Assembly: GCF_964019385.1 (NCBI RefSeq)
Contig: NC_088654.1
Span: 14,269,100 to 14,333,099 of the forward strand
DNA from: Sycon ciliatum
Taxonomy: Eukaryota; Porifera; Calcarea; Leucosolenida; Sycettidae
Reading direction: 5' to 3'
DNA length: 64,000 nt
In this document: positions 1 to 64,000 of the stretch, piece after piece
Layout: the number at the start of each line of letters is the position of its first letter
How positions within the stretch are numbered: the stretch's first letter is position 1
The notes under the pieces: model-generated
What the model was told of the DNA's origin: nothing
Databases searched by the model: none
What the model saw: only the letters and a program-made list of their open reading frames with translations
Translations under genes and position numbers: made by a program

Positions 1-125
1 GCAGTGAGTTTTGTCTCAGTTACTATGGCAATGTCTACAGTCTGCTGACGGAGGGCATGTTGTAGCTCACCGAACTTGGACTGGAGACCGAATGCATTGG
101 TCAGAAAGATCGATAGACTTGACAT
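1..125 (-). CDS. LINE ORF2, N-terminus of AP-endonuclease (partial)
   Basis: An ATG at 125 (minus strand) opens a frame that stays open to base 1. It encodes a stretch of the form TNAFGLQSKFGELQ followed by DIAIVTETKLT. This is the classic first motif of LINE APE-type endonucleases, an N-A-x-S/G-L-x-x-K-x-x-E-L helix followed by the strand carrying the catalytic Glu in T-E-T. Only about 41 residues are in the window. The start is chosen because it is the first ATG after the ORF1 stop and leaves normal spacing before the motif. Confidence 0.75.
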   Translation of the reverse strand, partial: MSSLSIFLTNAFGLQSKFGELQHALRQQTVDIAIVTETKLT

Positions 126-138
126 ATTTGTTTGTGGC

Positions 139-694
139 TTAGTTGCTTCCTGGAAGAGGGTGTAGCGGTGGCGGAGGGGGAATCTGAGACGGGGCATCCA
201 TGGCTATCACTGGCTCCTGGTCGGACGCGCTCATGTGTTGATCGTCTGGAGATTGCTTGTCGGACAGGTGCTGGTACTTCTCAAAATTCCACTGGCGTGA
301 GTATACAGGTCGCGGCCAGAATCCCTTGGAGTTGACCAGCGCAGCCGTTTTCGAGTTGAGTACGAGTCGTGCGGAGGATCTGGCTTCCTTCCGGAAGATC
401 TTGCACTCGTGGATTTTGACTTGAGTTTCGGCTGAGCTTGCTCGGGTGGTGACGAACTGACTGAGTTTCTCCGTAGTCGTGTCACTCGGTAAGTTCCCCA
501 CAAACAGTACTTTCCGCTTTTCCGTGGGCTTTGTGCTGCAAACTAGCTCCCAAAGTCCACTGTCCTCGTTGTCGTCTTCAAAGCTGGGCAGCAGGTTTGA
601 ATTTGCCGATCTTTCATCACGATGCACCTCTGGTACACGTGCTCGAGCAAGGTGCTTTGGACTGTCGGACTGTGGGGTCGGTTCGTGAACCGAT
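139..694 (-). CDS. LINE ORF1 (RRM-like nucleic-acid-binding protein), 5'-truncated
   Basis: The frame is open from the truncation point at about 694 to a stop at 139 without an in-frame ATG near its beginning, so the N-terminus is missing. The centre reads KVLFVGNLP, an RNP2-like strand of an RRM-type fold, and later GFWPRPVYSRQW. The FWP-x-x-V-x-x-R-x-W signature is typical of ORF1 proteins of CR1-, Rex- and L2-like LINEs. The tail is proline-rich (PPPPPLHPLP). The role in LINE ORF1 proteins is RNA binding and chaperoning in the retrotransposition RNP. That role is inferred from the family. Confidence 0.7.
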
Positions 695-949
695 ATATGA
701 AGATGAAGTTGCAGTATTACTGCACCCTATGTCGGGAGGTTTTGTGTGGAACGTGTAAGGAACAAGATGAGCACGCGTCACATATCGATCAGATCAATGA
801 TGGCGCTGAAGCAGCCGGAAACTTAAGACACAGACTTACGGAGCGCCTGAGCAACATGATCCCTGATGACAACGAAAAGGAAGTGAACGAAAGCCTGGAT
901 TACGCCGGTGATCTTCTCACAGCATTTGAGTGTGACTCTGCAAGTCGAG
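695..949 (+). pseudogene. TRIM-like copy A, first fragment (B-box and start of coiled coil)
   Basis: The translation begins MKMKLQYYCTLCREVLC and runs through the B-box histidines HASH into the coiled coil up to ECDSASR. It is almost identical to the equivalent part of copy F. The RING half is missing, replaced by the minus-strand LINE. One B-box position differs from all other copies (CGTC instead of CETC). The frame ends where a 20.5-kb nested insertion starts. The rest of this copy resumes at 21430. Confidence 0.9.
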
Positions 950-1084
950 TAGCCGCAAGGCATCAACGGCACTTGAGTAAGTAAGCATCCTAGTAATAGT
1001 GGTCAGGAACATTTTTGCGCATATCAATCTGTATTCTACTACTGTGCTGATTCTGCCGACACTCTTACAAATGGCGTCTCTTAA

Positions 1085-1945
1085 AGGGGAAGTATACCCT
1101 AAAATCAAATTTTCACCAGTTGTAGTCTTCGGGGTGCTGAGTCGAATGGTCGTGGTCCGAGGAAGCTGAGACGCTCCCTTCCTACTTGAATCCCAATCGA
1201 ACTCGCGCACTTCCACCGAAACTGGGTGACTGCGCCCTACTAGATGGGGATTTGTATGCAAAATGTCACTAAAAGCGCCATTTCGTTCTTATAAAAGCAC
1301 GGATGACCGCGATTGGCCCATATGTTGTAGTCTTTTGGACGCTGAGTCGACTGGTTTTGGTCCGAAAAGGCTGCGATGCAGCGTTCCTCCTTTATTCCCA
1401 ATCGAACATGGTTGAACAAGTGGTCACGTGCTCCTGCGTACACCAGTCAGCTGGTCACCGTGCCTGCAGGGTACAACTTACTAGCCTGTTTGACCTTCTT
1501 TGGGTGCAGTCCTGTCACTCGAGTTGAACTCGAGTTGAACCTTGGTGTGAAAGTTGTCGCCTGCTGGCGCGGTGACCAGGTGATTTGGGCACCCAGGAGC
1601 ACGTGACCGCTTGTTCAACCATGTTCGATTGGGAATAAAGGAGGAACGCTGCATCGCAGCCTTTTCGGACCAAAACCAGTCGACTCAGCGTCCAAAAGAC
1701 TACAACATATGGGCCAATCGCGGTCATCCGTGCTTTTATAAGAACGAAATGGCGCTTTTAGTGACATTTTGCATACAAATCCCCATCTAGTAGGGCGCAG
1801 TCACCCAGTTTCGGTGGAAGTGCGCGAGTTCGATTGGGATTCAAGTAGGAAGGGAGCGTCGCAGCTTCCTCGGACCAAGACCATTCGACTCAGCACCCAG
1901 AAGACTACAACTGGTGAAAATTTGATTTTAGGGTATACTTCCCCT
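1085..1945. mobile_element. TTAA-flanked fold-back element with arms of about 375 bp
   Basis: The element is bounded by TTAA on both sides (1081-1084 and 1946-1949). It begins AGGGGAAGTATACCCTAAAA and ends with the reverse complement. Arms 1085-1462 and about 1568-1945 are near-perfect inverted copies around a 105-bp centre. Each arm holds two diverged subrepeats of about 85 bp sharing GCTGAGTCGA and CCCAATCGAAC. There is no transposase. TTAA targets are used by piggyBac and Kolobok. The AG terminus, not CCC, fits Kolobok better, but the family is an inference. Confidence 0.85.
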
Positions 1946-1994
1946 TTAATCCCCTAGCACCCAGCTTTTTCCCCTCTAAGTCAAATCTAACCAG

Positions 1995-2536
1995 AGTAGT
2001 AAGTGCGGGGCGGGTTCTGGTGCACTTTTTGACCTTTGACCTTTGGGCCAAATAAGGCACACTGTGTCGGGCTCGTTTGGTCTGGCTCGGGGACTCCCCC
2101 AGGGTTTGACCTTTGACCTTTGGGTTAAATAAGGCACACTGTGTCGGTCGTGCTTGGTCTGGCCCCGGGACCCCCCAGAGTTTGACCTTTGACCCCTGGC
2201 ATGCCATAAATGTCATTGTTAAGGTTCTTTTCCGTGGCGAACGTGCACTTGTGCACGTTCGGTGCATTCGCACCGGGGAGTAGTAAAATACGTACTATTC
2301 CCTGATTTGCACATCGTAGATGTGCATTGCATGCAGTGACATATTGCGCATGCGTGCATACGCACGCGGAGCGTGTGACCTTCAGTGGTCCTATGCGTGT
2401 GGAAAAGACGCAGTGCAACACAAGGTGTACTAGTACACGTGTCATTATACTACTCCATGATTCGCACTTCGTAGATGTGCAGCAAACAAGTTCACGTTCC
2501 GTGCATTCGTTTTATTTGCACATCGTAGATGTGCAC
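1995..2536 (+). repeat. Terminal block A, first left copy
   Basis: The outermost 542 bp of the element contains about 2.7 tandem units of roughly 76 bp, each with a TGACCTTTGACCT core and AAATAAGGCACACTGTGTCGG. These are followed by a series of short palindromes: 10-bp arms GAACGTGCAC around TT at 2239-2260, GCACATC-GTA-GATGTGC twice, and GTGTACTAGTACAC. Long ORFs through it on both strands are incidental. The same block occurs at 3487-4033 and inverted at 17616-18157. Confidence 0.9.
2030..2195. promoter_or_regulatory. Three DR1-type nuclear-receptor half-site pairs
   Basis: TGACCTTTGACCT at 2030-2042 and 2107-2119, and TGACCTTTGACCC at 2183-2195, read on the minus strand as AGGTCAAAGGTCA. 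That is the consensus direct repeat with one-base spacing bound by HNF4, RXR and COUP-TF family receptors in animals. The spacing is regular at about 77 and 76 bp. The same set is repeated near 3522-3687 and 17957-18122, giving nine sites at the element termini. A regulatory role is inference from the motif only. Confidence 0.5.
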
Positions 2537-3185
2537 TGATTGACAAGTTGCCCATACAGAGCATACCTAATCGGCTTTTCGATCGAGAATGTTCAAATTC
2601 GGCCATATTATGAGCTCCAAGATCAGAATTCGGCTCAACATAGTACTTGAAGTCACCGCTCCCATTACGTCAAGTACATTTACATACACCCTGTTGAAGC
2701 ACTGAAGCATCGGTTTTCGGGGAATTCAACATGCGAATTTTTGAAAATTCGGCGAAAAGATGGGTAATTTCTTCAAAACCACTGTTTTCGGCGAATTTTT
2801 CGCCCGGCCGATTAGGGAAATGCCTACTGTCCATGCAGGTCCATTAGATGCAAATTTCTATTTTGATCAGGATACAGTTAGAATCAACCGGCTACGCCCG
2901 GAGTATCATGCATTAAAACAATTATTGAAGGGGTGTCACAGTGAAGCAGTGTTGCTACGCACCACAAATCCCCTCTGCACTGCATCGAATCTATACTGGA
3001 GAATCCAGAGTGACCAGCAAAGAGTCACAACCCGCGGGTATCCAGTCACACTAAGGCATATCCACCATTCCCCACATATTCACTGTAACAAAACACAATA
3101 CTGTTCACTATAATACACTTTTATTTAAATGGACTTGGATGAGTCTGTAGAAGAGAACACAATGCACGCACACGCACGCATGCGC

Positions 3186-3225
<40 letters not shown>

Positions 3226-3486
3226 GCGCGCACACACATCTAGGTTATAGTGCTATACACGTATCTAGGATTTAGGAAGCACGAGAATATGTCGAAGCAC
3301 CCACACATATCCCTTCATGCAGTGTACTTCAGTAGCCCAACACATTACGACCGCTATAGCACAGGACCATCACAAAACACATTACGACTGCTATAGCACA
3401 GGACCATCACAAAACACTACACACTGTTACTACACTGCATACACAGTTACTACACTACGCCTGTTACAAGTACTTACAAATAATTT
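2537..3486 (+). repeat. Subterminal block B, first left copy
   Basis: This block starts TGACAAGTTGCCCATACAG and ends at ACAAATAATTT, where block A starts again. It contains a short inverted pair CCTAATCGGC (2570-2579) and GCCGATTAGG (2808-2817) that could bound a 250-bp MITE, a CA/CG microsatellite, and a 40-bp direct repeat (CTATAGCACAGGACCATCAC twice near 3353-3411). A 117-codon frame at 2760-3113 crosses the putative MITE end and does not look like a real gene. Confidence 0.8.
3188..3238. repeat. (CA)n-(CG)n microsatellite
   Basis: A run of CA dinucleotides passes into CGCGCGCG and back into CACACA. It is alternating purine-pyrimidine throughout, a sequence type prone to Z-DNA. Homologous tracts at 5054-5100 and 16919-16965 differ in length, which shows slippage after the arms were duplicated. 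Confidence 0.9.
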
Positions 3487-4033
3487 AGTAGTAAGTGCGG
3501 GGCGGGTTCTGGTGCACTTTTTGACCTTTGACCTTTGGGCCAAATAAGGCACACTGTGTCGGGCTCGTTTGGTCTGGCTCGGGGACTCCCCCAGGGTTTG
3601 ACCTTTGACCTTTGGGTTAAATAAGGCACACTGTGTCGGTCGTGCTTGGTCTGGCCCCGGGACCCCCCAGAGTTTGACCTTTGACCCCTGGCATGCCATA
3701 AATGTCATTGTTAAGGTTCTTTTCCGTGGCGAACGTGCACTTGTGCACGTTCGGTGCATTCGCACCGGGGAGTAGTAAAATACGTACTATTCCCTGATTT
3801 GCACATCGTAGATGTGCATTGCATGCAGTGACATATTGCGCATGCGTGCATACGCACGCGGAGCGTGTGACCTTCAGTGGTCCTATGCGTGTGGAAAAGA
3901 CGCAGTGCAACACAAGGTGTACTAGTACACGTGTCATTATACTACTCCATGATTCGCACTTCGTAGATGTGCAGCAAACAAGTTCACGTTCCGTGCATTC
4001 GTTTTATTTGCACATCGTAGATGTGCACTGATT
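3487..4033 (+). repeat. Terminal block A, second left copy
   Basis: The copy begins with the exact element terminus AGTAGTAAGTGCGGGG, here joined to the end of block B instead of to flanking DNA. It ends at CACTGATT, the target of the LINE tail that follows. The exact terminal start marks it as a head-to-tail duplication of the element end, not a random segmental duplication. Confidence 0.92.
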
Positions 4034-4400
4034 TTCTGTTGCTGGTGCTCTGCTGTGGAACGCTCTCCCTGGTGAGGTCCGCACAATTACCCGGCTACCT
4101 GAGTTTAAGCATGCATGTGTACCATACGCCTGTAGGGAGTAGTTGGAGTTGCTGCTGATCGCTCTGCTCTTCCTCCCCGTGCAGTTCAGTAACCCGCACG
4201 TAGTATCACAGATACATCGTATTCTCTCTCTCCCCCCGTTTACCCGCAGTTATTAGTATCCTATTCTCTTACTATGTGCTTCCATAGCTTTTACTATGTT
4301 CTTCCATAGCCACTTCTAGGCTAAGCCTTCGCCGTCATTTTATTGGGTCGTCATCCCGTTTGAATGTGCGAAGTGAAATAAAAACCAACCAACCAACCAA
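4034..4400 (+). mobile_element. 5'-truncated LINE 3' end with (AACC)n tail
   Basis: The 367-bp insert is flanked by CACTGATT at 4026-4033 and 4401-4408. It begins inside the reverse transcriptase C-terminus (VAGALLWNALPGEVR, stop at 4140-4142) and ends in ACCAACCAACCAACCAA. Such terminal tetranucleotide repeats are typical of CR1/L2-like LINEs. The empty site is present twice in this window, at 2529-2536 and in the right arm near 17616, so the insertion happened after the terminal duplication and only in this copy. Confidence 0.92.
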
Positions 4401-5052
4401 CACTGATTGACAAGTTGCCCATACAGAGCATACCTAATCGGCTTTTCGATCGAGAATGTTCAAATTCGGCCATATTATGAGCTCCAAGATCAGAATTCGG
4501 CTCAACATAGTACTTGAAGTCACCGCTCCCATTACGTCAAGTACATTTACATACACCCTGTTGAAGCACTGAAGCATCGGTTTTCGGGGAATTCAACATG
4601 CGAATTTTTGAAAATTCGGCGAAAAGATGGGTAATTTCTTCAAAACCACTGTTTTCGGCGAATTTTTCGCCCGGCCGATTAGGGAAATGCCTACTGTCCA
4701 TGCAGGTCCATTAGATGCAAATTTCTATTTTGATCAGGATACAGTTAGAATCAACCGGCTACGCCCGGAGTATCATGCATTAAAACAATTATTGAAGGGG
4801 TGTCACAGTGAAGCAGTGTTGCTACGCACCACAAATCCCCTCTGCACTGCATCGAATCTATACTGGAGAATCCAGAGTGACCAGCAAAGAGTCACAACCC
4901 GCGGGTATCCAGTCACACTAAGGCATATCCACCATTCCCCACATATTCACTGTAACAAAACACAATACTGTTCACTATAATACACTTTTATTTAAATGGA
5001 CTTGGATGAGTCTGTAGAAGAGAACACAATGCACGCACACGCACGCATGCGC

Positions 5053-5088
<36 letters not shown>

Positions 5089-5350
5089 GCGCGCACACAC
5101 ATCTAGGTTATAGTGCTATACACGTATCTAGGATTTAGGAAGCACGAGAATATGTCGAAGCACCCACACATATCCCTTCATGCAGTGTACTTCAGTAGCC
5201 CAACACATTACGACCGCTATAGCACAGGACCATCACAAAACACATTACGACTGCTATAGCACAGGACCATCACAAAACACTACACACTGTTACTACACTG
5301 CATACACAGTTACTACACTACGCCTGTTACAAGTACTTACAAATAATTTT
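4401..5350 (+). repeat. Subterminal block B, second left copy
   Basis: A second copy of 2530-3486 after the LINE tail. Here the sequence continues past ACAAATAATTTT into the spliced C2H2 gene region, as in the right arm, so this copy holds the ancestral junction. It includes a CA/CG microsatellite at 5054-5100. Confidence 0.9.
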
Positions 5351-5551
5351 GAAAACAAATGGCACATCCCGAAGACGGCAGCTAGCTCCAGACCTTCATA
5401 CATCATCATCATCTGTAAAACCAAGCATGAGCGCACACAAACACTATTAGTGTCACGAATACGGAAGCAGGGTAAGACAAGAGGATACGAAACAAGTAAG
5501 TATCGCTATAACGAGGGGGATAAGTATACATGTAGACAGAGCAGTGCTTAC

Positions 5552-5894
5552 TTACAGGGTCCGGATACGCTCCATGGCGTCCCGGTAGTCGGACTGCAAC
5601 AGCAGCCCGACCTGCCGGCCCTCCCAGTAACGGGTTCGATGGGCCGCACCCGCCAGGTGTGCGGCCACGGCCTGGCCTCCCACCAGCCTTTCTCCACTGT
5701 AAAAACGAAAGAAACCGCAGAAAGCACAGTGTCATAGAGCTCTTTTGTTGGGGGAGAGAGCTAGGAGCACTGCACACTTACCATTTGTCACAATATATTA
5801 TAAGAAAGAGGCGGCGCTTGACGCACCGCCTCAGGTGCTGAAACAGGGGTATAACCCCTGTAAGTTCCACACCACAGTGACATGTGAAAGCCAT
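5552..5894 (-). CDS. Two-finger C2H2-like protein, spliced (left arm copy)
   Basis: Mirror copy of 16125-16467. On the minus strand exon 1 is 5894-5782 and exon 2 is 5696-5552, separated by an 85-nt intron with GTAAGT and a polypyrimidine-AG end. The 85-residue product has a finger-like C-H-C-G..H-L-R-R-C segment and a second finger C-D-K-C with two histidines. It is transcribed toward the end of the element. See the right arm copy for detail. Confidence 0.55.
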
Positions 5895-6208
5895 ACTGTA
5901 ATGATACTGAAGTGAAGGTGTGAACCGCAAAGCAAGGCCTTTACCTTCTTCCTGTCGAATTCGCTCTCCAGCTGCATAACGACATCATCCGCTAAAATCC
6001 AATCATACCAAGTAATGCAAAGGTCATCAGTTGACCTTTTGGACTTTTCAACTCTTATCCAAAACCACCAAGAGGAAAAAAACGAGGATAATAATAATAA
6101 TCTTTATTTCAGGATTACGCAAAGGCTAACGCCTATCTGGGGATGAAGAAGACGTCAGTTGTAGAAGCGTTTGTGGAGGAGTTGTTACATTATTCTGAGT
6201 AAATAGAT
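5895..6208. other. Intergenic region between the divergent C2H2 and RING genes (left arm)
   Basis: On the minus strand this holds a possible upstream exon of the C2H2 gene (47 nt, near 5945-5991, between TTTTAG and GTAAAG). On the plus strand a run of ATA and CTTTATTTCAG precedes a short open stretch ending at a stop at 6199-6201, just before the ATG of the RING gene. Read on the minus strand, CCTGAAATAAAGATTATTATT resembles the 3' tail of a small retroposon. I cannot decide between tail and splice site. Confidence 0.4.
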
Positions 6209-6993
6209 ATGGCTGATACATTCGGTGTAGACGTGGACGACCGGTCGTGGTCTCTCACCACGGGTCCTTTACTAATAGAAAGGCGGACGCCAATAAGAAC
6301 TGTTGTGGACTTGGCAGATCAAAACGCGCAGCAAGAAATTTGGCACGTCGATGGTAGACTCCATCGGGAGGACAGACCAGCTCTTGTTGATAGTAGGGGA
6401 GTGTCCGCCTGGTGCTATGGAGGTCGCCTTCATCGCATTAATGAACCTGCTTGGATAGGACGGGGTAGCATCGAGTACTACCTCAACGGCGTCTAGAGCC
6501 GGCGGTCCTGCAGTCAGTTATTGTGACGCCACATACTGTATTCTACGGTGGTATCACCACGGAAGGCTCCACAGGGAGAATGCGCCAGCGGTGATACGCA
6601 GGGAAGGTAACAATCGTGTACGGGAGTGGTACCGATACAACCTTCGGCATAGGGAAGATGGACCTGCTTTCATCTCTCAGGAGGAGGAGGGTGTCTATCA
6701 GTGGTACCTCAACGGGGTGTATTACGGTGACCACCATCAAGACCAGGCAATACACCCCATGGAGCTGCAGTACACCAATGTAGTACCTACTAAGGTAGAC
6801 TCGTCAGCAATAAGTCATGAGTCCATTTGTGTGATTAGTCAGGATACCCTGGACCGTCCTCTATCCAAGTTGGAGCGCGGTCATGAATTTCACTTCCACT
6901 GTATCAAGGAGTGGATCAGTTCTGCCCCTAAGCCCTACTTGCCCAACCTGCCGCTACTCCATGACTGCTGAGAACTTGGTTGAGTTCTTGTAG
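6209..6993 (+). pseudogene. LHR..PA-repeat plus RING-type E3-like protein, two frameshifts (left arm)
   Basis: The first frame (ATG 6209, stop 6494-6496) and the second (to 6969) carry repeats of the form W-x-x-x-G-R-L-H-R-x-x-x-P-A, visible as DGRLHREDRPALV, GGRLHRINEPAWI, GRLHRENAPAVI and NLRHREDGPAFI. Such repeats are common in proteins of giant viruses and relatives. The C-terminus is a RING: C-V-I-S, then E-R-G-H-E-F-H-F-H-C-I-K-E-W-I. The final C-P-T-C-R pair is present in the DNA but in another frame, ending at TAG 6991-6993. A second frame change lies near 6490. Both changes are in both arms, so they predate the palindrome. A RING E3 role is inferred, and the gene looks inactive unless frameshifting is used. 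Confidence 0.75.
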
Positions 6994-7002
6994 TAATACA
7001 TG

Positions 7003-7389
7003 ACACAGTTGCATGTAGGCGACTACGAATGACCAGTCATGTGCTACTGATGGACACGAACACGCCACCCTAAGTAGCCATGAGCGGCTATTTGGGCAAG
7101 GGCAACAAAGCACCTCGTGGGCGGCCAAGGTTGACACTAGCCACAAGTCTGGTCGCTCAGTTGAATAAGCTGGGTGTGCCCATGAAGACCATGGAAGCCC
7201 TTTCCAGGTGCCGGCAACAAGCAGAGGACAAGACAGACTGGAAGAAACTGTGCAGCTCGACACTCGAGGACAAATCAGTATCAACAGCTTCTACACCTTG
7301 CTGATGATGCTCACAAGACAGAAGTGGGAAAAACCACTGAATTTCTTTATTTAGTGCTCAACTACGCGAAATGTGCTATTATTATTATT
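7003..7389 (+). mobile_element. LINE 3' end fragment with (ATT)n tail (left arm)
   Basis: It is flanked by ATACATG at 6996-7002 and 7390-7396. The frame 7080-7304 encodes a typical LINE C-terminus (GRPRLTLATSLVAQL, then RCRQQAEDKTDWKKL). It is followed by a short 3' UTR and ATTATTATTATT. It landed three bases after the stop of the RING gene. It is present in both arms, so it predates the duplication. Confidence 0.82.
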
Positions 7390-7451
7390 ATACATGTTCA
7401 ATTGTACACAGTCTGGCTGACTGCCATTCTCTACCACACATTACGGGACAC

Positions 7452-8390
7452 TGTTGTGGTTGTCGTCGCTATCGTCGTCGTTGTTGATGTTGTTGTTGGT
7501 TGTTGTCGTCGTTATCGTCGTCGTTGTTGATGTTGTTGTTGGCTGTTGCTGTCGGTTGTTGTCGGTTGGTGTCGTTTGCTGTTGGTTGTTGTTGGTTATT
7601 GTCAGTTGTTGTCGGTTGTTGTTGGTTGTTGTTGGTTGTTGTTGGTTGTTGTTGGTTGTTGTTGATTGTTGTCGGTTGTTGGGTGTTGTTGTCGGTTGTT
7701 GGGTGTTGTTGTTGGCTGTTGGGTGTTGTTGTTGTCGGTTGTTGGGTGCTGTTGTTGGTTGTTGTTGGTTGTTGTTGGTTGTTGCCGGATGTTGTCGGTT
7801 GTTGTTGGTTGTTGTTGGTTGTTGTTGTCGGTTGTTGTCGGTTGTTGTCGGTTGTTGTTGGTTGTTGTTGTTGGTTGTTGTTGGTTGTTGTTGGTTGTTG
7901 TTGAGTGTTGTTGTTGGTTGTTGTTGATTGTTGTCGGTTGTTGGGCGTTTTTGTCGGTTGTTGGGTGTTGTTGTTGGTTGCTGGGTGTTGTTGTTGTCGG
8001 TTGTTGGGTGTTGTTGTTGGTTGTTGTTGGTTGTTGTTGGTTGTTGCCGGATGTTGTCGGTTGTTGTTGGTTGTTGTTGTCGGTTGTTGTCGGTTGTTGT
8101 CGGTTGTTGTTGGTTGTTGTTGGTTGTTGTTGGTTGTTGTTGGTTGTTGTTGGCTGTTGTTGGTTGTTGTTGTCGGTTGTTGTTGGTTGTTGTTGGTAGT
8201 TGTTGTCGGTTGCTGTCGGTTGTTGTCGGTTGTTGTCGGTTGTTGTTGTTTGTTGTTGTTTGTTGTTGGTTGTTGTTGGTTGTTGTTGGTTGTTGTTGGC
8301 TGTTGTTGTTTGTTGTTGGTTGTTGTTGTCGGTTGTTGGGTGTTGTTGTTGGTTATTGTCGGTTGTTGTCGGTTGTTGTCGGTTGTTGTG
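7452..8390. repeat. TTG-rich minisatellite, about 940 bp (left arm)
   Basis: Irregular units of the type GTTGTTGTTG and GTTGTCGGTT repeat without interruption. Every frame is open: Leu/Val/Cys-rich on the plus strand and Gln/Asn/Thr-rich on the minus strand. These reading frames are a property of the repeat and not evidence of genes. The right arm copy is 33 bp longer and has a few substitutions. Confidence 0.95.
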
Positions 8391-8392
8391 TT

Positions 8393-8406
8393 TTAACCCT
8401 TTGCGG
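8393..8406 (+). repeat. TTAA-CCCTTTGCGG, possible piggyBac-type end (left)
   Basis: TTAA followed by CCCTTTGCGG directly abuts the TTG array. The mirror copy at 13577-13590 faces it, so the axis-proximal 5.2 kb (zinc ribbon, 256-aa and 122-aa genes) is bracketed by piggyBac-like termini. Because the region is a palindrome, a single old terminus would give the same picture. The sequence resembles the real piggyBac-like end at 54881 (CCCTTTGTGG). Confidence 0.4.
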
Positions 8407-8900
8407 TGCATCAGTCATTAACGACTGATATTGTGTACATACCGTAAAACTGTCGTAACTCCATCGATTTTAGTCCTGTTGCAAATATCGAAATATGTAG
8501 ATTAATCGTTATTTTGTTCATTATCCAGGAGGATGTTGCTATGATTCAGTACCATTTTTTCGCATAATGAGACAAGTTTGTGTAACGTTAGTGTGACGTG
8601 GGTATGCTGATTGGATGCGAGGTGGTGAGAGTATGCTGATTGGCCGATAACAATTAGTGGAAGGGATAAAGTAATGCGCTGCTTGTGCAGCGTAACCAAA
8701 CACATGGTCTGTGGGAAACACCCTAGTAAAATAAATAAAATAATAATAACATGAATTGCCACCGGCACTTGAGAGACTCGAGCCCCGCCACCTTGTTCAA
8801 ATCGGACTTGGTAGCTTCGTATTGGAACTTAATCTTCTTCTTTTTGAGGTATGACCGTACAAAACGCGCTTGGAGTTTTCATTTATTTTATTTTTTTATT
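8407..8900. other. Gene-poor AT-rich stretch (left arm)
   Basis: Short frames here on both strands show no recognisable domain. The end near 8880-8905 is A/T-rich and, on the minus strand, contains several AATAAA hexamers directly after the stop of the 122-codon ORF, a plausible poly(A) region for the outward transcripts. I see nothing else. Confidence 0.5.
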
Positions 8901-9269
8901 TTATTTTTTCATTGCAACTTTTTTAGCAGATGTCCACTCGTGAAACAACGGTGAATCTGGAACGAATAAATGGTCCATGCCAAAGGCATGACGAGTCTCG
9001 AAGTCTTCACATTCATGATGGAACCTTGTCATGATTGACGCATTCCTTGATGGTGCGCACATGAAATCAACCTGGCTCATCTTTTCCAATTCCATTCTTT
9101 TCACATCCTGCAACCCATACCCTACTAGTATCAGTGGGGACGCTAGAATCAGAAGAGGCAAGGCAGCACTCTTCCGTGGATGTATTACTCGACACAACAC
9201 CACCCATACTTGTTTTCTAGAAGTTTTGAATATAATGATATATTGCAGTAGGAAGTAGTATACAGTCAA
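8901..9269 (-). CDS. Unknown ORF with one membrane-like segment (left arm copy)
   Basis: Mirror copy of 12714-13082. The frame has no ATG at its beginning and contains a hydrophobic stretch AALPLLILASPLILVGYGL. It lies about 60 bp downstream of the 256-aa gene on the same strand. See the right arm copy. Confidence 0.4.
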   Translation of the reverse strand: MTVYYFLLQYIIIFKTSRKQVWVVLCRVIHPRKSAALPLLILASPLILVGYGLQDVKRMELEKMSQVDFMCAPSRNASIMTRFHHECEDFETRHAFGMDHLFVPDSPLFHEWTSAKKVAMKK

Positions 9270-9329
9270 ATAGGATAGGATAAGAATGAATGATCAGCTG
9301 TCTGATAAAGAATGCAGTTCATTAAAGAC

Positions 9330-10100
9330 TTATTGGAAGCTCTCTACCAGCTGATCGTCTTGTTGAACGGCGACACTGCATAATGATATGAAGCTCTCAG
9401 TTAGCTGTTTCAGTTCCGTGGTAGAAAGTGTCATGTGCGCGTCCAGAGCACGATGAAAACATCTGGGCTCCACGTGGATGCAGACGATTGGAGCAACAGT
9501 AAGACGTACCTTCAACGCCTGCTCGTCAATGTCGAGGGAGACTGCCCCGGGGTAGATGAAAACATCTTGTTCCACATCCAGTTCGAACGAGCTGGTCGGG
9601 ACTAGCTTGCTTTCACCGTTGATGTACACCCGACATTGACCGTCGGACGAACGTGATGGGTAGAAGTTGGTCTTGATCTTCTCCACACGTCCTCTTCGGA
9701 GAGTGTCACGGAGCGATGGACAAGTCTTGATCAAGTTCGTAATGATGAACTCAGTGGACTTATTCAGTTCGATGTAAACCTGTCCTTGAGCATCTTTGCG
9801 AGCTGTTGCCGTACTACCACAGGCTGGTAGAGCTCCTGAAGGGAAGTACATCTTATAACCAGGCTTGTAGAAGGATCTACCTGATGACTTGTAGGACAGT
9901 TGCATGTCCTCCTGAAACCCATCCACCACAATCTCTTTGTGGAGCTTGGTAGGAGCAGGTGGCACATAGCGACGCTTAGCCGGTACTGCGTTCGAAGAGA
10001 GCACAACTTGAGGAGGGTCAGCAGGAAGAGCGGAATTCTTCCTCACCCGTCGCTCGTATAGGGAATCCATCTTCCAGGAAGCGAAGGCAGAACAACTCAT
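9330..10100 (-). CDS. 256-aa unknown protein with own promoter (left arm copy)
   Basis: Identical in translation to the right arm copy at 11883-12653. It is transcribed outward from the axis, with TATAAATA about 50 bp upstream of its ATG and CCAAT-type repeats beyond. That both copies are intact, while neighbouring genes are decayed, suggests recent activity or recent duplication. Confidence 0.7.
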   Translation of the reverse strand: MSCSAFASWKMDSLYERRVRKNSALPADPPQVVLSSNAVPAKRRYVPPAPTKLHKEIVVDGFQEDMQLSYKSSGRSFYKPGYKMYFPSGALPACGSTATARKDAQGQVYIELNKSTEFIITNLIKTCPSLRDTLRRGRVEKIKTNFYPSRSSDGQCRVYINGESKLVPTSSFELDVEQDVFIYPGAVSLDIDEQALKVRLTVAPIVCIHVEPRCFHRALDAHMTLSTTELKQLTESFISLCSVAVQQDDQLVESFQ

Positions 10101-10149
10101 CAGCACTGTATTCGATGAACGAATGACTCAACTACAGGACAACCATCTG

Positions 10150-10321
10150 TATTTATACAAGTCAGAGACGGGGGCGGATTGAAATGTTAAAAATATGTGT
10201 CAGCTAGATCAACCAATCACCATCAAGCCCGACACAAACATTTGCCCAATCAGCATTGAGCCCGCCAAAAACATTTGACCAACCAGCATCAAACTCGCCA
10301 AAAACATTTTGTCCAGTCAGC
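10150..10321 (-). promoter_or_regulatory. TATA/CCAAT-type promoter of the 256-aa gene (left arm)
   Basis: Mirror copy of 11662-11833, with TATAAATA at 10157-10150 on the minus strand and 3.5 imperfect repeats of 33 bp each containing ATTGG-like inverted CCAAT boxes. Confidence 0.6.
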
Positions 10322-10344
10322 GGCATGCCCACCAAATAATTATC

Positions 10345-11034
10345 TCATCTTAAAGATTCCTTACATGATACAGCCACTTTAGTGAACTGATACAGTATGG
10401 AAATAAGATCAAAGTCAAACGTGTGCAAGTTCTGAATCACGTGATCAAGTGAATAGGTTTCCCAACAATAGGCATCAATCAATGATGTCATAAGAGATGT
10501 ATCAGATGGAGATAAAATCAGCAAATTCGTACGCAACGTGGACAGTTGAGATGATGACACCATCCTGGTCGACTCCATGAGATGCAGTACATATAGGAGT
10601 GGAAAATGCTGAGGAAGAGGTTTCATGATTCGACTGAACCTCAACCATGATACATTGCTACGAGGTAAGTAGGAACGCAGTTTACGTAGTACATCCACAT
10701 TCGTATCGTATACCACGCAGGATAATGCTATAGCATAGTTTAAACTCTTGTACAAACAGGGTTTTTTCATCGCAAGTAACTGCTCCCGAAGAGGGTGTAC
10801 GCAAAGCTGATCGGATAAGAGTTCAGTTTTCGAAAGAAAATGCAAAAGATGACGATCCACACCGCATAACCGCTCATGTACAGCGTAACGCTTCTTCATC
10901 AAACTAGATCTCCTATGCACATCATCTTCAGGGAAGTAAATCACCGCCATGACAAGTCCACACGAAGAACACACGTATCTTCCTTCATGTAAAACATGAT
11001 CAAGATACGTGTGTTCTTCGTGTGGACTTGTCAT
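10345..11034 (-). CDS. Zinc-ribbon protein, possibly TFIIB-like, reading across the palindrome axis
   Basis: This 229-codon frame begins with an ATG inside the right arm (11034), crosses the 22-nt spacer and continues into the left arm. The segment EGRYVCSSCGLVMAV matches the second half of a TFIIB-type zinc ribbon (G-x-x-x-C-x-x-C-G-L-V). The first C-x-x-C that such ribbons need is absent, because the sequence upstream is the mirror image of the gene itself. The remainder is helical and could be a diverged cyclin-like fold (KSLNYAIALSCVVYD). TFIIB-like and other zinc-ribbon factors occur in large DNA viruses. Function here is an inference and the N-terminus is an artefact of the inversion. 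Confidence 0.5.
   Translation of the reverse strand: MTSPHEEHTYLDHVLHEGRYVCSSCGLVMAVIYFPEDDVHRRSSLMKKRYAVHERLCGVDRHLLHFLSKTELLSDQLCVHPLREQLLAMKKPCLYKSLNYAIALSCVVYDTNVDVLRKLRSYLPRSNVSWLRFSRIMKPLPQHFPLLYVLHLMESTRMVSSSQLSTLRTNLLILSPSDTSLMTSLIDAYCWETYSLDHVIQNLHTFDFDLISILYQFTKVAVSCKESLR
10981..11002. other. Palindrome axis and spacer
   Basis: The 22 unpaired bases between the arms contain their own small hairpin: TCATGT and ACATGA around AAA (10985-10999), centred within half a base of the main axis. Such a micro-hairpin at the axis is what fold-back priming of a broken or nascent strand would leave. Confidence 0.9.
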
Positions 11035-11638
11035 GGCGGTGATTTACTTCCCTGAAGATGATGTGCATAGGAGATGTAGTTTGATGAAGAAGCGTTACGC
11101 TGTACATGAGCGGTTATGCGGTGTGGATCGTCATCTTTTGCATTTTCTTTCGAAAACTGAACTCTTATCCGATCAGCTTTGCGTACACCCTCTTCGGGAG
11201 CAGTTACTTGCGATGAAAAAACCCTGTTTGTACAAGAGTTTAAACTATGCTATAGCATTATCCTGCATAGTATACGATACGAATGTGGATGTACTACGTA
11301 AACTGCGTTCCTACTTACCTCGTAGCAATGTATCATGGTTGAGGTTCAGTCGAATCATGAAACCTCTTCCTCAGCATTTTCCACTCCTATATGTACTGCA
11401 TCTCATGGAGTCGACCAGGATGGTGTCATCATCTCAACTGTCCACGTTGCGTACGAATTTGCTGATTTTATCTCCATCTGATACATCTCTTATGACATCA
11501 TTGATTGATGCCTATTGTTGGGAAACCTATTCACTTGATCACGTGATTCAGAACTTGCACACGTTTGACTTTGATCTTATTTCCATACTGTATCAGTTCA
11601 CTAAAGTGGCTGTATCATGTAAGGAATCTTTAAGATGA
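11009..11638 (+). pseudogene. Zinc-ribbon protein, right arm copy without a start
   Basis: Same protein as 10345-11034 from YVCSSCGLVM onward, with a few substitutions (Ser to Cys in the HRR-S-SLMK segment and Val to Ile in SCVVYD). An in-frame stop lies in the spacer just before the ribbon. The only initiators are a GTG or an internal ATG at 11032, beyond the Cys pair. This copy therefore lost its N-terminus when the palindrome formed. Confidence 0.55.
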
Positions 11639-11661
11639 GATAATTATTTGGTGGGCATGCC

Positions 11662-11833
11662 GCTGACTGGACAAAATGTTTTTGGCGAGTTTGATGCTGG
11701 TTGGTCAAATGTTTTTGGCGGGCTCAATGCTGATTGGGCAAATGTTTGTGTCGGGCTTGATGGTGATTGGTTGATCTAGCTGACACATATTTTTAACATT
11801 TCAATCCGCCCCCGTCTCTGACTTGTATAAATA
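11662..11833 (+). promoter_or_regulatory. Promoter of the 256-aa gene: 33-bp CCAAT repeats and TATA box (right arm)
   Basis: Units starting CTGACTGG, CTGGTTGG, CTGATTGG and GTGATTGG follow each other every 33 bp, with CAAATGTTTTTGGCGGG in between. GATTGG is an inverted CCAAT box. TATAAATA at 11826-11833 lies 50 bp before the ATG at 11883. The combination looks like an intact RNA polymerase II promoter. Confidence 0.65.
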
Positions 11834-11882
11834 CAGATGGTTGTCCTGTAGTTGAGTCATTCGTTCATCGAATACAGTGCTG

Positions 11883-12653
11883 ATGAGTTGTTCTGCCTTC
11901 GCTTCCTGGAAGATGGATTCCCTATACGAGCGACGGGTGAGGAAGAATTCCGCTCTTCCTGCTGACCCTCCTCAAGTTGTGCTCTCTTCGAACGCAGTAC
12001 CGGCTAAGCGTCGCTATGTGCCACCTGCTCCTACCAAGCTCCACAAAGAGATTGTGGTGGATGGGTTTCAGGAGGACATGCAACTGTCCTACAAGTCATC
12101 AGGTAGATCCTTCTACAAGCCTGGTTATAAGATGTACTTCCCTTCAGGAGCTCTACCAGCCTGTGGTAGTACGGCAACAGCTCGCAAAGATGCTCAAGGA
12201 CAGGTTTACATCGAACTGAATAAGTCCACTGAGTTCATCATTACGAACTTGATCAAGACTTGTCCATCGCTCCGTGACACTCTCCGAAGAGGACGTGTGG
12301 AGAAGATCAAGACCAACTTCTACCCATCACGTTCGTCCGACGGTCAATGTCGGGTGTACATCAACGGTGAAAGCAAGCTAGTCCCGACCAGCTCGTTCGA
12401 ACTGGATGTGGAACAAGATGTTTTCATCTACCCCGGGGCAGTCTCCCTCGACATTGACGAGCAGGCGTTGAAGGTACGTCTTACTGTTGCTCCAATCGTC
12501 TGCATCCACGTGGAGCCCAGATGTTTTCATCGTGCTCTGGACGCGCACATGACACTTTCTACCACGGAACTGAAACAGCTAACTGAGAGCTTCATATCAT
12601 TATGCAGTGTCGCCGTTCAACAAGACGATCAGCTGGTAGAGAGCTTCCAATAA
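11883..12653 (+). CDS. 256-aa protein of unknown function
   Basis: ATG at 11883 is preferred over the upstream GTG at 11877. The product starts MSCSAFASWKMDSLYERRVR. The first 60 residues are basic and proline-containing (AKRRYVPPAPTKLHKE). The middle and end are rich in beta-prone stretches (QCRVYINGESKLVP, QDVFIYPGAVSLDI, ALKVRLTVAPIVCIHVEP) with a final helical part (STTELKQLTESFISL). I recognise no family. An oligonucleotide-binding or jelly-roll fold would fit the pattern, and a minor capsid protein is one possibility in a Polinton-like context. No catalytic motif is visible. It lies downstream of the zinc-ribbon gene on the same strand and has its own TATA promoter. Confidence 0.72.
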   Translation: MSCSAFASWKMDSLYERRVRKNSALPADPPQVVLSSNAVPAKRRYVPPAPTKLHKEIVVDGFQEDMQLSYKSSGRSFYKPGYKMYFPSGALPACGSTATARKDAQGQVYIELNKSTEFIITNLIKTCPSLRDTLRRGRVEKIKTNFYPSRSSDGQCRVYINGESKLVPTSSFELDVEQDVFIYPGAVSLDIDEQALKVRLTVAPIVCIHVEPRCFHRALDAHMTLSTTELKQLTESFISLCSVAVQQDDQLVESFQ

Positions 12654-12713
12654 GTCTTTAATGAACTGCATTCTTTATCAGACAGCTGATCATTCATTCT
12701 TATCCTATCCTAT

Positions 12714-13082
12714 TTGACTGTATACTACTTCCTACTGCAATATATCATTATATTCAAAACTTCTAGAAAACAAGTATGGGTGGTGTTGTGTCGAGTAATA
12801 CATCCACGGAAGAGTGCTGCCTTGCCTCTTCTGATTCTAGCGTCCCCACTGATACTAGTAGGGTATGGGTTGCAGGATGTGAAAAGAATGGAATTGGAAA
12901 AGATGAGCCAGGTTGATTTCATGTGCGCACCATCAAGGAATGCGTCAATCATGACAAGGTTCCATCATGAATGTGAAGACTTCGAGACTCGTCATGCCTT
13001 TGGCATGGACCATTTATTCGTTCCAGATTCACCGTTGTTTCACGAGTGGACATCTGCTAAAAAAGTTGCAATGAAAAAATAA
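12714..13082 (+). CDS. Unknown ORF with one membrane-like segment (right arm)
   Basis: The 122-codon open frame starts without an ATG (a TTG is the first possible initiator). It holds a basic stretch, a hydrophobic segment AALPLLILASPLILVGYGL, then a polar tail with MTRFHHECEDFETRHAFGMD. The first ATG is after the hydrophobic part and would give about 65 residues. A TTCTAG-like splice acceptor precedes another ATG in a different frame at 12776, whose 46-residue product starts MGGVVSSNTS, a possible N-myristoylation signal. I cannot tell which frame is real. Several AATAAA hexamers follow the stop (13079-13102). Confidence 0.4.
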   Translation: MTVYYFLLQYIIIFKTSRKQVWVVLCRVIHPRKSAALPLLILASPLILVGYGLQDVKRMELEKMSQVDFMCAPSRNASIMTRFHHECEDFETRHAFGMDHLFVPDSPLFHEWTSAKKVAMKK

Positions 13083-13102
13083 AATAAAAAAATAAAATAA
13101 AT
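13079..13102 (+). terminator. Cluster of AATAAA poly(A) signals
   Basis: Overlapping AAATAAAATAAAAAAATAAA sequence directly follows the stop of the 122-codon ORF. It would end outward transcripts of the zinc-ribbon, 256-aa and 122-codon genes. The mirror copy is at 8881-8904. Confidence 0.5.
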
Positions 13103-13576
13103 GAAAACTCCAAGCGCGTTTTGTACGGTCATACCTCAAAAAGAAGAAGATTAAGTTCCAATACGAAGCTACCAAGTCCGATTTGAACAAGGTGGCGGGG
13201 CTCGAGTCTCTCAAGTGCCGGTGGCAATTCATGTTATTATTATTTTATTTATTTTACTAGGGTGTTTCCCACAGACCATGTGTTTGGTTACGCTGCACAA
13301 GCAGCGCATTACTTTATCCCTTCCACTAATTGTTATCGGCCAATCAGCATACTCTCACCACCTCGCATCCAACCAGCATACCCACGTCACACTAACGTTA
13401 CACAAACTTGTCTCATTATGCGAAAAAATGGTACTGAATCATAGCAACATCCTCCTGGATAATGAACAAAATAACGATTAATCTACATATTTCGATATTT
13501 GCAACAGGACTAAAATCGATGGAGTTACGACAGTTTTACGGTATGTACACAATATCAGTCGTTAATGACTGATGCA
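13103..13576. other. Gene-poor stretch (right arm)
   Basis: Mirror of 8407-8900. Short frames on either strand carry no recognisable domain. One substitution relative to the left arm lies near 13372. Confidence 0.5.
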
Positions 13577-13590
13577 CCGCAAAGGGTTAA
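13577..13590 (-). repeat. CCCTTTGCGG-TTAA, possible piggyBac-type end (right)
   Basis: Mirror of 8393-8406. Together they bracket the axis-proximal 5.2 kb. Confidence 0.4.
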
Positions 13591-13592
13591 AA

Positions 13593-14565
13593 CACAACAA
13601 CCGACAACAACCGACAACAACCGACAATAACCAACAACAACACCCAACAACCGACAACAACAACCAACAACAAACAACAACAGCCAACAACAACCAACAA
13701 CAACCAACAACAACCAACAACAAACAACAACAAACAACAACAACCGACAACAACCGACAACAACCGACAGCAACCGACAACAACTACCAACAACAACCAA
13801 CAACAACCGACAACAACAACCAACAACAGCCAACAACAACCAACAACAACCAACAACAACCAACAACAACCAACAACAACCGACAACAACCGACAACAAC
13901 CGACAACAACAACCAACAACAACCGACAACATCCGGCAACAACCAACAACAACCAACAACAACCAACAACAACACCCAACAACCGACAACAACAACACCC
14001 AGCAACCAACAACAACACCCAACAACCGACAAAAACGCCCAACAACCGACAACAATCAACAACAACCAACAACAACACTCAACAACAACCAACAACAACC
14101 AACAACAAGCAACAACAACAACCAACAACAACCGACAACAACCGACAACAACCGACAACAACAACCAACAACAACCAACAACAACCGACAACATCCGGCA
14201 ACAACCAACAACAACCAACAACAACCAACAACAGCACCCAACAACCGACAACAACAACACCCAACAGCCAACAACAACACCCAACAACCGACAACAACAC
14301 CCAACAACCGACAACAATCAACAACAACCAACAACAACACTCAACAACAACCAACAACAACCAACAACAACCAACAACAACCAACAACAACCAACAACAA
14401 CCGACAACAACTGACAATAACCAACAACAACCAACAGCAAACGACAACAACCGACAACAACCGACAGCAACAGCCAACAACAACATCAACAACGACGACG
14501 ATAACGACGACAACAACCAACAACAACATCAACAACGACGACGATAGCGACGACAACCACAACAG
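13593..14565. repeat. CAA-rich minisatellite, about 970 bp (right arm)
   Basis: Reverse complement of the left TTG array. It has a 33-bp insertion relative to the left arm near the distal end, which adds AACAACAACCAACAACA-type units, plus a few substitutions. Plus-strand frames read Gln-Asn-Thr repeats. Confidence 0.95.
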
Positions 14566-14629
14566 TGTCCCGTAATGTGTGGTAGAGAATGGCAGTCAGC
14601 CAGACTGTGTACAATTATTGAACATGTAT

Positions 14630-15016
14630 AATAATAATAATAGCACATTTCGCGTAGTTGAGCACTAAATAAAGAAATTCAGTGGTTTTTCCCACTTCTG
14701 TCTTGTGAGCATCATCAGCAAGGTGTAGAAGCTGTTGATACTGATTTGTCCTCGAGTGTCGAGCTGCACAGTTTCTTCCAGTCTGTCTTGTCCTCTGCTT
14801 GTTGCCGGCACCTGGAAAGGGCTTCCATGGTCTTCATGGGCACACCCAGCTTATTCAACTGAGCGACCAGACTTGTGGCTAGTGTCAACCTTGGCCGCCC
14901 ACGAGGTGCTTTGTTGCCCTTGCCCAAATAGCCGCTCATGGCTACTTAGGGTGGCGTGTTCGTGTCCATCAGTAGCACATGACTGGTCATTCGTAGTCGC
15001 CTACATGCAACTGTGT
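14630..15016 (-). mobile_element. LINE 3' end fragment with (ATT)n tail (right arm)
   Basis: Mirror of 7003-7389, with the same C-terminal reverse transcriptase residue pattern (frame 14939-14715) and the same CATGTAT flanks. A 3-bp insertion (ATT) near 14615 distinguishes this arm just outside the tail. Confidence 0.82.
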
Positions 15017-15025
15017 CATGTATTA

Positions 15026-15810
15026 CTACAAGAACTCAACCAAGTTCTCAGCAGTCATGGAGTAGCGGCAGGTTGGGCAAGTAGGGCTTAGGGGCAGAAC
15101 TGATCCACTCCTTGATACAGTGGAAGTGAAATTCATGACCGCGCTCCAACTTGGATAGAGGACGGTCCAGGGTATCCTGACTAATCACACAAATGGACTC
15201 ATGACTTATTGCTGACGAGTCTACCTTAGTAGGTACTACATTGGTGTACTGCAGCTCCATGGGGTGTATTGCCTGGTCTTGATGGTGGTCACCGTAATAC
15301 ACCCCGTTGAGGTACCACTGATAGACACCCTCCTCCTCCTGAGAGATGAAAGCAGGTCCATCTTCCCTATGCCGAAGGTTGTATCGGTACCACTCCCGTA
15401 CACGATTGTTACCTTCCCTGCGTATCACCGCTGGCGCATTCTCCCTGTGGAGCCTTCCGTGGTGATACCACCGTAGAATACAGTATGTGGCGTCACAATA
15501 ACTGACTGCAGGACCGCCGGCTCTAGACGCCGTTGAGGTAGTACTCGATGCTACCCCGTCCTATCCAAGCAGGTTCATTAATGCGATGAAGGCGACCTCC
15601 ATAGCACCAGGCGGACACTCCCCTACTATCAACAAGAGCTGGTCTGTCCTCCCGATGGAGTCTACCATCGACGTGCCAAATTTCTTGCTGCGCGTTTTGA
15701 TCTGCCAAGTCCACAACAGTTCTTATTGGCGTCCGCCTTTCTATTAGTAAAGGACCCGTGGTGAGAGACCACGACCGGTCGTCCACGTCTACACCGAATG
15801 TATCAGCCAT
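15026..15810 (-). pseudogene. LHR..PA-repeat plus RING-type protein, two frameshifts (right arm)
   Basis: Same gene as 6209-6993 with the same frame interruptions. The shared lesions show that the gene was already broken in the half-element that was copied, or that the frame changes are functional. It is transcribed toward the axis, convergent with the outward genes. Confidence 0.75.
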
Positions 15811-16124
15811 ATCTATTTACTCAGAATAATGTAACAACTCCTCCACAAACGCTTCTACAACTGACGTCTTCTTCATCCCCAGATAGGCGTTAGCCTTTGC
15901 GTAATCCTGAAATAAAGATTATTATTATTATCCTCGTTTTTTTCCTCTTGGTGGTTTTGGATAAGAGTTGAAAAGTCCAAAAGGTCAACTGATGACCTTT
16001 GCATTACTTGGTATGATTGGATTTTAGCGGATGATGTCGTTATGCAGCTGGAGAGCGAATTCGACAGGAAGAAGGTAAAGGCCTTGCTTTGCGGTTCACA
16101 CCTTCACTTCAGTATCATTACAGT
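15811..16124. other. Intergenic region with possible C2H2 upstream exon (right arm)
   Basis: Between GATTTTAG and GTAAAG lies a 47-nt candidate exon (16028-16074). It begins CGGATGATG and is phase-compatible with the exon starting at 16124, adding about 15 residues before the MAFTCHCG start. CCTGAAATAAAGATTATTATT near 15907 looks like a retroposon tail or a poly(A) signal. Confidence 0.4.
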
Positions 16125-16467
16125 ATGGCTTTCACATGTCACTGTGGTGTGGAACTTACAGGGGTTATACCCCTGTTTCAGCACCTGAGGCGGTGCGTCA
16201 AGCGCCGCCTCTTTCTTATAATATATTGTGACAAATGGTAAGTGTGCAGTGCTCCTAGCTCTCTCCCCCAACAAAAGAGCTCTATGACACTGTGCTTTCT
16301 GCGGTTTCTTTCGTTTTTACAGTGGAGAAAGGCTGGTGGGAGGCCAGGCCGTGGCCGCACACCTGGCGGGTGCGGCCCATCGAACCCGTTACTGGGAGGG
16401 CCGGCAGGTCGGGCTGCTGTTGCAGTCCGACTACCGGGACGCCATGGAGCGTATCCGGACCCTGTAA
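16125..16467 (+). CDS. Two-finger C2H2-like protein, spliced (right arm)
   Basis: Exon 1 (16125-16237) starts MAFTCHCGVELTG and ends at a GTAAGTG donor. An 85-nt intron with a pyrimidine-rich TTTCGTTTTTACAG end leads to exon 2 (16323-16467, stop TAA). Splicing restores a cysteine codon at the joint, giving the finger C-D-K-C, 12 residues, H-L-A-G-A-A-H. The first finger is C-H-C ... H-L-R-R-C. The product is 85 residues with a helical, arginine-rich tail. The GTAAGT overlapping the stop and a TTTTACAG near 16605 suggest a further, non-coding exon. A nucleic-acid-binding role is inferred from the fingers only. Confidence 0.6.
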
Positions 16468-16669
16468 GTAAGCACTGCTCTGTCTACATGTATACTTATC
16501 CCCCTCGTTATAGCGATACTTACTTGTTTCGTATCCTCTTGTCTTACCCTGCTTCCGTATTCGTGACACTAATAGTGTTTGTGTGCGCTCATGCTTGGTT
16601 TTACAGATGATGATGATGTATGAAGGTCTGGAGCTAGCTGCCGTCTTCGGGATGTGCCATTTGTTTTCA

Positions 16670-16932
16670 AAATTATTTGTAAGTACTTGTAACAGGCGTA
16701 GTGTAGTAACTGTGTATGCAGTGTAGTAACAGTGTGTAGTGTTTTGTGATGGTCCTGTGCTATAGCAGTCGTAATGTGTTTTGTGATGGTCCTGTGCTAT
16801 AGCGGTCGTAATGTGTTGGGCTACTGAAGTACACTGCATGAAGGGATATGTGTGGGTGCTTCGACATATTCTCGTGCTTCCTAAATCCTAGATACGTGTA
16901 TAGCACTATAACCTAGATGTGTGTGCGCGCGC

Positions 16933-16966
<34 letters not shown>

Positions 16967-17615
16967 GCGCATGCGTGCGTGTGCGTGCATTGTGTTCTCT
17001 TCTACAGACTCATCCAAGTCCATTTAAATAAAAGTGTATTATAGTGAACAGTATTGTGTTTTGTTACAGTGAATATGTGGGGAATGGTGGATATGCCTTA
17101 GTGTGACTGGATACCCGCGGGTTGTGACTCTTTGCTGGTCACTCTGGATTCTCCAGTATAGATTCGATGCAGTGCAGAGGGGATTTGTGGTGCGTAGCAA
17201 CACTGCTTCACTGTGACACCCCTTCAATAATTGTTTTAATGCATGATACTCCGGGCGTAGCCGGTTGATTCTAACTGTATCCTGATCAAAATAGAAATTT
17301 GCATCTAATGGACCTGCATGGACAGTAGGCATTTCCCTAATCGGCCGGGCGAAAAATTCGCCGAAAACAGTGGTTTTGAAGAAATTACCCATCTTTTCGC
17401 CGAATTTTCAAAAATTCGCATGTTGAATTCCCCGAAAACCGATGCTTCAGTGCTTCAACAGGGTGTATGTAAATGTACTTGACGTAATGGGAGCGGTGAC
17501 TTCAAGTACTATGTTGAGCCGAATTCTGATCTTGGAGCTCATAATATGGCCGAATTTGAACATTCTCGATCGAAAAGCCGATTAGGTATGCTCTGTATGG
17601 GCAACTTGTCAATCA
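16670..17615 (-). repeat. Subterminal block B (right arm)
   Basis: Single inverted copy of 2537-3486. It includes a GT/CG microsatellite at 16919-16965 and the CCTAATCGGC inverted pair. Confidence 0.92.
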
Positions 17616-18157
17616 GTGCACATCTACGATGTGCAAATAAAACGAATGCACGGAACGTGAACTTGTTTGCTGCACATCTACGAAGTGCGAATCATGGAGT
17701 AGTATAATGACACGTGTACTAGTACACCTTGTGTTGCACTGCGTCTTTTCCACACGCATAGGACCACTGAAGGTCACACGCTCCGCGTGCGTGTGCACGC
17801 ATGCGCAATATGTCACTGCATGCAATGCACATCTACGATGTGCAAATCAGGGAATAGTACGTATTTTACTACTCCCCGGTGCGAATGCACCGAACGTGCA
17901 CAAGTGCACGTTCGCCACGGAAAAGAACCTTAAGAATGACATTTATGGCATGCCAGGGGTCAAAGGTCAAACTCTGGGGGGTCCCGGGGCCAGACCAAGC
18001 ACGACCGACACAGTGTGCCTTATTTAACCCAAAGGTCAAAGGTCAAACCCTGGGGGAGTCCCCGAGCCAGACCAAACGAGCCCGACACAGTGTGCCTTAT
18101 TTGGCCCAAAGGTCAAAGGTCAAAAAGTGCACCAGAACCCGCCCCGCACTTACTACT
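17616..18157 (-). repeat. Terminal block A (right arm)
   Basis: Inverted copy of 1995-2536 ending exactly at ACTACT before AACCAG. It differs from the left copies by single bases near 17783 and 17926. Its three DR1-type sites read AGGTCAAAGGTCA on the plus strand. Confidence 0.92.
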
Positions 18158-21127
18158 AACCAGGCCTACCAGTATATGTCCTACTCACGATGCAGAACCC
18201 CTCCCTGCCCTTCTTGCTGATTTGACATCTAGCCATCCACCCTACACGCCCATAACACATTCATTCCACCTTAGGATAGGCCAACTCAACTGCCAAAGCG
18301 CCACTCATAAGATCCCAGTCATTGAGTCGCTACTACACACTGCGTCCCTTGACCTCCTATTCCTCTGTGAGACGTGGTTCGACCAATCACTGCCGGATGC
18401 AGCCATCTCAATTCCCGGATACAGCCTCCTGCGTAAAGATAGAGACGGTGCCCGACACTCCGCGATAGGTGGAGGACTTGCTGTTTATATTCGACAATCG
18501 CTTATGTGCCATTTCCAACGGCGGACCGACCTTGAATGCAAACTGGAGCACATTTGCGTGGAATTTATAGAATCGCAGAACAGTCGAAAGAATACATTCC
18601 ACATGTTTTACAGGCCCCCTTACCGATCATCAGCAGAAAAACACGACTTTTTGTGTCCTTCCAGTCCACCATTGCCAACGCACTGTCAGCCTCAGGCACG
18701 ACAGTCATTCTCGGTGATTTCAATGCCAAACTCCGACAGTGGAACGCAACAGATGTTGATACGGCAGAGGGCAAACAGCTAGCAGGATTGTTAGACGACC
18801 TTGCACTACAGCAAATGGTCCGAAACACCGCAACGCGATACTCAGCTACGGGTAGCCAGTCATCACTTCTCGACCTGGTTATCACAGACGCAGAGCATCG
18901 TGTATCCGACCTTGAAGTCCTAGATCCGCTATCAGACCACTGTCCCATAATCTTTAAATATCTCTCAGGAAAGCACACCCCAAAGCACCCGCCGCCCTGC
19001 TTTGTACCAGACTACGCGAACACTGACTTTCAATCTCTACGACAGAAACTTTCATCTCTTCCACTCCGGGAGTGTATGCTCGGTGCTTCCACCATCGAGA
19101 GTGCGTGGTGGGCATGGGAGTCATGCATCACACAAGCCATTGCCAGCTGCTTAGCGTACAGACGAGTTTCATCTCGAAGACAGCAAACCAAGCCTTGGTT
19201 CACCCCGCATCTGCATCACCTTCATCGCCAGAAGCAGCGCCTTTTCCGTGCCGCCAAGCGCCACCAAACAGTAGCATACTGGTTAACCTACAAGGCCCAG
19301 AGGAATGCATATCAGAATCAGTTAAGAAATGCCAAGACCCTGTACTTCAAGCGCCTCAGTGAGAATATTCACGATGAGCAAGATGCCCACCTTTGGTGGA
19401 AGAAAGCCAAGACACTTGCCAACATCTCCTGTAAGAAAGATAAAGTTCCTGACCTAACGTGTGAGGGCTACACGGCACAGAGCGAACCAGAGAAAGCAGA
19501 AATGCTCGCGAAGGTATTTGAGCGCCAGTGCACTCCTGCTCACGGTGCAGGTACAATACCAGCACCAGCCGACGACTGTCCGAATGAATTATTCTCTCTG
19601 CCAGTCTTGGCCGAATCCTCAGTGTACCGGGTGCTCCGAAGGCTCCCGCAGCATAAGGCAACAGGCGGGAACATCTCGAACAGGATCCTCCGAGAGATCG
19701 CACCATGTATAACGTCCTCTGTTACCAACCTGTTTAACGCTAGCCTCACCTTAGGTGAGTTTCCTAGTGCCTGCAAGCTGGGAACAGTAATCCCCATATT
19801 TAAAAATAAAGGTAACCCGCGTGATCCCTCCAACTACCGCCCTATAACCCTACTCCCAGCTATTGCGAAAGCACTAGACAAGATTGTCGCCACCAAATTC
19901 GGTCACTATCTCGAGGTCAACAACATCATTGTCCCGGAACAGTTCGGCTTTGTCCGTGATCACTCCACAGTTTACCAGCTGATACAGCTCACTACTAAGA
20001 TCGCCTCGACCATGGATAAACGCATCCCTTACGATGCTGCATTTCTCGATTTTGCCAAGGCCTTCGATAAAGTGCCGCATGACGTGCTTCTCCAGCAACT
20101 CGGGACTATCTGCGATGCTCCGGCTACGAGTTGGTTTAAGAACTACCTCGATACGCGTACATTCAGCGTCCGAGTCCAACACCATCTGTCCTCCCCACGT
20201 CCCGTCAAGTCTGGAGTACCCCAGGGTTCCCACCTCGGGCCATTGCGTTTCCTGGTACATATCAACAGCCTACCCAGTGCCTCGAAACGCAACCAGCACG
20301 CTGATGTTTACCTGTTCGCGGATGACACCGCCGTCGGCCAAGCACGAACCAAAGGTACCAGCCCAATGGAGACTGCCCTGCAGGACACATTTGCCTGGGC
20401 CGACCGAGTAGGCGGAACCTTCAACCCATCGAAAACCGTTGTTATCTCATTCGCTGAGGAAGGAGCTGCAGAGACCATCCGCGGTATCCATCCGTCAACC
20501 AGTCACCGTCACCTGGGAGTGTTGTTGAGTGAAACACTTAGCTTCCAGGAGCATATTGAACAGACAATAAGCAAGTTTAGACAACGCTGCGTTCTTCTGT
20601 GCCATATGGCTGACCGTTTAACAGGAGACATCGTCAGGAAGCTGTACCTTACGTATGTCCGCCCCACAGCAGAATACGCCGCCCCAGTATGGGAGTCCTC
20701 CCTCTCTGCTGCACAGCGGCTCACCCTTGAACGGCTGCAAGCCAGAGTAGCTCGCACAGTCATGCGGCTTGAGAGATGCCCTTGCCCATCAGACGAGCCC
20801 AAGTCATCATTGTTTAAACAGCTGGGGTGGCCAAGTCTATCCTGGCGCAGGAAGATCGCCTGCCTTATGGAATTCTTCCATTTGGTCACCACCCAACCAG
20901 AACTTTTTGAAGCAGCGGGATACTGCCCCACGCGTAGTCGCCGCCGCCAACTCGCATTCACTCTGCCACGGGTTGGGAAACACGCCAGGAGGTCATTTCT
21001 CTTCCGCACCGCTACTGTCTGGAATGCCTTGCCCGCAGACCTGAGAGCCACAGCCTCGCAGTCCCTGTTTCACAGTCACATTTGCACGCACTTCTCTGAC
21101 ACCAAACACAATGCCACTCCTCACTGA

Positions 21128-21421
21128 CATGCCTCTGTCCTCCTTCTTTGTGCGTTGCGCTTATTCTTATTAATTTTTGTGTTTCTGTTTCGGTACATTT
21201 CGTATTTCAAGGCATATCCCAAGGCTATAGGTATCATTGATTAAAGGACCATTCTGGAACATTCAGCATAATTGTATTTCTCTTGCTAGGCTGCTCATTA
21301 CGAATTATTTTGCCCTCCACTGTCTGCTATCTCAACCCTACAGCCTCCCATTATAATGGAACTCCCTTCAATTTAGACTACGGCTTTGGAAAATCCTCAA
21401 ATATATAATAATAAATAATAA
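21128..21421 (+). other. LINE 3' UTR and tail
   Basis: This stretch follows the reverse transcriptase stop and ends in an A/T-rich tail of ATAATAAATAATAAA type directly before the target duplication. It contains no gene. Confidence 0.75.
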
Positions 21422-21429
21422 AAGTCAAG

Positions 21430-22222
21430 TGTCCAGTATCAAGACAATGATACATGAGTAGTGCCAGGAGCTACTTTTCAGAGTAGAGAAGCGAAAAGAG
21501 GAGCTGATTAGCGAGGGTGAATTGCGGAAGAAGGAGCTAGTCGAAGTCCTAGACCATTTACGGGAGTCGAACAACCCTCTTCAGCACATACTTGACGCAC
21601 CCAGAAATGCTCTAAGAATCGAAGACCTCGTTAAAATGCGTCCACATTCGATTCAGCTTCTGACAGACGTGTCTCGTGACATTGTGGCCAGAGGAAGATC
21701 GCTACTGCAGAGAATAGCATTTACGTGCAGGAAAATGTCAGAAGTGAAGGACAATTTCGTATTATGGGTAAAGTCGTGGACAACACTGAAATAGATTTGT
21801 CGCGTTGTTCCTTTCCTTTCCCGGTGTACCCTGGATATGCAGGGGAACAATCTTACCTTACTGTTCTAGTGAGAAATGGTCGACGCCAACCGTTGTCTGA
21901 TACTGCATTGAATATCTCCAGCATTCAAATCTGGGCAACTCGAATTGAAGGTGCTTTTTCTCCGGCAGCTCCAGTGCTAGTGCCGATATCAGGTTATAGC
22001 AAAGGGGAAGTGCATGCTTTAGTCCAGTTTAGCTGCAGTCAAACTACTGCTTTTCTGCTAGAACTGTTGCTGGATATTCCTTGTATTTTACCTGACTAAA
22101 AAGACTTACAATGCATTAATCTGTCGCTTCTGGATGCTGTGCAATCTGCTTCTGATAGAGCTGCTTGGCTCGAAATTGTTAACAGATGCGTTGACCTCAT
22201 GCAATGAGTGAAATGCGAACTG

Positions 22223-22263
<41 letters not shown>

Positions 22264-22895
22264 TACCTGACTTTCAAAGTGGTTCATTGGCCAGTATTGT
22301 AGATAGGTATTTCCCCTTAAAAACCTGGCTGCTCATGTACAAATCGAGGGCGAGCGACTTTGACGTAGATTTGTGTTCCCCAAAAGAATGCGTAAAACTA
22401 GGGGTAAGGATGTGTAAATTTACGAATGCCTTCCTGTACACGGATATAAGCCAAGTAAAGGATGGAGTTGCTACAGTACGCGCCATTGAACCAGTTCAAG
22501 ACCGAGACTTTGGAGTATCAATTATCATCTTAAAATGCATAACCAGGAAGCTAGACATCGGATTTACTTGGGGCTTTGCAGAGAATAGCCAAGAAATGAA
22601 ACTTGTTCTGGCATCCGCCGCTAATTCGAACTCCTCGTCTTGTCCTATTTGTGATGTAGTTGCTGGAGACCTCATACATATAACGCGCTGTCCCTACACC
22701 CAGGATAAGTATAACATTGACCATTATGTCATTGACTCTGGATTGCTGAAGAACAATCATAACGTACGTATAGATTTAAATACGAAGCCAATACTAATGG
22801 TGCGAATGTTCCGCTGTGGTACATGCATTCAGGTTTATGAACACAATACAGAACAACGGAATAAATTTATGCGAGAGGCGAAAAGTCCTTTTTGA
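21430..22895 (+). pseudogene. TRIM-like copy A, second fragment
   Basis: This resumes the coiled coil of copy A (SIKTMIHE) and runs to the C-terminus, ending REAKSPF like copy D, its closest relative here. Lesions are a TAG in place of a glutamine codon at 21459-21461, a one-base deletion near 21747 (GAAGTGAAGG against GAAGTAGAAGG in D), and a 164-bp retroposon insertion at 22098-22261. After each lesion the frame continues in register with the relatives, so decay followed the LINE insertion or ran alongside it. Confidence 0.93.
22098..22261 (+). mobile_element. Very short LINE 3' fragment with (ATT)n tail
   Basis: It is flanked by TTTACCTGACT (22087-22097 and 22262-22272). The first part encodes a LINE C-terminal tail (SASDRAAWLEIVNRCVDLMQ, stop at 22205-22207), then ATT repeated about 14 times. 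The empty site is intact in copy D near 42468. Confidence 0.9.
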
Positions 22896-23505
22896 CGCCC
22901 TGGCCCAGCGTGTGGAGAAATAACAGGTATCGCTTATAATGATTACCAAGCTCATCGATCCTGCTCTTTTCTTTCTGATCACGTCATACTGAACTACTCC
23001 TCGCGGCTCAGTTAAGAAGCTGCCTTATGGGCCCTGTGCTATCGTGGCATTAAAGAAACGAGATTTTGGTTTGTCTTGTCTTGGTGAACATTTTCGTTTT
23101 GTTTTTGATTTTTGTCTGATTGTTTTGCAATTCGCTTAAATGGTGCTCCTTGTTTCATGCGAACTGACAATCAACATAACAATTTGAGCTGGTTCATGTC
23201 CGACCAAACTAACCAATGACTGTTCTTTGGATAGCTAATGTGGGTATCGATGGTGTTTGCTTGCCATTCATGCGTCAATCGAAAAAACCGTGTTCAGATT
23301 CACACCCAGCCAGTGGTATTGCTGACCAGCACACAGAGAGGATATGCAGGTTATGATAGCACATTTACAAAACAACACCTCATGCAATTTGTGTGTTGCC
23401 TCGCACCTTTAACACACCAGGATACATGGAAGGTTTTGCAATGGACGAGCTAGGATATATTTAACCACCATCACCACTTCCATCTCAAACGCGTTACTAT
23501 AAGAC
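22896..23505 (+). other. 3' flank of TRIM copy A
   Basis: This is homologous to the flanks of copies B, D and F (for example the segment GGATAGCTAATGTGGGTATCG). A candidate poly(A) signal ATTAAA lies at 23049-23054. No gene is present. Confidence 0.75.
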
Positions 23506-25112
23506 TTGCCTGACCTGCAACGACCTGCCTATGCCACGCTAAAGCACATTCACTTCCGCGCAGCAACGGTCAAACGGCACTTGGCGAACTTGGCTGTATC
23601 AAAAGCAACTGGACCGGATGGCATCTCTGCTCGTGTGCACAATATTTGCTCATCTGAACTTGCAGACCCACTGGCAAAGCTCTTCGCCCTCTACTTCTTA
23701 GCCAGTGTGCAACCTGGGGCATTGAAACTTGCCCATGTAGGCCCAGTTCACAAACGATCCTCCAGATCTTTGGCATCTAACTACCGACCAATATCACTGC
23801 TAACGATCATGTCGAAAGTCATGGAGGGCATCGTGAACACGCAACTGGTTAACTACCTAGAGAAGCATGAGGTGTTGCCAAACAGCCAGTTTGGATTCCG
23901 ACGTGGTAGAGGAACCGCAGATATCTTAACGGCTCTCCAACATGAATGGGTCCACACCATAAGTACTGGCGGTTGTGTCCAGGTCCTCGCCGTGGATATT
24001 GCCGGTGCGTTTGACCGGGCATCGCACACAGGAGTGCTGTACAAAGCAAAGCAGGCCGGCGTCGACGGACGCCTGCTTGTATGACTACTACAGGACTACC
24101 TCACCAACCGAAACATCCGCGTTGTGGTTGGAGGCCAGACGTCAGATGCTCAACCCATCCAGGCTGGTGTCCCCTAAGGCAGCATCCTAGGACCCAGCCT
24201 CTTCCTTCTATACACCTGTGACATTGAACAATGTTTAACTCCAGGAACGCAGCTGAGCAGCTTTGCAGACGACACCACACTCTACAGCTTAGTACAGCCA
24301 ACTGACGATCTCCAACAGTCCACCGCCTCCCTCCAAGGGTCCCTCAACAGTCTTGAGGAGTGGGGCCGCAAGTGGCGTATCTGTTTTGAGCCAGCCAAGA
24401 CACAGCGCATGACTCTACATCGCAAGCGCGTTCCCCCTTGCACTCCACCAGTCACCTTTGGAGGTGAAGCACTCCAGGAGACAGATACCCTGAAGCTGCT
24501 GGGAGTCATGCTCGACCCTACTCTCTCCTACAGAGCGCACACTCGCAGTGTTGCACTGCGCGCCTCCCAAAGGCTGGGTTTCCTACGAAAGGCAGCACCC
24601 ATCCTGGACGACCATGGTCGAGTGACGGTCTACAAGGGATTCGTGCGACCCCTACTTGAATATGCTCGAGCGCAGCCGCAACTAACATGGCCCAGCTGGA
24701 CAAGGTTCAGCAACGTGCCCTGCATTTCCTGGGACCTGGAACCATCCTCCAAAGTCTTCAGCTTCGTCGGATGGTGGCAGCCCTGCCATACTTGTTCAAG
24801 CTGCACTACATTCCATGGCCTCCCCAGGTAAAGGCCATGCTGCCACCAACCAAGCCCCCTGCCGTAGCTAGCATGTGCACACGGCAAAAACGTCAGACGC
24901 ACCATGCCTTTCAGCTGAAGTGGACACACCCTCGCACAGCCCCTGACTACCTCCTGCAATCCTTCCACTTCTTCGCCATCACACCCTGGAACAACCTGCC
25001 TGCGGACCTCCTGCTTCACGAGCCTTATTCAAGACGCCTCCAAACCTTCAAGGTCAACGTATGTAAGGATCCAATCCGAAAGAGATGGCTGTGGTCCACA
25101 CAGTACCTGTGA
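23506..25112 (+). pseudogene. LINE reverse transcriptase, C-terminal two-thirds, inactivated
   Basis: The motifs are in order: KATGPDGISARV, SNYRPISLLTIMSKVMEG, NSQFGFRRGRGT, LAVDIAGAFDRASH, AGVP-stop-GSILGP, SSFADDTTLYS and KLLGVMLDP. The first frame stops at 24082-24084. A second stop (TAA for CAA at 24176-24178) lies in the conserved G-V-P-Q-G motif. A frameshift near 24665-24690 precedes the thumb and C-terminal part, which ends WNNLPADLLLHEPY. The endonuclease is missing. Confidence 0.9.
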
Positions 25113-25467
25113 CGATGATATTGAGACCCATTTAGTATTTACCTCTCTACTAGTACTTGCTTGTTATGATTATTGTTCTCTTTCTTCATTTTCCCTTCTG
25201 GTTTAGTCATTACACGTATTTATATTATTTGGTGCAATACTAGCGCCCCTTTCTCGCACCAAATTATTATTTTTGCTACCTGACCATGCAACCCCCCCCC
25301 TTTTTTTCGATGCCAGGTTGCCACGCTAACGCCAAGACCCCTGGTCGGTCGAGTCGCTCCCTGTACATCGGCACGTCGTCCCTACATCCCCTGTGTCTTG
25401 TCTTGTGTTTGTCTCCACATGTCTCTTTGTAGGGCTGTGTTCCCAATAAATAAAAAATACAAAATAA
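23506..25467 (+). mobile_element. 5'-truncated LINE in the 3' flank of copy A
   Basis: It is flanked by AAGAC (23501-23505 and 25468-25472) and ends in a T/A-rich tail with AATAAATAAAAAATACAAAATAA. The same flank in copies B and D (ACTATAAGACATGATGACC-type) is the empty site. It belongs to a different family from the LINE at 950-21421. Confidence 0.88.
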
Positions 25468-25472
25468 AAGAC

Positions 25473-25975
25473 ATGATGACCTCTCGAGTTGTTGGTCTCC
25501 ATTGCAAGTTTGAAGCTTAGCGTTGGCTCCATGATGGGTGCGGAATTCTTTTCTCATATTTTCTCCAGAGTGGGAGCTGTAAACCATGGGAGGAATCATA
25601 GGAGTGCCTGGCCAGCACCCAACCAACATGTACCGGTCCTTCAACGCGGGTGCATCCTTGGCCCGCGCAGGCTGTGCGTGCGTGCCTGACTGGCAGACAC
25701 ATGTTCACCACCCCCCCCCCCCCTATCCTACTCAAGGGCTGCGGCCGCGCCGGCTTCCCACGGCTTTCGTAACAGGACTTCCCAGGCTGCACCAGCGAGA
25801 GTTGTAATCCATGGTAGAGATCATTGGGACGACGATTATCTTGGTATTTTGTAGGCAAGTGGTGTTCGTGCCTCCATGCAAGCTGTCACTGCTTCGATAC
25901 TGTGAAATATTTCATCGTCAGAAGCACAAATACAAGGCTAGTCCCTGAGCGCAGATCTCTAATTAAATACATGTA
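25473..25975 (+). other. Resumed 3' flank of copy A with poly-C tract
   Basis: This matches 32280-32620 and 43710-44220. It contains a run of 13 or more C at about 25711-25725, whose complement is G-rich. No gene was found. Confidence 0.7.
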
Positions 25976-26203
25976 CAAAAGAGAAAGACAAAGGAACTAC
26001 AAGTTACGCTATACTGTCCACTAACACCACCAGTTACTAAACAATCAGCTCATGCGATAACATTGCACGACACTGACCGACGGTACTGATGTTCTACAAC
26101 TAACTGGCTAAAAGGTCTAGCACATCCAACAGCTAACCGGTGTAACTGGTGGTGCTAGTGGACAGTATAGCGTAACTTTTAGTTCTTTGGTCTTTCTCTT
26201 TTG
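25976..26203. mobile_element. MITE with 62-bp inverted repeats
   Basis: Arms 25976-26038 and 26142-26203 pair almost perfectly (GTTACGCTATACTGTCCACT against AGTGGACAGTATAGCGTAAC). The left arm alone is present in the D flank (44225-44290), so D lost the right half or the element was captured incompletely. Target duplication is not clear. Confidence 0.7.
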
Positions 26204-27232
26204 CATAGAATAAACCTTGGCTCTCCATCAAAATACATGTACCTACCATATTCGGTGAAAAAAGAACTGAAAAGACTTGGCCAGATTATTCTCCAGCTCT
26301 ACTTTCTCTTAGTTCCGTTCTTCTCCTTGTGGTGTTGCATTTTTTTCTGGTGCCTGCTTGTGGCATTGAAGTCGAGACCTTCGGTCGGTTGGGCCCAGAA
26401 TTGTTCTTCTCCATGTGGTGTTCTACATAAGAACTGTTGTCAAGATTGCGTATCTCTTTAGATATCACGTGACTGCCTATATGACTAGAATAATATTATT
26501 ATGTTACTGAACTCTGGTACAACTGGCCACAATTAACTGTGCTGAGACCTACTTCATTAGGAACGTCAGACACGCGCTGCTGCAGAGTTCTCATTTCGAC
26601 ATTATACTGAGTCCATGAGTCATAGAACTCCGATGATGTCATTTCGATGCCTTCCTCCACTCGACTCAGCAAAGGCAGCTCTTCTTATTTGTCTCCATCT
26701 GGTTTTAGTTGCACATTCAACCAGGTCTAAATTTATCAATGAAGCGCTACCAGATAAGATACGCCTTCTTCTGACTCTGAGGCACATAGAGTAGACTCTA
26801 TCTCGGCTGTTTCACATTCCCTTCGCGTCTTCTCCATGGCTCTTCGTGTATTGCAAACAAAACGTGTTGTAAATTCCCTCAACCTATTTGTTAGGGCACC
26901 GCTGACCTCAGACGAAGGTCACTGATTTGAATCCTGGTGGTGAACAGTCAAATCCTTTCTGCAGTCATTTCCCGTTGGTGTCTTCCCTCTAACCAGTGAA
27001 TGGTAATCCCTATTTCGCATTAATGCAACAGCTTTGGTTGGGCATGAATATTGCCATATGCGTAGCTACAAAGAAGTATAGATCCGCACTGATCTCATCA
27101 CATCATAAAGTGTACATTGTTAGATCTAAAACTTTAAAAAAAGTGTCAAGTAAAGTCGGCTGAATAGCGCGAGCTCCGGTGTGGGGAGCAAACCCTTTCT
27201 TATAAAACTAATACGATAGACACTAATATTCT
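26204..27232. other. No gene recognised
   Basis: The stretch contains a segment near 26505-26640 (CTCTGGTACAACTGGCCACA) that recurs at 44450-44510 and 47120-47225, so it belongs to the duplicated flank. The rest shows only short frames. Confidence 0.6.
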
Positions 27233-27307
27233 AAAAAATGGGTTGTGAGCAACACTGGCTCACACTCAAATCACTGCTTTTCACCAGAAAAATATTATAT
27301 TTCAACG

Positions 27308-27334
27308 TTTCGGTCATGAAATAACCCTCATCAG
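27308..27334 (-). ncRNA. Hammerhead-like core in left terminal repeat
   Basis: On the minus strand CTGATGA is followed by a stem pairing GGTTAT with ATGACC around TTC, and then GAAAC. This is the CUGAUGA - stem II - GAAA arrangement of hammerhead ribozymes, which Penelope-like elements are known to carry in their terminal repeats. I could not find a convincing stem III with the cleavage site. Confidence 0.45.
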
Positions 27335-27681
27335 GAATGAAGTGGGCACACCGGTTAGGATGGGTTAATAAATGAGGAGCGCTGCGAACTGATGACAAAT
27401 CACACCTGCATGCACTATGACGAGGAGAGAACAAAAGGACAAAACATCACCAAAAAAACAGGTATAGAAATAATGCAATACGCGACAACTCTAAATATGG
27501 CACAGGTCCAGGCAACAAACAGAATGTACATGTGCACTGGGTGCGTGCAGACATGTAATTGCAGGCGCTAGCAACAACAGTAGTAGTATGCACTAGTGCA
27601 AGGGGTGCAAAACCACCACTATCCAGGAAGAGCGAGTATTAGGGCCAGAAATATGTACAAGGCAGTACTTCACCAGAGACT

Positions 27682-28074
27682 TCACAGGAGGTCCCACCCT
27701 GCGTTATTGTTTATGCTGGGGCTCGTGTCGCGAATTTGTATTGCTTCGCGTATTCTCCTCCTGGCCCGATCCGACTCAGTGGCAAGGACGCGAACCTCTG
27801 TGAATGCCGACTCGCCAAGCGGCAGTACCTCGCCGCCATGGTGAAGTCGGTAGTGCTCGCCCAGGGCTTTTTCAGACGTCTTGTTGCGTGAGTTATCATT
27901 GTGTTCTTTTGTTCGCGTTGCTACACTACGGCCAGTCTCTCCAACATACTTCTCCGAGCACTTGCAGGTCAGACGATAAACCACGTTGCGTCTTGTGCAC
28001 TCTACCTCGCTGGATTGGCATGCAACGCAGGCGGCTTTAGGCCTTCCTCGTCGCCTCGGGGCAGCGAGATCCAC
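27682..28074 (-). pseudogene. GIY-YIG endonuclease domain of the Penelope-like element
   Basis: The sequence reads NVVYRLTCKCSEKYVGETGR, where V-V-Y and Y-V-G-E-T-G-R are the GIY-YIG strands as they appear in Penelope-like elements. It is followed by R-T-K-E-H, H-G-G-E-V-L and a terminal EAIQIRDTSPSINNNAGWDL with the conserved Glu and Asn. An upstream C-x-x-C and RRGRPKAAC stretch matches the linker. It joins the reverse transcriptase remnant only across a frame change near 28100-28170. Confidence 0.85.
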
Positions 28075-28172
28075 CCACTTACGGCAGCAAGTTCCAGTGA
28101 GGCTGGACTTAGTGACGCTGTTGGAAAGCCTTGCATTCTTGTAGATTATCTGTACATTTAGATTGTATTTTT

Positions 28173-28574
28173 TTAGAAGACGGTGGGCCTGTAGTGGATG
28201 GCATCCGTTTTGAATGGTAACTTCAACGTGGATCGATAGTCTTTCTTTTGTTTAGCAGGTCGTCTGGCTCGTTCATGAGCAGTCGCGATAACTTTGTCAG
28301 GAAAGTTGTTGAATTTTAATGTGTCAATAACCTTTTGCTCACTTCGCTGGCGGGCTGCAGGGTCAGAGGAAAGGCGGGCCGCGCTGAGGAATTCCGAAGA
28401 CGCGATGGCGAGTTTTTGCTTTTGCGGAACGCACGAGTTGAAGTCTGAGACGAGGCCACTGTGGCAAGCTTTGCGGAACAGCTCGAATGATATTGCGCCC
28501 TCGGAGGAGACATGAATAGTCGTGTCCATAAAGTCAACCGACCCAGTTTCCTCCGAAGATTGATACGTGGTCAT
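28173..28574 (-). pseudogene. C-terminal reverse transcriptase part of the Penelope-like element
   Basis: The pattern FMDTTIHVSSEGAISFELFR, FRKACHSG and CVPQKQKLAIASSEFLSAAR is typical of the region after the catalytic palm in Penelope-like reverse transcriptases. The catalytic motifs themselves are missing (5' truncation). Confidence 0.8.
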
Positions 28575-28656
28575 AGTGCATGCAGGTGTGATATGTCATC
28601 AGTTCGCAGCGCTCCTCATTTATTAACCCATCCTAACCGGTGTGCCCACTTCATTC

Positions 28657-28683
28657 CTGATGATGGTTATTTCATGACCGAAA
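28657..28683 (+). ncRNA. Hammerhead-like core in right terminal repeat
   Basis: CTGATGA, a stem GGTTAT/ATGACC with loop TTC, then GAAAC, in the inverted copy of the terminal repeat. Orientation is opposite to the coding remnants. See the left copy for limits. Confidence 0.45.
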
Positions 28684-28768
28684 CGTTGAAATATAATACT
28701 TGGAAGTATTTTTCTGGTGAAAAGCAGTGATTTGAGTGTGAGCCAGTGTTGCTCACAACCCATTTTTT

Positions 28769-29708
28769 ACTTATGAAGCTGCGTGATGCGTCCTACAAGA
28801 TTTTAAAACTAATATTCTAAAGCAAAGTACTATTAAAGGCGTGACTACATGGGCAGGGAGCAGTGTAAAATCAAGTGTAGATTGGAGAAATGCAGGTGAC
28901 AAAGGTACATGATTGTAAGTGGAACTTAACATACCAAAACTCACCTACCCACTCACATACATAATACCTTTCTCACCTGTTTCCTGTGTATATTTGTGCA
29001 TACTGTGCGTCACAATATATGTCATTGTGCGTAGATAATACGACCTAACAGCCAAGCAATTTGACCCAACGGTTACCACCTTCAATCCAAATTTGTCCAC
29101 CTTCGTTGTTAATACTGACATTACACTACTTACCTGTACATTTCGCGGAATTCAACATGTTCAGGTAATCGTTTAGTACAGAGATTTTGCAGAGGGAATC
29201 CTTCGCGCCAACTTTTGCTTGATGGGACAAAATTCGAAATTTCACGCGCACACTTGCGGCTTTAAATACAGAAATTGAAGCAAATTTGCTCATCGCAGAA
29301 AGATGGTGAACCATCCGTATGCCATGCTTTGCGCTTCACTAGGGACAATGCAGTGTATTCACACGTTACTTTGTCTGATAGTGCAAGTTTTCCGATATGT
29401 ACCAACAAAAAGCAAGCAAAACTCAAACGTCGCAGGAACTTTAGCCCAAACTTTCGCAAGCCCAGACGCGAAAATCCGTGCCAAGTTTCGCTCTGCAAAA
29501 CGTCATTGTGCTTACACATTTATGGCACAGAGTGTTTCAACACTGTGATAAGACAGTAACTTTCAACCATTAAAGTAAGTTGCTGTCGAGGACGGTTTCA
29601 AATTGTTCAGTTGTGAAGTGTAAACTGTTCTTGGTGTTATCTCGGTGTTATGCAATTGAACAGTAGCTTAGACTACTGTATGAGATTTGCTTTTGTTCGT
29701 TTTTGAAG
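28769..29708 (+). promoter_or_regulatory. 5' flank and 5'-UTR intron of TRIM copy B
   Basis: The flank is homologous to the flanks of C, D and F (GATAATACGACC, CAAGCAATTTGACCCAACGG). A donor AAAGTAAGT at 29575 and an acceptor GAAG at 29708 define a 134-nt intron in the 5' UTR, the ATG being the first coding bases after the acceptor. The same architecture is present in C (35273-35404), D (41007-41142) and F (52643-52778). There is no obvious TATA box. Confidence 0.6.
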
Positions 29709-31697
29709 ATGCGGCCACCATGTGTTTTCTGCCAAGATGGAGACGGGAAAGCTGGAAAACTTCTCAGGTGTCTTCACAAGATCTGCCTAGACTGTCTTCC
29801 GGACAGTGTTCAGCAAGATGGAAAGATACGCTGTTCCAAATGTCGACGTTCTACGCCATGTCCACCGCCTGGTCGCACTCACCAACAGGTGTTGGTTGAT
29901 GATTCCATGTTCCACACTGCTCCAGATAGTCACGATGGAACCAAGCAGACGAACGAGACAGACAATGTTCTTGAAGTATTCGCTGATGAAAATATGAACC
30001 TGTCTAGCATCCCACAACAGCCAACGAGCTCTTTTGTCGTCCGTTCCACTGTGGTGGATGCTCAAGGTTTTCACAAGCAGATACCTCACGGCGGGCGAGT
30101 GCACGTTTGCCCTTACCACAGCACGATGAAGTTACGGTATTGGTGCACTCGCTGTCGAGAGGTTTTGTGTGAACGTTGTAAGTTGCAAGTCAAGCACGCG
30201 TCACATATGAATCAGATCAATGAAGCCACTGAAGTAGCCGCAGCGCTAAGACACAGACTTACGGAGCGCCTTCGCAATCTTGACCCTGATGACAAAGGAA
30301 AGGAAGTGGACGAAAGCCTGGACTACGCCGGTAATCTAGTCACAGCATTTGAGTGTTACTCTGCAAGCCAAGTGTCCAGTATCAAGACAATGATACATGA
30401 GCAGTGCCAGGATCTACTTTTCAGAGTAAAGAAGCGAAAAGAGGAGCTGATTGGCGAGGGTGAAATACGGAAGAAGGAGTTTATCGAACTCGTAGACCAT
30501 TGCCGGGAGACGAACAATGTGACAGGTACTCTTCAGCACATACTTGATGCACGCAGATATGCTCTAAGAAATGAAGACCTCATTCAAATGAGTCCAAAGT
30601 CGATTCAATGTCTTACAGAAGCGTACCATGACATTGTGGCCAAAGGAAGTTCGCGAATGCCGAGAATGATATTAACGTGCAAGCAGTCTTCCAAATTGGA
30701 TGGACACTTTGGTGCCATGGGTAAAGTCGTGGATAACACTGCCATCGACTTGTCGAGTTGTTCCTTTCCTCACAAGACGTGTGTGGCGTTTGTAGGGGAT
30801 CGTGTGAACCTTACAGCTCTAGTGAGAAATAGTCGAAGCCAACCGTTGTCTGATACCGCATTGAAAGTCTCCAGCATTCAAATCTGGGCCACTAGAATTG
30901 AAAGTGGGTTTTCTCCGGCAGCTCCAGTGCTAGTGCCGATATCAGGTTATAGCAAAGGGGAAGTGCATGCCCATGTCCATCTTAACTATAGTCAACCGAC
31001 TGCTTTTCTCTTAGAACTATTGCTGAATACTCCTAGTCGTTTACCAGGCTTTCAAAACGGTTCATTGGCCAGGAATGTAAACATGTATTTCCCTTTAAAA
31101 ACTTGGTTGTTCGTGTTCAGATCCAGAGCGAGCTACCTTGCCCCACATTTCATTTATCCCAGAGAATCCGTAAAAAGTGGGGTAATGATGTGCAATTTAT
31201 CCCAGGCTTTCCCGGGCGTGGAAATTCGCCAAGTTAAGGATGGAGTTGCTACGGCACGCGCCACTGAACCAGTTCAAAACCGTGACTTTGGAGTAACATT
31301 CATTGTTATACAATGCACATCCGGGAAGCTAGACATCGGATTTACTTGGCACTGTGCAGAGACTAGCCACGCGTCTTCCGCTAATTCGAACTCCTCGTCT
31401 TGTCCTATTTGCGATGTAGTGACTGGAGACCTCATACACATAACACGCTGTCCCTACAAGCAGGATAAGTATAACATTGACCACTACTGTATTGGCTCTG
31501 GATTGTTGAAGAGCCACCATGATGTACGAATAGGTCCAAATATAAAGCCAACATTAATGGTGCGAATGTTCGGCTGTGGTACGCTCATGAAGGTTTATGA
31601 ACACAATAAAGAACAACGGAATATATTTATGCAAAATGCGAAACGCCTTTTGGACGCCCAGTCACAGCGTGTGGAGAATAGAACACGTATCGCGTAG
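29709..31697 (+). CDS. TRIM-like RBCC protein, copy B (662 aa), intact
   Basis: ATG at 29709 follows the intron acceptor. Domains in order: a RING at residues 5-45 with all eight ligands (C5, C8, C21, H23, C26, C29, C42, C45); a B-box type 2 near 133-168 (C-P-Y-H, C-T-R-C, C-E-R-C, H-A-S-H); a coiled coil near 180-300 (KKRKEELIGEGEIRKKEF); a beta-rich segment near 335-450 (GDRVNLTALVRN, GYSKGEVHAHV) resembling a filamin-type Ig repeat; and a C-terminal region without a firm match. It has no NHL or clear SPRY domain. RBCC proteins act as ubiquitin ligases, often in innate defence. That role is inferred, as the RING is the only catalytic hint. It is the best candidate for an active copy together with C. 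Confidence 0.85.
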   Translation: MRPPCVFCQDGDGKAGKLLRCLHKICLDCLPDSVQQDGKIRCSKCRRSTPCPPPGRTHQQVLVDDSMFHTAPDSHDGTKQTNETDNVLEVFADENMNLSSIPQQPTSSFVVRSTVVDAQGFHKQIPHGGRVHVCPYHSTMKLRYWCTRCREVLCERCKLQVKHASHMNQINEATEVAAALRHRLTERLRNLDPDDKGKEVDESLDYAGNLVTAFECYSASQVSSIKTMIHEQCQDLLFRVKKRKEELIGEGEIRKKEFIELVDHCRETNNVTGTLQHILDARRYALRNEDLIQMSPKSIQCLTEAYHDIVAKGSSRMPRMILTCKQSSKLDGHFGAMGKVVDNTAIDLSSCSFPHKTCVAFVGDRVNLTALVRNSRSQPLSDTALKVSSIQIWATRIESGFSPAAPVLVPISGYSKGEVHAHVHLNYSQPTAFLLELLLNTPSRLPGFQNGSLARNVNMYFPLKTWLFVFRSRASYLAPHFIYPRESVKSGVMMCNLSQAFPGVEIRQVKDGVATARATEPVQNRDFGVTFIVIQCTSGKLDIGFTWHCAETSHASSANSNSSSCPICDVVTGDLIHITRCPYKQDKYNIDHYCIGSGLLKSHHDVRIGPNIKPTLMVRMFGCGTLMKVYEHNKEQRNIFMQNAKRLLDAQSQRVENRTRIA

Positions 31698-31814
31698 TAT
31701 GATAACCCTACCCCGACTCATTGATCCTGCTCTTTTCTTTCTGATCACGTCATACTGAACTACTCCTTGTGGCTCAGTTAAGAAGCTGCCTTATTGGCCA
31801 TGGTCTATTGTGGC

Positions 31815-31820
31815 ATTAAA
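31815..31820 (+). terminator. Candidate poly(A) signal of copy B
   Basis: ATTAAA 118 bp after the stop is followed by a GT-rich stretch (TTGTTTTGTCTTGTC). It is conserved in the flanks of A (23049) and D (43256) and interrupted in F by a transposon. An AATAAA at 31955-31960 is an alternative. Confidence 0.55.
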
Positions 31821-33053
31821 GAAACGAGATCTTGTTTTGTCTTGTCATGATAAACATTTGCGTTTTGTTTATAGTTTTGTTTATGTATGTTTTTTCTGAT
31901 TGTATTGTAATTCGCTTAAACGGTGCCCTTTTTTTCATGCAAACTTACAACAAAAATAAAAATTGATTTGGTTGATGTCCGACCAAATTAACCAATGACT
32001 GTTCTTTGGATAGCTAATGTGGGTATCGATGGTGTTTGTTTGCCTTTCATGTGTCAATCGGAAAAAACGTTTTCAGATTCACACGCAGCCAACGGTATTG
32101 CTGACCAGCACACAGAGAGGATATGCAGGTTATGATAGCACATTTACAAAACAGCACGACAAGCAATTAGTGTGTTGCCTCGCAACCTTAACACACCAGG
32201 ATACATGGAAGATTTTGCAATGGACGAGCTAGGATATATTTAACCATCATCACCACCACCATCACAAACGCGTTACTATAAGACATGATGACCTCTCGAG
32301 TTGTTGGTCTCCATTGCAAATTTGAAGCTTGGCGTTGGCTTAATGATGGGTGCGAAATTCTTTTCTCATATTATTCCGAAAGTAGGAGCTGTAAACCATG
32401 GGAGGAATCATAGGAGTGCCTGGCAAGCACCCAACCAACATGTACCAGTCCTATAGCGCGGGTGCATCCTTGGCCCGCGCAGGCTGTGAGTGCGTGCCTG
32501 ACTGGCAGACACCTGTTCACCCCCCCCCCCCCCCCTACCATGCTACTCTAGGGTTGTGGCCGGGCCGGCTACCCACGGCTTTCTTGCCAGGGTTTCTCAG
32601 GCTGCACCAGTACGGACGTACTTAAGCTCAGCAATGGAGCCAGCACTGCATACAACGGTGACATCTTGCTATCAGCGCCCTGCACGAAAGCACCAGAGGT
32701 TAAAAGGGTCTAATGGACTAGAATACAAGGCCGTCTACGTGGGCCGTTTTGATTTAGAAAAGCGATCCTGTCAGCTTTTCTATTATTGTGTTCACATGGC
32801 AGAAAAAACGACATCACCGCCACTACCCATATGATTCCCCTGCAGAAGAACATGAATATGCAAGACTAGTGCCATTTTCTGCAAGAAAAGGCTTGCACAT
32901 CAATGTGTATAATACGGTATTGAATTTGATATGATGCACATGTAGAGGCGCTACATGTAGGCCATCATATTATAGGGCATTCCATTGGTGACACAATCAG
33001 GCCGCATCACTCAACAGAACTGAGTTTGTCGTTCAATTCACTTGCACCACCGA
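31821..33053 (+). other. 3' flank of copy B
   Basis: It includes the conserved flank (32000-32300), a poly-C run of about 16 at 32520, a fragment of the inverted-repeat element also found at 48772 and 56551 (GAAAAGCGATCCTGTCAGCT at 32757), and sequence shared with 50930-51060 and 59570-59730. No gene is present. Confidence 0.65.
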
Positions 33054-33579
33054 TCTTTCACCATTCTTTCAACATTCTTTCACCATTCTTTCAGCATTCT
33101 TTCACTATTCTTTCACCATTCTTTCACCATTCTTTCGCCATTCTTTCACCATTCTTTCACCGTCCTTTCACCATTCTTTCACCATTCTTTCACCATTCTT
33201 TCACCATTCTTTCACCATTCTTTCACCATTCTTTCACCATACTTTCACCATTCTTTCACCATTCTTTCACCATTCTTTCACCATACTTTCACCATTCTTT
33301 CACCATTCTTTCACCATTCTTTCACCATTCTTTCACCATTCTTTCACCAATCTTTCACCATTCTTTCACCATTCTTTCACCATTCTTTCACCATTCTTTC
33401 ACCATTCTTTCATCATTCTTTCACCATTCCGCTTTCACCATTCTTTCACCATTCTTTCACCATTCTTTCACCATTCGTTCACCATTCTTTCACCATTCTT
33501 TCACCATTCTTTCACCATTCTTTCACCATTCTTTCACCATTCTTTTACCATTCTTTCACCATTCTTTCACCATTCTTTC
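33054..33579 (+). repeat. 11-bp minisatellite (CTTTCACCATT), about 48 copies
   Basis: Near-perfect head-to-tail copies with scattered substitutions (CTATT, CAACATT, ATACTTT variants). The period is not a multiple of three and no unit frame contains a stop, so all three plus frames read the same 11-residue peptide (FFHHSFTILSP). The flanks match those of the larger array at 60487-63000. Confidence 0.97.
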
Positions 33580-33989
33580 CTGCTTCTGGACAACATACTA
33601 CTGTCTAAGTACAAATTTTCGTTTGGAATTAACTTTCGCTATATCCGTTAGTGGCCACGGAATAACTAAAGTTCGTACCAAAGTAAAGTTTTTGTCTGAA
33701 CTTTCGGGGGACAGACCTTGACCAAAAACCAAAATTAATACGTAACAAGCCTGCTAGTGGAGCGATCTAACGAAAGATTTTGTGAACGAAATTTTCACGT
33801 ATACAGTACTAAAACTCCCAATGAACCTACTCACTCATCTTCATCCTTCTCAGTACTCTCACTTAGCTGCCGCTCCAAAGTGAATAAGCTAGCTTAGCTC
33901 AGTCAGGTCTGTCATCAGTATTCTGCAGACATAATCTGCCTACGTTAAGCGTGGCTGACATACCGTCTTGACCGCTGAACTTTGATCCG
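33580..33989 (+). other. Flank between minisatellite and LINE remnant
   Basis: A near-identical copy lies at 63001-63412. No gene was recognised. Confidence 0.6.
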
Positions 33990-34590
33990 CTGTGATAATC
34001 TACCAGAAAAAGGCTATGGCGGTGTTGCTACTCTTGTAGCTGACAGGTGGTTCTCCTCCATCAAGCGCCGGCTCGACCTTGAGCGCTGTGGATTGGAAGT
34101 GGTTTGGCTCGAATTGCGGCCAGTAACCTTTCCCTCACTTCTCCTCATCATCTGTGCTCTACTTACAGACCCCCTGGAGACAGAATCTCCCAAGTGCAGG
34201 CATTTAGTGAGCTCATAGAGGACTGTCTGTCAAGTATCAGCCTCGCCAAGGCTGCGCCAGTACTAGCAGAAGACTTGAATGCTCGCCACTCTAACTGGTG
34301 TGCTAGTGACATCACGAATCATGCTGGAAGAGAGTTCCATAAACTCTTCTCTTGTTTTGGCCTTGAGCAAATGGTGACATCCACCCCCCCCCCCCCCCTG
34401 GCTTACCATCGTGTATTGACGTTGTACTCATGGATCATCCTCAACTGTTACCCTCTCCTACGTCTGTTGCTCCTCTTGGTGCATCTGACCACGCACAGAT
34501 CCTCAGTCACTTCCTACTGCTTACTGATGCTGCTTATCGTACATGAGGAACCTGCTGCAAACGGAAATCCAGCTGCAGCACCAGCAGAAT
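33990..34590 (+). pseudogene. LINE endonuclease remnant
   Basis: Fragments in three frames read GYGGVATLVADRWFS, CGLEVVWLELRP, RPPGDRISQVQAFSELIEDC, DLNARHSNW (catalytic N-A-R-H) and, after a poly-C tract at 34383-34398, a P-S-C-I-D-V-V-L and a S-D-H-A-Q-I motif. This covers most of an AP-type endonuclease domain with at least two frameshifts. A second copy is at 63413-63910. Confidence 0.85.
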
Positions 34591-35404
34591 CATAAATTAC
34601 ACCCACACTCATGATGACGTAACATCACGTCGAACCTTAGCACCGATCGCGACAAAAATTACGCTATTACAGAGTTCACACTGACTTCGTCGTTACCAAG
34701 ACTACTAGGAATATTTTGCCTAATTACCTGCTGTGGCCTTTATGTGGTTCACAATACATGACATTGTAATCGTACGTGGATAATACGACCCATCAGCCAG
34801 GCAACTTGACCCAACGGCTTCCGCATTCAGTACAAAGTAGTGCACTTTCGTATGAAATACACACATCACACGTCTTATGAATGGCGCTGAATTAAACTTG
34901 TTCAGGTACTAGGACAGTAGACATGTAGATAGTTTTCAGAGTGAACCCCAGCACCAGAATTTTCGCTTGATGTGTCGGGTTGCTAAATTTCACGCAATGT
35001 TTCGCAGAAACGTTCGATCACCGCGGACAGGTGGTGAGTTAATCGCACTGAATGGTTTGTGCAGTGGATTTACACGTTGATTTCTCTGCTAGTGCTAGTT
35101 CTCCGATTAGGACCAGCTAAAGGCAAGCAAAACGCACACGTTGTACGAACACTCGCCCAAATTTTCGCAAGCTCAAACGCAAAATTCCTAGCGAAGTTTC
35201 GCTGTGCACATACAAATGTATGGAGCTGGAACTTTCACCAATCTGACCAGGCGGACACTTTCAGCTATTGAAGTAAGTCGAATATAACAACGGTTGGAAT
35301 CTATTTAGTTGGGAAGCGCAAATTGTTTTTGGTGTGTTCTCCGTGATATATTGGTGAACAGCAGCTTACACTAGTCTAAGAGATTTGGTTTTGTTGTTTG
35401 TAAG
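34591..35404 (+). promoter_or_regulatory. 5' flank and 5'-UTR intron of TRIM copy C
   Basis: Homologous to the B, D and F flanks (GGATAATACGACCCATCAGCC). The intron runs 35273-35404 with a GAAGTAAGT donor and a GTAAG acceptor directly before the ATG. Confidence 0.6.
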
Positions 35405-37363
35405 ATGCGGCCATCGTGTGTGGTCTGCAAGGACGGAGCGGGGAAGGCGGGAAAACTTCTCAAGTGTCTTCACAAGATCTGCTTAGACTGTCTTTCAAAC
35501 AGCATTCAGCAATATGGATGGATACGCTGTTCGAAATGTCGGCGTACTACCCCATGTCCACCGCCCGGTCGCAGCCATCGACAGGTGTTGGTTGATGACT
35601 CCATGTTCGACAGTGTTCCAGATAGTCATGATGGAACCACGAAGACAAACAACAAATGTATTGATCTTCAAATCGCTGATGAAAGTATGCACCCTTCTAG
35701 CATCCCACAAGAAACAGCGAGCTCTCACGAGGTCCGTTCAACCGTGGTAGATGCCTATCGTTTCCATAAACCAAACCATCATCACGGACGAGCGCACCTT
35801 TGCCCGTTCCATATTAATATGGAGTTACGGTATTACTGCAATAGATGTCGGGAGGTTTTGTGTGAAACGTGTAAGGCACAAATCAAGCATGCGTCACACA
35901 TCGATCAGGTCAATGATGCTACTGAAACAGCCGCAGCGCTAAGGCAGAGACTTATGGAGCTCCTGCGCATCATCTTCCCTGAGGACAAAGAAAAGGAAGT
36001 GAACGAAAGTCTTGAGTACGCCAGTGATCTCGTCACAGCATTTGAGTGTGACTCGGCAAGTAAAGTGTCCAGGATCAAGACAATGATACATGAGCAGTGC
36101 CAGGACCTACTTCTTAACGTGAAGAAGCGAAAACACGAGCTGAGAAACGGGGTTGAATTTCGGAAAGAGGAGCTAGTCGAACTTCAAGAATGTAATCGGG
36201 AGTGGAACAGTGCAACGGGCGCTGTTCAGCACATACTCGAGGGACACAGACATGCTCTAACAAATGAAGACCTCGTTAAGCTGCATCCGCGTTCCATTCA
36301 ACTTCTTTCACAAACGTCCCGTGGCATTGTGGCCAAAAGACGTTCGCTAACGAGAAGAATAACATTAAAGTGCAAGAACCTTTCCGAACTAGAAATACAC
36401 CTTGATGTCATGGGTAAAGTCGTGGATAACACTGACATTGATTTGTCAAGCTGTTGCTTTCTTTACCCGTCGTCTATTGCGGTTGCAGGAGAACGATTTG
36501 TACTTACAGCTCGAGTGAGAAATGGACAAGGCCAACCTTTGTCTGAAGCCGCATTTAAAGTCCCCAGCATTCAGATCTGGGTAACTCGAATCGGAGGTGG
36601 TTTTTCGCCGTCAGCGCCAGTGCAAGTGCTGATATCAGCGTTTGGAAAAGGTGAAGTGCATGCAGAAGTCCAGCTTAACTGTAGTCAACCGACTATCTTT
36701 CTCCTAGAACTGATGCTGGATACCCCTTGTATCTTATCAGCATTGAAAAAAGGTTCAATGGTCAGGAATGTAGAGCTTTGTCACACTCCAATAGCGTCGG
36801 TGCATGTGTTCAGATCCTGGGCCAGCGTCTTTCACCCAATGTGCTGTTCTCCCAGAGAGTCCATACGAGCATACCCACTCCTAACGTTTCTTTCACAGGC
36901 ATCCACATTCTTCCGAGCACGCCAAGTCCGGGATGGAGTTGCTACGGCACGGGGCTCTAAACCGATTCAAAATCGAGACTTTGTAGTAGCAATCATCATT
37001 ATAAATTGCCCATGCAACAAGCTAGACATCGGATTTACATGGGACTGTGCAGAGACTAGCCAAGAAATGAAACTTGTACTCGCGTCCTCAGCTAATTCGC
37101 ACTCCTCGTCTACTCCTATTCGCAATTTAGTGACTGGAGACCTCATACACGTAACACGCTGTGCCTACATGCAGTGTAAGTATACCATTGACCACTATGA
37201 TCTTCGCTCTGGATTGTTGAAGAACAAACATAGCGTACGTATAGATTCCAGTACGAAGCCAATATTAATGGTGCGAATGTTCCACTGTGATACACGAGTT
37301 GATGTTTTTGAATTTGATAAACAACAAATAAATAAATCAATGCAAGAGATAAAGCCTTTTTGA
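35405..37363 (+). CDS. TRIM-like RBCC protein, copy C (652 aa), intact
   Basis: All eight RING ligands are present (CVVC, CLHKICLDC, CSKC), as are the B-box residues (C-P-F-H, C-N-R-C, C-E-T-C, H-A-S-H). The coiled coil and C-terminal region follow, with many substitutions against B, D and F, so C (with E) is the most divergent lineage in the array. In the C-terminal region the C-P-I-C found in B, D and F is replaced by T-P-I-R, which argues against that pair being a metal site in the family. It ends QEIKPF. The ATG follows the 5'-UTR intron directly. The ubiquitin-ligase role is inferred. Confidence 0.85.
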   Translation: MRPSCVVCKDGAGKAGKLLKCLHKICLDCLSNSIQQYGWIRCSKCRRTTPCPPPGRSHRQVLVDDSMFDSVPDSHDGTTKTNNKCIDLQIADESMHPSSIPQETASSHEVRSTVVDAYRFHKPNHHHGRAHLCPFHINMELRYYCNRCREVLCETCKAQIKHASHIDQVNDATETAAALRQRLMELLRIIFPEDKEKEVNESLEYASDLVTAFECDSASKVSRIKTMIHEQCQDLLLNVKKRKHELRNGVEFRKEELVELQECNREWNSATGAVQHILEGHRHALTNEDLVKLHPRSIQLLSQTSRGIVAKRRSLTRRITLKCKNLSELEIHLDVMGKVVDNTDIDLSSCCFLYPSSIAVAGERFVLTARVRNGQGQPLSEAAFKVPSIQIWVTRIGGGFSPSAPVQVLISAFGKGEVHAEVQLNCSQPTIFLLELMLDTPCILSALKKGSMVRNVELCHTPIASVHVFRSWASVFHPMCCSPRESIRAYPLLTFLSQASTFFRARQVRDGVATARGSKPIQNRDFVVAIIIINCPCNKLDIGFTWDCAETSQEMKLVLASSANSHSSSTPIRNLVTGDLIHVTRCAYMQCKYTIDHYDLRSGLLKNKHSVRIDSSTKPILMVRMFHCDTRVDVFEFDKQQINKSMQEIKPF

Positions 37364-37400
37364 CTCCAAGCCCCAGTGAATGGACAATAACATAATTATA

Positions 37401-38285
37401 CAGGTAGACTCCCTTTAATTCGAACCTCAAATTGCCAGGCCCTGACTTCGAATTATCCAGAACTTCTAATTATCCAAATGCAGCCCCATGCACTGATATG
37501 TATGTTAAAATGCTTGAAATCGCTTGCTGAATATTTTTTGCACATTTTTACTTGCATCAACGAAACATAGGTACGGGTCATGTACAACGGATCATCAAAA
37601 CACTGGATCGACACAAAACCATTTTGACATCTTCTAGTGAAGAAGTTGTCAGTCACTGCAGCTTTCCTGAAACAATTTCAACGGAAAAGAACTGCGCTGC
37701 CTAATCGGCGTCATGAAAGGCCGTTGGTCAGCAGCACGTCGTTCTGAAGAACGGAAGTGGAGCAAAGGCATAGGCAATATTTACGACAATAGTGTTGTTG
37801 TGCGCCAACATCTCCGCGCACGAGCTGGCGCGGTAAGAAAGGCCATCGAGATCCGCGAAGAGAGTCAGCCACCAGGAAGAAGTCGTCTTCAATCAAACCT
37901 TTGCAATTTGCCTCGCACGGGCTTGAATCAAATTTCGAGAGAAGGTGGGTTTCTTGAACGCTATAGGCGATCCTGCAGCGGACCATCGATCAATTTTTGA
38001 GCTACTCTTGGCTAGAGAAGGAGAAAAGAATGAAATTCGAATTACAAGGATTGCAACTCAATCTCACTTCGAAATAAGCGTTCAAAGGACATAGCCAATG
38101 TACTGTAAACAGCTCTTCTGTACGAAGACCGGGTTCGAATTATCCAACCGGCGCACTTTTCGTACTTCGAAATATGCATTCGATTTTGACTTGAAGTGAC
38201 TTGCAGAAGATCGGTACGACGAAAAAGTACGAAATACACGGAATGTTCGAATTATACCGTATTCGAATTAGAGGGAGTCTACCTG
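37401..38285. mobile_element. pogo/Tigger-like DNA transposon remnant
   Basis: It is flanked by TA (37399-37400, 38286-38287). The inverted termini are CAGGTAGACTCCCT followed by T/CTAATTCGAA. Such CAGT/CAGG-AGACTCCCT ends and TA targets are characteristic of pogo/Tigger elements. On the minus strand degenerate frames near 37711-37990 resemble the N-terminal DNA-binding part (LIQARARQIAK). Copy E has the empty site at 48434-48440, which gives exact insertion boundaries. Confidence 0.85.
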
Positions 38286-40179
38286 TATGGCCTGTTATGG
38301 TTTTATTTGCTAACAATTGTGATTTTTCTTCATGACCACGTCTTAGATAATTTCCTCCTTAAACGACTTTAAGTTTTTCTTGTTGCCTTGTGATATTGAA
38401 AATTTGAGTTTTGTCATAGATTATATTTTTTCCTTTGTTTTAAAAGTATAGATTATTGTAGCAGGTGAATATCAAAGTTCCGAATGTTTGAATGCGATAC
38501 ACGCATAAATGTTCTGGAACAAAAACAAATATCGCATGTTATGGTTTTTCATTGCAAAAAATCGTGCTTTTTCTTTCTGATTACGTCATATATATTGTTC
38601 CTCGTTCAACAGGTTATCATAGAATAAGAATTTTCTTGTCATGATGAACTTTAGCAGTTTGTCAGTAATTATGGTGTTTCGTCTGCATATTCCTGAAAAT
38701 GGCCCCGTAATCCTTACTAACTGACAATAACCCCGCATGGTTGATCTGTTTGATGACCGCCAAAAAGCTAATCAACGGCTGTTTCTTGGATAACATGTGG
38801 GTGTCCATGGTGTTTGCCTCCTATTCACGGGTACATTTTAAGAATAGTGATCAAAGTGACACGCTGCAAGCGAGATTTTTGACCAGCAGGGTATGTTGTG
38901 ACGGATGTTAAGACGGGACATTTACACAACAATACGTCACGCAATTTGTGTGTTGCCTTTCTCTTTTAGCACACCAGGATACGTGGGATATACTGAAATG
39001 GGCGACCCCAGACTACACGGCTGTTAGCTGCACTTGGATCGCGGCAACTTAGTTTTCTGCACGTGAACCATGAAAAATAAATGCATGCTCATGCATGTTC
39101 ATGCATAACCAGTCAGCTGGCCTGCTCGCCCACGCATTTGACAGGTAACAATTCCATCAAATTTGAGATATCGCTTCGTTCTAAGTCTCAAAACAGTTCT
39201 AAAGTCACCAAACCACGCTGGTAATCGATGGCTATTCAATGTTAACATCTTCAGGAAGACTTCAGCCGTTTCCGAGAGTTTGGGCATCGTTGCCATTATT
39301 TTTCACGGTGTTCTTCTTCCTCCTGTCTGGAGCTGCAATTGCATCCTGGAATTATTTGAAAGGTATTTCGTGCGGGCTGTGGGGGGTTCCAACAGGCATA
39401 AACTGACATCGCTATAGGATAACTGGTAACTTTCACCCTTCAAGGAGGTAGAGCAATGAGAATTTTTTTGTGGCGGTCGTCCAATTTTTGTGGCGGTCGT
39501 GGCTGTATTTGTGCACTTCCAAGGCTTTCATTATGCCTGATACTACTCTCTACTGTATGGGAATCGTTGTTTAGGCACATGTAGCTGTCTTATTTGGTAG
39601 ATCTGCTGTTTTCAATCACTTGGGACACTTTGTCTAGCCTATTTGTCTTTCGTTCGTACCATCTATCAGTTTTGTGGGGTGCCTTGACTTGTATTTGAGA
39701 CGTTCTCGAGTAAAGACCCTAATTCTTGACTGGAGTCACGTCTTGAATTGAATTTGCTGGGCGAGCCCTCGTTCACGCAGTTGTCCTTATCGTAATAGTC
39801 AATATCTGCTTGCTGGACGGACTAGCGGCTAGAACAGGGATGACCAAATGGTCCAAGTGTGTACTAGTACACGATTATTGTTTCCATCACGAAACGAGCG
39901 TTGTGGGATTGCAGTCGTCTGCCTTTGGCACTGAGGACACGGAGGAGAGTTGATTGTTACTTCTGCTCAGCAATGAAGCGATCATCAGCTCTCTTTGTTC
40001 TAATTATTGAGAGGACATACCGGCATCGCAATCAAGTAAAGATTAGGCAAACCTCGCCAACCTCCAAAGAGAGTCGAAGATATTTTCTCCAAATGCAAAG
40101 ACGATCTTTGTGAGTTTGTGACTTGCATTTGCGTGCATACATGAGCAAGTCACGGACCACGGCACGTGCGCGGTTACCA
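38286..40179 (+). other. 3' flank of copy C, no gene recognised
   Basis: The first part to about 39010 matches the E flank (48430-48775 and 51490-51865). The later part is single-copy in this window and contains only short frames. Confidence 0.6.
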
Positions 40180-41142
40180 TGCCATCTCGAACCGACGCCA
40201 TCTTTCTAAGTTGCCGCTTCTTGACAGCCGTGACTAATTCTCCATCATCTCCACCACCTTTCAGTTATGACGGAACATCAGATCAAACCTTAGGGGCGCG
40301 CGCGAAGAGCATTGCAGTGTTCACACCGACTTCCTCATCAGCATTATTAGTAGGACCAATTTTTCCTAATAATCTGTTTTGGGCATATTGTGTGTCACAA
40401 TGCGTGTCATCGTGTGTGGAAACGTACACTTTATCAGCCTAGCAATTTGACACAAACAGTTTCCACCTTCAGTACGAAATAACGCACCTTCTCAGGAAGT
40501 ACAAACATGGCGTTGCATTTGAATTGCGCGGAAATTCATTTTCTCTGGTACTCGGTCAATTAAAGATGTTCAAGACGGAACCTTTCGCGCGAATTTTCCC
40601 TTAATGGCACGAAATACGAAATTTCACAAGAATACTCAAAACGTTGAAAGCAGTAGTTGAACAAAGCTCGAAATAAACTTCTGCAGAAAGTCTCCTTCAT
40701 CGGGGACAGGTGACGAATCACCCATATTAAATGGTTTGCTCTTCATCAGTGCCCGAGATCAACACGTTGCTTTGTCTGCTAGTGCAAGGTTTCTGCTATG
40801 AGCCGACAAAAAGAAAACAAAACTCAATTGTCGCGAGACCATTCGCCCAAATTTCCCCAGCCCATACGCGAAAATCCTTGGGCAGTTTCGCTATTCAAAA
40901 CATTATCTATTATTGCACGTGCACATGTAAGAAGAGGTTGGTGATATACATGTAAGGCACTAAAATTTTCGCCAATCCGATAAGACGGCAACTTTCACCC
41001 ATTTAAGTAAGTCGGTCTCAACGACAGTTTCATATCGTTCATTCGAGAAGCGTAATATTGTCTTGGTGAAATCTCTTTGATACACAGTTGAACATCAGTT
41101 CAGACTAATTTTTAAAGGGATTTGGTTTTGTTCGTTAGTAAG
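40180..41142 (+). promoter_or_regulatory. 5' flank and 5'-UTR intron of TRIM copy D
   Basis: Nearly identical to 51870-52778 upstream of F. The intron runs 41007-41142 with a TAAGTAAGT donor and a TTAGTAAG acceptor before the ATG. Confidence 0.6.
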
Positions 41143-43102
41143 ATGCGGCCACCATGTGTATCCTGCAAAAATGGAGCAGAGAAAGCAGGAAAACTTCTCA
41201 AGTGTCTCCACAAGATCTGCTTAGACTGTCTTCCGCACAGTATTCAGCACCGATGGAAGGATACGCTGTTCCAAATGTCGACGTACTACGCCATGTCCAC
41301 CACCCGGTCGCAATTACCAGCAGGTGTTGGTTGACGACTCCATGTTCCTCATGTTCCTCACTGTCCCAGATAGTCATGATGGAACCACGAAGGCGAAAGT
41401 TGAAGACGATCATCAGCAAATCGTCGCTGATGAAAGCATGGATTCTCCCAACATCCCACAAGAATCAAAGAGCTCTCACCTAGTCCATTCTGCCGTTGTG
41501 GATGCTCAAGGTTTCCAGATACCTCATCACGGGCGAGTGCATTTCTGCCCTTACCATATGAAGATGAAGTTGCAGTATTACTGCAACCTATGTCGGGAGG
41601 TTTTGTGTGAAACGTGTAAGGAACAAGGTGAGCACGCGTCACATATCGATCAGATCAATGATGGCGCTGAAGCAGCCGGAACGTTAAGACACAGACTCAA
41701 GGAGCGCCTCAGCAACATCGTCCCGGATGACAACGAAAAGGAAGTGAACGAAAGCCTGGATTACGCCGGTGAACTTCTCACAGCATTTGAGTGTGACTCT
41801 ACACGTCATGTGTCTAGTATCAAGACAATGATACATGAGCAGTGCCAGGAGCTACTTTTCAGAGTAAAGAAGCGAAAAGAGGAGCTGATTAGCGAGGGTG
41901 AATTGCGGAAGAAGGAGCTAGTCGAAGTCCTAGACCATATACGGGAGTCGAACAACGCTCTTCATCACATACTTGACGCACCCAGAAATGCTCTAAGAAT
42001 CGAAGACCTCGTTAAAATGCGTCCACATTCGATTCAGCTTCTGACAGACGTGTCTCGTGACATTGTGGCCAGAGGAAGATCGCTACTGCGGAAAATAGCA
42101 TTTACGTGCAGGAAAATGTCAGAAGTAGAAGGACAATTTCGTATTATGGGTAAAGTCGTGGACAACACTGAAATAGATTTGTCGCGTTGTTCCTTTCCTT
42201 TCCCGGTGTACCCTGGATATGCAGGGGAACAATCTTACCTTACTGTTCTAGTGAGAAATGGTCGAGGCCAACCGTTGTCTCATACCGCATTGAAAATCTC
42301 CAGCATTCAAATCTGGGCAACTCGAATTGAAGGCGCTTTTTCTCCGGCAGCTCCAGTGCTAGTGCCGATATCAGGTTATAGCAAAGGGGAAGTGCATGCT
42401 TTAGTCCAGTTTAGCTGCAGTCAAACTACTGCTTTTCTGCTAGAACTGTTGCTGGATATTCCTTGTATTTTACCTGACTTTCAAAGTGGTTCATTGGCCA
42501 GTATTGTAGATAGGTATTTCCCCTTAAAAACCTGGCTGCTCATGTACAAATCAAGGGCGAGCGACTTTGACGTAGATTTGTGTTCCCCAAAAGAATGCGT
42601 AAAACTAGGGGTAAGGATGTGTAAATTTACGAATGCCTTCCTCTACACGGAAATAAGCCAAGTAAAGAATGGAGTTGCAACGGTACGCGCCATTGAATCA
42701 GTTCAAGACCGAGACTTTGGAGTATCAATTATCATCTTAAAATGCATAACCGGAAAGCTAGACATCGGATTTACTTGGGGCTGTGCAGAGAATAGCCAAG
42801 AAATGAAACTTGTTCTGGCATCCGCCGCTAATTCGAACTCCTCGTCTTGTCCTATTTGTGATGTAGTTGCTGGAGACCTCATACATATAACACGCTGTCC
42901 CTACACCCAGGATAAGTATAACATTGACCATTATGCCATTGACTCTGGATTGTTGAAGAACAATCATAACGTACGTATAGATTTAAATACGAAGCCAATA
43001 CTAATGGTGCGAATGTTCCGCTGTGGTACATGCATTCAGGTTTATGAACACAATACAGAACAACGGAATAAATTTATGCGAGAGGCGAAAAGTCCTTTTT
43101 GA
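41143..43102 (+). pseudogene. TRIM-like copy D, frameshift inside the RING
   Basis: The ATG at 41143 opens the family N-terminus and the first six RING ligands (CVSC, CLHKICLDC). CAGCACCGATGG at 41246-41257 replaces CAGCAAGATGG, a one-base gain, so the last C-x-x-C is lost and the frame stops at 41332-41334. The remaining protein is open from 41324 to 43102 with B-box, coiled coil and C-terminus intact. A 9-bp duplication (TTCCTCATG) adds three residues at 41345-41353. A product from a downstream start would be a RING-less B-box protein, so I do not exclude function. Confidence 0.85.
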
Positions 43103-44531
43103 CGCCCTGGCCCAGCGTGTGGAGAAATAACAGGTATCGCTTATAATGAATACCAAGCTCATCGATCCTGCTCTTTTCTTTCTGATCACGTCATACTGAA
43201 CTACTCCTCGTGGCTCAGTTAAGAAGCTGCCTTATGGGCCCTGTGCTATCGTGGCATTAAAGAAACGAGATTTTGGTTTGTCTTGTCTTGGTGAACATTT
43301 TCGTTTTGTTTTTGATTTTTGTCTGATTGTTTTGCAATTCGCTCAAATGGTGCTCCTTGTTTCATGCGAACTGACAATCAACATAAATATTTGAACTGGT
43401 TCATGTCCGATCAAACTAACCAATGACTGTTCTTTGGATAGCTAATGTGAGTATCGATGGTGTTTGCTTGCCATTCATGTGTCCATCGAAAAAACCGTGT
43501 TGAGATTCACACCCAGCCAGTGGTATTGCTGACCAGCACACAGAGAGGATATGCAGGTTATGATAGCACATTTACAAAACAACACCTCATGCAATTTGTG
43601 TGTTGCCTCGCACCTTTAACACACCAGGATACATGGAAGATTTTGCAAGGGACGAGCTAGGATATATTTAACCACCATCACCACTTCCATCTCAAACGCG
43701 TTACTATAAGACATAATGACCTCTCGAGTTGTTGGTCTCCATTGCAAGTTTGAAGCTTAGAGTTGGCTTCATGATGGGAGCAAAATTCTTTTCTCATATT
43801 TTCTCCAGAGTGGGAGCTGTAAACCATGGGAGGAATCATAGGAGTGCCTGGCCAGCACTAGGCCCAGCACCCAACCAACATGTACCGGTCCTTCAACGCG
43901 GGTGCATCCTTGGCCCGCGCAGGCTGTGAGTGCGTGCCTGACTGGCAGACAAATGTTCACCCCCCCCCCCCCCCCCCTATCCCACTCAAGGGCTGCGGCC
44001 GCGCCGGCTACCCACGGCTTTCGTGACAGGACTTCTCAGGCTGCACCAGCGAGAGTTGTTATCCATGGTAGAGATCATTGGGACGACGATTATCTTGGTA
44101 TTTTGTTGGCAAGTGGTGTTCGTGCCTCCATGCAAGCTGTCACTGCTTCGATACTGTGAAATATTTCATCATCACAAGCACAAATACAAGGCTAGTCCCT
44201 GAGCGCAGATCTCTAATTCAAATACATGTACAAAGGAGAAAGACAAAGGAACTACAAGTTACGCTATACTGTCCACAAACACCACCAGTTACTAAACAAT
44301 CAGCTCATGCGATAACATTGCACGACACTGACCGACGGTACTGACGTTCTACAACTAACTCGCTAACAGCTCTAGCACATATTGGATGCGCACTCTTTAG
44401 ATAGCACGTGACTGCCTATATGATAATATAATTATGTTTAATACTGCACTCTGGTACAACTGGCTTCAATTAACTGTGCAGAGACATGCTTCACTAGAAC
44501 GTCAGACGTTTAGATATCACGTGACTGCCTA
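43103..44531 (+). other. 3' flank of copy D
   Basis: It includes the conserved ATTAAA (43256-43261), the shared flank, a poly-C tract at about 43961-43978, half of the MITE seen at 25976, and two partial copies of the CTCTGGTACAACTGG segment. No gene is present. Confidence 0.65.
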
Positions 44532-44691
44532 TCTCTTAATTTGCTAAATCCTATATATAGGATTTTGGTCATATTTTTCAACCCAAAATGGGTGTGGCAT
44601 GAGAATAGCAAACAGTCTGTGACCAATTCTTCCTTGTTAGGTCTTAGTAGATATCGAGAGTTGAATAAGATAATTTTTTTCAAACACTAAC

Positions 44692-46659
44692 TGTTGTGAA
44701 CCCTCTGGTTCTCTAAAGTATCAGGAACGAACGACCCCACACGGCACGAGGACAACTATTATTCTCAACAGTATATTTCACTTCCATCGACTAATACCAA
44801 TGAACAATGAATGTATGAACAACGGAATGAACTGAATAACTAACACTAAAACCACCAGGTAGTTATAGCGTGAAAATGACAGCGTATATGAGAAAAGCAT
44901 ACACATACAACATACAACTACAGCGCACTCAGCAAACTGCACATAGCGCATGTAGCGTATACTACGTCGTAATCATCAGCAGTACGGCGGAGTCGGGATA
45001 CAACTGGATTGACACGAACACAATGTCACAAGCGAGAAGGCCTTTCACTCTCGAGAACTTGTGGTTTCACAACATTCTCCCCACCAAAGGGCTTCTCACC
45101 GCCGTACAACAACTCACAAGTCAAAAACGATCGGGGCTTTGACTACACGCCCAGAACGAGTCATCCGCTGCTGTGGGGGTGGCCAAGGTGGAATATTACC
45201 AGTGCTCACCATTTCTGCCAACTGAGCAATGGTCTGCAGACTCGCGCACTTCAGATCAAGCTCTAACGTTGGCTTCACGAGAGCACATACCGGAATGACT
45301 GCGGATCTACCCAGGATCGTAATGGCGAACTTGTCCATCCGCTGTTGGGTTGATTCCGCACCGGACGGCTTCACTTCAACATTAACACCAACGTGCTCTG
45401 CATCGATTGTGGACACCAATGCTGCAGTCACAGATGACGCCTTGGCACCCGACAGCAACACGCGAAGCCTGCCGCTGTGGGATGCCACACACGACACAGT
45501 CACTGGGTCACTGCCTCGTGGGGCGGACGCTGGACCAGATGACACACATCCGATTTCCGTGTTCCACACAGTCTCGCCGCTTACTTCTTCCGTGCTAACC
45601 AGTATCGCCCTTCTCGTTTCCTTATCTTCTACGCCTTGCGCTTCTTCGTCTTGCGCCTCTAACTCTTGCGCCTCTAACTGTTGCGCCTCTAACCCTTGCG
45701 CCTCTACGTCTTGCGCCTCTACGTCTTGCGCCTCTACGTCTTGCGCTTCTACGTCTTGCGCTTCTACGTCTTGCGCTTCTACGTCTTGCGCTTCTACGTC
45801 TTTCGCTTCTACGTCTTGCGCTTCTACGTCGTTCGGCCGAGACTCCAGCTGCTTCTGAGCGTCTCCGACCGATGTCGCCATGCACTGCACCGACCCAGTG
45901 GGCCTTGGAACTGATCCTCCCACTGGCTTCGAATACTCCTCTGACCGCTGCTTGTCTGTAAGCAAAGTCTTCCACGCCTTGTCCGGCGTCCTTTCACGTG
46001 AGGCAAGCAAATCTCGCTTTGCTCCCTCATATTTACTGCTGGCGATGCGCTCGTTAATCTTCTTGAGCTTTTCGTTTAACTCTGTGCGGAGCGCACACTC
46101 TTGCCGTCTAGCACTGCGCTCTTCAAACTCCTCGCTCTGTCGGAGCCTCTTCTCCACGTATTCTCTCAACCTATCGCCTTCAAATCCATACCGAATTCCG
46201 TTAGCGATAAAGCTGGCTTCAATGATCCACAGTTCCTGTGCCATGCTTGCTTCGTATCCTGGCGTGGTCGCCAAATGTTGTGAACCCTCTGGTTCTCTAA
46301 AGTATCAGGAACGAACGACCCCACACGGCACGAGGACAACTATTATTCTCAACAGTATATTTCACTTCCATCGACTAACAACAATGAAATGAATGAATGA
46401 GCAACTGAAACAATGAATAACTAACACTAAAACCACCAGGTAGTTATAGCGTGAAAATGACAGCGTATTATTATGAGAAAAGCATACACATACAACATAC
46501 AACTACAGCGCACACAGCAAACCGCACATAGCGCATGTAGCGTATACTACGTCGTAATCATCAGCAGTACGGCGGAGTCGGGATACAACTGGATTGACAC
46601 GAACACAATGTCACAAGCGAGAAGGCCTTTCACTCTCGAGAACTTGTGGTTTCACAACA
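44692..46659 (-). mobile_element. Non-autonomous Ty3/Gypsy-like LTR retrotransposon
   Basis: LTRs 44692-45074 (383 bp) and 46276-46659 (384 bp) run TGTTGTGAA...TTCACAACA. The target duplication is CTAAC (44687-44691, 46660-46664). On the minus strand a primer-binding-like TGGCGACCACGCCAGGA follows the 5' LTR (46273-46257), and a purine-rich GGTGGGGAGAA precedes the 3' LTR. The LTRs differ at several places (for example TATATGAG against TATTATTATGAG), so the insertion is not recent. The only gene is a 376-aa Gag-like ORF. Confidence 0.92.
45114..46244 (-). CDS. Gag-like protein with VEAQD repeats and a Pol-type tail
   Basis: ATG at 46244 follows the primer-binding site. The N-terminus (MAQELWIIEASFIANGIRYG, then GDRLREYVEKRLRQSEEFEE) is a charged helix similar to the start of Gypsy Gag proteins. 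The centre is about ten copies of the pentapeptide D-V-E-A-Q, probably a coiled or disordered acidic spacer. The end TRSGRVVKAPIVFDL resembles the extreme C-terminus of Gypsy integrases. Protease, reverse transcriptase, RNase H and integrase are absent. The layout suggests an internal deletion that fused the Gag start with the Pol end while keeping the frame open. Mobility would need enzymes supplied elsewhere. Confidence 0.75.
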   Translation of the reverse strand: MAQELWIIEASFIANGIRYGFEGDRLREYVEKRLRQSEEFEERSARRQECALRTELNEKLKKINERIASSKYEGAKRDLLASRERTPDKAWKTLLTDKQRSEEYSKPVGGSVPRPTGSVQCMATSVGDAQKQLESRPNDVEAQDVEAKDVEAQDVEAQDVEAQDVEAQDVEAQDVEAQDVEAQGLEAQQLEAQELEAQDEEAQGVEDKETRRAILVSTEEVSGETVWNTEIGCVSSGPASAPRGSDPVTVSCVASHSGRLRVLLSGAKASSVTAALVSTIDAEHVGVNVEVKPSGAESTQQRMDKFAITILGRSAVIPVCALVKPTLELDLKCASLQTIAQLAEMVSTGNIPPWPPPQQRMTRSGRVVKAPIVFDL

Positions 46660-47010
46660 CTAACATCTCAGGCTCATCTCCTTGCCCAATATTACTAAGG
46701 CCTGTGCCCTATTTTTCGAATCCTATAATTGTAAAGGATTTCAGATTTTATTGGACCTTGTTTTATCCTTAAAACTGGTAGTTTCATGACGGCATGTGCG
46801 ATATGTCGTCATGAAACCACCCCGTGCCACACCTGCAATGTTCTTCTGCACATTCACTGCTTCAGTCCTTTCCATGACAGCAGCTGAACAATTATGCTCA
46901 AATTTCCAATTAGTGCTGAAAATGAGTATTCATCAGAAATATTATCGCCCTATGAATCTAAAATGTAAACATTCATGCCTCAAATATTTACAACTTCCAT
47001 GAAAACCAGT

Positions 47011-47051
47011 ATGCCGTTATTATTGGTCGTGACGACCAATAACAACGGCAT
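47011..47051. repeat. Near-perfect 20-bp hairpin with 1-nt loop
   Basis: The arm ATGCCGTTATTATTGGTCGT pairs with its complement across a single G, with one mismatch. It lies 58 bp inside the right end of the TA element. Confidence 0.9.
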
Positions 47052-47228
47052 AAAAGGCACACATTTTCAAATCCTATATATAGGATTTTTGGCCAGCAAA
47101 TTAAGAGATATACCTATATGTTACTGCACTCTGGTACAACTGGCCACAATTAACTGTGCTGAGACCTACTTCACTAGGATCGTCAGACACGCGCTGCTGC
47201 AGAGTGCTCATTTCGACATGATACAGTC

Positions 47229-48425
47229 GAAATTCAAGAATGTAATCGGGAGTGGAACAGTGCAACGGGCGCTGTTCAGCACATACTCGAGGGACACAAA
47301 TATGCTCTAACAAATGAAGACCTCGTTAAGCTGCATCCGCATTCCATTCAACTTCTTTCACATGGCATTGTGGCCAAAAGACGTTCACTAACGAGAAGAA
47401 TTACATTAAAGTGCAAGAACCTTTCCGAACTAGAAAGACACCTTGATGTCATGGGTAAAGTCGTGGATAACACTGACATTGATTTGTCAAGCTGTTGCTT
47501 TCTTTACCCGTCGTTCATTGCGGTTTCAGGAGAACGATTTGTACTTACAGCTCGAGTGAGAAATGGACAAGGCCAACCTTTGTCTGAAGCCGCATTGAAA
47601 GTCTCCAGCATTCAGATCTGGGTAACTCGAATCGGAGGTGGTTTTTCGCCGTCAGCGCCAGTGCAAGTGCTGATATCAGCGTGTGGAAAAGGTGAAGTGC
47701 ATGCAGAAGTCCAGCTTAACTGTAGTCAACCGACTGCCTTTCTCCTAGAACTGATGCTGGATACTCCTTGTATCTTACCAGCATTTAAAAATGGTTCAAT
47801 GGTCAGAGATGTAGAGATGTGTAACCCTCTAACAGCGTCGGTGCATGTGTTCAGATCCTGGGCCAGCGTCTTTCACCCAATGTGCTGTTCTCCCAGAGAG
47901 TCCATACGAACATACCCACTCCTAACTTTTCTTTCACAGGCTTCCACGTTCTTCCAAGTACGCCAAGTCCGGGATGGAGTTGCTACGGCACGAGGCTCTA
48001 AACCGATTCAAAATCGAGACTTTGCAGTAGCAATCATCATTAAAAATTGCCCATGCAACAAGCTAGATATCGGATTTACATGGGACTGTGCAGAGACTAG
48101 CCAAGAAATGAAACTTGTACTCGCGTCCTCAGCTAATTCGCACTCCTCGTCTACTCCTATTCGCAATTTAGTGACTGGAGACCTCATACACGTAACACGC
48201 TGTGCCTACATGCAGTGTAAGTATAACATTGACCACTATGATCTTCGCTCTGGATTGTTGAAGATCAACCATAGCGTACGTATAGATTCCAGCACGAAGC
48301 CAATATTGATGGTGCGAATGTTCCACTGCGATACAGGAGTTGATGTTTTTGAATTTGATAAACAACAAATAAATAAATCAATGCAAGAGATAAAAGCCTT
48401 TTTGACTCCAAGCCCCAGTGAATAG
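47229..48425 (+). pseudogene. TRIM-like copy E, 5'-truncated, closest to copy C
   Basis: The homology to C begins in the coiled coil at 47229 (QECNREWNSATGAVQHILEG) immediately after the repeated CTCTGGTACAACTGG flank. The frame is open to 48425 but has no proper ATG. Compared with C it has a 9-bp in-frame deletion near 47361 and a changed end that reads through to KAFLTPSPSE. RING and B-box are missing. It most likely arose by an unequal exchange that joined a D-type flank to the second half of a C-type gene. Confidence 0.9.
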
Positions 48426-48771
48426 ACAATAACATATATGGCCTGTTGTGGTTTGTTTTATTTGCTAACAATCGTGATTTTTCTTCATGACCACGTCTTA
48501 GTTAATTTCCTCCTTCAACGACTTTAAGGTTTTCTTGTTGCCTTGTGATAATGAAAATTTGAGTTTTGTCATAGATAATATTGTTTCCTTTGTTAAGTAT
48601 AGATTATTGTAGCAGGTGAATATCAAAGGTGCGAATGTTTGAATGCGATACACGCAGAAATGTTCTGGAACAAAACCAAATATCGAATGTTATGGTTTTT
48701 CATTGCAAAACATCGTGCTTTTCTTTCTGATTAGTCATAAATATTGTTCCTCGTTCAACAGGTCATTATAG
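48426..48771 (+). other. 3' flank of copy E
   Basis: Matches the C flank (38288-38635). The pogo-like element of C is absent here (empty TA at 48437). The flank resumes at 51490 after 2.7 kb of inserted repeats. Confidence 0.7.
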
Positions 48772-49278
48772 AATTTGGAAAAGCGATCCTGTCAGCTTTT
48801 CTATTATTGTGTTCACATGGCAGAAAAAACGACATCGCTATGCTACGTAAGTTTCTACGTAAGGTGCTCGGTATTTCACTTAGGCTACGTAAGTCTCTAC
48901 GTAACGTGCTCGGTATTAGATCTACCAACGCGTGGTAGCCGTGTGCTGTGCACGTGCACGGCAGACATTGTGTTCAGTGCACATGCATGCAGTCCGCGGA
49001 TCCGTGTTCGGATGTGCATGCGCGAGGAACTTCCTTCTTTGGAACTGCTTCTTGCATGAGCTGTTTCGGATATTTCGTCTCATGGCCTGGCTTATTTCGT
49101 TTCGGCGCTGCTGAGACCTCCTTTCGCGGAATATTACTCAATGACAGGTGAGTTGACCAGTTGCCTTTGATTCATTTGCTTGTGTTGACTCTTTCATTCA
49201 GGAAAAGTGTGCTGATTTTGGGGCGGAATGCAATAAATAATGGAAAAGTTGACAGGATCTCTTTTCTAAATTTTGCTT
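48772..49278. mobile_element. Inverted-repeat element, short version
   Basis: ATTTGGAAAAGCGATCCTGT at the left pairs with the complement of GACAGGATCTCTTTTCTAAA at the right (arms about 38 bp). Inside is a 45-bp tandem repeat with TACGTAAGT and GGTGCTCGGTATT (48843-48925). A longer relative is at 56551-57777 and a left-end fragment at 32754. Family unknown. Confidence 0.6.
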
Positions 49279-49537
49279 TTCTGCTGCCGAGCTGCGAGGC
49301 CTCCTTTTACGGAATACTCGATGACAGGTGATCTCTAAGTTTACCGGTTTCCTTCGATTCATTTGCTTATGTTCACCTTTCATTTACGGAAACGTGTGCT
49401 GATTTTATTCGGATTTAGATCCATTTTTATCTCTTTGCCCTTGTCTACAGTGTGCGAAGAACGCGAGTTCAACTTCTTGACGGTAAGGCTTATGTTGGAT
49501 GTGTTGTCGAAATACTCATATTCATTGTACATTGGTA

Positions 49538-49821
49538 CCAAGAGTACATAACCCCCCAGAGTGTGCAACGCCTGATCCAGTTCTGCATAGGGTCTTGGTC
49601 GAGCGGAATCGGATCTTTGCGTCATAATACCGTACACATCTGAGGGGAACCCGGGGAGTCGCGGGTACTCTTGAATCAAAAAACAATGGTGCCCTGCCTC
49701 GAGACCGGCCTTGCGCTGGTGTGAAGTGTACGCATGACATCAGAAGATCCGATTCCGCTCGACCAAGACCCTACACAGAGCTGGATCGGCGTTGCACACT
49801 CTGGGGGGTTATGTACTCTTG
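49538..49821. mobile_element. hAT-like MITE, 284 bp
   Basis: Ends CAAGAGTACATAACCCCCCA and its complement, with arms of about 80 bp. TTGGTAC occurs at 49531-49537 and 49822-49828, a 7-bp duplication (hAT elements make 8). The related sequence near 58040 has the empty site. Confidence 0.8.
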
Positions 49822-49828
49822 TTGGTAC

Positions 49829-51078
49829 GTTACAAGTAAGGCACTGGTCAGTGGCATACTATCGTTGGCAGTTCCCAATCTGGAGGGAAAGGTTCAAGTA
49901 CCAATTGACCGAGTTTGAAAAATAAATTCGCATATCAGGGGAAATCTCTATTGTGGAGAGGTTCAGTAACTTGTTTGTTTCATACGAAACAAGCCAATGG
50001 GTGCAGTCCCGTCTCGTGAAAATCTCGTTTGCGCGGGCCAAGTGCACGTACGCCATGACCCTATCTCACGAAATTTCCTACGACAGTTCATTTCGCGTTC
50101 CCTGCAAGTTTCGCGTCCAAAGATGCGAAGTTTCGCACTTCATGATGTAGAGCGAAAGTTTGTACGCATTTTCGTTTTGCAGAATCTCTCTAGTGACTCA
50201 ATTGTTTCATACGAGACGAGTCAATGAGTCTGTGTGGCTTAGAATCTTTCGCTGTAGAAGAAATCTATTCGTATGTCTATTGGAGAAATAATTGTATTCA
50301 CTGGTTATAAAATAGGTTAAGACAAACTCACAGAATAAATACCATCGGTCCCTTGGTGTTCGTCCTAAAGAGGTTCGACTGGATATCATTCATACTCACC
50401 AAAAGATATGTAAGATTTTATCATTGTGGAGTGCCTTGTTTATCTCTCAGTACCTCCAACCATAGCCTTGCCCCTTTTCTCCTCAGGATCAGTGTAGTTG
50501 TTGGAACGAGGTTTTGGACTCAGCAATGTATTCGTTTACATTTTAATACATGTTTATTGTTCCTCCTTTGCTGTGTTGTTTTAGACAATCGTGGACTAAC
50601 AGTTTGAAGTCATTGAACTACTTCCAAAAGTTGTATCGACATCAACAGGATTACGATTTCAGTTTCAATATGATGCTGGATGACCTTATCACGATAACCC
50701 ATGACTATAAACCATTATAAACACAGAATCAACAAAAACATCTGCGACACGCACCTGGCGCATGGCTACATTTCTCAAATAAATCTGATTGAGGGTGGAG
50801 AAATCTGAAATATCTGAAAGGCAAGACAATTTTATGACAGAGTCATGAAATTCTGCAACAGCAACATGCACAGAATGACCTCCGTATAAAAAAAGTATCA
50901 CCACCACTGCTCACATGTTTCCCCGCAGAAGAACATGCATTATGCTAGTGCCATTTTCTGCAAGAAAAGGCTTGCACATCAATGCGTATAATATGGTATT
51001 GATATGATGTGAAGGCCATCAATTACATATTGATATAGGGAATTCCATTGATTGGTGACAGAAAAAAACAAAAGAAAT
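49829..51078. other. Repeat-derived region, no gene recognised
   Basis: Homologous to parts of 58080-58960 and 59277-59757. Short frames only. Confidence 0.6.
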
Positions 51079-51486
51079 TATAGCAATAAAAACTGCTTTA
51101 TGGCAGTTTTCTAAAAAAGGTTATTGTGTTCTAGTCCATGGACCCCATCTAAAAAGTAAGAAATTAACGAAATGTGATAGCTGAAAATTATAATTTCACA
51201 CAAAACCTCACAATAATCACAACACTTGAAATGCTGCTTTCAACACTAAACTTGTACTGCACCAACAATTGGCAACATGCATGCATAGGAAAGAGGATCA
51301 CGAGGGGAAAAGGTCTTCTGCATGTAGCTTTTCATTCTGTGTGTGATTATTGTGAGGTTTTGTGTGAAATCATAACTTTCAGCTATCATATTTCGTTAAT
51401 TTCTTACTTTTTAGACGGGGTCCATGGACTAGAACACAATAACCTTTTTTAGAAAACTGCCATAAAGCAGTTTTTATTGCTATAAT
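51079..51486. mobile_element. MITE with 145-bp inverted repeats, first copy
   Basis: The ends are ATTATAGCAATAAAAACTGC and complement, with GTCCATGGAC and AAATTAACGAAAT-type segments inside both arms. The central 110 bp is unpaired. Within the ends AAAACTGC and GCAGTTTT form a second small hairpin. Target is probably TA. A second copy is at 59774-60236. Confidence 0.8.
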
Positions 51487-52778
51487 ATGTATTGTGTTGT
51501 CATGATGAACTTTAGCGGTTTGTCAGTAATTATAATTGTTTCGTCTGCATATTCCTGAAAATGGTCCCGTAATTCTTTTTAACTGACACCAACCGCGCAA
51601 GGTTGATCTGTTTGATGACCGCCAAAAAACTTATCAATGTCTGTTTCTTGGATAACATGTGGGTGTCCATGGTGTTTGCATCCTATTAACGGGTACATTG
51701 TAAGAATAGTTATCAAAGTGACTTGCCGCAAGCGAGATTGTTGACCAGCAGGGTATGGTGTGACGGATGTTAAGATGGGACATTTACACAACCATACGGT
51801 CACGCAATTTGTGTGTTCCCTTGCTATTTTAGCAGATACGTGGAAGATACTGCGATGCGCGACCCCGGATTAATTGTCCATCATCTCCACCACCTTTCAG
51901 TTATGACGGAACATCAGATCGAACCTAAGCGGCGCGCGCGAAGAGCATTGCAGTGTTCACACCGACTTCCTCATCAGCATTATTAGTAGGACCAATTTTT
52001 CCTTATAATCTGTTTTGGGCATATTGTGTGTCACAATGCGTGTCATCGTGTGTGGAAACGTACACTTTATCAGCCAAGCAATTTGACACAAACAGTTTCC
52101 ACCTTCAGTACGAAATAACGCACCTTCTCAGGAAATACAAACATGGCGTTGCATTTGAATTGCGCTGAAATTTATTTTCTCTGGTATTCGGTCAATAAAA
52201 GATGTTCAAGACGGAACCTTTCGCGCGAATTTTCCCTTAATGGCACGAAATACGAAATTTCACGAGAATACTCAAAACGTTGAAAGCAGTAGTTGAACAA
52301 AGCTCGAAATAAACTCCTACAGAAAGTCTCCTTCATCGGGGACAGGTGATGAATCACCCATATGAAATGGTTTGCTCTTCATCAGTGCCGTAGATCAACA
52401 CGTTGCTTTGTCTGCTAGTGCAAGGTTTCTGCTATGAGCCGACAAAGTGAAAACAAAACTCAATTGTCGCGAGACCATTCGCCCAAATTTCCCCAGCCCA
52501 TACGCGAACATCCTTGCGCAGTTTCGCTATCCAAAACATTATCTAATATTGCACGTATATATGTAAGAAGAGGTGGGTGGTATACGTGTAAGGCACTGAC
52601 ATTTTCGCCAATCTGATAAGACGACAACTTTCACCCATTTAAGTAGGTCGATCTCAACGACAGTTTCAAATCGTTCATTCGAGAAGCGTAATATTTTCTT
52701 GGTGAAATCTCTTTGATATACAGTTGAACATCAGTTCAGACTATTTTTTAAAGGGATTTTATTTTGTTCGTTAGTAAG
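51487..52778 (+). promoter_or_regulatory. C-type 3' flank joined to the 5' flank of TRIM copy F
   Basis: 51490-51865 continues the E/C flank. From about 51870 the sequence is nearly identical to 40230-41142 (upstream of D). The 5'-UTR intron is 52643-52778 and its donor is TAAGTAGGT, one base weaker than the GTAAGT of B, C and D. Confidence 0.6.
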
Positions 52779-54764
52779 ATGCGGCCACCATGTGTATCCT
52801 GCAAAAATGGAGCAGAGAAAGCAGGAAAACTTCTCAGGTGTCTTCACAAGATCTGCTTAGACAGTCTTCCGCACAGTATTCAGCAAGATGGAAGGATACG
52901 CTGTTCCAAATGTCGACGTACTACGCCATGTCCACCACCCGGTCGCAATTACCAACAGGTGTTGGTTGACGACTCCATGTTCCTCACTGTCCCAGATAGT
53001 CATGATGGAACCACGAAGGCGAAAGTTGAAGACGATAATGAGCAAATCGTTGCTGATGAAAGCATGGATTCTCCTAACATCCCACAAGAATCAAAGAGCT
53101 CTCACCTAGTCCATTCTGCCGTGGTGGATGCTCAAGGTTTCCAGATACCTCATCCCGGGCGAGTGCATTTTTGCCCTTACCATATGAAGATGAAGTTGCA
53201 GTATTACTGCACCCTATGTCGGGAGGTTTTGTGTGAAACGTGTAAGGAACAAGATGAGCACGCGTCACATATCGATCATATCAATGATGGCGCTGAAGCA
53301 GCCGGAACTTTAAGACACAGACTTACGGAGCGCCTGAGCAACATGATCCCTGATGACAACGAAAAGGAAGTGAACGAAAGCCTGGATTACGCCGGCGATC
53401 TTCTCACAGCATTTGAGTGTGACTCTGCAAGTCAAGTGTCCAGGATCAAGACAATGATACATGAGCAGTGCCAGGATCTACTTCTCAGAGTGAAGAAGCG
53501 AAAAGAGGAGCTGATTGGCGAGGGTGAAATACGTAAGAAGGAGTTTATCGAACTCGTAGACCATTACCGGGAGACGAACAATGTGACAGGTACTCTTCAG
53601 CACATACGTGATGCACGCAGATATGCTCTAAGAAATGAAGACCTCATTCAAATGAGTCCAAAGTTGATTCAATGTCTTACAGAAGCGTACCATGACATTA
53701 TGGCCAAAGGAAGTTCGCAAATGCTTGGAATGATATTAACGTGCAAGCAGTCTTCCAAATTGGAAGGACACTTCGGTGCCATGGGTAAAGTCGTGGATAA
53801 CACTGCCATCGACTTGTCGAGTTGTTCCTTTCCTCAAAAGATGTATTTGGCGTTTGCAGGGGATCGTTTGAACCTTACAGCTCCAGTGAGAAATAGTCGA
53901 AGTCAACCGTTGTCTGATACCGCTTTGAAAGTCTCCAGGATTCAAATCTGGGCCACTAGAATTGAAGGTGGGTTTTCTCCTGCAGCTCCAGTGCTAGTGC
54001 CGATATCAGGTTATAGCAAAGGGGAAGTGCATGCCCATGTCCATCTTAACTATAGTCAACCGACTGCTCTTCTCTTAGAACTATTGCTGGATACTCCTAG
54101 TCGTTTACCAGGCTTTCAAAACGGTTCATTGGCCAGGAATATGGACATGTATTTCCCTTTAAAAACTTGGTTGCTCGAGTTCAGATCCAGAGCGAGCTAC
54201 CTTGCCCCACATTTCATTTACCCCAGAGAATCCGTAAAAAGTGGGTTGATCATATGCAAATTCTTCTCGCAGGCTTTCCCGGGCGTGGAATTAAGCCAAG
54301 TTAAGGATGGAGTTGCTACGGCACGCGCCACTGAACCAGTTCAAAACCGTGACTTTGGAGTAACATTCATTGTTATACAATGCACATCCGGGAAGCTAGA
54401 CATCGGATTTACTTGGGACTGTGCAGAGACTAGCCACGCGTCTTCCGCTAATTTGAACTCCTCGTCTTGTCCTATTTGCGATGTAGTGACTGGAGACCTC
54501 ATACACATAACACGCTGTCCCTACAAGCAGGATAAGTATAACATTGACCACTACTTTATTGGCTCTGGATTGTTGAAGAACCACCATGATGTACGAATAG
54601 GTCCAAATATAAAGCCAACATTAATGGTGCGAATGTTCGGCTGTGGTACGATCATGAAGGTTTATGAACACAATAAAGAACATTGGAATATATTTATGCA
54701 AGATATGAAAAGATTTGTGGACGCCCAGTCACAGCGTGTGGAGAATAGAACACATATAGCGTAG
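52779..54764 (+). CDS. TRIM-like RBCC protein, copy F (661 aa), mosaic, RING with Cys29 to Ser
   Basis: The frame is fully open from the ATG after the intron. RING ligands are C5, C8, C21, H23, C26, then Ser at 29 where all other copies have Cys, and C42, C45, so one zinc site is damaged. The B-box is intact (C132, H135, C144, C147, C152, C155, H161, H164). Residues 1 to about 215 follow copies D and A (for example NMIPDDNEKEVNESLDYAG). From about residue 230 (KKRKEELIGEGEIRKKEF) to the end it follows copy B. The 5' flank is D-type and the 3' flank B-type, so the gene is a crossover product. It probably lacks ligase activity but could still oligomerise through the coiled coil. Confidence 0.85.
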   Translation: MRPPCVSCKNGAEKAGKLLRCLHKICLDSLPHSIQQDGRIRCSKCRRTTPCPPPGRNYQQVLVDDSMFLTVPDSHDGTTKAKVEDDNEQIVADESMDSPNIPQESKSSHLVHSAVVDAQGFQIPHPGRVHFCPYHMKMKLQYYCTLCREVLCETCKEQDEHASHIDHINDGAEAAGTLRHRLTERLSNMIPDDNEKEVNESLDYAGDLLTAFECDSASQVSRIKTMIHEQCQDLLLRVKKRKEELIGEGEIRKKEFIELVDHYRETNNVTGTLQHIRDARRYALRNEDLIQMSPKLIQCLTEAYHDIMAKGSSQMLGMILTCKQSSKLEGHFGAMGKVVDNTAIDLSSCSFPQKMYLAFAGDRLNLTAPVRNSRSQPLSDTALKVSRIQIWATRIEGGFSPAAPVLVPISGYSKGEVHAHVHLNYSQPTALLLELLLDTPSRLPGFQNGSLARNMDMYFPLKTWLLEFRSRASYLAPHFIYPRESVKSGLIICKFFSQAFPGVELSQVKDGVATARATEPVQNRDFGVTFIVIQCTSGKLDIGFTWDCAETSHASSANLNSSSCPICDVVTGDLIHITRCPYKQDKYNIDHYFIGSGLLKNHHDVRIGPNIKPTLMVRMFGCGTIMKVYEHNKEHWNIFMQDMKRFVDAQSQRVENRTHIA

Positions 54765-54880
54765 GATGATAACCCTACTCATCGATCCTGTTCTTTTCTT
54801 TCTGAACACGTCATACTGAACTACTCCTTGCAGCTCAGCTATGAAGCTGCCTTATTGGCCATGGTCTATCGTGGCATTAA

Positions 54881-55864
54881 CCCTTTGTGGGTCTTACTCA
54901 ATGTATGTGAGGGGTGGTCACGCAAACACGCGTACAAACAACGAGCCATAACTCAAGTTCCGTGAGTTGTAGGTATGGGTAAACTATATATTTTCAAAAT
55001 CTGTATGCCTGGACGCGTCCGGAAAACACAAATATGACTATGTCCAGGCAAGGATATGACCCGTGGTAGCCCTTCAAGTTGAGAGAAAATACAATTGCGA
55101 ACAAAAAAGCACAAAAATCACAGCACGAAGTGCATACCAAGTTCGTGATGGAGCTGAAGTCCTATGATAAACAATCAGGTAAGCGCTACGTCTTGGTGAA
55201 GAATATATGCTCCTAATTCCGTCCTTGAACTCCAATACCTCGCCATCGGCGATGCACCAGCAGCAACAGTTCCACACTATCACAATTTTGGTTCGTTCAC
55301 CTCAGCGCCGCTCGCGTCAGATTCACTCTCGCTCAGATGAGTACTCAGGTCCGATGTCACGCGTGCCGTGATTCTCACGGCCAGGCGAATCAGCTGATCG
55401 CACCTGACAAGTCCTTGTGAGAGTTGCTGTTGCTGTGCTTCTTCGCTGGTTGGTAAATTTGATTTCTTCATTCGGGGACGATTTATTTGAGCTAGGAGGA
55501 CTCAACGGAGCTCTCTTTCTCACGACATTACACTGGAAATCCTCCAGGGACATCCAGCCTAGACTGGTGCCGTCAGTGTCCTCAGAAAGCTTTTCTGACA
55601 CGGCTTCAAGAGATGCACTCCCATTCTCGAAATGCGCGCATGGCGGATGGTCGTCTTTTCCAATTTCACCAGACTTCAGTCGATCGATACTGCACAAATT
55701 TGTATGGTAAGTATGGTTGTTTTTTACACCGATGGAAAGCCTGGGACCTCAGCTACGAGTGGAGCACCATTTTAGTTGTCTCCTAGCAACAAAACTCACA
55801 GAAAATGCGATTTTACTGTAAGGGTCACATACGACCCTTACGCTTATGTGAGACCCATAAAGGG
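54881..55864. mobile_element. piggyBac-like element in the poly(A) signal of copy F
   Basis: TTAA (54877-54880 and 55865-55868) flanks an element starting CCCTTTGTGGGTCTTACTCA and ending TGTGAGACCCATAAAGGG. TTAA targets and CCCTTT termini are diagnostic of piggyBac. The 984-bp length leaves no room for a full transposase. The target TTAA is part of the ATTAAA conserved in A, B and D. Confidence 0.88.
55280..55697 (-). pseudogene. Possible piggyBac N-terminal remnant
   Basis: Two overlapping minus-strand frames (55697-55323 and 55471-55280) are acidic and serine-rich with SESESDASGAEV, like the disordered N-termini of piggyBac transposases. No catalytic core is present. The assignment rests mainly on location. 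Confidence 0.35.
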
Positions 55865-55868
55865 TTAA

Positions 55869-56550
55869 AGAAACGAGATTTTGTTTTGTCTTGTCTTGAT
55901 GAACATTTGCGTTTTGTTTATGTTTGTTTTTCTGATTGTATTGTAATTCGCTCAAATGGTGCCCTTTGTTTCATGCAAACTGACAACAAAAATAAAAATT
56001 GATTTGGTTGATGTCCGACCAAACTAACCAATGACTGTTCTTTAGATAACTAATGTGGGTATCGATGGTGTTTGTTTGCCTTTCATGTGTCAATCGAAAA
56101 AAAACGTGTTCAGATTCACACGCAGCCAACGGTATTGCTGACCTGCACACAGAGAGGATATGCAGGTTATGATAGCACATTTACAAAACAGCACGACAAG
56201 CAATTTGTGTGTTTTCTTCCACCTTTAACACACCAGGATACATGGAAGATTTTGTAATGGACGAGCTAGGATATATTTAACCACTATCACCACCAAACGC
56301 GTTACTATAAGACATTATGACTTCTCGAGTTGATGGTCTCCATTGCAAATTTGAAGCTTGGCGTTGGCTTAATGATGGGTGCGAAATTCTTTTCTCATAT
56401 TATTGCACCAGTACGGTTGTACTTAAGCTCAGCAATGGAGCCAGCACTGCACACAGCGGTGACATCTTGCTATCAGCGCCCTGCACGCAAGCACCAGAGG
56501 TTAAAAGGGGTCCAGTGGACTAGAATACAAAGCCGTCAACGTGGGCCGTT
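55869..56550 (+). other. 3' flank of copy F
   Basis: Matches the B flank (31820-32340 and 32610-32753) but lacks the poly-C segment. No gene is present. Confidence 0.65.
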
Positions 56551-57777
56551 TTGATTTAGAAAAGCGATCCTGTCAGCTTTTCTATTATTGTGTTCACACG
56601 GCAGAAAAAACGACATCGCTATGCTACCTAAGTTTCTACGTAAGGTGCTCGGTATTTCACTTAGGCTACGTAAGTTTCTACGTAAGGTGCTCGGTATTTG
56701 ATCTACAAGTGGTAGCCGTGTGCTGTGCACGTGCACGGCAGACATTGTGTTGCAGTCCGTTTTCGGATGTGCATGCGCGAGGAACTTCCTTCTTTGGAAC
56801 TGCTTCTTGCATGAGCTGTTTCGGATATTTCGTGTCCTGGCTTATTTCGCTTCGGCTCTGCTGAGACCTCCTTTCACGGAATATCCCCCAATGACAGGTG
56901 AGTTGACCAGTTCCCTTTGATTCATTTGCTTGTGTTGACTCTTTCATTTACGAAAAGTGAGCTGATTTTAGGTGGAACTATGGATTACAATAGTAATTCA
57001 AACGGTAGTTTGGAGGCGGTGGAAAAACAGTTTCGTAGTCAATATTCGCATGCAACGAGGCAAATCCACACAATTCAGTAGACACTTCCTTTCTTTCAAA
57101 CGTTTTCTTTCCTTTCTCTTCAGGATAGTACAGGGAATGTTGGAAATTTGGAAAACCACATAACTATATAGAAAAATAGAGAAAAAGTCAACACTTCAAC
57201 ATAGGCGATAAAATGACTAAAGTGTTTAAAAAACTCGAAAACAAAAGCAGCAAGTTGTAGACAAACACGTTGAACACATCAAGAAGCACTTGTCACACTT
57301 TCACGAGGTGTGACACCAAACAACTGCAACGCAAACACATTCTCCTTCTGTACACATAGTGCTGGATCTAGTTTACGAATATACAGAGCTTCTAACACAG
57401 CATTATGGAACTTAGACTTTCCACGAGTTAAAACCGAAAAGACATCATCACTATACAACTTACGACAATTAGCACTTCCCGACAAATGACGCTTGATGGA
57501 CAATGTCCGATCATTTAGCTCTGTCACCTTCGACGTTTGCCGTTGTTCTTTTCCGTTGGGCTTGTTGACACCTCCAACGTCCTTTGAATTCATGGTCGTT
57601 TTCGTTTGACTCCTCGGTCTTCCTCGTTTCCTCTTGTTGATCGTTGTTGTCACTTCCAGTACCGACGTATTCAAATCTCCAGTACTTCGTCTCTTCAGCT
57701 TGCTTCTGGTAACTCTTCCACAATAGTAATTATTATAAATAATGGAAAAGCTGCCAGGATCTATTTTCTAAATTTAG
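56551..57777. mobile_element. Inverted-repeat element, long version
   Basis: TTTAGAAAAGCGATCCTGTC at the left pairs with the complement of the right end (57738-57777). It has the same TACGTAAGT repeats near 56630-56700 as the short version at 48772. The extra interior includes the minus-strand ORF at 57279-57674. It may be the less deleted form of the family. Confidence 0.6.
57279..57674 (-). CDS. Unknown ORF inside the inverted-repeat element
   Basis: The 131 codons start with a basic NKRKRGRPRSQTKT segment (AT-hook-like R-G-R-P). The end has KFHNAVLEALYIRKLDPALCVQKE, which resembles the C-terminal tail of retroelement endonuclease domains (L-E-x-L-x-I-x-K-x-x-P-x-L). I cannot place it with confidence. 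It may be the end of a longer, partly deleted protein. Confidence 0.4.
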   Translation of the reverse strand: MNTSVLEVTTTINKRKRGRPRSQTKTTMNSKDVGGVNKPNGKEQRQTSKVTELNDRTLSIKRHLSGSANCRKLYSDDVFSVLTRGKSKFHNAVLEALYIRKLDPALCVQKENVFALQLFGVTPRESVTSAS

Positions 57778-58976
57778 CTTTTCTGCTGTCGAGGCCTCCT
57801 TTTACGGAATACTCAATGACAGGTGATCTCTGAGTTGACCAGTTTCCTTCGATTCATTTGCTTGTGCTCACCCTTTCATTTACGGAAACGTGTGCTGATT
57901 TTAATCGGATTTAGATCCATTCGTATCGCTTTGACCTTGCCAACAGCGTGCGAAGAACGCGAGTTCACCTTCTTGACGGTAAGGCTTATGTTGCTGCTGA
58001 GGCTTGGAAGTGTTGTCGAAATACTCATGTTCATTGTACATTGGTACGTAAGAAAAGTCGTTACAAGTAAGGCACTGGTCATGATTGCTTCCGGCATTCC
58101 GTGCTCCGATCGTAGGGTAGAATCTGGATTTTGCAGTGGCATAGCATCGTTGGCAGTTCCCAATCTGGAGGGAAAGGTTCAAGGACGCATTGGCCGAGTC
58201 TGCAACATAAATTCGCATATCAGGGAAAATCTCCAGTATGGAGAGGTTCATGCATTCAGTGACTTGTTTGCTTCATACGAAACAAGCCAATGGGCGCAGT
58301 TTCGTCTCGTGAAAATCTCGTACGATTGGATTTGTTTACTCGAGTCTGGGCTGTTTGATTTGTGAGTAGCGCCGAGATTGCACTGCCCCAAATAAAGTTG
58401 CGTGCCGGCAGGGCAAGAATTACGATCTGCAATCCGTTTGTAGTACCTGCGAGAATGTGCTGTATTATGAACTTTTATTTTACTAGGGTGTACATGTATC
58501 GTATTTTCTCTGTTGTTGTTTCAGTTGCCGTCATGTTGCCAAAGAATGGTTCAGTGATTCATTTATTATTATTCATACAAGACGAGTCAATGGTTTGGTC
58601 TGGCTTAGAATCTTTCGCTGTAAAAAAATCTTTTTGTGTCTCTATTGGAGAAATAATTGTATTCACTCGTTATAAAAGAGGGTTAAGACAAACTAACAGA
58701 ACAAGTACCATCGGTCCCTTGATGTTCGGCCTAAAGAGGTTTGACTGGATATCATTCATACTCCCCCAAAGTCGTGTAACATTTTATTATTATGGAGTGC
58801 ATTGTTTATCTCTCAGTACCTCAAACCATATATCCTTGCCCCTTATATCCTCAGGATCAGTGTAGTTGTTGGAACGAGGTGTCGGACTCAACAATGTATT
58901 TGTTTACATTATAATACAATGTTTATTGTTCCTACTTTGCTGTGTTGTTTTAGACAATCGTGGACTTGTAACACTT
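57778..58976. other. Repeat-derived region, no gene recognised
   Basis: Homologous to 49290-50600 but without the hAT-like MITE. A 180-codon frame at 57823-58365 crosses this region and has no recognisable domain. Confidence 0.55.
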
Positions 58977-59264
58977 AAAAAAAAAAAAAAATTTCACGGT
59001 TCGCGTGAGACTCGGCTGGAAGCCGAGTTTTCCGCATCCGCCGTGGGAACGCCACCACCCTCTAGGATCAAAGGCGCAGATGCAGCGCCTAAACGGTGGG
59101 AGGTGAGTAGATCAGACCCACCACCAAGTGGTCAAAGACCGAAATCCCAGTAGCTGCATCCATGTTACCCTCGTGCCAGGCCACGAGTTCCCAATTAACT
59201 GTGGGTCGCAGCACGGCTGGAAAAATTCCTTCCGCTTCCAAGCAGGACTTGAACCTGGTACCCT
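58977..59264 (-). mobile_element. tRNA-derived SINE, 288 bp, with T-rich 3' end
   Basis: A 12-bp duplication CTTGTAACACTT (58965-58976 and 59265-59276) surrounds it. On the minus strand it starts with a partial tRNA-like head containing the pol III B box GGTTCAAGTCC (59255-59245). The body has hairpins such as ACTCGGCTTCCAGCCGAGT, and it ends in about 15 T. The A box is missing, so the head is 5'-truncated. The empty site is preserved near 50593. Confidence 0.8.
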
Positions 59265-59276
59265 CTTGTAACACTT

Positions 59277-59773
59277 TGAAGTCATTGAACTACTTCCCAA
59301 AGTGTTATCGACATCAACAGGATTACGATTTACAATATGATGCCGGATGACCTTATCACGACAACCCATGGCTACAATTATAAACGCAGAATGAACAAAA
59401 CATGTGCGACATGCACCTGGTTACATTTCTCAAGTAAATCTGATTGAGGGGTTGGAAATCTGAAATATCGGAAAGGCAAGACAATTTTATGACAGTCATG
59501 AAATTCTGCAACAGCAACATCCACAGAATGACCTGCGTATTAAAAAAAAAGTATCACCGCCACTAGCCATATGATTCCCCTGCAGAAGAACATGAATATG
59601 CAAGACTAGTGTCATTTTCTGCAAGAAAAGGCTTGCACATCAATGCGTATAATACGGTATTGAATTTGATATGATGCGCATGTAGAGGCGCTACATGTAG
59701 GCCATCATTTAGGGCATTCCCTTGGTGACACAATTATTATAATAATAATATCCTTAGCAAAAAAACGAAAGAA
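59277..59773. other. Repeat-derived region, no gene recognised
   Basis: Homologous to 50600-51078 and partly to 32815-32990. Confidence 0.6.
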
Positions 59774-60236
59774 ATTATAGCAATAAAAACTGCTTTATGG
59801 CAGTTTTCTAAAAAAAGTTATTGTGTTCTAGTCCATGGACCCCGTCTAAAAAGTAAGAAATTAACGAAATGTCATAGCCGAAAATTAAAATTTCACACAA
59901 AACCTCACAATAATCACAACACTTAAGGATCTTAGTTTAAAAAATACTGCTTTCAACATTTGCTTAGTCCGACCAAGAGTCCATCTTCTGGTCTGACACT
60001 TCACGGGAGGCTTGTACGTATACTGCGCCAACATGCATGAATAGGAAAAAGGACCACGAGGGGAAACGGTCTTCTCGCAGTTCATCCTGTGTGTGATTAT
60101 TGTGAGGTTTTGTGTGAAATATTAATTTTCGGCTATGACATTTCGTTAATTTCTTACTTTTAGCTCGGAGTCCATGGACTAGAACACAATAACTTTTTTT
60201 AGAAAAGAGCCATAAAGCAGTTTTTATTGCTATAAT
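59774..60236. mobile_element. MITE with inverted repeats, second copy
   Basis: Same family as 51079-51486, with ATTATAGCAATAAAAACTGC at both ends. The centre is longer by about 55 bp. Confidence 0.8.
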
Positions 60237-60486
60237 GTCAGTTGCTCTGCAAGTGCAATCTATAAACGGTGCGAGGATCGCAGTGTCACGGTAATCAAAA
60301 TCAATGCTCAGTATCTGCTGTGCGGTATTTTGGTCTAGGGCCCACCTGGTTATTTCGGAGGAGCATTGGCAGAAGGTCAAGAGCTAAGACTTCTGGCTCA
60401 GAGGCATTTCGGTTCGTGAAGGCGCCTTGAATCAGACCGCATCACTCAACAGACTGAGTTTGTCGTTCAATTCACTTGCACGACTA
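60237..60486. other. Flank of the large minisatellite
   Basis: The last 70 bp (CCGCATCACTCAACAG and following) matches 33001-33050. The rest is single-copy here. Confidence 0.6.
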
Positions 60487-63000
60487 TTCTTTCACCATTA
60501 TTTCACCATTCTTTCACCATTCTTTCATCATTCTTTCACCATTCTTTCACCAGTCTTTCACCATTCTTTCACCATTCTTTCACCATTCTTTCACCATTCT
60601 TTCACCATTCTTTCACCATTCTTTCACCATTCTTTCACCATTCTTTCACCATTCTTTCACCCTTCTTTCACCATTCTTTCACCATTCTTTCACCATTCTT
60701 TCACCATTCTTTCACCATTCTTTCACCATTCTTTCACCATTCTTTCACCATTCTTTCACCATTCTTTCACCATTCTTTCACCATTCTTTCACCATTCTTT
60801 CACCATTCTTTCACCATTCTTTCACCATTCTTTCACCATTCTTTCGCCATTCTTTCACCATTCTTTAACCATTCTTTCACCATTCTTTCACCATTCTTAC
60901 ACCATTCTTTCACCATTCTTTCACCATTCTTTCACCATTCTTTCACTATTCTTTCACCATTCTTTCACCATTCTTTCACCATTCTTTCACCATTCTTTCA
61001 CCATTCTTTCATCATTCTTTCACCATTCTTTCACCATTCTTTCACCATTCTTTCACCATTCTTTCACCATTCTTTCACCATTCTTTCACCATTCTTTCAC
61101 CATTCTTTCACCATTCTTTCTCCATTCTTTCACCATTCTTTCACCATTCTTTCACCATTCATTCACCATTCTTTCACCATTCTTTCACCATTCTTTCACC
61201 ATTCTTTCATCATTCTTTCACCATTCTTTCACCATTCTTTCACCATTCTTTCACCATTCTTTCACCATTCTTTCACCATTCTTTCACCATTCTTTCACCA
61301 TTCTTTCACCATTCTTTCACCATTCTTTCACCATTCTTTCACCGTTCTTTCACCATTCTTTCACCATTCTTTCACCATTCTTTCACCATTCTTTCACCAT
61401 TCTTTCACCATTCTTTCACCATTCTTTCACCATTCTTTCGCCATTCTTTCACCATTCTTTCACCATTCTTTCACCATTCTTACACCATTCTTTCACCATT
61501 CTTTCACCATTCTTTCACCATTCTTTCACCATTCTTTCACCATTCGTTCACCATTCTTTCACCATTCTTTCACCATTCTTTCGCCATTCTTTCGCCATTC
61601 TTTTGCCATTCTTTCACCATTCTTTCACCATTCTTTCACCATTCTTACACCATTCTTTCACCATTCTTTCACCATTCTTTGACCATTCGTTCACCATTCT
61701 TTCACCATTCTTTCACCATTCTTTCACCATTCTTTCACCATTCTTTCACCATTCTTTCACCATTCTTTCACCATTCTTTCACCATTCTTTCACCATTCTT
61801 TCACCATTCTTTCACCATTCTTTCACCATTTTTTCACCATTTTTACAACATTCTTTCACCATTCTTGCACCATTCTTTCACCATTCTTTCACCATTCTTT
61901 CACCATTCTTTCACCATTTTTTCACCATTCTTTCACCATTCTTTCACCATTCTTTCACCATTCTTTCACCATTCTTTCACCATTCTTTCACCATTCTTTC
62001 ACCATTCTTTCACCATTCTTTCACCATTCTTTCACCATTCTTTCACCATTCTTTCACCATTCTTTCACCATTCTTTCACCATTCTTTCACCATTCTTTCA
62101 CCATTCTTTCACCATTCTTTCACCATTCTTTCACCATTCTTTCACCATTCTTTCACCATTCTTTCACCATTCTTTCACCATTCTTTCACCATTCTTTCAC
62201 CATTCTTTCACCATTCTTTCACCATTCTTTCACCATTCTTTCACCATTCTTTCACCATTCTTTCACCATTCTTTCACCATTCTTTCACCATTCTTTCACC
62301 ATTCTTTCACCATTCTTTCACCATTCTTTCACCATTCTTTCACCATTCTTTCACCATTCTTTCACCATTCTTTCACCATTCTTTCACCATTCTTTCACCA
62401 TTCTTTCACCATTCTTTCACCATTCTTTCACCATTCTTTCACCATTCTTTCACCATTCTTTCACCATTCTTTCACCATTCTTTCACCATTCTTTCGCCAT
62501 TCTTTCGCCATTCTTTCACCATCCTTTCACCATTCTTTCACCATTCTTTCACCATTCTTTCACCATTCTTTCACCATTCTTTCACCATTCTTTCACCATT
62601 CTTTCACCATTCTTTCCCCATTCTTTCACCATTCTTTCACCATTCTTTCACCATTCTTTCACTATTCTTTCACCATTCTTTCACCATTCTTTCACCATTC
62701 TTTCACCATTCTTTCACCATTCTTTCACCATTCTTTCACCATTCTTACAACATTCTTTCACCATTCTTTGACCATTCTTTCACCATTCTTTCACCATTCT
62801 TTCACTATTCTTTCACCATTCTTTCACCATTCTTTCACCATTCTTTCACCATTCTTTCACCATTCTTTCACCATTCTTTCACCATTCTTTCACCATTCTT
62901 TCACCATTCTTTCACCATTCTTTCACCATTCTTTCACCATTCTTTCACCATTCTTTCACCATTCTTTCACCATTCTTTCACCATTCTTTCACCATTCTTT
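60487..63000 (+). repeat. 11-bp minisatellite (CTTTCACCATT), about 228 copies
   Basis: The same unit as 33054-33579 with long runs of perfect copies, especially 61930-62480, and scattered variants. Because 11 is not a multiple of 3 and the unit lacks stops in every register, the plus strand is open in all three frames over most of its length. This explains an 867-codon frame that is not a gene. Confidence 0.98.
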
Positions 63001-63412
63001 TCTGCTTCTGGACAACATACTACGGTATAAGTACCAATTTTCGTTTGGAATTAAGTTTCGCTATATCCGTTAGTGGCCACGGAATAACTAAAGTTCGTAC
63101 CAAAGTAATTTTTTTTTCTTAACTTTCGGGGGTCAGACCTTGACCAAAAACCAAAATTAATACGTAGCAAGCCTGCTAGTGGAGTGATCTAACGAAAGAT
63201 TTTGTGAACGAAATTTTTTACTTATACAGAACTAAAACTCCCAATCAACCTAACCACTTATCGTCATCCTTCTCAGTACTCTCACTTAGCTGCCACTCCA
63301 AAGTGAATAAGCTAGCTTAGCTTTGTCAGGTCTGTCACCAGTATTCTGCAGACATAATCTGCCTACGTTAAGCGTGGCTGACATACCGTCTTGACCGCTG
63401 AACTTTGATCCG
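63001..63412 (+). other. Flank between minisatellite and LINE remnant, second copy
   Basis: Duplicate of 33580-33989 with few changes. Confidence 0.65.
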
Positions 63413-64000
63413 CTGTGATAATCTACCAGAAAAAGGCTATGGCGGTGTTGCTACTCTTGTAGCTGACAGGTGGTTCTCCTCCATCAAGCGCCGGCTCGAC
63501 CTTGAGCGCTGTGGATTGGAAGTGGTTTGGCTCGAATTGCGGCCAGTAACCTTTCCCTCACTTCTCCTCATCATCTGTGCTCTACTTACAGACCCCCTGG
63601 AGACAGAATCTCCCAAGTCCAGGCATTTAGTGAGCTCATAGAGGACTGTCTGTCAAGTATCAGCCTCGCCAATGCTGCGCCAGTACTAGCAGGAGACTTG
63701 AATGCTCGCCACTCTAACTGGTGTGCTAGTGACATCACGAATCATGCTGGAAGAGAGTTCCGTAAACTCTTCTCTTGGCCCTGAGCAAATGGTGACATCC
63801 CCCCCCCCCCCCCTGGCTTACCATCGTGTATTGACGTTGTACTCATGGATCATCCTCAACTGTTACCCTCTCTTACGTCTGTTGCCCCTCTTGGTGCATC
63901 TGACGAACATCTGTCTTTCTCAACCCAAGTGGATGCAGTATGTGCATCTGTCAATAGAAAGGTCGGAGCATTTGTCCATGCAAAGTAGAATATCAGCATT
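63413..64000 (+). pseudogene. LINE endonuclease remnant, second copy
   Basis: Duplicate of 33990-34590 with DLNARHSNW and a poly-C tract at 63800. It diverges after the S-D motif at 63900, where a different sequence (STQVDAVCASVNRKVGAF) follows. That may be further LINE coding sequence that the copy at 34500 has lost. It continues off the right edge. Confidence 0.8.

What the first reader, a model, noticed from the sequence alone, without database searches (positions are those of the whole stretch)
1989..18163. A 16-kb palindrome that behaves as one transposon: 6-bp target duplication and Polinton-like AGTAGT ends
Seen: AACCAG on both sides, identical inverted termini, and the whole interior self-complementary. 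Known: Polinton/Maverick elements make 6-bp duplications, have AG termini with short terminal tandem repeats, and are 15-20 kb. Inference: this is a Polinton-like element whose two halves are the same half, so it is essentially one 7-kb terminal inverted repeat. The target duplication shows it entered the LINE as a unit, or that its palindromic form arose after insertion by conversion of one half. No standard Polinton replication or capsid gene is visible, so this may be a separate, undescribed class of giant fold-back element.
Basis: partly seen in the sequence, partly recalled or inferred. Interest (0 to 1): 0.92.

Follow-up and report, generated by a model that had tools for sequence, protein, structure and literature searches.

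The report
Palindromic, helper-dependent Polinton family
The 16-kb sequence that reads almost the same on both strands is one of a large family of mobile DNA copies that move as complete mirror-image molecules, using the ends, and probably the enzymes, of virus-like Polinton transposons in the same genome; how its two halves stay identical is an open and testable question.

Summary
Confirmed, and it is a family. Window 1995-18157 is a palindrome (arms 7.1 kb, 9 mismatches in 7155 columns) between two AACCAG. Its 16-base end occurs 211 times in the same genome. 25 of 25 further end pairs checked carry a matching 6-bp duplication: 14 are the palindromic element, 8 are Polintons with protease-integrase, 3 are unclassed. 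The arm gene p265 lies in 60 divergent pairs (120 of 144 scored hits). None of ten Polinton ORFs tested matches the palindrome.

Palindromes move whole: L032 and L033, with different target duplications, share four arm-specific variants. Yet between clades 3.5-4.6% apart both arms have changed together (0-0.30% within a copy), and intermediate stages of homogenisation are visible.

Best reading: a non-autonomous, helper-dependent Polinton satellite. Inferred: helper enzymes replicate and integrate it, and its arms are reset now and then by hairpin or snap-back copying, or by gene conversion. Palindromic adenovirus defectives and yeast hairpin plasmids are recalled analogies. Flanks joined without the element match 29 other copies of the target repeat. 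Seven literature searches listed no palindromic Polinton.

The parts
1989..1994 (.). left 6-bp target-site duplication AACCAG
   Evidence: unoccupied copies of the target repeat
18158..18163 (.). right 6-bp target-site duplication AACCAG
1995..3486 (+). extra terminal unit: first 1492 bp of an arm, joined directly to a second AGTAGT end at 3487 (end joined to element interior)
   Evidence: similar architecture at C3:28533407
3487..10981 (+). left arm of the palindrome
4034..4400 (.). 367-bp insertion with (AACC)n tail and CACTGATT duplication, left arm only
10982..11001 (.). 20-nt central loop between ATCTT and AAGAT (5-bp inverted repeat that other copies carry inside the arm)
   Evidence: same centre elsewhere only at C9:711800 (up to 3 mismatches allowed)
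11002..18157 (-). right arm of the palindrome
3520..3686 (.). 77-bp tandem repeat in the terminal region (also 2028-2194 and 17958-18124)
10348..10981 (-). zinc-ribbon (TFIIB-like, weak) gene, left copy, N-terminus lost at the rearranged centre
   Evidence: Pfam Zn_Ribbon_TF E 0.036, below cut-off; 35% identity to a Polinton protein; longer 5' end in other copies
11002..11638 (+). zinc-ribbon (TFIIB-like) gene, right copy
9333..10127 (-). p265 (my name), uncharacterised ORF, left copy
   Evidence: no PDB match up to E 5
11856..12650 (+). p265, right copy
6203..6968 (+). two overlapping ORFs with HRE-x-x-PA-type repeats (by eye) and a RING-like zinc finger, left copy; right copy 15048-15816 (-)
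   Evidence: zf-rbx1 E 1.3e-5, 25.7 bits, below the cut-off of 31
7452..8389 (.). (GTTGTTGTTG)n-type array, left; right 13594-14564
4612..4977 (+). 122-aa ORF of unknown function, left; right 17042-17407 (-)
   Evidence: full-length and open in 10 of 12 arm pieces of six copies

Best explanation
The element is one copy of a non-autonomous, helper-dependent Polinton (Maverick) satellite whose mobile form is a complete palindrome of about 12-19 kb with a Polinton end at each tip.

Shown: (1) it inserts with 6-bp duplications and the same ends as ordinary Polintons of this genome; (2) searches found no polymerase, integrase, protease, ATPase or capsid gene in it; (3) dozens of copies with the same centre architecture exist; (4) a copy can pass on its arm-specific variants, so the palindrome moves whole; (5) over longer times both arms change together.

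Inferred: helper Polintons supply protein-primed replication and integrase in trans. Each tip then carries an origin. A displaced single strand can fold into one long hairpin, or a nascent strand can snap back at the centre, so that one arm is copied from the other; this or recombination resets the arms now and then. The founder was one fold-back at a short inverted repeat, and centres are later trimmed or re-made.
For: 211 exact ends against 0 for the reversed-pattern control. A matching 6-bp duplication in 10 of 10, 4 of 4, 9 of 9 and 2 of 2 further pairs. Palindromic structure in 6 of the first 10 pairs; the other 4 are Polintons sharing 350-550 bp of end. p265: 120 of 144 scored hits form 60 divergent pairs.

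Arms within 17 copies differ by 0-0.30%, against 3.5-4.6% between the two main clades where both segments exceed 1.4 kb. Of 42 arm differences, 17 (8 columns) are heterozygous in the same column in two or three copies, on corresponding arms; 3 more share a letter with other copies, 22 are private. L032 and L033 have different duplications (GGTGTC, CACGGC), mirrored arm order and four heterozygous columns in common. Intermediates: a variant in one arm of L032 and of L033 is in both arms of L029-L031; a variant in one arm of L034 is in both arms of L027. In L027 all 6 arm mismatches lie in the inner 1.3 kb of a 7.2-kb arm.

Stem and core of the centre recur: 156 pattern hits with up to 2 mismatches, control 0; 12 perfectly palindromic cores. 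All 6 unpaired centre hits that I read still have both arms, 3 of them with one-sided loss.

Helpers: 30 full-length protease-integrase ORFs at 98% or more (a lower bound); 4 of 4 Polintons read have protease-integrase, ATPase, capsid-candidate and PolB matches, PolB being tied by 42-73% identity to L059, under a Pfam DNA_pol_B_2 match.
Against: No reads, transcripts or extrachromosomal DNA were seen, so replication by helpers and any hairpin form are inferred. Constraint on the arm genes is weak or unproven: dN/dS 0.21-0.99 for p265 and 0.46-1.07 for the zinc-ribbon gene on small counts. The arms are not reset at each move, which goes against a strict hairpin cycle and leaves ordinary gene conversion possible. 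The strongest case for movement as a palindrome is one pair of insertions (L032/L033); for L027/L034 and L029-L031 I did not determine both target duplications, so segmental duplication is not excluded, and the one shared column of L029-L031 lies at a loss breakpoint. 24 of 144 p265 hits are unpaired. Beyond the shared end, a short stretch near 8191-8678 and a 35%-identical protein, the interior of the palindrome has no source in the four Polintons read, so the founder is not identified.
Confidence: 0.75

Rival explanations
1. The palindrome moves with helper Polinton enzymes, but its arms are homogenised by ordinary chromosomal gene conversion or recombination between arms after insertion, as in sex-chromosome palindromes, with no hairpin or snap-back replication.
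For: Tract-like loss of arm differences: 6 of 6 mismatches of L027 are confined to the inner 1.3 kb. Sister copies with the same variant in one or in both arms. Arm differences survive some moves.
Against: The six fetched copies compared over most of their arms and the window copy have few arm mismatches (2-15 per copy), though copies differ from each other by up to several percent. One of four Polintons keeps end repeats with 20 mismatches in 334 columns, so inverted repeats are not always homogenised in this genome. Neither point excludes this rival.
Confidence: 0.35
2. Each palindrome was made separately at its site, by conversion of one half of an ordinary Polinton or by insertion of two half-elements.
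For: Centre variants differ between copies, and one centre (20-nt loop) occurs in two copies whose arms are about 3.8% apart, so a centre can be made twice.
Against: The same stem and core at the centre in many copies, arm-specific variants inherited across two independent insertions, no non-palindromic bearer among 6 unpaired centres read, and no such interior in the four Polintons read. 24 unpaired p265 hits were not all read.
Confidence: 0.04
3. Assembly artefact: inverted duplication or mis-join.
For: Long palindromes are hard to assemble; no reads were available to me. The extra 1492-bp left unit has no mismatch to its neighbour (gaps only) and could be a false duplication.
Against: Dozens of copies on many contigs; in those checked, different flanks and perfect duplications outside both tips, private arm differences and one-sided losses.
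Confidence: 0.02
4. An autonomous, undescribed class: the palindrome's own unknown proteins (p265, zinc-ribbon and RING-like proteins) replicate and move it, and only the ends resemble Polintons.
For: Of nine palindrome ORFs compared, only the zinc-ribbon protein (and p108, whose match is a shared repeat-side stretch) matches the co-resident Polintons. p265 is open and full-length in 9 of 10 arm pieces, and 139 of the 144 best p265 hits have no stop (biased to intact copies).
Against: Ends and 350-550 bp are shared at 84-91% with complete Polintons that use the same 6-bp duplication; no polymerase- or recombinase-like family among the nine element ORFs scanned; weak coding constraint.
Confidence: 0.08

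Closest known systems
Polinton/Maverick elements (adintovirus-like)
   Same: 6-bp target duplications and 5'-(AGT)2//(ACT)2-3' ends (PMC8097293, passages read), size near the 15-20 kb given in PMC4028283 (passages), 350-550 bp of end at 84-91% identity to co-resident Polintons, a distant zinc-ribbon protein in common (35%).
   Different: No polymerase, integrase, protease, ATPase or capsid gene found; nearly the whole element is inverted repeat; other interior ORFs, each twice.
Foldback-like transposons (FB, Galileo)
   Same: Very long, internally repetitive inverted repeats (PMC2775673, passages read).
   Different: Polinton ends and 6-bp duplications; arms of several kb carrying ORFs; FB and P-superfamily target lengths differ (recalled).
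Palindromic defective adenovirus genomes and yeast hairpin linear plasmids (recalled, no paper read)
   Same: Deletion derivatives of protein-primed linear genomes that become inverted dimers or hairpins and depend on a helper.
   Different: Those are laboratory or episomal derivatives; this one is a dispersed, diversified chromosomal family with target duplications.
Giant palindromes of sex chromosomes
   Same: Arms kept identical while the pair evolves (search listing of PMC7023750 only; otherwise recalled).
   Different: Those are fixed loci; here the palindrome itself is mobile and multi-copy.

Membership tests
Polinton/Maverick (complete) | 6-bp target-site duplication | tested here: met
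   window plus 25 of 25 further pairs; 14 of the 25 are palindromic
Polinton/Maverick (complete) | (AGT)2//(ACT)2 or similar tandem end motif | tested here: met
   AGTAGT...ACTACT at both tips; motif as in PMC8097293 (passages)
Polinton/Maverick (complete) | terminal inverted repeats | tested here: met
   the whole arm; the outer 350-550 bp shared with four Polintons
Polinton/Maverick (complete) | protein-primed DNA polymerase B | tested here: not met
   no match of four helper PolB pieces (E 0.01) or of the L059 PolB (E 1) in 1995-18157
Polinton/Maverick (complete) | RVE integrase, adenovirus-type protease, packaging ATPase, capsid proteins | tested here: not met
   no match of ten ORFs of one Polinton copy, tblastn E 0.01; no such Pfam family in nine element ORFs. 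The capsid ORF is itself a candidate only
Non-autonomous Polinton derivative | shares termini with a co-resident complete Polinton | tested here: met
   4 of 4 non-palindromic Polintons fetched share the ends; 30 full-length protease-integrase ORFs at 98% or more in the genome
Non-autonomous Polinton derivative | mobilised in trans by Polinton enzymes | not testable with these tools
   inferred from shared ends and duplications only
Foldback (FB/Galileo) elements | long, internally repetitive TIRs | tested here: met
   77-bp and (GTTGTTGTTG)n-type tandem repeats in arms
Foldback (FB/Galileo) elements | target duplication length of their superfamily (7-9 bp, recalled) | tested here: not met
   6 bp in the window and in 25 of 25 further pairs
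Hairpin or inverted-dimer replicon | hairpin or half-length DNA form in cells | not testable with these tools
   no molecule data

The most novel reading that the evidence does not exclude
A satellite of virus-like Polintons whose heritable genome is a mirror-image dimer: in its free state it exists as a 7-8 kb hairpin (one closed tip, one protein-capped end) that is unfolded into a palindrome, perhaps packaged in the helper's capsid, and inserted whole; its arms correct each other through the hairpin, giving a built-in repair and concerted evolution of duplicated genes.
Probability: 0.3. Interest if true: 0.92.

Novelty: new variant of a known kind. Interest (0 to 1): 0.82.

Why it matters
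Long palindromes are usually lost or rearranged (general knowledge), yet here palindromes of 12-19 kb are the transmitted form of an abundant mobile family: 60 scored p265 pairs beside 30 full-length protease-integrase ORFs of the Polintons that share its ends, both lower bounds. That makes two open questions testable in one genome: whether Polintons replicate by a protein-primed, strand-displacing route (a palindrome is what such a system would be expected to throw off and maintain), and how inverted repeats are homogenised, since arm-specific variants can be followed through insertions, stage by stage. It would also be a case of helper-satellite parasitism among Polintons, comparable to virophages and giant viruses.

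Tried and rejected
Rejected: post-insertion conversion of an ordinary Polinton (shared arm-specific variants); chance (shuffles); artefact (different flanks and duplications).

A first idea that the asymmetric core of the centre (CCAACACGTCGG) occurs in 'flip' and 'flop' forms, as in hairpin telomeres, was dropped: a palindrome inserted either way round gives both forms trivially. Which centre is ancestral, the asymmetric core (present in both clades) or the perfect one (12 copies), is not decided.

No relative was found in viral contigs for p265, a Polinton ATPase or the putative capsid protein; these scans take close relatives only. No PDB match for p265, nothing meaningful for the zinc-ribbon protein, the putative capsid protein or a PolB fragment; no PHROGs family below E 0.1 for six ORFs. 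Pfam did not name the Polinton PolB fragments directly; they were tied to PolB through L059 and by motifs NNSVFGK and YTDTDS (motifs recalled). The capsid call for the 537-aa ORF rests on position and recall only; Pfam gave it no family. The protease and chromodomain matches are below their Pfam cut-offs. The host species was not identified. No non-palindromic progenitor was found, but not all unpaired hits were read.

Literature: searches listed 20 of 44, 20 of 67, 15 of 20, 6 of 6, 20 of 264, 12 of 42 and 15 of 18 papers. No title or abstract start listed describes a palindromic Polinton. Only passages of PMC8097293, PMC4028283 and PMC2775673 were read; 'palindrom' does not occur in PMC8097293.
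Full report
Observation. The window's 1995-18157 is a palindrome: 4401-17618 aligns to its own reverse complement at 99.28%, and the arms differ by 9 mismatches and 44 gap bases in 7155 columns. The hexamer AACCAG stands outside both tips. Asymmetries: an extra 1492-bp end unit on the left, a 367-bp insertion with an 8-bp duplication in the left arm only, and a 20-nt loop at the centre. A query of joined flanks matches 29 other places continuously across the insertion point (40 of 758 candidates scored), so the element entered a repeat copy precisely; the repeat is taken for a LINE because of the ORF beside it.

It is a family. In the window's own genome (538 Mb, 313 contigs, unnamed) the 16-base end occurs 103 times forward and 108 times reverse, its reversed control never (100 places were listed). 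I fetched 10 facing pairs in two pieces each: 10 of 10 have their own matching 6-bp duplication. Six are palindromes related to the window copy (about 86-98% identity over aligned stretches above 1 kb; two of them, L011/L012 and L021/L022, have a single-copy centre); four share only 350-550 bp of end, at 84-91%, plus a short stretch. Further end pairs: 4 of 4, 9 of 9, and 2 of 2. Of these 25, 14 are palindromic by direct comparison (6) or by divergent p265 pairs or centre hits between their ends (8); 8 have a Polinton protease-integrase match between their ends, one of them broken by stops; 3 were not classed: C4:41537475, C8:7661540 and C3:28533407. By the coordinates, the 14 palindromic pairs measure 12.0-18.8 kb and the 8 Polintons 14.2-16.4 kb.

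The protein p265 of the arm has 144 scored hits (of 423 first-look candidates); 120 of 144 form 60 divergent pairs with starts 1.6-3.8 kb apart, 24 are unpaired. Unpaired does not mean non-palindromic: not all candidates were scored, and L011/L012, for example, has lost one arm's copy. Six centre-pattern hits without a zero-mismatch partner were read: three are complete palindromes with a substituted stem and three have lost part of one arm at the centre, one of these (L049/L080) also with about 1.9 kb of foreign sequence before the second arm resumes.

The helpers. In one Polinton copy (L013/L014) Pfam finds an RVE integrase (E 1.1e-10, above cut-off), and below their cut-offs an adenovirus-type protease (E 4.5e-4), a chromodomain (E 2.2e-4) and AAA-type ATPase matches (E 0.008 at best). 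The same ATPase, protease-integrase, capsid-candidate and PolB ORFs match in 4 of 4 copies read, some broken or partly missing. PolB is in fragments, 42-73% identical to L059, which lies under a Pfam DNA_pol_B_2 match. Thirty full-length protease-integrase ORFs at 98% or more are in the genome, besides other Polinton families at 53-63% (lower bounds). None of ten ORFs of L013/L014 matches the palindrome. The palindrome's zinc-ribbon protein is 35% identical to one of theirs over 151 columns in 4 of 4 copies; its Pfam score is below the cut-off.

How the arms behave. Over a 1.65-kb arm segment (p265 to the zinc-ribbon gene) in 17 copies, arms of one copy differ by 0-0.30%; the two main clades differ by 3.5-4.6% where both segments exceed 1.4 kb, and by as little as 2.8% in comparisons with shorter segments. 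There are 42 arm-against-arm differences in 33 columns: 17 of them, in 8 columns, are heterozygous in the same column in two or three copies; 3 more share a letter with other copies; 22 are private. 118 columns have alternative letters that each sit in both arms of some copy. L032 and L033, with different target duplications, share four heterozygous columns, with the arm order mirrored; L027 and L034 share three; L029-L031 share one, at a loss breakpoint. The target duplications of L034 and of L029-L031 were not determined. So a palindrome can move whole, carrying its arm variants. But one of the L032/L033 variants is in both arms of L029-L031, and a variant in one arm of L034 is in both arms of L027: stages of homogenisation. 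In L027 all six mismatches lie in the innermost 1.3 kb of 7.2 kb. The six fetched copies have 2-15 arm mismatches each over the stretches aligned; of the 15 in L011, four lie at or outside the tip and eight in one 12-base cluster.

The centre. Many copies have a stem ending in CTCATACCCTC and an asymmetric core CCAACACGTCGG (156 hits with up to 2 mismatches, both strands, two per intact centre, control 0; by its tolerance this pattern can also count the perfect form). Twelve copies have a perfectly palindromic core. Others have one-sided losses, some shared by several copies (L029-L031; L021 and L052). The window's centre, bounded by a 5-bp inverted repeat that other copies carry inside the arm, recurs once more (C9:711800), in a copy whose arms are about 3.8% away: it was probably made twice. 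Snap-back copying and central deletion at microhomology predict the same junction here.

Genes. p265 is free of stops in 139 of the 144 best hits, but dN/dS is 0.21-0.99 for p265 and 0.46-1.07 for the zinc-ribbon gene on few changes: selection is not shown. A RING-like finger is below its cut-off.

Mechanism. Shown: Polinton-type insertion, movement as a palindrome (one clear pair, two supporting groups), long-term co-evolution of arms. Inferred: replication and integration by helper Polintons; fold-back or hairpin copying, or gene conversion, as the resetting step. The (AGT)2 ends fit the jumping-back step of protein-primed replication proposed for Mavericks (PMC8097293, passages). Palindromic adenovirus defectives and yeast hairpin plasmids are recalled analogies.

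Novelty. Seven literature searches listed no palindromic Polinton; their listings were capped and the library is incomplete. I file it as a new variant of a known kind: it works like a helper-dependent defective genome, and is not a complete Polinton (defining genes tested and not met).

Noticed in passing
1995-3486 and C3:28533407-28535693 (L057): A terminal piece of one element is joined directly to the AGTAGT end of the next, with the 6-bp duplication only outside the outer tips. This looks like integrase joining an end to the interior of a sister molecule before insertion (autointegration); a false duplication is possible in the window.
   Followed up: partly
4034-4400: 367-bp insertion ending in (AACC)n with an 8-bp duplication CACTGATT, in the left arm only; probably a LINE 3' fragment.
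   Followed up: partly
60486-63000 and 33054-33579: 11-bp satellite (ATTCTTTCACC), about 229 copies at 97% and 47 copies at 94%.
   Followed up: no
G000, other loci: Further Polinton families with protease-integrase at 53-63% identity, many near-identical in score; whether they too have palindromic satellites was not tested.
   Followed up: no
28993-32610, 40232-44049, 51868-54880: Long direct repeats of 78-87% identity, not examined.
   Followed up: no
7452-8389 and 13594-14564; L013:1093-1544: A GTTGTTG-type array beside a conserved stretch (about 8506-8676) lies about 0.6 kb from one end in a complete Polinton but about 5 kb or more from the end in the palindrome.
   Followed up: no
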